From IMG/VR virus record IMGVR_UViG_3300010885_022317, positions 1-22,255 of that record: a stretch of DNA of 22,255 nucleotides. One strand, written 5' to 3'. The position numbers and the translations under genes are program-made. This stretch comes from a virus. Of the stretch, positions 1-22,255 are shown piece by piece (the first letter of the stretch is position 1; each line of letters starts with the position of its first letter). A model generated the notes under the pieces. The model was not told the origin of the DNA, did not search any database, and worked only from the letters and a program-made list of their open reading frames with translations.

Positions 1-476
1 AATTCTTTTATTGAGTCTGAATAGGGTCTATACCAATCTCGTCTTGTCTTAATATCTGGAATAGTCCGAAGCGTTTCATACCACTTCATTAGAGGTATAC
101 AATCATTGAGTTCATTAAAGTCGTTCCTATACCCTCTATAAACCGATTCTACGAACTCATTGAATACAAATGGTTTACCATACTCTTCAAAGTGTACCCA
201 CTCATAATCTAGTCCATTTCCACCCACATAACGATTGCCCAATACTAATGTATCTTCGTTGGTTATATGAAATAAGTCGAAACGAGGAACAGTTGCGGCA
301 TCTATGTGGCTGAAGTTTATAATACCATCTTCGGTATCAGTACGATAATATACGAATGAAATCTTATTGCCCAATTCATGTCCTCTGGGAGAAGACCATA
401 CGGGTACTACAAGTCCAATTTTTGGTCTGGACTTTACGAAGTTTGCAAGTGTTAAAGTATTTTCAATTAGATTCAT
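1..476 (-). CDS. Hypothetical protein, 3' end beyond the window
   Basis: An open frame begins at an ATG at 476 (reading MNLIENTLTLANFVKSRPK) and stays open for 158 codons to the left edge, so its C-terminus is not in the window. The sequence is rich in aromatic and acidic residues, with a conserved-looking core (LGNRYVGGNGLDYEWVHFEE) at about residues 80-100. It has no signal peptide, membrane segment or low-complexity tract, and looks like a soluble globular protein rather than a fibre or tape measure. I do not recognise the family. The gene follows the 125-residue gene after 37 bases and could be another baseplate gene or the first gene of a different module, such as a replication enzyme. 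The leader has no Shine-Dalgarno sequence and no ATATTTATA motif. Confidence 0.75.
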   Translation of the reverse strand, partial: MNLIENTLTLANFVKSRPKIGLVVPVWSSPRGHELGNKISFVYYRTDTEDGIINFSHIDAATVPRFDLFHITNEDTLVLGNRYVGGNGLDYEWVHFEEYGKPFVFNEFVESVYRGYRNDFNELNDCIPLMKWYETLRTIPDIKTRRDWYRPYSDSIKE

Positions 477-514
477 ACGAACCCAATATAAGAAAAATAT
501 TTGGTTTTACAAAA

Positions 515-892
515 CTATTTACGATAAAATTGTAGTAGGTTGGGTAGATATAACCCTATATTCTTCATATTTCCGGCCGCAATACCTATGGCTGCTTTAT
601 TTGAGAACATAACCCCCTTATCATCAAGTTCGCCATTTAGTTTATAAGTTTCACTAGTTGGGCCGGCTATTCTCCACTTAATAGATACGGCTGTCCAAAA
701 TGGATTTTTAAGATATGTTGTATAATCTCCCTCAGCCACTTCGTATATATGTGAGTTCGTATCATTTGACCTTTTTATAAAATATCTTTTAATAAATCCA
801 AGAGAATAATCGGTATCGCTTGGCTCTGGTATTATTGTTTGTGGATATTCTATTTTATAATCATCTGGACTATTTAATACATCTTTATACAT
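515..892 (-). CDS. Hypothetical protein in the baseplate cluster
   Basis: This 125-residue protein follows the hub gene after 3 bases and shares its leader ending (AAGTT before ATG), so it is probably translated from the same message. It is soluble, has no membrane segment, and mixes charged and aromatic residues (KNPFWTAVSIKWRI at about 64-77). It has a glycine/alanine stretch (AAIGIAAGNMKNIG) near the C-terminus and ends in LLQFYRK. I do not recognise a family. Its position directly after the hub and LysM-type genes makes a structural or assembly role in the baseplate likely, but that rests on context only. It lacks the gp25 wedge hallmark residues I looked for. Confidence 0.8.
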   Translation of the reverse strand: MYKDVLNSPDDYKIEYPQTIIPEPSDTDYSLGFIKRYFIKRSNDTNSHIYEVAEGDYTTYLKNPFWTAVSIKWRIAGPTSETYKLNGELDDKGVMFSNKAAIGIAAGNMKNIGLYLPNLLQFYRK

Positions 893-895
893 AAC

Positions 896-3292
896 TTAAG
901 TTTTTTTAATTAATCTATAATCGGCTTCAATCGTTGTGTACCACCCATCAGTAGATACATTATGCTTTGTATTTGTTATTTGAAATACTCCTAGTCTATT
1001 ATATATTTCAGGTATGCCATCTATTTCAAAATATTGTCCACAAGTAAATCCACTAAACCCATCTATTGTTATTGATATACTGATTGGTGTTAGTCCGGAT
1101 TTATCTTCCGCATCTTCCGCTTTAGAAAACATTTGTTTCTTCATCCATTCTTTATCTTGAAATATTAATAATATGGTTTTAGCTGCACCCTGAGTCATTA
1201 AGAAATTTATAGATTTATTATTTAAAACCTGAGTCATATCTTCTGCTTCGTTTGTAGCACTCTCCTTTGGTTTGTCAGGATCTTCCTTTTCAATTTCGGG
1301 TTCTTTTTTTAATTTTTCTAAATCCTTTTCTAAATTTGCTATTTCTATTTTATTTATAGAATACCACCCGTCCGCATTACCAAATGTGGAATGGTCTATT
1401 GATTTATAGATTTCTTCTGGTATGGGTATATCTCCTGCAGGAAATTTTCCTTCGGTTTTTATTTTTGCTAAAATTTTTCCACTATTAAAAACAGTTCTAC
1501 CGGCAACAAGATTGCTCATTTCAAAATTAAAAGTAAATTGCTTTACTATTGAATCCAAAGTTGTTGGTTTAAATCTATATGTTTTTCCTGCGTTATTTTG
1601 TGCTTGTATGGATGGAGTTGCGTATTTATAATCTATAATAGTCGGTTTTCCATTTTCACTTTGCAATCCAAATACAAGTCTAAAAAATCCATAACTACTA
1701 TCATTCACTGTATTTAATATTCTTTCTAAGAAATCAATACGAGTGGCCGATTTATGCCAATGCTTTACAACTTCCGAATATTTGATAAATATATTTAAAG
1801 CATCACCAATTATTTGATTTTTACTTTTATCACATTCAATTTTTGCACCCGTAACAGGAACAGTTAGTGTTTTTCCTACAATATCGAAATCAATTTTATT
1901 TATAGTCCCATCTACGTGTGCTTTTTCATCTATTGTAATTACATTATTATTTTTTGGAGGTTTTCCATCTTTACCTTTTACGGGAGCATTTAATTTTGGT
2001 AATTGTTTTCTTGGATATATAACCATATCGGATGATGACATTATATATTTGTGCGTTACAACCGGACACGCTTCAATTTCATTCTTACCATCCATATAAG
2101 TTGGTAATTCAAACCCAAAGAAACTTTTATCAACATTTTTACCAGATACAGAATAATTCATCAAAACTTTCAATATAAATCTAAGCGATATATATGAAGT
2201 ATCAGATGCCGTTGTATCTTTTTGTTGTTTATTAATTTTAAGAAAGTTAAACCATTGGTCTTCAACTTTAAATTTAACACCTTCTATTGCCGATTTATAC
2301 CCCTCTTCGCTTAAATTAAAATCAGAAATTACATATTTTGTAATTTGGTCTTTGGTTGGATATTCAATATCTGCGGGCGTTCCCTTTTCGCTTGCTTTTC
2401 CTTTTCCTGGATTGGGATGTGTATTGTGTGGAATCGCTAAGCTTATTTGATTGCCCTGTGATATATCCAAAGAAACATCGTAAGTACCATCCTCTTGTAT
2501 TGAAAACGAATATTCTGTAACTTTACCTGCTACTAAATCATATGTACCTAATGATCCATCTATTTTTTGTAAGTATGTTTGTATTCCAGTTGTATCTGAT
2601 CGGAAATAATTTTGAAATGCTTTACAAAATGCCCCATAGTCTGATTTATCTACAACTCCTTGCGTAGGCGTTGACCATGACTCAAATGGTGTAACTGTAC
2701 CATCTTTGAATGTATCGTGTTTCTTTTTTTGTGTTTGTGGTGATCCGGGTTGCTTATTTGGTGTTATATCTTTTTTTAATAAAGATGAATCTCCCCACTC
2801 TACTAATAAATTCATACCAGGTTTCATAAAAAACAATTCAAACATTTCCAATTGCTTTAATGAAAAACATTTAATATTAAGTTTTGCGTTTTTTAATGTA
2901 TTATTTGCACCATCCGTATCTAAATCCATAGATGTTATTATTGGTGTTGATATTTTACGGCCTTTTTCTCCATCAACTTTTATTTGACTACCATAAAAAT
3001 CAATACCTAATATAGTTTCTTGAGTAGAATAAGATAATGCTGGGGTTATTGCATTGTTCGCTATTATACATCCGTAATATGCTCCTTGCTGTTTACTTGT
3101 GGATTCTATAAGTTTTTTAATTTCTTTAAGCCGGTCCGATTCTGCCATTTCAGTTTTACCCTTTCCAACCAAAGCAGCGGACGTTAATGTTATCCAAGGA
3201 TTTTTATAAACAACCATTTGTTTATTGTTTTCCCTCTCTGTTAATACATCTACTACCCAAGGTTTTATTGGTGCTAAAAATGGAAATCCCAT
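896..3292 (-). CDS. Putative baseplate hub protein (gp27-like)
   Basis: This 798-residue protein is probably the baseplate hub, the ring joining the tail tube to the central spike. Residues 147-170 carry LEMFELFFMKPGMNLLVEWG, a pattern I associate with hub proteins of T4-like phages (a long helix followed by PG..LLVEWG). The C-terminus, about 744-798, has the hub-type ending GFSGFTCGQYFEIDGIP... with VFQITNTKHNV and a final beta hairpin (WYTTIEADYRLI). A lysine/glutamate-rich linker lies at about 655-690. The protein is much longer than T4 gp27 (about 390 residues). I see no lysozyme active site or triple-stranded spike repeats, so a gp5-type tail lysozyme is not evident here. It starts 3 bases after the LysM-type gene stops. 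Hub identity comes from sequence pattern and order, not a database match. Confidence 0.7.
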   Translation of the reverse strand: MGFPFLAPIKPWVVDVLTERENNKQMVVYKNPWITLTSAALVGKGKTEMAESDRLKEIKKLIESTSKQQGAYYGCIIANNAITPALSYSTQETILGIDFYGSQIKVDGEKGRKISTPIITSMDLDTDGANNTLKNAKLNIKCFSLKQLEMFELFFMKPGMNLLVEWGDSSLLKKDITPNKQPGSPQTQKKKHDTFKDGTVTPFESWSTPTQGVVDKSDYGAFCKAFQNYFRSDTTGIQTYLQKIDGSLGTYDLVAGKVTEYSFSIQEDGTYDVSLDISQGNQISLAIPHNTHPNPGKGKASEKGTPADIEYPTKDQITKYVISDFNLSEEGYKSAIEGVKFKVEDQWFNFLKINKQQKDTTASDTSYISLRFILKVLMNYSVSGKNVDKSFFGFELPTYMDGKNEIEACPVVTHKYIMSSSDMVIYPRKQLPKLNAPVKGKDGKPPKNNNVITIDEKAHVDGTINKIDFDIVGKTLTVPVTGAKIECDKSKNQIIGDALNIFIKYSEVVKHWHKSATRIDFLERILNTVNDSSYGFFRLVFGLQSENGKPTIIDYKYATPSIQAQNNAGKTYRFKPTTLDSIVKQFTFNFEMSNLVAGRTVFNSGKILAKIKTEGKFPAGDIPIPEEIYKSIDHSTFGNADGWYSINKIEIANLEKDLEKLKKEPEIEKEDPDKPKESATNEAEDMTQVLNNKSINFLMTQGAAKTILLIFQDKEWMKKQMFSKAEDAEDKSGLTPISISITIDGFSGFTCGQYFEIDGIPEIYNRLGVFQITNTKHNVSTDGWYTTIEADYRLIKKT

Positions 3293-3295
3293 AAC

Positions 3296-3598
3296 TTATT
3301 TATTTATTTTATCTAAAGTATTCAATATAGAATTAATATCAGATGGTATTCTTAATTGTAATCCAGCTTCTACAAAAAAGTTTGCATCGTTTAAATGATT
3401 AGCACTTGCTATAATCCACCACATTCCAGGATCATTATAATATTTTTTGGCCAGTAAATCCAAACGGTCACCCTGATCTGATATAATATACATATCATTA
3501 TCATTTGGTTTAATAGTTGGATATATGGTAGTTTCTAAATAACTTTCCTTCGTGTCCTTATCCTTTATTACTCTAGTATGTATATATCTTCTTGCCAT
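3296..3598 (-). CDS. LysM-type baseplate wedge protein (gp53-like)
   Basis: This 100-residue protein has an extended N-terminus (ARRYIHTRVIKDKDTKESY) followed by a LysM-like fold: GDRLDLLAKKYYNDPGMWW at about 43-61, IIASANHL, then LQLRIP at about 79-84. The D.L..LA..YYgdp.wWw.Ia.aN....... l..G..lriP layout is typical of phage baseplate LysM proteins such as T4 gp53 and the tail protein X family. In virions these domains hold baseplate parts together and are not enzymes. The gene sits between the tube-initiator-like gene (2 bases upstream) and the hub (3 bases downstream), as expected for a wedge or hub-linking part. LysM-type is fairly secure; the gp53 equivalence is inferred. Confidence 0.75.
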   Translation of the reverse strand: MARRYIHTRVIKDKDTKESYLETTIYPTIKPNDNDMYIISDQGDRLDLLAKKYYNDPGMWWIIASANHLNDANFFVEAGLQLRIPSDINSILNTLDKINK

Positions 3599-3600
3599 AA

Positions 3601-5151
3601 TTAATCATCATCATAATCGTAAATAGTATTAGCTTCTTCTTCAGCTTTTCTTTTCTTCTCTTCAGCTGCAAGTTTAGCTGCCAGTTCTTTATCTCGTTTA
3701 GCCGCATCAGCTTGAGTTTGTTGAACACCTGCTTTGTACCAATCCGATTGAGTTGCATTGAAATAATCGTTATAAATATATTTTGATTTACCCGATTCCT
3801 TAACTATTCCAGGTGTTTCAATTATTTTCATACCCATAGAAACATTTATAACAACAGGATGTGGTTTATTTATATGAGATAGGAGCCCGGAAAACATTCC
3901 AAAATTTGCACCATCTCCAGTATTAGGGTCTCCTGTTGCTGTTGCCCAAGGAACATTATCATCTATTGTTATATTCATTGTATCAATAATGCCAAACATT
4001 TTATCATACAACCCATCTATTGTAACATACACTAAATTTGGATTATACAATAATGGTGAGTATGTATCTTTACTATCACCATTATACGTTAGTGTAGATA
4101 TATCTTCATCGGGGAAAACTAACGCTCGTAACTTTTCTAAATTCTTTTTCATTGATATCAATGTTTTTCTATCATAGAAATACAATTTTATTTCCCATTG
4201 TAAAGTCCGTTCAACACCACTATATCTATATAAGTTAAATGGTGAACCTACATATTTAAAAGCATTAATTGTAGGTGTTGCTGATTCGTTTATTCCTGAA
4301 ATTGTTCCTGGTAATAATATATCTCCTCCAGTTTTACCATATTGTTCAATTAAAACATATGGTATATTTAATTTTAAATTTTCATCTAATAATTTTTTAG
4401 TATCATCTTTTGTTTTTGCTTTCGTTGCATGATTTAAAATATTATCATTAACTAAGTCCCATTTAGAAACACCACCGGCTGGTTTTGTATTTTTTCTTTC
4501 TTTTATTACATTTCTAAAATATGTAGTAGACGATGTATTTTTATCTTTTTTTGGGGAATATTGAATGTAGTGTGTAGAAAATTTTGCACCAGATTTTGTA
4601 TCGGCTCCCATCTTTTGTAAGCTTACTTGTGAAATTGGCTTTCCGCCCAATTGCAATCTATGATGCTCTGGGCCAAACCCCTCACCTTCAGCCGATTTAT
4701 CTTTTATTAATTTTCTTAAATTTTTAAGTGCATTTGGGTCTCCAACTTTATCTAATGCCTGAAATGCTAAATCCTTTGCAAGATTGGCAGGCGATGTTCC
4801 ACTTAATAATTTGTGAATTAACGATGGTGGGGCCGGATGGTCTTTTACATAATAACTATTACCGGACTTAACTGCGTATTTTAATAATCCCTTTGTAACT
4901 GCTAAAAGAGTTATTGGTTTGGCAAATATTGTTTTTTTTCTAAAAATAGTATCGGATGGTCTATTTGCATTTCCACCAAGTGCACCACCGATTTGATTAC
5001 CTATAAGGTCTGCTAATGCATCCGGAGATGATGTTAATAATGCCGCACCACGTGGTGGGTTTATCATACCTCTGGTTTCTAAATATATTTTAGCAGATAA
5101 TCCGTAAAGTTTGAAATTTTCTTTTTTAAATAAAGATATTATTGATGGCAT
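3601..5151 (-). CDS. Putative baseplate/tail-tube initiator protein (gp48/gp54-like)
   Basis: This 516-residue protein has a tube-like beta domain in its second half: RTLQWEIKLYFYDRKTL at about 314-330, then a helix (MKKNLEKLRALVFPDED). It continues NPNLVYVTIDGLYDKMFGII, an acidic turn, and PHPVVINVSMGMKIIETP at about 430-447. Such domains cap the tape measure and start tube assembly in contractile tails (T4 gp48 and gp54), which is the role I infer here. The first 280 residues are basic, partly glycine/alanine-rich, and unassigned. The C-terminus is a charged helix (KRDKELAAKLAAEEKKRKAE) ending in an acidic tail. The gene has its own ATATTTATA motif 18 bases before the ATG. It lies between the tape measure gene and the LysM gene, fitting the role. 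Confidence 0.6.
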   Translation of the reverse strand: MPSIISLFKKENFKLYGLSAKIYLETRGMINPPRGAALLTSSPDALADLIGNQIGGALGGNANRPSDTIFRKKTIFAKPITLLAVTKGLLKYAVKSGNSYYVKDHPAPPSLIHKLLSGTSPANLAKDLAFQALDKVGDPNALKNLRKLIKDKSAEGEGFGPEHHRLQLGGKPISQVSLQKMGADTKSGAKFSTHYIQYSPKKDKNTSSTTYFRNVIKERKNTKPAGGVSKWDLVNDNILNHATKAKTKDDTKKLLDENLKLNIPYVLIEQYGKTGGDILLPGTISGINESATPTINAFKYVGSPFNLYRYSGVERTLQWEIKLYFYDRKTLISMKKNLEKLRALVFPDEDISTLTYNGDSKDTYSPLLYNPNLVYVTIDGLYDKMFGIIDTMNITIDDNVPWATATGDPNTGDGANFGMFSGLLSHINKPHPVVINVSMGMKIIETPGIVKESGKSKYIYNDYFNATQSDWYKAGVQQTQADAAKRDKELAAKLAAEEKKRKAEEEANTIYDYDDD

Positions 5152-5169
5152 ATCTGTTTATTTCTTTAG

Positions 5170-5178
5170 TATAAATAT
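5170..5178 (-). promoter_or_regulatory. ATATTTATA motif before the tube-initiator-like gene
   Basis: The coding strand reads ATATTTATA, ending 18 bases before the ATG at 5151, in the 87-base gap after the tape measure gene. That gap holds nothing else I can identify. Inferred late promoter core or leader signal. Confidence 0.45.
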
Positions 5179-5238
5179 CTTATTGTAAAAAATGTAATTA
5201 ATCAATTTGTATAAACTCAACATCTAGTTTACTATAAT

Positions 5239-8200
5239 CTACTTTGGTATTGGGCCGGTTGGTGGTGCTGGGTTTGTGGCCTGCGTTCTATCATTATATT
5301 TTACAACACTTCTACTAACACTTTTACCGTCTAATTGTAATACAACATTTGTATTTGAATCACTACTAACAAATGCATCTATTAATTTTGTAAGATTTTT
5401 ATTAACAGTTAGTAATTGTGATACAGTAGTGTCCATACTGGTTAGTTTTGTTGATGTAGTCATATTTGATATAACCAGTTTATCGGCTCTAGCAATAAGT
5501 CTTTGAGTATTTCCATTTATATCAACCAACTTACCATACAACTTATCATCTCCTACTTTTGCCTGCGCTGCTATTGCTGTACTAACTTGCGTAAGTATAC
5601 TATTTGTCAAATCCATTTTACCACCCATTATTATACCACGCGTATCCGCTTGTTGTTGTGTTAATAAGCTAGTTGCTTCAGTTGCAGGTGGTACAGCGGG
5701 TGTAGCGGGTACTGCTACAGTAGGGGCTACGCTTGTTTTGGGTGCTGCCGGCGTACCAGCCGCAGGTGCGGTAGCGGTTGTTGTAGGTGATCCAGGCGTT
5801 CCAGCTGCGGGAGCTGCAGCGGCTTGCGAAGCTTTAGTTGTAGCTGCTACCGAATTTAATTCAGTTTTTCGCATGACCGATTGGTATTCCTTATCACTTA
5901 CATTATATTGCTTTTTATAATCCGCAAGTGACATTTCTTTTCCGGCGACTTTTACCATTCCAGAAGCTTGTCCTCCGGCTTGCTTTATCATATTAGCTAT
6001 GTTTTGCTCTCTTGCATCAAGTTCGGCGCCAACGCCTAATCTCTTTGCACCAACCATTGCGGCTTTGTTGTAGTCTTGCCTTCCTACTTCTTTTAAAGTA
6101 TCCTTATCGTTTAAAGTTTTATTATAGATTCCAGGAAGTATATCAAATGCAATCGCATCTATTAATCGGGTAAGCTCTACAGTCTGCTCTAACATTGCTT
6201 GCCTCCAACTTGGTTCATCATCGGATAGTGCTGAAAATACCTTTTGGTTTTCCATGCTCTCCTTCATTGTGTTGAACATTTGGGTATTAATATCATTTAG
6301 AGTACCCTGTAGTTCAACTTGTGCATCCATTCTTACAGCATCCTCACTAAACCAATTATCATATATACCCTTTATGCCACCAACAATAGTACCGATTGAA
6401 GCTCCTACTGCTGTTCCTATTCCCGGTATAATACTACCAATCATAGCACCATATCCAGCGTATTCCAAAGTTGTTCCTACTGCGGATGCTGCTCTACCGG
6501 TTTGTAGTGCACCCATATCGCCGGTTTGCATTGCCTGTTCTTTTTTATACTCGCCATACATATCTGCCAATCCTCCAACTACACCAGTTATTAATCCAAT
6601 CGGGCCGCCACCAGCTGCTTTTGATGCAACTTTACCAAACATACTAGCTCCTAATTTAGTACCACCCTTTTGTAGTGCTTTTCCTATTGAAGTTTCTGCA
6701 ACCTTACCAATAAGTTCACTTCCTCCTTTTTTAACAGCCGTCAATCCAACTTTTTGTGCAATAGTTTTTCCTCCGGTTCCAGCTGCGGTTGTTGCTGCTT
6801 TTTTTGCAAATACTTTTGATCCAATGTGTTCTACCTTTTCAATTGCCTTTTCCTCCGCAATATGTACAACTTTATCTTTCAATCCATTAAGCCCAGAGGA
6901 TAACATAGCTGCCTTTAATCCTGCTTCATTTTCAGCTGAAAATTGCTCCGATGTGTGTATTTGTTGTTTTAATAAATCCGATTGTCCTTTAAGTGTTGAT
7001 ACAACATTACCAATACAAGAACATATATCATTACTTGCAATTACTCCACCCGGTGCAACTTGCTCTCCTGGTGTTACTGCCGCAGCGGCAGGTGGTGTTA
7101 TTGTTGATGGTTTTACTTCATCCTTCGTAGGCTCTTCTTTACCTCCAAATAATTTACTAACTCCCCAAGCCGTTACAGCTGCAATCGCTGTACCAATAAG
7201 CATTTTCTTAATATTTCCACCTTTTGATTTAGTGGATCGTGTTGATGGTGTAGATGGTGCTGATGGTGCTGATGGTGCTGATGGTGCTGATGGTGTTCCT
7301 GTTATTTTTTGTCCAAGTTTAGTTTTTTCTAGTCTGGTTTTAAGTAACCCAGATAATACAGAAGCACCAATACCACCAACTACACCTCCAATAGTTCCTA
7401 ATATATTTTCGCTTCCAGCTTTTTCAGGTGCAAATTGTTTTGTTTCAACGGCAGCTTGTTTTACTTTGGCATTATTTTTTTCCATATTACCAACCAACAA
7501 TTCAAATTGAGCATCAAACTTATCTATGGTCATTTGCATTCGGCCGAACTCAGAATTTATTATTGCTGCAAATTTTTTCTTTTGAACATCTGTTTCATTT
7601 TGTTGTTCTGCTATTTGTTGATTTATTGCAGCTATTCTTAATTTAGCTGTTGCCGGATCATTTAGATATTTTTCCATTGCAGCTTGAGAGGTGGATGCAT
7701 CTATTATGGCTTGTGCTGCTGAAATGTTTGCCGTTTGTGATGCTAATGTTTGTTCAGCTGCTTGCTTTGTATTTAAGAATTTTTGATTACCTCCCTTTGC
7801 GTTTCCTGCTTGAAGTCCACCAACAGCTGCTCCAGTATTTTGAGCTATTTTTGATATTGAACTTAAATCCATTCCACCAAGTGCTTGTTGTAGTGCGTCT
7901 TGTTGGAACTGATCCATATCTTTAGGATCCAATCCTTGTGATTTCAAAGCCTTCATTGCGCCTTCCGTATCTCCGGATGCGAACTTTTCTCTTACTTCGG
8001 AAAGGTCAACTTGCTTACCTAAAAGTGAACTTAATTGCATTTCAGCTTTGATACTATCCTTATAGTTTAGTACCATATTCTTTCCGGCTTTGGCTATATC
8101 ACCAAATCCTACACCTAATGATTTGGCATATGCTACTTGCTTTGCTAATGCTGGTCCGCTTTTAATTTGATATGAAAGAGCATCTTTTGATGCCTCTGCT

Positions 8201-9909
8201 ACTTCTTGCATTAAACTTCCGAGAGATATACCGGCGTTATCGGCCATTGCTCTCATACCTTCTTGCATATTCATAGCGACATCTGCGCTGACTTTATCGG
8301 TTCTTTGGAAATATTCATTTATTGCAGCAATACTATCAACCGATTGTCCGGTTCGTTCTGCCATTACTGCCATATCGGAAGCGGCTTTTGCGGTTGGCAT
8401 TTTACCGGTTGCATCTGCTGCTGCTGTCATAGCCGATGCTACTTTTTCAGCTCCTATTCCTGCTAATTGCATTTGTGCCGCACTATATCCAACACTACCT
8501 ATACCTTTCCCAAATAGTGCAGTTTTTGATGCAGCTGCGAATTGCACGGCTCCTGTTTTTAATTGTGCTGAAAATGCGTTTGCTGCACGTTGTGAGGCAA
8601 ATGCAGCTTCGGCACGTAATTTTACAATACTATCTTCCGTGTCAATTCGACTTTTACTTACTTCTAATCCTATTTTTGTTTCTACATTACCAATATCTAC
8701 AACAGATTCCTTCTTCCGTTTGTATTGTTCAGCATCCAATCTCAGGTTCTCTTTGGCCGCATAGACATCCCTTACGTATTGAAAGTTATTTTCTTTTGCC
8801 GTTTTTCTAACCTCACCAGCTCCTCCACGATTTCCTACGAGCTGATCTTCAATTTTTGCCGTACCATATTTGGATTCAAAATCAACCTCAATCTTTCCTA
8901 ATTTTTGTAAATACTGAATTTGATTTTCAATCTTTTCATTTCTAAACTCAATATCTACTTGCAAAGGTGCAGCAAAATAATCAGTAGCTATTTTACCTAG
9001 TGCTGCGCCTAATGCTATTATTGCTATTTTTGCACCAGGTATATCTCCTGATTTCATTTTTTTGAATACGCTAGCTAATTCATTTATTGCTGGAAGGCCA
9101 CTACTACCTAGTTGATCCATAGCTGAATTGAATCCATCTAAACTCTTTTTTGATTTATCAGCTGCTTTTTTAAATTCACCAACTTCTGTTACAGCAGATG
9201 CAAAAACTTTTTTTAATTCTTTTCCAGATTCTGTTGAATCATCTATTCTATCAGTAAGCTCTTCAAAATTTTCATAAGCTTTGGTAACTAAGTCATTATA
9301 TTCTTCTTGAGTAGCAGTTCCCCTTTGTAATCGCTTTTGTGCATTAGCTATTTCCGATGTCATTCCAGAATACGCCTTAGCTGCCGATACTGCTATTTCC
9401 GTTTGTGCTTGCGTTAAATCTGATGAATTTTGTATAATAGTAGAAATTCCACCTAATGTTTTTTTGGTAGTATCAATTTTATCTTGTAGTTTTTCGTAAA
9501 CACCAGGCAATTTACCAATTCCATTAGAAAAACTTACCAATGATGAGTCTAAATCATCAAAATCTTCAATACTTTCTTTTATTCTTTTATTGAAAATACT
9601 TACCTTCTCACTTAATGTATTATAACGATTTCCTACTGATGTTATTTTTTTATCAAGTTTATCAGTACTCGTATATTCATCTTCTAATGCCTTTAATCTT
9701 TCATCATCATACTTTTGTCCACTTTGTTTCTTTTGGGCAAGTTTCTCCCATTCTTTTGATATTTTTTGCAAAAGAGCCCATTCTTTATCAAGTTCGACTA
9801 GTTTTTGTTTTTGAAGCAATATCTCATCCGCCTTTTGTTTAGCTGTTACTTTGCTATCAAAAAGTCCACTTGCTTTATTTCCTCCGGTGTTTGTGAGTTT
9901 TTTTGCCAT
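5239..9909 (-). CDS. Tail tape measure protein
   Basis: At 1556 residues this is the largest gene in the window and lies just after the chaperone-like genes, the usual place of a tape measure protein. That protein sets tail length and occupies the tube lumen. Residues 20-270 are charged, heptad-rich and probably coiled coil. Hydrophobic glycine/alanine-rich segments lie near 290-312, 838-860, 901-921 and 1100-1190; the last (GSIIPGIGTAVGASIGTIVG) looks able to insert into membrane. A tandem PSA repeat lies at about 871-891 and a Pro/Ala/Thr-rich linker at about 1360-1410. I see no lysozyme or peptidase motif. Family identity rests on size, composition and order, because these proteins diverge quickly. 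T4 gp29 is only about 590 residues. Confidence 0.88.
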   Translation of the reverse strand: MAKKLTNTGGNKASGLFDSKVTAKQKADEILLQKQKLVELDKEWALLQKISKEWEKLAQKKQSGQKYDDERLKALEDEYTSTDKLDKKITSVGNRYNTLSEKVSIFNKRIKESIEDFDDLDSSLVSFSNGIGKLPGVYEKLQDKIDTTKKTLGGISTIIQNSSDLTQAQTEIAVSAAKAYSGMTSEIANAQKRLQRGTATQEEYNDLVTKAYENFEELTDRIDDSTESGKELKKVFASAVTEVGEFKKAADKSKKSLDGFNSAMDQLGSSGLPAINELASVFKKMKSGDIPGAKIAIIALGAALGKIATDYFAAPLQVDIEFRNEKIENQIQYLQKLGKIEVDFESKYGTAKIEDQLVGNRGGAGEVRKTAKENNFQYVRDVYAAKENLRLDAEQYKRKKESVVDIGNVETKIGLEVSKSRIDTEDSIVKLRAEAAFASQRAANAFSAQLKTGAVQFAAASKTALFGKGIGSVGYSAAQMQLAGIGAEKVASAMTAAADATGKMPTAKAASDMAVMAERTGQSVDSIAAINEYFQRTDKVSADVAMNMQEGMRAMADNAGISLGSLMQEVAEASKDALSYQIKSGPALAKQVAYAKSLGVGFGDIAKAGKNMVLNYKDSIKAEMQLSSLLGKQVDLSEVREKFASGDTEGAMKALKSQGLDPKDMDQFQQDALQQALGGMDLSSISKIAQNTGAAVGGLQAGNAKGGNQKFLNTKQAAEQTLASQTANISAAQAIIDASTSQAAMEKYLNDPATAKLRIAAINQQIAEQQNETDVQKKKFAAIINSEFGRMQMTIDKFDAQFELLVGNMEKNNAKVKQAAVETKQFAPEKAGSENILGTIGGVVGGIGASVLSGLLKTRLEKTKLGQKITGTPSAPSAPSAPSAPSTPSTRSTKSKGGNIKKMLIGTAIAAVTAWGVSKLFGGKEEPTKDEVKPSTITPPAAAAVTPGEQVAPGGVIASNDICSCIGNVVSTLKGQSDLLKQQIHTSEQFSAENEAGLKAAMLSSGLNGLKDKVVHIAEEKAIEKVEHIGSKVFAKKAATTAAGTGGKTIAQKVGLTAVKKGGSELIGKVAETSIGKALQKGGTKLGASMFGKVASKAAGGGPIGLITGVVGGLADMYGEYKKEQAMQTGDMGALQTGRAASAVGTTLEYAGYGAMIGSIIPGIGTAVGASIGTIVGGIKGIYDNWFSEDAVRMDAQVELQGTLNDINTQMFNTMKESMENQKVFSALSDDEPSWRQAMLEQTVELTRLIDAIAFDILPGIYNKTLNDKDTLKEVGRQDYNKAAMVGAKRLGVGAELDAREQNIANMIKQAGGQASGMVKVAGKEMSLADYKKQYNVSDKEYQSVMRKTELNSVAATTKASQAAAAPAAGTPGSPTTTATAPAAGTPAAPKTSVAPTVAVPATPAVPPATEATSLLTQQQADTRGIIMGGKMDLTNSILTQVSTAIAAQAKVGDDKLYGKLVDINGNTQRLIARADKLVISNMTTSTKLTSMDTTVSQLLTVNKNLTKLIDAFVSSDSNTNVVLQLDGKSVSRSVVKYNDRTQATNPAPPTGPIPK
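7235..7297 (-). repeat. 9-base tandem repeat inside the tape measure gene
   Basis: Seven consecutive 9-base units lie here; on the plus strand the unit is GATGGTGCT. The four units from 7253 to 7288 are identical and the flanking ones differ by one to three bases. The frame is kept, giving three-residue steps PSA/PST/PSR in a linker between two glycine-rich hydrophobic segments. Unit number could vary by slippage without breaking the frame. Confidence 0.9.
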
Positions 9910-9937
9910 TTATTAGTACAATTTGATGGGATGTTTG

Positions 9938-10195
9938 TTAACTGTATGTTTTATCTATTGTATTTTGGATTTCCGCGGCTTTTTTCTTATCTCCTATCTT
10001 TTCATAATATTTTTTAACGGTCATAAGAAGATCGTCAGATGAAGTATTCCATTTTTCCCAAGCATCTGCCAAATTTTTATCATACTTTCGTATTGTTTCA
10101 ATAGCCTTATCTTGCTTGCCTTGAGATTTAGCTTTAAAAAAACTTTGAACAAAGTCAATAAAGCCAGCCTCTTTTACTAATATTTTTTTGCGCAT
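9938..10195 (-). CDS. Small helical protein of unknown function before the tape measure
   Basis: I choose the ATG at 10195 (MRKKILVKEAGF), giving 85 residues. An earlier in-frame ATG at 10231 would place the start inside a palindrome that also holds an ATATTTATA motif, so the downstream start is preferred. The protein is predicted to be almost all helix and charged (FVQSFFKAKSQGKQDKAIE, then DKNLADAWEKW, then LMTVKKYYEKIGDKKKAAEI). It has no membrane segment. It lies between the tail-chaperone-like ORFs and the tape measure gene, with 28 bases to the latter. A tail-assembly helper or minor virion protein is possible; I do not recognise a named family. Confidence 0.75.
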   Translation of the reverse strand: MRKKILVKEAGFIDFVQSFFKAKSQGKQDKAIETIRKYDKNLADAWEKWNTSSDDLLMTVKKYYEKIGDKKKAAEIQNTIDKTYS

Positions 10196-10208
10196 ACTTT
10201 TAGTATTA

Positions 10209-10230
10209 TGTTTATATATAAATATAAACA
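10209..10230. repeat. AT-only inverted repeat overlapping a start-site motif
   Basis: A perfect 9-base stem (TGTTTATAT with ATATAAACA) surrounds a 4-base loop. It spans the ATATTTATA motif before the gene starting at 10195 and lies directly after the stop of the preceding ORF. It lacks the GC stem and T-run of a normal terminator. It may be an operator-like site, an RNA processing hairpin, or chance in AT-rich DNA. Confidence 0.6.
10217..10225 (-). promoter_or_regulatory. ATATTTATA motif before the small helical protein gene
   Basis: The coding strand reads ATATTTATA, ending 21 bases before the ATG at 10195. Here the motif is embedded in a perfect 9-base inverted repeat (10209-10230). Inferred late promoter core or leader signal. 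Confidence 0.45.
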
Positions 10231-10238
10231 TTATTTAA

Positions 10239-10409
10239 TTATCTACGTCTTACTTTGGATGTGTTTGATGTGGATGTTTTTGCCTTTTCTATTGTGGCTT
10301 TTTCTTCCTCTTTTGTTTTAAGTAATTCTCTCCAATAAAATTCTCTTAATTTAATAGGCATATAGTAGAGATCATTCCAATTAAATCCACCATTTGCAAA
10401 GTAAATCAT
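10239..10409 (-). CDS. Putative tail assembly chaperone, second component
   Basis: The frame is open from 10526, but its first part overlaps the end of the gp26-like gene. The most natural independent start is the ATG at 10409, giving 56 residues. The core reads FNWNDLYYMPIKLREFYWR and is followed by a lysine/glutamate-rich tail ending in KVRRR. Short proteins of the W.dlY.MP..lR.fY type are common next to gp26-family genes in T4-like phages and are thought to act in tail assembly; I know the pattern but not an exact homologue. The frame extends upstream without a stop through LHGKIFQMIYF, which reads like part of the same fold. It may therefore also be made by frameshifting from the gp26-like gene (see 10458-10464). 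The position before the tape measure gene matches lambda T of the G/GT pair. Confidence 0.6.
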   Translation of the reverse strand: MIYFANGGFNWNDLYYMPIKLREFYWRELLKTKEEEKATIEKAKTSTSNTSKVRRR

Positions 10410-10443
10410 TTGGAAAATCTTACCATGTAATACTACTGAATAA

Positions 10444-11280
10444 TTAATCGGCAGGGTAAAAAAAGTCAATCCCAAAAGGAATACGAAGAGCCTCCGTTTC
10501 TCCCGTATATGGTGATGTGTACTCAAATGTAAGGTCTAAATCGGGAGTCATTGATGCTACATATTTACGAAGTGCCTTTGAATCTCCTGCTAATAGTTGA
10601 TTTGAAACATAATTTGATATTGCTCCAAACTCTCTACTACCATTTACTTCCGTAATTACTCTCCTATATCTAGCTGTTATTTCATTTCCCGTCTTAAGTG
10701 CTTTCTGACTTGCTTCAATATCTTTATTGATTAATAGTTCATCGCCATGTGTAAGTAATTTAAACTTAATTGGGGTTTTTGAAACCGGAAGTGTATAATC
10801 ATACTCATTATCTCTATTCAATAATGATTCATCAATTTCTTTTATTTGAATTTTAGATAAATCAACTACAGTTTCAACAGGTTCTTTTTCTTCTGGATCA
10901 TTAATTGTTACACTATATTCTGGTCCAAATGCTAAAATTCTACTTGTTACCAATATAGCGTTTTTATCACCTATAAGTAGGTCACTAATATTAACACCAG
11001 GCTCAACAACGATTGATTCTAACAATTTATCTAATTGAATACCTTTCTTAATCAAGTTTGCCGAAGTTAAAATATCTTCTTCTTTAGCGGTCATTAACTT
11101 AATTGTAATTTCACCACTTGCCAACGGACTATTTTCAGGATAACATAGACCTTTTGAAGGTAATGATATAACTTCAGTTGGGAATGGGAATGATTTTGGC
11201 CCTTGCGTTTTAGGCATTGTTGGATTTTGTAATCCTCTTGTAACTACTTTCTCTTTTGGAGAATCTTGCGTTTGTTCCAT
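10444..11280 (-). CDS. gp26-family (T4_baseplate) protein, probable tail assembly chaperone
   Basis: This 278-residue protein matches my memory of the T4_baseplate family (T4 gp26): a disordered Pro/Lys-rich N-terminus, then LPSKGLCYPENSPLASGEI at about 40-58. Next comes IKLMTAKEEDILTSANLIKKG at about 60-80, LDKLLESIV and LLIGDKNAILVTSRI at about 101-115. In T4 gp26 is needed for hub assembly. In phages with this gene order it takes the place of the lambda G chaperone that binds the tape measure, which is the role I infer. The second half, about 130-278, is less familiar. A terminator separates it from the tube gene upstream, and a TATTAATA box lies 38 bases before its ATG. Its last codons contain a run of seven T that could direct a frameshift into the next ORF. 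Confidence 0.75.
   Translation of the reverse strand: MEQTQDSPKEKVVTRGLQNPTMPKTQGPKSFPFPTEVISLPSKGLCYPENSPLASGEITIKLMTAKEEDILTSANLIKKGIQLDKLLESIVVEPGVNISDLLIGDKNAILVTSRILAFGPEYSVTINDPEEKEPVETVVDLSKIQIKEIDESLLNRDNEYDYTLPVSKTPIKFKLLTHGDELLINKDIEASQKALKTGNEITARYRRVITEVNGSREFGAISNYVSNQLLAGDSKALRKYVASMTPDLDLTFEYTSPYTGETEALRIPFGIDFFYPAD
10458..10464 (-). other. Candidate frameshift site (seven T)
   Basis: The coding strand reads GAC-TTT-TTT-TAC five codons before the stop of the gp26-like gene. Two adjacent Phe codons plus one further T let both tRNAs re-pair perfectly after a +1 slip. Translation would then continue with ACC-CTG into the overlapping small ORF, giving a 346-residue fusion (274 + 72). 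I did not find a clear stimulatory hairpin. The site is visible; its use is hypothetical. Confidence 0.35.
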
Positions 11281-11318
11281 AAATTTAATAACTTAATGTT
11301 TAAAATAACTTTTGTCTT

Positions 11319-11326
11319 TATTAATA
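11319..11326 (-). promoter_or_regulatory. TATTAATA box before the gp26-like gene (motif variant)
   Basis: The coding strand reads TATTAATA 38 bases before the ATG at 11280, downstream of the tube terminator. It differs by one base from the TATTTATA core seen before six other genes. A new transcription unit is expected here because the message from the tube gene should end just upstream. The assignment as a promoter is inference. Confidence 0.35.
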
Positions 11327-11348
11327 TATATAATCTTTTTAAAAAAAT

Positions 11349-11381
11349 AAAAGGGACCACACCGTTAAGTGAGTCCCTTTT
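11349..11381 (-). terminator. Intrinsic terminator after the tail tube gene
   Basis: The arms AAAAGGGAC (11349-11357) and GTCCCTTTT (11373-11381) pair perfectly. Three more pairs (CAC with GTG) are possible past one bulged base, leaving an 8-base loop. On the minus strand the stem is followed by a T-rich tract (TTTTATTTTTTT). It lies 22 bases after the tube stop codons and should end most transcripts of the sheath-tube unit. Confidence 0.85.
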
Positions 11382-11403
11382 AGATATTTTATTTTTAGAA
11401 TTA

Positions 11404-11892
11404 TTAGTATTCCAAAATAGCGTAGTCGATTGATAAAGTCAATTCGATTGAAAGTGGGTCGTTACCTGCCCAATCCAACTCACCGAAGTTTGCTGAACTG
11501 ATAAATGCTCCTTTCAAAGTCCATTGCTCAATCTTATCACCCACAGGTCCCAAAAGATATATGGTAACATCTTTTTTGTAGAACGCTGCGTAACCATCTC
11601 TACCGGTGATAGATTCATGTGATGTTCTCACCCAATCCATTACCATTTGTGCTCCAGATGGAACGATAGGGTCATATAGAGTGATACTAACATCATCCCA
11701 AGTAGATTTACCCTTAACTTTTCTTTTTACGTTAATGTGGTCAAGTTCAACTACTTCCGATGTGAATGTTGGTCTTGCCGCTGTTTTAATCACATATGAT
11801 TCTATACCGTCTACTTCCATAATGTACCTATTGCTTAGCTTCGGTTCAAAATTTTTGTAGAACATTTTATCAAACTCTAATATTTCTGGCAT
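11404..11892 (-). CDS. Tail tube protein (gp19-like)
   Basis: This 162-residue protein has the size and layout of T4 gp19 (163 residues), which stacks as hexamers to form the inner tail tube. Visible features are an N-terminal FYKNFEPKLSNRYIMEVDGIES and the beta strand IKTAARPTFTSEVVELDHIN. Then come KGKSTWDDVSITLYDPIVPSG at about 78-98, VMDWVRTSHE, and a C-terminal WTLKGAFISSANFGELDWAG followed by SIELTLSIDYAILEY. The W..i.i.lyDp and kga.i....fGelDw steps are typical of the family. It follows the sheath gene with a 46-base gap holding its own ATATTTATA motif, and is followed by a strong terminator, consistent with high-level expression. It ends with two stop codons in tandem. Confidence 0.93.
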   Translation of the reverse strand: MPEILEFDKMFYKNFEPKLSNRYIMEVDGIESYVIKTAARPTFTSEVVELDHINVKRKVKGKSTWDDVSITLYDPIVPSGAQMVMDWVRTSHESITGRDGYAAFYKKDVTIYLLGPVGDKIEQWTLKGAFISSANFGELDWAGNDPLSIELTLSIDYAILEY

Positions 11893-11917
11893 TTTACTTT
11901 ATTTTAATTGTTTCTTA

Positions 11918-11926
11918 TATAAATAT
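11918..11926 (-). promoter_or_regulatory. ATATTTATA motif before the tube gene
   Basis: The coding strand reads ATATTTATA, ending 25 bases before the ATG at 11892, in the short gap between sheath and tube genes. The same 9 bases recur before five other genes. It is a possible late promoter core; this is inferred from recurrence and position only. Confidence 0.45.
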
Positions 11927-11938
11927 TGTTTTTTTAAA

Positions 11939-14545
11939 TTATCCTCCAAAAGCTGCTCCAGTCGGTAAGATATTAAAGTCAATTTTAATAAATTCCGCCG
12001 TTTTAGTAGGTTGAAGATAAATTGCACCTGCCAAAATGTTTCTGTCGATTACATCTGGAGTGTTATTTGTTTCATCCATTACAACTTTGAAAGCGTATAA
12101 ACCTTGTCTTTGTTGAATTGCTTCCAAATAAGGATTAGCGATATTCAAGAACTTATTACGCGTTGTGCCGGTATTTTGTTCAAACACTAAATATTTAGAA
12201 GTTGATGCGATATACTTTCTAACAGTCAACAACAATCTACGAACATTAATTCTATCCAATGCTGATGGTTTGTTTTGAAGTGTTTTTTGTCCCCATACTA
12301 CTATACCTTGTCCAGGGAACTGGCAGATTGGGTTAATTTTTCCTTCATATAAAGTATCTCTTTCAGCGTGCGTTAATCTATTCAATACACTAACTGCTCC
12401 AATCAATCCACCACGATTCAAACCTGCTGGTGCGAACCATTCTGCTGCTACTCTATCATTACTTGCGAAAACGCCTGGTAACAATACTGAAGGTGGAACT
12501 GAAATTAATTTGTTAGTATTAGTATCAATTGTCTTAACCCAAGGGTAGTAAGTTGCTGCGTAGTTACTATCAATTGCCTCACCTTGTGTTACAGCCTGTG
12601 AAATTGAATCACCATATGCGGTTGTGTCCATAATGTAGAATGCATCTGAACGTTCTTCAATCATATCCAAAACAGATGTTGCCACGTATGAGTGTAATCT
12701 TCTAATAACACCAGGTGTTACAACCATATTAATATCCCACTCGTCTGCGTTAGAAAGTGCGTTGATATGTTTATCATATGCTACTGATCCAGATGAAGTA
12801 GATGTAGTAAGGTCAAATCCTTGTGAGTTACCTGCTGATATATCTGCTCCTAATATAATATCCGTTGCTGGACTCATTCCGTCAAAACCTTCTTGAAATG
12901 CTAATAAGAAGTTTCTCTTAGCCACGTCAGCGGAAGTTACTGAATTAGATCCAGAAACACCAAATCCACAAGTCGTATCTAATCCAAAAGTAACATTAGA
13001 TCCTGTAACCGAACCGGTAAGGATTGCTGCTGTTACTTTTGGAACAGGACATTGGTAATATGCGTTATCCGAATTATTATCCAAATCAATACCACCATAA
13101 GTAGATGCATCAGCTGCTATATATGTTGCTGCCGGTATTAAACTTGCTGTTACGTTGTTTACATATACTGGTAACTTATAAGGTGCGTGTGCGAATGGTA
13201 CTGCTTGTACAGGAATACTATCAGGAGATAAAGATGAATCTCTAACGGTATTAACTAAACGAATGTATTTTGAATTATTAATCCAATCACCAGTTTCAGT
13301 AATTTTTCCTGAATTACTTATTGTGCGGTATCTGTCACCAATTACTCTATAAATATAATTTGCTGAATCAGGGTCAAGGTTTACACCAGAGAATGTTTCT
13401 AATATATTTTTTCTTTTGTTAGTATCAGCGTAATCTCTAACTACAACAGTAAATGAACCATAGTCACTTCCTGGAACAGTTCCTGCTCCTTTAATATTTG
13501 AAATACCAATTTTTACTTTTGTATTTGCCGGATTACCTGCTCCGATTGTTTCAAAACGGAATAAATTAACTCTTTGGCCAGAGATTAATTGAGATTGTAC
13601 ATATGGAGTCAAAGCTTCCTGGCAATCAAAGTTAAAGTCCTGGTCTTCTAATACCCAAAGTGATGCCGATGTAGTTGAACCGATACTTAATCCTGTATTT
13701 TTGAAATGAGATGCTACAAATCCACCTTTTGAACCCTTAGCGGTTGTACCAAATACTGCTTCAAGTGAGTTAGGGCTTTCTGGATCCAATGAAACTATAA
13801 ATTCATTAATACCAGCTCCACCAAGTTCAGAACCACTTATCGTAAATGCACCAGCACCATATTGTGAATACATACTTGCTGTTGTTATACGATGTCCTAA
13901 AAATCCGGTACCATCATTATCGGTATTGAATATCATTACCAATGGTTTTGCAGATGAACTAAACTCTCCAGTAAAACTAGCGGTTACAGATCCAGTTCCA
14001 GCTGCTAATTGAGCGGCAGATGCTGATAAGTATATACCCGTTGGTACTGTTCTCAATCCACTTCCTGGGGTAATGTATGTAATTCCGGTAATTGTACCAT
14101 TAACTATACTAGCTGATAATGTTGGTCTAACATCAAAATCACCACCAACTAATGATGCTGATACGTTTCCTGTTGTAGTACCATTACTTGCTGTGAAGTT
14201 TGTACCACCACTTACTATTGTATATCCTGTTAATTCTCCTTTTGTATATACACCAATTAACATTGGGTTTTGTTCAGTATATCCACCGATACCACCTACT
14301 CTACAAATTGTAGCCGTGCCAGCTTCTCTCAAATAAGATTGAACTGCTAACGGAGTATAATATGTACTATCGGGAATACCAAAAAGAGTTTGAAATTCAG
14401 ATTGTGAATTAACTATTGTTGGAACGATTGGTCCTTCTTTAAAAGGGCCGATGAATGCTGCACCAATCTCAGCTACTCCTTGTTGTAAGAAGGATAGGTC
14501 GTTTTCTTTTGTGAAGACGCCGGGTGATACTATTTTTTCTGCCAT
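11939..14545 (-). CDS. Tail sheath protein (gp18-like)
   Basis: This 868-residue protein is the contractile sheath that drives the tube into the host. The N-terminus (SPGVFTKENDLSFLQQGVAE) and IGPFKEGPIVPTIVNSQSEF at about 33-52, then FGIPDSTYYTPLAVQSYLRE, are classic sheath features. The C-terminal core from about 755 (GIVVWGQKTLQNKPSALDR, RINVRRLLLTVRKYI, FLNIANPYLEAIQQRQGLYA, ending in TAEFIKIDFNILPTGAAFGG) is also diagnostic. It is about 200 residues longer than T4 gp18 (659). The extra length includes Ser/Thr/Gly-rich beta segments at about 99-175 and in the middle that probably form surface domains. It has its own ATATTTATA motif and is followed by the tube gene without a terminator, so the two are probably co-transcribed. 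Confidence 0.95.
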   Translation of the reverse strand: MAEKIVSPGVFTKENDLSFLQQGVAEIGAAFIGPFKEGPIVPTIVNSQSEFQTLFGIPDSTYYTPLAVQSYLREAGTATICRVGGIGGYTEQNPMLIGVYTKGELTGYTIVSGGTNFTASNGTTTGNVSASLVGGDFDVRPTLSASIVNGTITGITYITPGSGLRTVPTGIYLSASAAQLAAGTGSVTASFTGEFSSSAKPLVMIFNTDNDGTGFLGHRITTASMYSQYGAGAFTISGSELGGAGINEFIVSLDPESPNSLEAVFGTTAKGSKGGFVASHFKNTGLSIGSTTSASLWVLEDQDFNFDCQEALTPYVQSQLISGQRVNLFRFETIGAGNPANTKVKIGISNIKGAGTVPGSDYGSFTVVVRDYADTNKRKNILETFSGVNLDPDSANYIYRVIGDRYRTISNSGKITETGDWINNSKYIRLVNTVRDSSLSPDSIPVQAVPFAHAPYKLPVYVNNVTASLIPAATYIAADASTYGGIDLDNNSDNAYYQCPVPKVTAAILTGSVTGSNVTFGLDTTCGFGVSGSNSVTSADVAKRNFLLAFQEGFDGMSPATDIILGADISAGNSQGFDLTTSTSSGSVAYDKHINALSNADEWDINMVVTPGVIRRLHSYVATSVLDMIEERSDAFYIMDTTAYGDSISQAVTQGEAIDSNYAATYYPWVKTIDTNTNKLISVPPSVLLPGVFASNDRVAAEWFAPAGLNRGGLIGAVSVLNRLTHAERDTLYEGKINPICQFPGQGIVVWGQKTLQNKPSALDRINVRRLLLTVRKYIASTSKYLVFEQNTGTTRNKFLNIANPYLEAIQQRQGLYAFKVVMDETNNTPDVIDRNILAGAIYLQPTKTAEFIKIDFNILPTGAAFGG

Positions 14546-14576
14546 TGTTTATGTTTTTAAATTTTTGATTTCTGAA

Positions 14577-14585
14577 TATAAATAT
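14577..14585 (-). promoter_or_regulatory. ATATTTATA motif before the sheath gene
   Basis: The coding strand reads ATATTTATA, ending 31 bases before the ATG at 14545, in a 97-base gap after the fibre gene. A short inverted repeat (GAATAT/ATATTC) flanks it. The rest of the gap shows no GC-rich hairpin or other feature. Inferred late promoter core. Confidence 0.45.
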
Positions 14586-14642
14586 AATATTCAAAACCAA
14601 AACATTAATTATGTGGTATAATGAAATAAAATTTTTGGAATA

Positions 14643-16811
14643 TTAATTATATACTCTTATTTCTATTGGCATATTTATTATTAAACCATTCGAAAACTCA
14701 CCGCCAATTCCCGATTGGATGAGTATAGTAGATGTAGATGTAGCACGTATGCTTACTACTGCAGTACTTGTTTGAACATCATCAAAGTTGTTATTGGTAA
14801 AAGAATTATAAACTTTTCCACTTGTAAATAAATGGTTTGATGTAATAGTATGATTTCCTATAGTTCCATAAGTAAACCAAATATTCCCAATAGTATTTTC
14901 TAATATTATTGCTTTTGGAGCACCAAGATTAAATAAAAGAGTTTCACCTTGTGGATCTATACCCCAACTGTTAGGAGTTGTACCTGTTGCTACAAAAAAA
15001 GTACCAATATTATTGTTTGGGGCTCCAACATTTGTAAAATCCATTTCATCATAGTAATTATGAATTTCATAAGTACGCCCTACTGTTAATGCACCTCCTT
15101 CAATATCTCCAGTATCACTACTACCAACCTGTGTTAATAAAGCTGTAAACACTTTATAAGGTCTTGAATCGGGAGTATGTAATGCATATGATGCAGTTAT
15201 AGCATTATTAGCCCAACTAGCAGTACCTTCTAAAGATCCAGTGATACTAGGAGCGCTTAGGGACCCTGTTACTGTTACTCCGTTTGTATACCTACCGCTA
15301 CCGCTAACATTTAACCTATACCCCGTATCTGTTGAAGTACCTATTGATACGTTACCTCCACCAAAAATCCTCAGCTTTTCAGATATTGCAGTACCGCCAG
15401 TTTGTGTTAAAAACAATAAATCACCTGCTTCGGAGCCAGGAGTATTGTTTGTAGCTGATATTTGAATTGCTGCTCGAGCTATTCTGCGGGTTCCATTTGC
15501 TGCTGTAAATACAAACTGATTTGTTGGATTGAATAAGTACGCAATATTTCCTGCTGTTACAGATGAGGCTGCTCCTGCATTTATGTCAAACGTAACATTA
15601 CCGTTAGCATCAGATCCGCCGTTTGTTGTTCTATACGTACCTGTACCAGTATTAACTAAAAACTGTTGTCCTGTAGCTGTACCTGTACCTATCTGAAAGG
15701 GGGTTATAATGTAGTTTCTAAAAAAAGCGTTTCCATTTACATCTAAAGTATAGGCGGGAGATTGTTGGCCTATACCCACTCTATTATTAACACCATCAAC
15801 GATAAAGGTATTGCTATCAATGTTTAAAATACCTGCACCTGATCCTAAGCTCATGGTAGCGGCATTCATTGTAATCGTATCTGTTGTAGCATCACCAAAG
15901 GTCATATTACCTGATACAATTAAATTTCCTCTTACTGTAAACGCATCTGCTGTAGATGCTGTTAATGCATTATTAGCCCAACTAGCAGTACCAAATAATG
16001 ATGCTGTTAATGCACTACTATTAATCCATTTAGTAGCAGTTGTACTGTATACTAATGGTTGTCCATTTGTTTGTCCTGATATTTGTACATCAGTTAAACC
16101 AGCTAGAGTGGTTGCACCACCACCTCCTCCATTCATAGCATAGGATGCTGTTAGAGCATATGATGCACTTAAAGCAGGATTTGTTGATGTAAATATAGAG
16201 CCAGTAACGTATGATGCTGTAGTGGCTGTTCCTTGTAAGGATCCTGTTATACCTTGAGTTACGTTTAATGATCCTGTTATTGTAGCGGAACCTGTTATTA
16301 TTAATGAACCTGTTATAGTTTGATTTGAATTAAATGAATTTGATCCTGTTGTAACAAATGATCCTGTTTGTGAATTAGTTACAAAACTACTTGTTGCTGA
16401 GTTCAGTACATAACTTGGAGCATAACTAGCTGTTACTGAGTTTGTAGCCCAACTAGCAGTTCCTTGTAATGAACCTGTAAAACCTAATGTTGATATAGTT
16501 GATCCTGTTACTGTTAAACTACCAGTAATAACCGCACTGCCGCTAAATGGAAAACCATTACCAGTTCCGCCTCCACCGCCATTAGCTGCATATAAAGCAT
16601 ATGATGCAGTCAGAGCATATGATGCACTTACCGCATTATCCACACTACCACCCGCTCCGGTTGAAGTTATTTCTACAACAGATGTGTCCGATTGGGGAAT
16701 TGTTACATTTGTGGTAGTTCCATTATCCGTTATAGTAACTATTCTATCATCGGTAGTTACTGATACCGTATTTGAATCACTTGTAATTATATTTAATGAG
16801 ATATCTGCCAT
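14643..16811 (-). CDS. Repetitive fibre protein
   Basis: This 722-residue protein is Ser/Thr/Ala/Gly-rich and has no Cys-rich or membrane regions. The N-terminus, about 1-52, is a valine/threonine beta repeat (DDRIVTITDNGTTTNVTIPQ) likely to anchor it. From about 56 to 300 come repeated units of two kinds, ASYAL(TASYAL) and GSLxGTASWAxNxxTASYA, with two glycine runs. A VGIGQQSPAYTLDVNGN element lies at about 343-359, as in many Bacteroidota phage fibres. Another GSLEGTASWANN at about 526-537 leads to a distinct non-repetitive C-terminal domain of about 170 residues, a candidate receptor-binding tip. I see no S74 intramolecular chaperone. It starts 2 bases after the 128-residue gene. By position it could be a neck or collar fibre (whisker-like) rather than a baseplate fibre; this is not settled by sequence. 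Confidence 0.82.
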   Translation of the reverse strand: MADISLNIITSDSNTVSVTTDDRIVTITDNGTTTNVTIPQSDTSVVEITSTGAGGSVDNAVSASYALTASYALYAANGGGGGTGNGFPFSGSAVITGSLTVTGSTISTLGFTGSLQGTASWATNSVTASYAPSYVLNSATSSFVTNSQTGSFVTTGSNSFNSNQTITGSLIITGSATITGSLNVTQGITGSLQGTATTASYVTGSIFTSTNPALSASYALTASYAMNGGGGGATTLAGLTDVQISGQTNGQPLVYSTTATKWINSSALTASLFGTASWANNALTASTADAFTVRGNLIVSGNMTFGDATTDTITMNAATMSLGSGAGILNIDSNTFIVDGVNNRVGIGQQSPAYTLDVNGNAFFRNYIITPFQIGTGTATGQQFLVNTGTGTYRTTNGGSDANGNVTFDINAGAASSVTAGNIAYLFNPTNQFVFTAANGTRRIARAAIQISATNNTPGSEAGDLLFLTQTGGTAISEKLRIFGGGNVSIGTSTDTGYRLNVSGSGRYTNGVTVTGSLSAPSITGSLEGTASWANNAITASYALHTPDSRPYKVFTALLTQVGSSDTGDIEGGALTVGRTYEIHNYYDEMDFTNVGAPNNNIGTFFVATGTTPNSWGIDPQGETLLFNLGAPKAIILENTIGNIWFTYGTIGNHTITSNHLFTSGKVYNSFTNNNFDDVQTSTAVVSIRATSTSTILIQSGIGGEFSNGLIINMPIEIRVYN
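15211..16462 (-). repeat. Dispersed repeats in the fibre gene
   Basis: A 14-base string (plus strand GCCCAACTAGCAGT) recurs exactly at 15211-15224, 15976-15989 and 16447-16460, coding for TASWA. Looser copies of the GSLxGTA and ASYALTA units lie between and around these. The near-identical codons suggest recent duplication or recombination among fibre units. Confidence 0.8.
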
Positions 16812-16813
16812 TA

Positions 16814-17200
16814 TTATCGTGTTACTTCTCTACTTAATTTAATTGTTCCTTGTAATAATCTTGTTACAACGCTTCCGGTTTGTAACTCTATATCGTAATA
16901 CGCACTATCAAAATTTAAAGTAGAAGAACTTTCTGCGGATATATAAACTCCTATTTTGCCCAATGATGGCGAATTTGTTCCGGATGAACCACTAAAATTA
17001 AGTCCCGTTTTATCCGCATTCAATGAACTACTGATATACAAATATGATGTTTTTGTATTATCGGCATAGTCCGGTCGAATCTGCATTCTACCATTATATC
17101 CGGTTAAATTTATTGGATTACTATTTGAATCACTGTATTGTAATTCAAAATTAACAGTTGTTCCCTGCTCTATTGTAAAATTATATTTGCCAGCTGCCAT
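16814..17200 (-). CDS. Beta-rich structural protein, probable fibre partner
   Basis: This 128-residue protein begins AAGKYNFTIEQGTTVNFELQYSD and continues PINLTGYNGRMQIRPDYADN, a pattern I know from phage structural proteins and from the N-terminal domain of BppU-like baseplate proteins. The rest alternates strands and turns (KIGVYISAESSSTLNFDSAYYDIEL, shown in part) and ends LLQGTIKLSREVTR. It is a single Ig-like beta sandwich by appearance. The fibre gene starts 2 bases after it, so the two are likely translated together, and this protein may attach the fibre to the virion. An ATATTTATA motif lies 14 bases before its ATG. The exact virion location is unknown. Confidence 0.7.
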   Translation of the reverse strand: MAAGKYNFTIEQGTTVNFELQYSDSNSNPINLTGYNGRMQIRPDYADNTKTSYLYISSSLNADKTGLNFSGSSGTNSPSLGKIGVYISAESSSTLNFDSAYYDIELQTGSVVTRLLQGTIKLSREVTR

Positions 17201-17214
17201 ATTATTATTTTATC

Positions 17215-17223
17215 TATAAATAT
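17215..17223 (-). promoter_or_regulatory. ATATTTATA motif before the fibre operon
   Basis: The coding strand reads ATATTTATA, ending 14 bases before the ATG at 17200, in the 33-base gap after the gp15-like gene. It has the shortest spacer of the set. If it is a promoter core the transcript leader would be only a few bases long. Confidence 0.45.
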
Positions 17224-17233
17224 TATGTTTATG

Positions 17234-18331
17234 TTAAAGGTTTGTAAATTTTCCAGTTATAGTTATTTTATCCGACGTGAATACAGTACCTGCTGTGAAA
17301 TTTAATGTCAATATTGATGTTGTGGTTGAGTATGTGGCTGTGAAATTGGTATTTTGCGTTAATTTAATTCCATTCTTATAAACCAATACATCATAAAAAG
17401 TATCATCAATAGTCAAAGTTCTATCTACCGTTGCTGCAAGAATATATGGAACTTTTACCAAATTTATATTGGAAAATGTTATAGTATCATTTACCAATGG
17501 GTATTTATCTATACTATTATTTAGTGCTAAAAATTCCAATGAACTAGTTGTCCCCCTTACCCCATTAGTCTGGTCTTCTATTCGTTGATTGTTTGTAGTT
17601 TCGGTTTCTGTAGATACTATTATTCTTTTTAAAGTATTTTGTTTCTTTGTTGTATTTTCACCATCAAATTGTTCTGGCAGTAGATAAGCTTTTACATTTA
17701 AACTAAATTCAACACGATTAATTCTTTCAGCTCCTTCATTTACTTCATTTATAATATCATAATCCGATATACTTGTTATAAATTTAAATTTTGTTTTATC
17801 TCCCCAATATTCATCGGATGCCCAAGTTAATGATTCAACTATTTGATTTAAATTTTCTATATAATTAGTCCAACCCATACAACTATAAGTTATTTCAACA
17901 TAATCTGGCATTGTTATATTGTAAACTTCATAATGTGGCTTTTGATTTGTTAATACATTAAACCTATCATATCTATTATTTTTAGACCAGCGTGTAACAC
18001 CTTGATACGATAAATGTCGATTTGGCATAGCCATTTGTTCATTTTTAGCAACCGATGTTCTTTTTAACATCATTATTGGTAATTGTATTTTACCATGTAT
18101 ATCTCTATAAACTCCATTTCTTCTAGCACCTTCCCACCTTTCCGAATTACCATATACAACAGGTATTTTTATAGATTTGCCATTTATTTCAATTTGTGGT
18201 AAGACAACATCTTCCATATATTTCATAATAGCATAATCCACATCATACAAAGTAATGCTTTGTTTAACATCACCCTGTTCGTTTTTGCTTTGTAATACCC
18301 TATCGGATTTTTTTAAAGGATTTTCAGCCAT
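17234..18331 (-). CDS. Tail terminator/sheath stabiliser (gp15-like) with extra C-terminal domain
   Basis: T4 gp15 caps the finished tail and joins it to the neck. This 365-residue protein resembles it over about the first 230 residues: KSIKIPVVYGNSERWEGARR at about 47-66, LPIMMLKRTS, a middle strand MPDYVEITYSCMGWTNYIEN at about 143-162. It continues LNQIVESLTWASDEYWGD and NRVEFSLNVKAYLLPE near 208-223. T4 gp15 is 272 residues. Residues about 262-365 here form a separate Thr/Asn-rich beta domain (DTITFSNINL, TLTIDDTFYDVLVYKNG, then ILTLNFTAG) that I do not find in gp15. The gene follows the gp14-like gene by 4 bases and fits the order 13-14-15. Confidence 0.78.
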   Translation of the reverse strand: MAENPLKKSDRVLQSKNEQGDVKQSITLYDVDYAIMKYMEDVVLPQIEINGKSIKIPVVYGNSERWEGARRNGVYRDIHGKIQLPIMMLKRTSVAKNEQMAMPNRHLSYQGVTRWSKNNRYDRFNVLTNQKPHYEVYNITMPDYVEITYSCMGWTNYIENLNQIVESLTWASDEYWGDKTKFKFITSISDYDIINEVNEGAERINRVEFSLNVKAYLLPEQFDGENTTKKQNTLKRIIVSTETETTNNQRIEDQTNGVRGTTSSLEFLALNNSIDKYPLVNDTITFSNINLVKVPYILAATVDRTLTIDDTFYDVLVYKNGIKLTQNTNFTATYSTTTSILTLNFTAGTVFTSDKITITGKFTNL

Positions 18332-18335
18332 ATTA

Positions 18336-18791
18336 TTAATTTATTCTTTCTTCTATATTAAGATTAGATTTAGAAACCATAAATGTAGTACATACAATAC
18401 TGAAACTATACTCAGGCAATCCACCACTATATTGTACTTCAGTTGTATTATCAATTTCAAAATAGGCCCCATTAAAGAAAATAACATCACCAATTTCAGG
18501 GTATGAATTTTTTTCTTCACACATCCACCTATCCAATCGGAACTCTACATTTTGGTCGGTATCAGATCCAAATCCTTCATACCTCGCAGTTTCAGGATCT
18601 TTATTTATTAATGCATATAATTGTACTCCAGGATGCCAAGTTTTATTCAAAGCTTCCCCATATAGATTAATTTTTGTATCATTTAAGTTTATTTTAAATA
18701 ATACAATAGCATTTTGAACAACTTCATCTACGAGTTCTCGTGCAATACCTTTAAAAAATGATACATCTCTGTCTGATATAAATTTTGGCAT
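18336..18791 (-). CDS. Neck protein (gp14-like)
   Basis: This 151-residue protein lies between the gp13-like and gp15-like genes, as gene 14 does in T4. It has an N-terminal helix (DRDVSFFKGIARELVDEVVQ) and YGEALNKTWHPGVQLYALIN at about 44-63. The pattern PEIGDVIFFNGAYFEIDNTTEV at about 97-118 parallels the PKEGDLIYFPMDNSLFEIN part of T4 gp14. T4 gp14 is 256 residues, so this version lacks much of the C-terminal part. gp13 and gp14 together close the DNA-filled head and provide the tail docking surface. It starts one base after the gp13-like gene ends. Confidence 0.72.
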   Translation of the reverse strand: MPKFISDRDVSFFKGIARELVDEVVQNAIVLFKINLNDTKINLYGEALNKTWHPGVQLYALINKDPETARYEGFGSDTDQNVEFRLDRWMCEEKNSYPEIGDVIFFNGAYFEIDNTTEVQYSGGLPEYSFSIVCTTFMVSKSNLNIEERIN

Positions 18792-18792
18792 A

Positions 18793-19965
18793 TTATCCTA
18801 CATATATTTGTAATGGAATTTTTCTTAACATTTCTTGATGATAATCAGCTTCATTCTTTCTGATTTCAAATTGAGTTTTTCTACCTAACTCTTCCAAATT
18901 TTCTCGTAATTGTGTAATAAGAGCATCCTTTTCAACTTGCGCTTCCGCTCTCAATGATGCCCCATCTAAACTGACTTCTCCATCTGGAATTGGTATAGTA
19001 TTATATTTTTCTCTGATTGCTCCCAATAATTCTTTAGCCAATGCTAATGTATATTTTCTTATCCACTGCTTACCAACATCATTTATATTTGAATATTGTA
19101 TAAAATCGTATTTAATATCCGAATAATCAGATACTACATTTGATTTTACCTGTGCTGAATTATTTTCAAAATCAGTTCTATCAAAATAATCAAAATAAAT
19201 CTTTCTTATTGGTGTGTACTTTGATGGTACTGGAAATATTGTTAATTTATTATTTACAATATTAAATGTAAATGCGGATTTACGAATTGTATCATTAAAT
19301 TCAATTTGCTGCATTCTTAATACATCCTCATATAAAGGCATCATTAGAAATTGTGCAGCAGGTGAATAGTTACCAAATCCTAACTCACTAATCAAATTCA
19401 ATGTACCCTGCGCACCAACTGAATACGGGTCAAAGAAACGAGTAATAGCTGGTGTGGCTTCATAGTAAACTTTAACAATATCTCTAACCTTATCGGAGTC
19501 TAATAGTAGGCCTGTTCCGGCTTCAAATGCTTGCGTTGTTAAATCATATACTTGTACACTTGAACTCAATTCTATATAGGCCTTTTTTATATCGGTTGGT
19601 CCACCTACACCGGCCAATGTACCATATGCTTGCGACATACGAAATAATACGGGCAAATTTCCACCATCAACTAATTTTTGACTATAATTAGTTCCGGCTT
19701 TTTTACCTTTAAGGGTATCTAAATTATTTCGGATATTGAATTGATTAACTTGTGCTGAATATTCCGATGTTGCTTCTTCAAAGCAAGCATAGAATTGTTC
19801 ATCTATTAATTCAACATCAATAATAGGATATCCTAATCTTTTTGCACACCATACGGCTGTTCTTGGTCCATCATTTTGAAAGTCAGAATCAGTATCATAT
19901 AGTGAGAATGGGGTTTTGCCTGATATGGTTGACCCACTTCCTGGCCATTTTAAATTTAAAGACAT
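18793..19965 (-). CDS. Neck protein (gp13-like)
   Basis: This 390-residue protein is probably the head-completion protein that sits on the portal. Features are AVWCAKRLGYPIIDVELIDE at about 37-56 followed by QFYACFEEATSEYSAQVNQF, the N-terminal helix pattern of gp13-type proteins. Near the C-terminus WIRKYTLALAKELLGAIREK at about 307-326, then PDGEVSLDGASLRAEAQVEK and a long helix (QLRENLEELGRKT), are also typical. T4 gp13 is 309 residues. It is the first gene after the capsid terminator and has its own ATATTTATA motif, so it likely starts the neck transcription unit of three closely packed genes. Confidence 0.78.
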   Translation of the reverse strand: MSLNLKWPGSGSTISGKTPFSLYDTDSDFQNDGPRTAVWCAKRLGYPIIDVELIDEQFYACFEEATSEYSAQVNQFNIRNNLDTLKGKKAGTNYSQKLVDGGNLPVLFRMSQAYGTLAGVGGPTDIKKAYIELSSSVQVYDLTTQAFEAGTGLLLDSDKVRDIVKVYYEATPAITRFFDPYSVGAQGTLNLISELGFGNYSPAAQFLMMPLYEDVLRMQQIEFNDTIRKSAFTFNIVNNKLTIFPVPSKYTPIRKIYFDYFDRTDFENNSAQVKSNVVSDYSDIKYDFIQYSNINDVGKQWIRKYTLALAKELLGAIREKYNTIPIPDGEVSLDGASLRAEAQVEKDALITQLRENLEELGRKTQFEIRKNEADYHQEMLRKIPLQIYVG

Positions 19966-19990
19966 AGTTTGAGAATTATAGTTATTCTAC

Positions 19991-19999
19991 TATAAATAT
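19991..19999 (-). promoter_or_regulatory. ATATTTATA motif before the neck operon
   Basis: The coding strand reads ATATTTATA, ending 25 bases before the ATG at 19965 and about 30 bases after the capsid terminator. The terminator just upstream makes a new start of transcription necessary here, which is the best contextual support for the motif being a promoter core. Confidence 0.55.
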
Positions 20000-20035
20000 A
20001 AAAATAATTTAGAAGTAAGTGGTAAGCATAAAAAA

Positions 20036-20055
20036 GGGAAGAATTTCTTCTTCCC
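20036..20055 (-). terminator. Intrinsic terminator after the major capsid gene
   Basis: An 8-base perfect stem (GGGAAGAA with TTCTTCCC) has a 4-base loop and is followed on the minus strand by six T (positions 20035-20030). It lies 28 bases after the capsid stop codon. It is a textbook intrinsic terminator and should separate capsid transcription from the neck genes. Confidence 0.9.
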
Positions 20056-20083
20056 AATTTTATTATCTTTATCCTAATTACGA

Positions 20084-21712
20084 TTAAAGAGTGTTCAAAC
20101 CTTCAACTACGATTTTACCGTAGAATTCTGGACGAACAATTTTCTTAGCGTAACGAGTCATAACACCACGTCTAGGAGTGAAGTTAGTTGGATCGTATAC
20201 TAATGGAGTCATAATCAATGGAACATATGGAGCGTAAACAGCACCTGTCTCAAAGAAATTACTTCCTTTAAATCCTAATAAGATTACATTTTCAGTCATG
20301 TATGGATTTTTGTAAACATCAAAACGATTAGAAATCGCACCGATATTAGCAACACCAGCTGCAAATTGTAATGCATCTTTACCAGGGTTAGCTGCAAATC
20401 CGTTCATTGATTCAAGAATTGTACATACGTTTGGAGAAGCAACCAAGAAGTTTGCACCACCACGCATTGTTAATTGGTGAATACGGTTAGAAACTTTTTG
20501 CAATTTAATACCCAAAGTTTGATACCAAGTTGATTTAGTATATGCACTTGCAGCAGCTGCGTTTGCATCAATACCAAATGTACCAGTTGATGAATTATAA
20601 TCATAACCAACACGAGTTGACCAATAATCAGTTGTGAAAGCGTTTTGTTGTAACATCTCAAGGATTTCTAAGTCGATTTCCAAAGAGATGTATTCACTCA
20701 ACATTTGAGTCAATTCAGCTTCAGCGTCGATTGAATGGTAAGCGTTCAAATCTTGTGCAAGTTCAGGAGTCCAAATTGCTTTTAACTTACGAGTTTTTGC
20801 AACGATTGGTTCTGATTTCAATTCCAATTCGATTTCTGGAATATCCAAGCTAGCACCTTTATCTTCAAAATCACCACGATTGTAGCTAGAAGGCTGTACA
20901 TGGTAGGTTAAAGTTTGAGTTGTAAATGTTGTAGCAACATTACCTAATGCAGCAGATGCGGATACCACAAATGATGCAGATCCAGCTGAATCCAATTTAG
21001 TATATGCAGGATATTCTGTACAAGCAGCTGAAGAAGAAATTGAGAATGCTCTAACTCCGTTCCAATCTGCATCGGTTGGTAATCCAACTTTTACAACACG
21101 AATACCATGGTTTCCAGATGCAAGAGATGCTGATAAATCACCATCAAAATTTACATCAGACCAAGAAGCTGAAGTTACTGTTGCTGTTAATGCAACGGTA
21201 GTATCGTTGATTGTATATCCGAAACGACCAGCGCCATAAAGACCACCAGTTGTATCTTGTGTAGATCCAAGTTTGTTACCAGCTTGAGTTGCAGATAAAC
21301 TATCTTTACCAAAAGTACCACCCGCACCATACAATGAAGTACTGATTGCTGGTTGACCTAAAGTAGTGTTAGTACCATATTTGAAATCCATATAGAAGAT
21401 AAGACCTGACGGTAAGTTCATCGGTTGTACAGAAACGAACTCTTTTGCAGCAATGCTACCAAAGATACGTCTTACCAACGGAAGAGCTACACCAGCCCAT
21501 TCTTCTGAACCAGATGAAACACCAGTTTTGGTAGATTCATCAAGTAATTGTTTAGCTTGGTTTTCTAGCATTACAGCCATACCATGCTTTGTAGTTTCTG
21601 ATCCTACTCCTTCAAGTAGACCAGTTTTTTCCCACTTGCCTTTCAAACCTCTGGTTTGCTCAAGCATAATGCTTTGTGGGTTTGCACCTGACATTAATTT
21701 TTTTAAGTCCAT
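20084..21712 (-). CDS. Major capsid protein (gp23-like)
   Basis: This 542-residue protein is the main head-shell subunit; T4 gp23 is 521. The N-terminus has a scaffold-contact region ending in TGLLEGVGSETTKH; LLE before G35 fits the prohead protease consensus (Leu/Ile-x-Glu), so removal of 34 residues is likely. Then come WAGVALPLVRRIFGSIAAKE at about 73-92 and VQPMNLPSGLIFYMDFKYG, a strong gp23 signature. In the second half are KLKAIWTPELAQDLNAYHSI and EAELTQMLSEYISLEIDLEI near 325-345. The C-terminus is MTPLVYDPTNFTPRRGVMTR and ends RPEFYGKIVVEGLNTL. A Ser/Ala-rich stretch at about 175-265 is probably a surface insertion. It is the first gene downstream of the scaffold gene and is followed by a strong terminator. 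Confidence 0.95.
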   Translation of the reverse strand: MDLKKLMSGANPQSIMLEQTRGLKGKWEKTGLLEGVGSETTKHGMAVMLENQAKQLLDESTKTGVSSGSEEWAGVALPLVRRIFGSIAAKEFVSVQPMNLPSGLIFYMDFKYGTNTTLGQPAISTSLYGAGGTFGKDSLSATQAGNKLGSTQDTTGGLYGAGRFGYTINDTTVALTATVTSASWSDVNFDGDLSASLASGNHGIRVVKVGLPTDADWNGVRAFSISSSAACTEYPAYTKLDSAGSASFVVSASAALGNVATTFTTQTLTYHVQPSSYNRGDFEDKGASLDIPEIELELKSEPIVAKTRKLKAIWTPELAQDLNAYHSIDAEAELTQMLSEYISLEIDLEILEMLQQNAFTTDYWSTRVGYDYNSSTGTFGIDANAAAASAYTKSTWYQTLGIKLQKVSNRIHQLTMRGGANFLVASPNVCTILESMNGFAANPGKDALQFAAGVANIGAISNRFDVYKNPYMTENVILLGFKGSNFFETGAVYAPYVPLIMTPLVYDPTNFTPRRGVMTRYAKKIVRPEFYGKIVVEGLNTL

Positions 21713-21734
21713 TTTTAAATTTTTAATTTGTTTT

Positions 21735-21742
21735 TATTAATA
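21735..21742 (-). promoter_or_regulatory. TATTAATA box before the capsid gene (motif variant)
   Basis: The coding strand reads TATTAATA 22 bases before the ATG at 21712, overlapping the stop codon of the scaffold gene. It matches the box before the gp26-like gene and differs by one base from the common core. A separate capsid promoter would suit the high copy number needed; this is inference. Confidence 0.35.
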
Positions 21743-22255
21743 TTTGATAATACCTGCTAACTTTTTGAACCTGTCAGAGAAGTCAGTGCTTTCAGCAATT
21801 ACTTGCTTTTGAGCTGCTGGTTTAGTTGATTTAATAACTTTACTAGCCATTCCTTCGGTGATTGATTTTTTAGCAACTAATGATTTAGTAGGAGTTTTGA
21901 TTAAGTTTTCTGCTAATGTAGAGTAAACTAATTTAACTTCTCTTACTGTTTTTGTTCTATCCAAAGTTTCAATCACTTTAACTTTTTGTTCGTTAGTCAT
22001 GTTGTGTGCTCTGAATAATTTGTTTGCGAATAACAACTTAGCGTTCAAAAGATTTACTTCGTTGATTGTTCTTTGTAGTGATTTGATGGTTTTGTAAGCT
22101 TCTTTAAGTTCTTCAGTTTCCTTTGGTTCTTCTTTCTTATCATCACCAGCCATATCAGCTTCCATTTCACGTAGAATTTCTTCTAAGTCAATAACATCTT
22201 CTTTTTCTTTTTCTTCTTCTTCAGCTTCGTTATTCATAACAACTTTTGGATCTTC
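21737..22255 (-). CDS. Prohead core/scaffold protein, C-terminal part (gp22-like)
   Basis: The frame is open across the right edge; the six codons before the internal ATG at 22237 also code, so this is most likely the C-terminal 172 residues of a longer protein. It is very acidic first (AEEEEKEKEDVIDLEEILRE) and then lysine-rich, predicted to be nearly all helix or coiled coil. Its position just before the capsid gene matches T4 gene 22, the internal core that shapes the head and is degraded by the prohead protease. Counting from the ATG at 22237, ITE-G at residues 126-129, IAE-S at 147-150 and LAE-N at 108-111 fit the protease consensus. It ends FSDRFKKLAGIIKY. Identity rests on composition and order. 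Confidence 0.7.
   Translation of the reverse strand, partial: EDPKVVMNNEAEEEEKEKEDVIDLEEILREMEADMAGDDKKEEPKETEELKEAYKTIKSLQRTINEVNLLNAKLLFANKLFRAHNMTNEQKVKVIETLDRTKTVREVKLVYSTLAENLIKTPTKSLVAKKSITEGMASKVIKSTKPAAQKQVIAESTDFSDRFKKLAGIIKY

Follow-up and report, generated by a model that had tools for sequence, protein, structure and literature searches.

Late promoters of phage T4 carry the octamer TATAAATA at the -10 position. According to the promoter comparisons excerpted from PMC2988020, T4 late promoters consist of a -10 element only, with no conservation at -35; those of KVP40, 44RR and S-PM2 are highly T4-like, and the late box of Aeromonas phage Aeh1 has a/gC at -13/-12. A changed gp55 box is already known in principle, the first two bases being altered in Aeh1, in contrast with the two central ones in the element described here. 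In the part of PMC3037559 that deals with cyanophages, the late box is given as TATAAAT. In its sections on jumbo phages of the gp23 type, PMC7824862 ascribes sigma factors and an orthologue of gp33 to them, without mention of this box.

The viral DNA that we analysed, hereafter the window, is a stretch of 22,255 nt. It contains eight copies of the exact nine-base element ATATTTATA, all on the minus (coding) strand and none on the plus strand; dinucleotide shuffles of the whole window gave 1.79 copies on average and at most 6. The first-pass annotation had reported six exact copies before genes, with the spacers to ATG listed below, and two more copies within genes. All of them were reproduced. 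Judging from the sequence, ATATTTATA is likely a T4-type late promoter in which TATTTATA replaces TATAAATA and which would be read by a divergent gp55-like phage sigma. The features are as follows, with putative RNA starts placed by a sequence signature:

19991..19999, minus strand: putative late element ATATTTATA with a 25-nt spacer to the gene for the head-tail adaptor Ad2 (gp13-like; start 19965), putative RNA start at about 19987/19986 (g, a)
17215..17223, minus strand: putative late element with a 14-nt spacer to the next gene (start 17200), putative RNA start 17211/17210, present in 3/3 distinct leaders of relatives
14577..14585, minus strand: putative late element with a 31-nt spacer to the tail sheath gene (start 14545), putative RNA start 14573/14572, present in 6/6 relatives
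11918..11926, minus strand: putative late element with a 25-nt spacer to the tail tube gene (start 11892), putative RNA start 11914/11913
10217..10225, minus strand: putative late element with a 21-nt spacer to the next gene (start 10195), putative RNA start 10213/10212, present in 1/1 relatives
5170..5178, minus strand: putative late element with an 18-nt spacer to the next gene (start 5151), putative RNA start 5166/5165, present in 4/5 relatives
13348..13356, minus strand: ATATTTATA copy within the sheath gene, 1455 nt from the next start; its +12 base is T and the start-site signature is absent
3771..3779, minus strand: ATATTTATA copy within gene 3601-5151, 172 nt from the next start; its +13 base is T
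11319..11326, minus strand: TATTAATA ahead of the gene for the baseplate hub (start 11280)
21735..21742, minus strand: TATTAATA before the MCP gene (start 21712), overlapping the end of the preceding gene
20036..20055, minus strand: hairpin with a T run, resembling an intrinsic terminator and situated after the MCP stop, ahead of the 19991 element

No PHROG or Pfam match was obtained for the gene with its start at 5151, and a Pfam search of ten window proteins returned none. Six of the eight copies sit 14-31 nt upstream of a start codon, and positions with a spacer of 0-40 nt make up 3.0% of the strand (binomial p 1.9e-8). Of 17 gene starts in the window, one was dropped as too close to the window end; the element is present in 6 of the 16 remaining leaders, and the maximum among 5000 dinucleotide shuffles of the leaders was 3, reached in 3 shuffles. 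The count of six assumes that 10195 is the true start of its gene, as the ORF opens at 10231 and the copy at 10217-10225 lies upstream only with the later start. The relative G003 has a probable counterpart, identified from its size (85 aa) and its context, that agrees with 10195.

Counting the motif by strand and distance to start codons, as had been proposed, revealed a coding-strand, near-start bias both in the window and in relatives. The exact nine bases are found in 48/50 distinct leaders of Ad2 orthologues, and tail tube leaders of relatives have the exact element in 6/8 cases and its first eight bases in 7/8. Among 1006 leaders of 80 related contigs, A/C-TATTTATA within 60 nt before a start was counted 175 times in sense and 0 times in antisense orientation, and TATAAATA is present in four of these leaders. 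In the same contigs, 199 of the 207 sense copies lie within 60 nt of a start, with spacer quartiles of 21 and 26 nt and a 10th-90th percentile range of 12-55 nt. The counts by strand in the three largest contigs were 30:3, 38:2 and 29:5. The window has a GC content of 0.34 and its leaders are A+T rich, a setting in which such words might accumulate by chance. For the set as a whole chance is excluded because of the shuffled leaders, the 175:0 sense bias and the 48/50 conservation, and we regard this explanation as practically negligible.

Chance may still account for the TATTAATA sites and for the copies inside genes, and it probably does for those at 13348..13356 and 3771..3779. TATTAATA reads the same on both strands and has five sites in the window, two of them before genes. 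The first-pass annotation had described it as a variant of the element before the genes starting at 11280 and 21712; it is present there, but mostly unconserved in relatives. TATTWATA precedes the hub gene in 1/5 relatives, and a weak variant of the element is possible at that site. Before the MCP gene it was rejected as a variant, with TATTWATA in 0/53 distinct MCP leaders of relatives, and the site at 21735..21742 is probably due to chance.

The box appears to go with the phage clade, with A-TATTTATA here and C-TATTTATA in many Immuto-like contigs. In 64 more distant Immuto-like loci, exact ATATTTATA shows no strand bias (16:16) and only the C-initial form is biased. ATATTTATA is also rare in the 80 near loci around the gene of the candidate sigma described below (18 sense and 1 antisense in 1327 leaders).

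The base located 12 nt on from the element is a purine in 100/122 near-start sites versus 23/51 distant ones (p 2.6e-6), and C occurs there in 0/122 near-start sites. All six pre-gene copies of the window have a purine at both +12 and +13. As a control, purines account for 77% at index 13 of TATAAATA in T4 (22 sites), and the signature lies on the same side of the element as in T4. A purine at a fixed distance is, on this sequence evidence, the anatomy of a -10 element with its start site. A promoter in the reverse orientation was rejected because the purine signature follows the element on the coding side. The element had been called the reverse complement of the T4 box, which is literally true but misleading, as TATTTATA corresponds to TATAAATA in the same direction with the two central bases AA changed to TT.

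Two readings had been offered at the outset, a phage sigma and a signal acting in RNA, for either processing or translation. The location of the element in leaders, on the coding strand and near start codons, would suit the latter. Nevertheless, its distance to ATG varies (14-30 nt in Ad2 orthologues) while the purine signature keeps a fixed distance from the element, and the element resembles the -7 box of a second promoter class in the same phages. We thus disfavour a translation signal, and deem a role in RNA very improbable.

This second, host-type class combines a -33 TTTGG or GTTG with TATATTTA. TATATTTA resembles TAnnTTTG, which PMC9723704 locates at -12 to -5 in Flavobacterium psychrophilum, and the element might therefore be the -7 box of the host primary sigma, with no phage sigma needed. 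The presence of host-type promoters in the same phages fits this proposal, as does the scarcity of Shine-Dalgarno-like sites in leaders of the window, G001-G003 and Immuto, as in Bacteroidetes. The late element and the Bacteroidetes promoter (TTTG ... TAnnTTTG) have a common ATATTTA core. However, the late nine-mer has TTTATA at its end instead of TTTG, and most copies have no -33 box, which was found in 3/25 late versus 15/18 host-type sites of Immuto and in 14/95 versus 14/31 in G001-G004, although G003 alone shows no difference between the classes (1/7 vs 5/25) and the -33 pattern was picked after the sites had been seen. Bacteroidetes-type combinations of -33 TTTG/TTG and -7 TAnnTTTG are far commoner in the separate TATATTTA-only class than at the late element, and no upstream column exceeds 0.3 bits in 185 element sites. 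Furthermore, the element is common to Mel-JY01 (ATATTTATA 10:0 by strand), a phage recorded on a cyanobacterium with Shine-Dalgarno-like leaders in 30% of genes. Recognition by the host primary sigma appears improbable to us.

Equal density before early genes had been named as evidence against a late promoter. Over seven records, the element precedes 41/151 virion genes and 1/74 replication or metabolism genes (pooled p 2.7e-7). Record by record, this bias is significant in 2/7, and for Immuto virion genes against all other classes except lysis it is not (p 0.13). The 110 of 151 virion genes without the element are presumably operon members.

A search for a gp55-like late sigma elsewhere in the genome had been proposed, and a divergent candidate was found in large relatives. 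Four of them, G001-G004 (MCP 77-84% identical), encode an unannotated protein of ~230 aa with a predicted sigma-2-like fold. The candidate measures 229-256 aa in G001-G004, Immuto and Mel-JY01, is annotated as hypothetical in the last two, and has a weak match in Rhodothermus phage RM378 and a relative in LR756508. In Immuto it is the product of gp118, at 78174-78872 of the record. It was not found in the window, in the shorter relatives G005-G007, G010 and G013, or in the 80 MCP loci, all of which are fragments. A profile comparison with six gp55s gave P 6.9e-5 and a probability of 63% (hhalign). The best match of the predicted fold is T4 gp55 (7d7c_F, Z 10.2, rmsd 4.7, 118 aligned), first among 586 chains, and other sigmas score within 1 Z of it; in the VIA listing for the predicted model, the top 50 rows are all sigma chains by title (Z 8.3-10.2). 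Foldseek E-values against PDB are all above 0.001. Pfam Sigma70_r2 is matched by 28/63 members at E<=1 (best 0.01), under its cut-off. The family look-ups, phrog_1740 (18 records) and phrog_234 plus PF04542 (10), gave weak matches outside T4 and RM378, and these pointed to the candidate protein. A PHROG scan of four sigma proteins reached E 0.017 at best, and a PDB sequence search with a six-member sigma profile gave one chance-like Rad50 match (E 0.073). The modelled protein carries a sigma region 2 fold, and it is probably the reader of the element.

Thus, among the initial proposals, a phage sigma with a changed consensus is favoured by the fixed-distance purine, the variable ATG spacer, the usual lack of a -33 box, the virion bias and the gp55-like protein. 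ATATTTATA would act as a -10-type late promoter element in a member of the T4 superfamily that probably infects a Bacteroidetes bacterium. Late in infection, a phage-encoded gp55-like sigma of ~230 aa would direct the host RNA polymerase to the element by recognizing TATTTATA without a -35 element, and transcription would start, as the sequence signature suggests, at a purine that follows the element's first base by 12-13 nt.

This putative system shares with T4 a short -10-only box before virion genes, a purine about a helical turn downstream and a sigma-2-like reader. It differs by the central TT in place of AA, by a longer sigma (~230 vs 185 aa) whose C-terminal helical domain is conserved, and by the gp33 and gp45 families not being found in relatives: among eight records, PF16805 (gp33) and PF02916 (gp45) were over the cut-off only in T4, with a sub-threshold PF16805 match in G003 (E 0.019), and phrog_223 was matched in T4 alone among ten. 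The T4-like marine phages Melnitz-2 and SynMITS9220M01, which have an annotated late sigma, homologous capsid and sheath proteins and a -10-like box before genes, use TATAAATA (8:0) and ATAAATA (9:0), respectively, with TATTTATA in 0/61 and 0/55 leaders (about 50 kb of each). RM378 has a distant MCP, a weak relative of the candidate sigma and another annotated sigma. There, TATTTAA lies ahead of genes in 37 sense and 14 antisense cases, and in 93% of 28 sites an A stands 12 nt downstream of its first T; the RM378 box is probably T-TATTTAA, an octamer ending in AA instead of TA, and TATTTATA is present in 0/148 leaders. LR756508 has no clear box in spite of its sigma relative (TATTTATA in 0/52 leaders, 165-215 kb). 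In LR756511 (500-550 kb; MCP 39.5%), none of 78 leaders has any of four octamers, and tblastn gave no match to the Immuto sigma. We found no description of the element or its reader in the open-access literature searched, among the matches listed.

The element would provide a readable late-gene marker, with a candidate late sigma, for a large clade of uncultured T4-like phages. The natural series of boxes TATAAATA, A/C-TATTTATA and TTATTTAA, with their candidate sigmas, could allow base recognition by late sigmas to be worked out, and the cultured member Immuto makes our reading testable on Flavobacterium.

The late sigma of this clade might even have two domains, a gp55-like region 2 reading TATTTATA and a conserved C-terminal helix-turn-helix replacing gp33, with late genes uncoupled from the replication clamp, unlike in T4. 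Such an arrangement would represent a T4-type late switch of older or parallel design. By eye, the aligned C-termini show no gp55-type clamp-binding tail. The C-terminal domain alone gave a best Z of 5.8, with sigma-4 structures at 5.0-5.6 amid unrelated helical and DNA-binding proteins, and a best Foldseek E of 1.1. We consider this arrangement rather unlikely, and lowered our estimate slightly because clamp-loader genes are annotated in Mel-JY01, where a divergent clamp is therefore likely.

Lastly, the stem of the hairpin at 20036..20055 has 8 pairs and is the longest of 11 found, tied with its plus-strand mirror, for 10.2 expected from shuffles. The hairpin is therefore no more than suggestive of a terminator, which could end MCP transcription just ahead of the next start. 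Terminators just upstream of the element are not a general rule, with no significant excess in eight other records; an excess was seen only in Immuto (5/24 vs 9/195) and Mel-JY01 (3/11 vs 1/227).

PHROG profiles identify the window as part of a T4-superfamily myovirus, with matches to a gp23-like major head protein (MCP), tail sheath, tail tube, baseplate hub, baseplate wedge and head-tail adaptor; nearly all long genes of this 22,255-base virus record lie on the - strand. The MCP is 51-54% identical to those of Flavobacterium phage Immuto, Microcystis phage Mel-JY01 and the 484-kb metagenomic phage LR756508, 40% identical to that of Rhodothermus phage RM378 and up to 85% identical to those of uncultured relatives. 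For comparison, we collected 80 MCP-bearing contigs (the best 80 of 597 candidates) and pieces of larger contigs. Within the virion cluster, a 1556-aa protein at 5239-9909 has no match in PHROG or Pfam, and the GC content is 0.38-0.40 over most of that stretch vs about 0.31 in its flanks. The tail sheath (11939-14545; 868 aa) probably has a large insertion, since among the phage matches listed most span only about residues 450-866.

The nine-base element ATATTTATA occurs eight times in the window, always on the coding strand. As reported in the first-pass annotation, six copies lie 14-31 nt upstream of genes, with 10195 and not 10231 taken as the start of one of them; spacers of 0-40 nt are possible at 3.0% of positions (p = 1.9e-8 for six of eight copies), and shuffles of the same 16 window leaders gave at most three copies. 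The ORF of that gene (9938-10231) opens at 10231, but its true start is probably 10195, which would place the element outside the gene. Of the six downstream genes, three match tail or connector families in PHROG (tube, sheath and adaptor). The top match of the gene starting at 17200 is a family of unknown function, followed by weaker matches to tail-fibre assembly families, and PHROG searches returned none for genes 3601-5151 and 9938-10231; the presumed 'late' character of these three derives from where they lie, in the virion cluster. The TATTAATA variants noted in the same annotation are present in the window, but they are self-complementary, and TATTWATA is present in 0/53 distinct MCP leaders and 1/5 hub leaders of the relatives.

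The exact element is conserved in the relatives before the adaptor gene (48 of 50 distinct leaders, spacers of 14 to 30 nt), the sheath gene (6/6 distinct leaders), the gene starting at 17200 (3/3), the gene starting at 5151 (4/5) and the tube gene (6/8, with the first eight bases in 7/8). Several flanking positions are also conserved in the adaptor leaders because the sequences are related. The element was found in 0/53 MCP leaders, in 0/56 distinct leaders of gene 17234 and in 0/56 of gene 18336; the latter two genes are closely spaced behind a neighbouring gene. The count by strand and start distance that had been proposed at first pass gave 175 sense and 0 antisense copies within 60 nt before starts in the 80-contig set, and 199 of its 207 sense copies are that close to a start. 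Strand counts are 30:3, 38:2 and 29:5 in the three largest contigs, and one strand is preferred in 13 of 13 records; these strand and leader counts come from related phages and hence do not represent independent events.

We assigned genes of seven records to classes by BLAST comparison with proteins of Immuto, T4 and the window. The element lies within 75 nt of 41/151 virion genes, 1/74 replication or metabolism genes and 84/959 unlabelled genes, the virion labels being partly derived from position in Immuto and T4. Taken singly, two large uncultured relatives show a significant bias (G001, p = 0.0005; G002, p = 0.03), and the other five records do not. In Immuto alone, a count with three 8-mers that also catch a host-type class gave 16/56 virion genes vs 3/44 replication plus glycosylation genes (p = 0.009); when virion genes were compared with all remaining classes except lysis, the difference was not significant (p = 0.13).

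We then anchored near-start sites on the element and aligned them (122 distinct sites, ten records), with 51 sites far from starts as a control. Purines occupy +12 in 100/122 near-start vs 23/51 distant sites (p = 2.6e-6) and +13 in 101/122 vs 27/51 (p = 1e-4). C is found at +12 in 0/122 near-start sites (G001, 0/21; G002, 0/30; G003, 0/21). A-richness by itself does not fully account for this signature, since G is also highest at +12 (29% vs 6-16% at +10, +11 and +14 to +18). All six pre-gene copies of the window have purines at both positions, and the two gene-internal copies each lack one. In 22 sites of the T4 late-promoter box TATAAATA, treated alike, purines make up 77% at index 13. Counted from the first T of the octamer box TATTTATA, the clade signature is at index 11-12, and the start may thus be one or two bases nearer the box than in T4. 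The initial description of TATTTATA as the reverse complement of TATAAATA is literally correct, but a change of the two central bases relates the boxes just as well; this second view, with both boxes in the same direction, is favoured because the start signature lies downstream.

We infer that the element, whose existence, conservation, strand and start-site signature are well established by sequence comparison, is a promoter, and probably one used late. Its mode of action would be that of T4 late promoters, from whose consensus its sequence departs. A passage of a review (PMC2988020) already describes such a T4-type late box with a changed consensus, in Aeromonas phage Aeh1.

The gp55-like late sigma factor sought since the first pass was not found in the window, five shorter relatives or the 80 MCP loci, all of them fragments, but larger relatives encode a candidate. 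Sigma region 2 (PF04542, E 0.006-0.04, three relatives) and, in Immuto, the gp55 family phrog_234 (E 0.008) gave weak matches that led to one sigma-like protein of 229-256 aa, present in four large uncultured relatives (G001-G004), Immuto and Mel-JY01. Both of the following are 'hypothetical protein' in public records:

L130 (Immuto piece), 28174-28872: candidate late sigma, Immuto gp118
L151 (Mel-JY01 piece), 8764-9534: candidate late sigma of Mel-JY01

LR756508 encodes a relative, and RM378 has a weak match (E 6e-5). A 63-member profile of the protein aligns with six gp55 proteins across 100 columns, starting from the first residues (P = 6.9e-5, probability 63%). Its AlphaFold model has a mean pLDDT of 78 and a pTM of 0.46; the 15 best Foldseek matches in the PDB are sigma chains by title, none reaching E 0.001. 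The top match of a second structural alignment was T4 gp55 in the open complex (Z 10.2, rmsd 4.7, 118 aligned); other sigmas come within 1 Z of it. The conserved C-terminal part has four predicted helices (pLDDT 85), for which sigma region 4 is one of several weak structural matches. This protein of ~230 aa probably reads the element. T4 late transcription is activated via gp33 and the gp45 clamp, according to passages of PMC2988020 and PMC7892883. Among the records searched, these two families were found in T4 only, with a sub-threshold gp33 match in G003. Clamp-loader genes are annotated in Mel-JY01, and a divergent clamp may thus exist.

IMG/VR scans for sigma-encoding stretches found at least 557 and at least 600, and 80 of each were kept. 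Near relatives of the window phage have ATATTTATA. The dominant form in 64 Immuto-like loci, whose sigma is 57-65% identical, is CTATTTAT (119 sense vs 4 antisense); A occupies +12 in 95% of 56 sites. In these loci ATATTTATA shows no strand bias (16:16). Two T4-like phages with annotated late sigmas have TATAAATA or ATAAATA (about 50 kb of each). TATTTAA occurs 37 times sense vs 14 antisense in RM378, where the TTATTTAA box has two candidate readers: the weak gp55-like relative and an annotated sigma (L155:28329-28928) with region 2 and weak region 4 matches. At 165-215 kb of LR756508, TATTTATA is in 0/52 leaders, despite the sigma relative and MCP of the clade; TATTTAA or ACTTAAA forms are present there.

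The late element separates at the sequence level from a second, host-type class, TATATTTA without a late box. A -33 pattern picked after seeing the sites (TTTGG, GTTG, TTTGT or TTGGT) is found in 15/18 such sites of Immuto, many of them before small genes at 61-76 kb, vs 3/25 late sites, and in 14/31 vs 14/95 in G001-G004; G003 by itself shows no difference (1/7 vs 5/25). Primary-sigma promoters of Flavobacterium have a TTTG box at -33, with a set spacing. Their box at -12 to -5 is given as TAnnTTTG in PMC9723704, and the TATATTTA-only class fits it. A near-identical host-type promoter, TATATTTAGGTATCAATAATTAAAA (GA may replace GG; GTTG or similar upstream), is repeated at about 67-74 kb of the Immuto record (NC_055915) before eleven small hypothetical genes and looks like an early-gene array.

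Shine-Dalgarno-like sites are few in the window (before 1/14 genes) and in G001-G003 and Immuto (3-8%), vs 30% of genes for Mel-JY01 and 57% for T4. Given this rarity and the fit of the host-type class to the Flavobacterium box, the host of the window phage is probably a Bacteroidetes. A phage with a recorded cyanobacterial host has the late element as well, and the element seems to track phage lineage rather than host.
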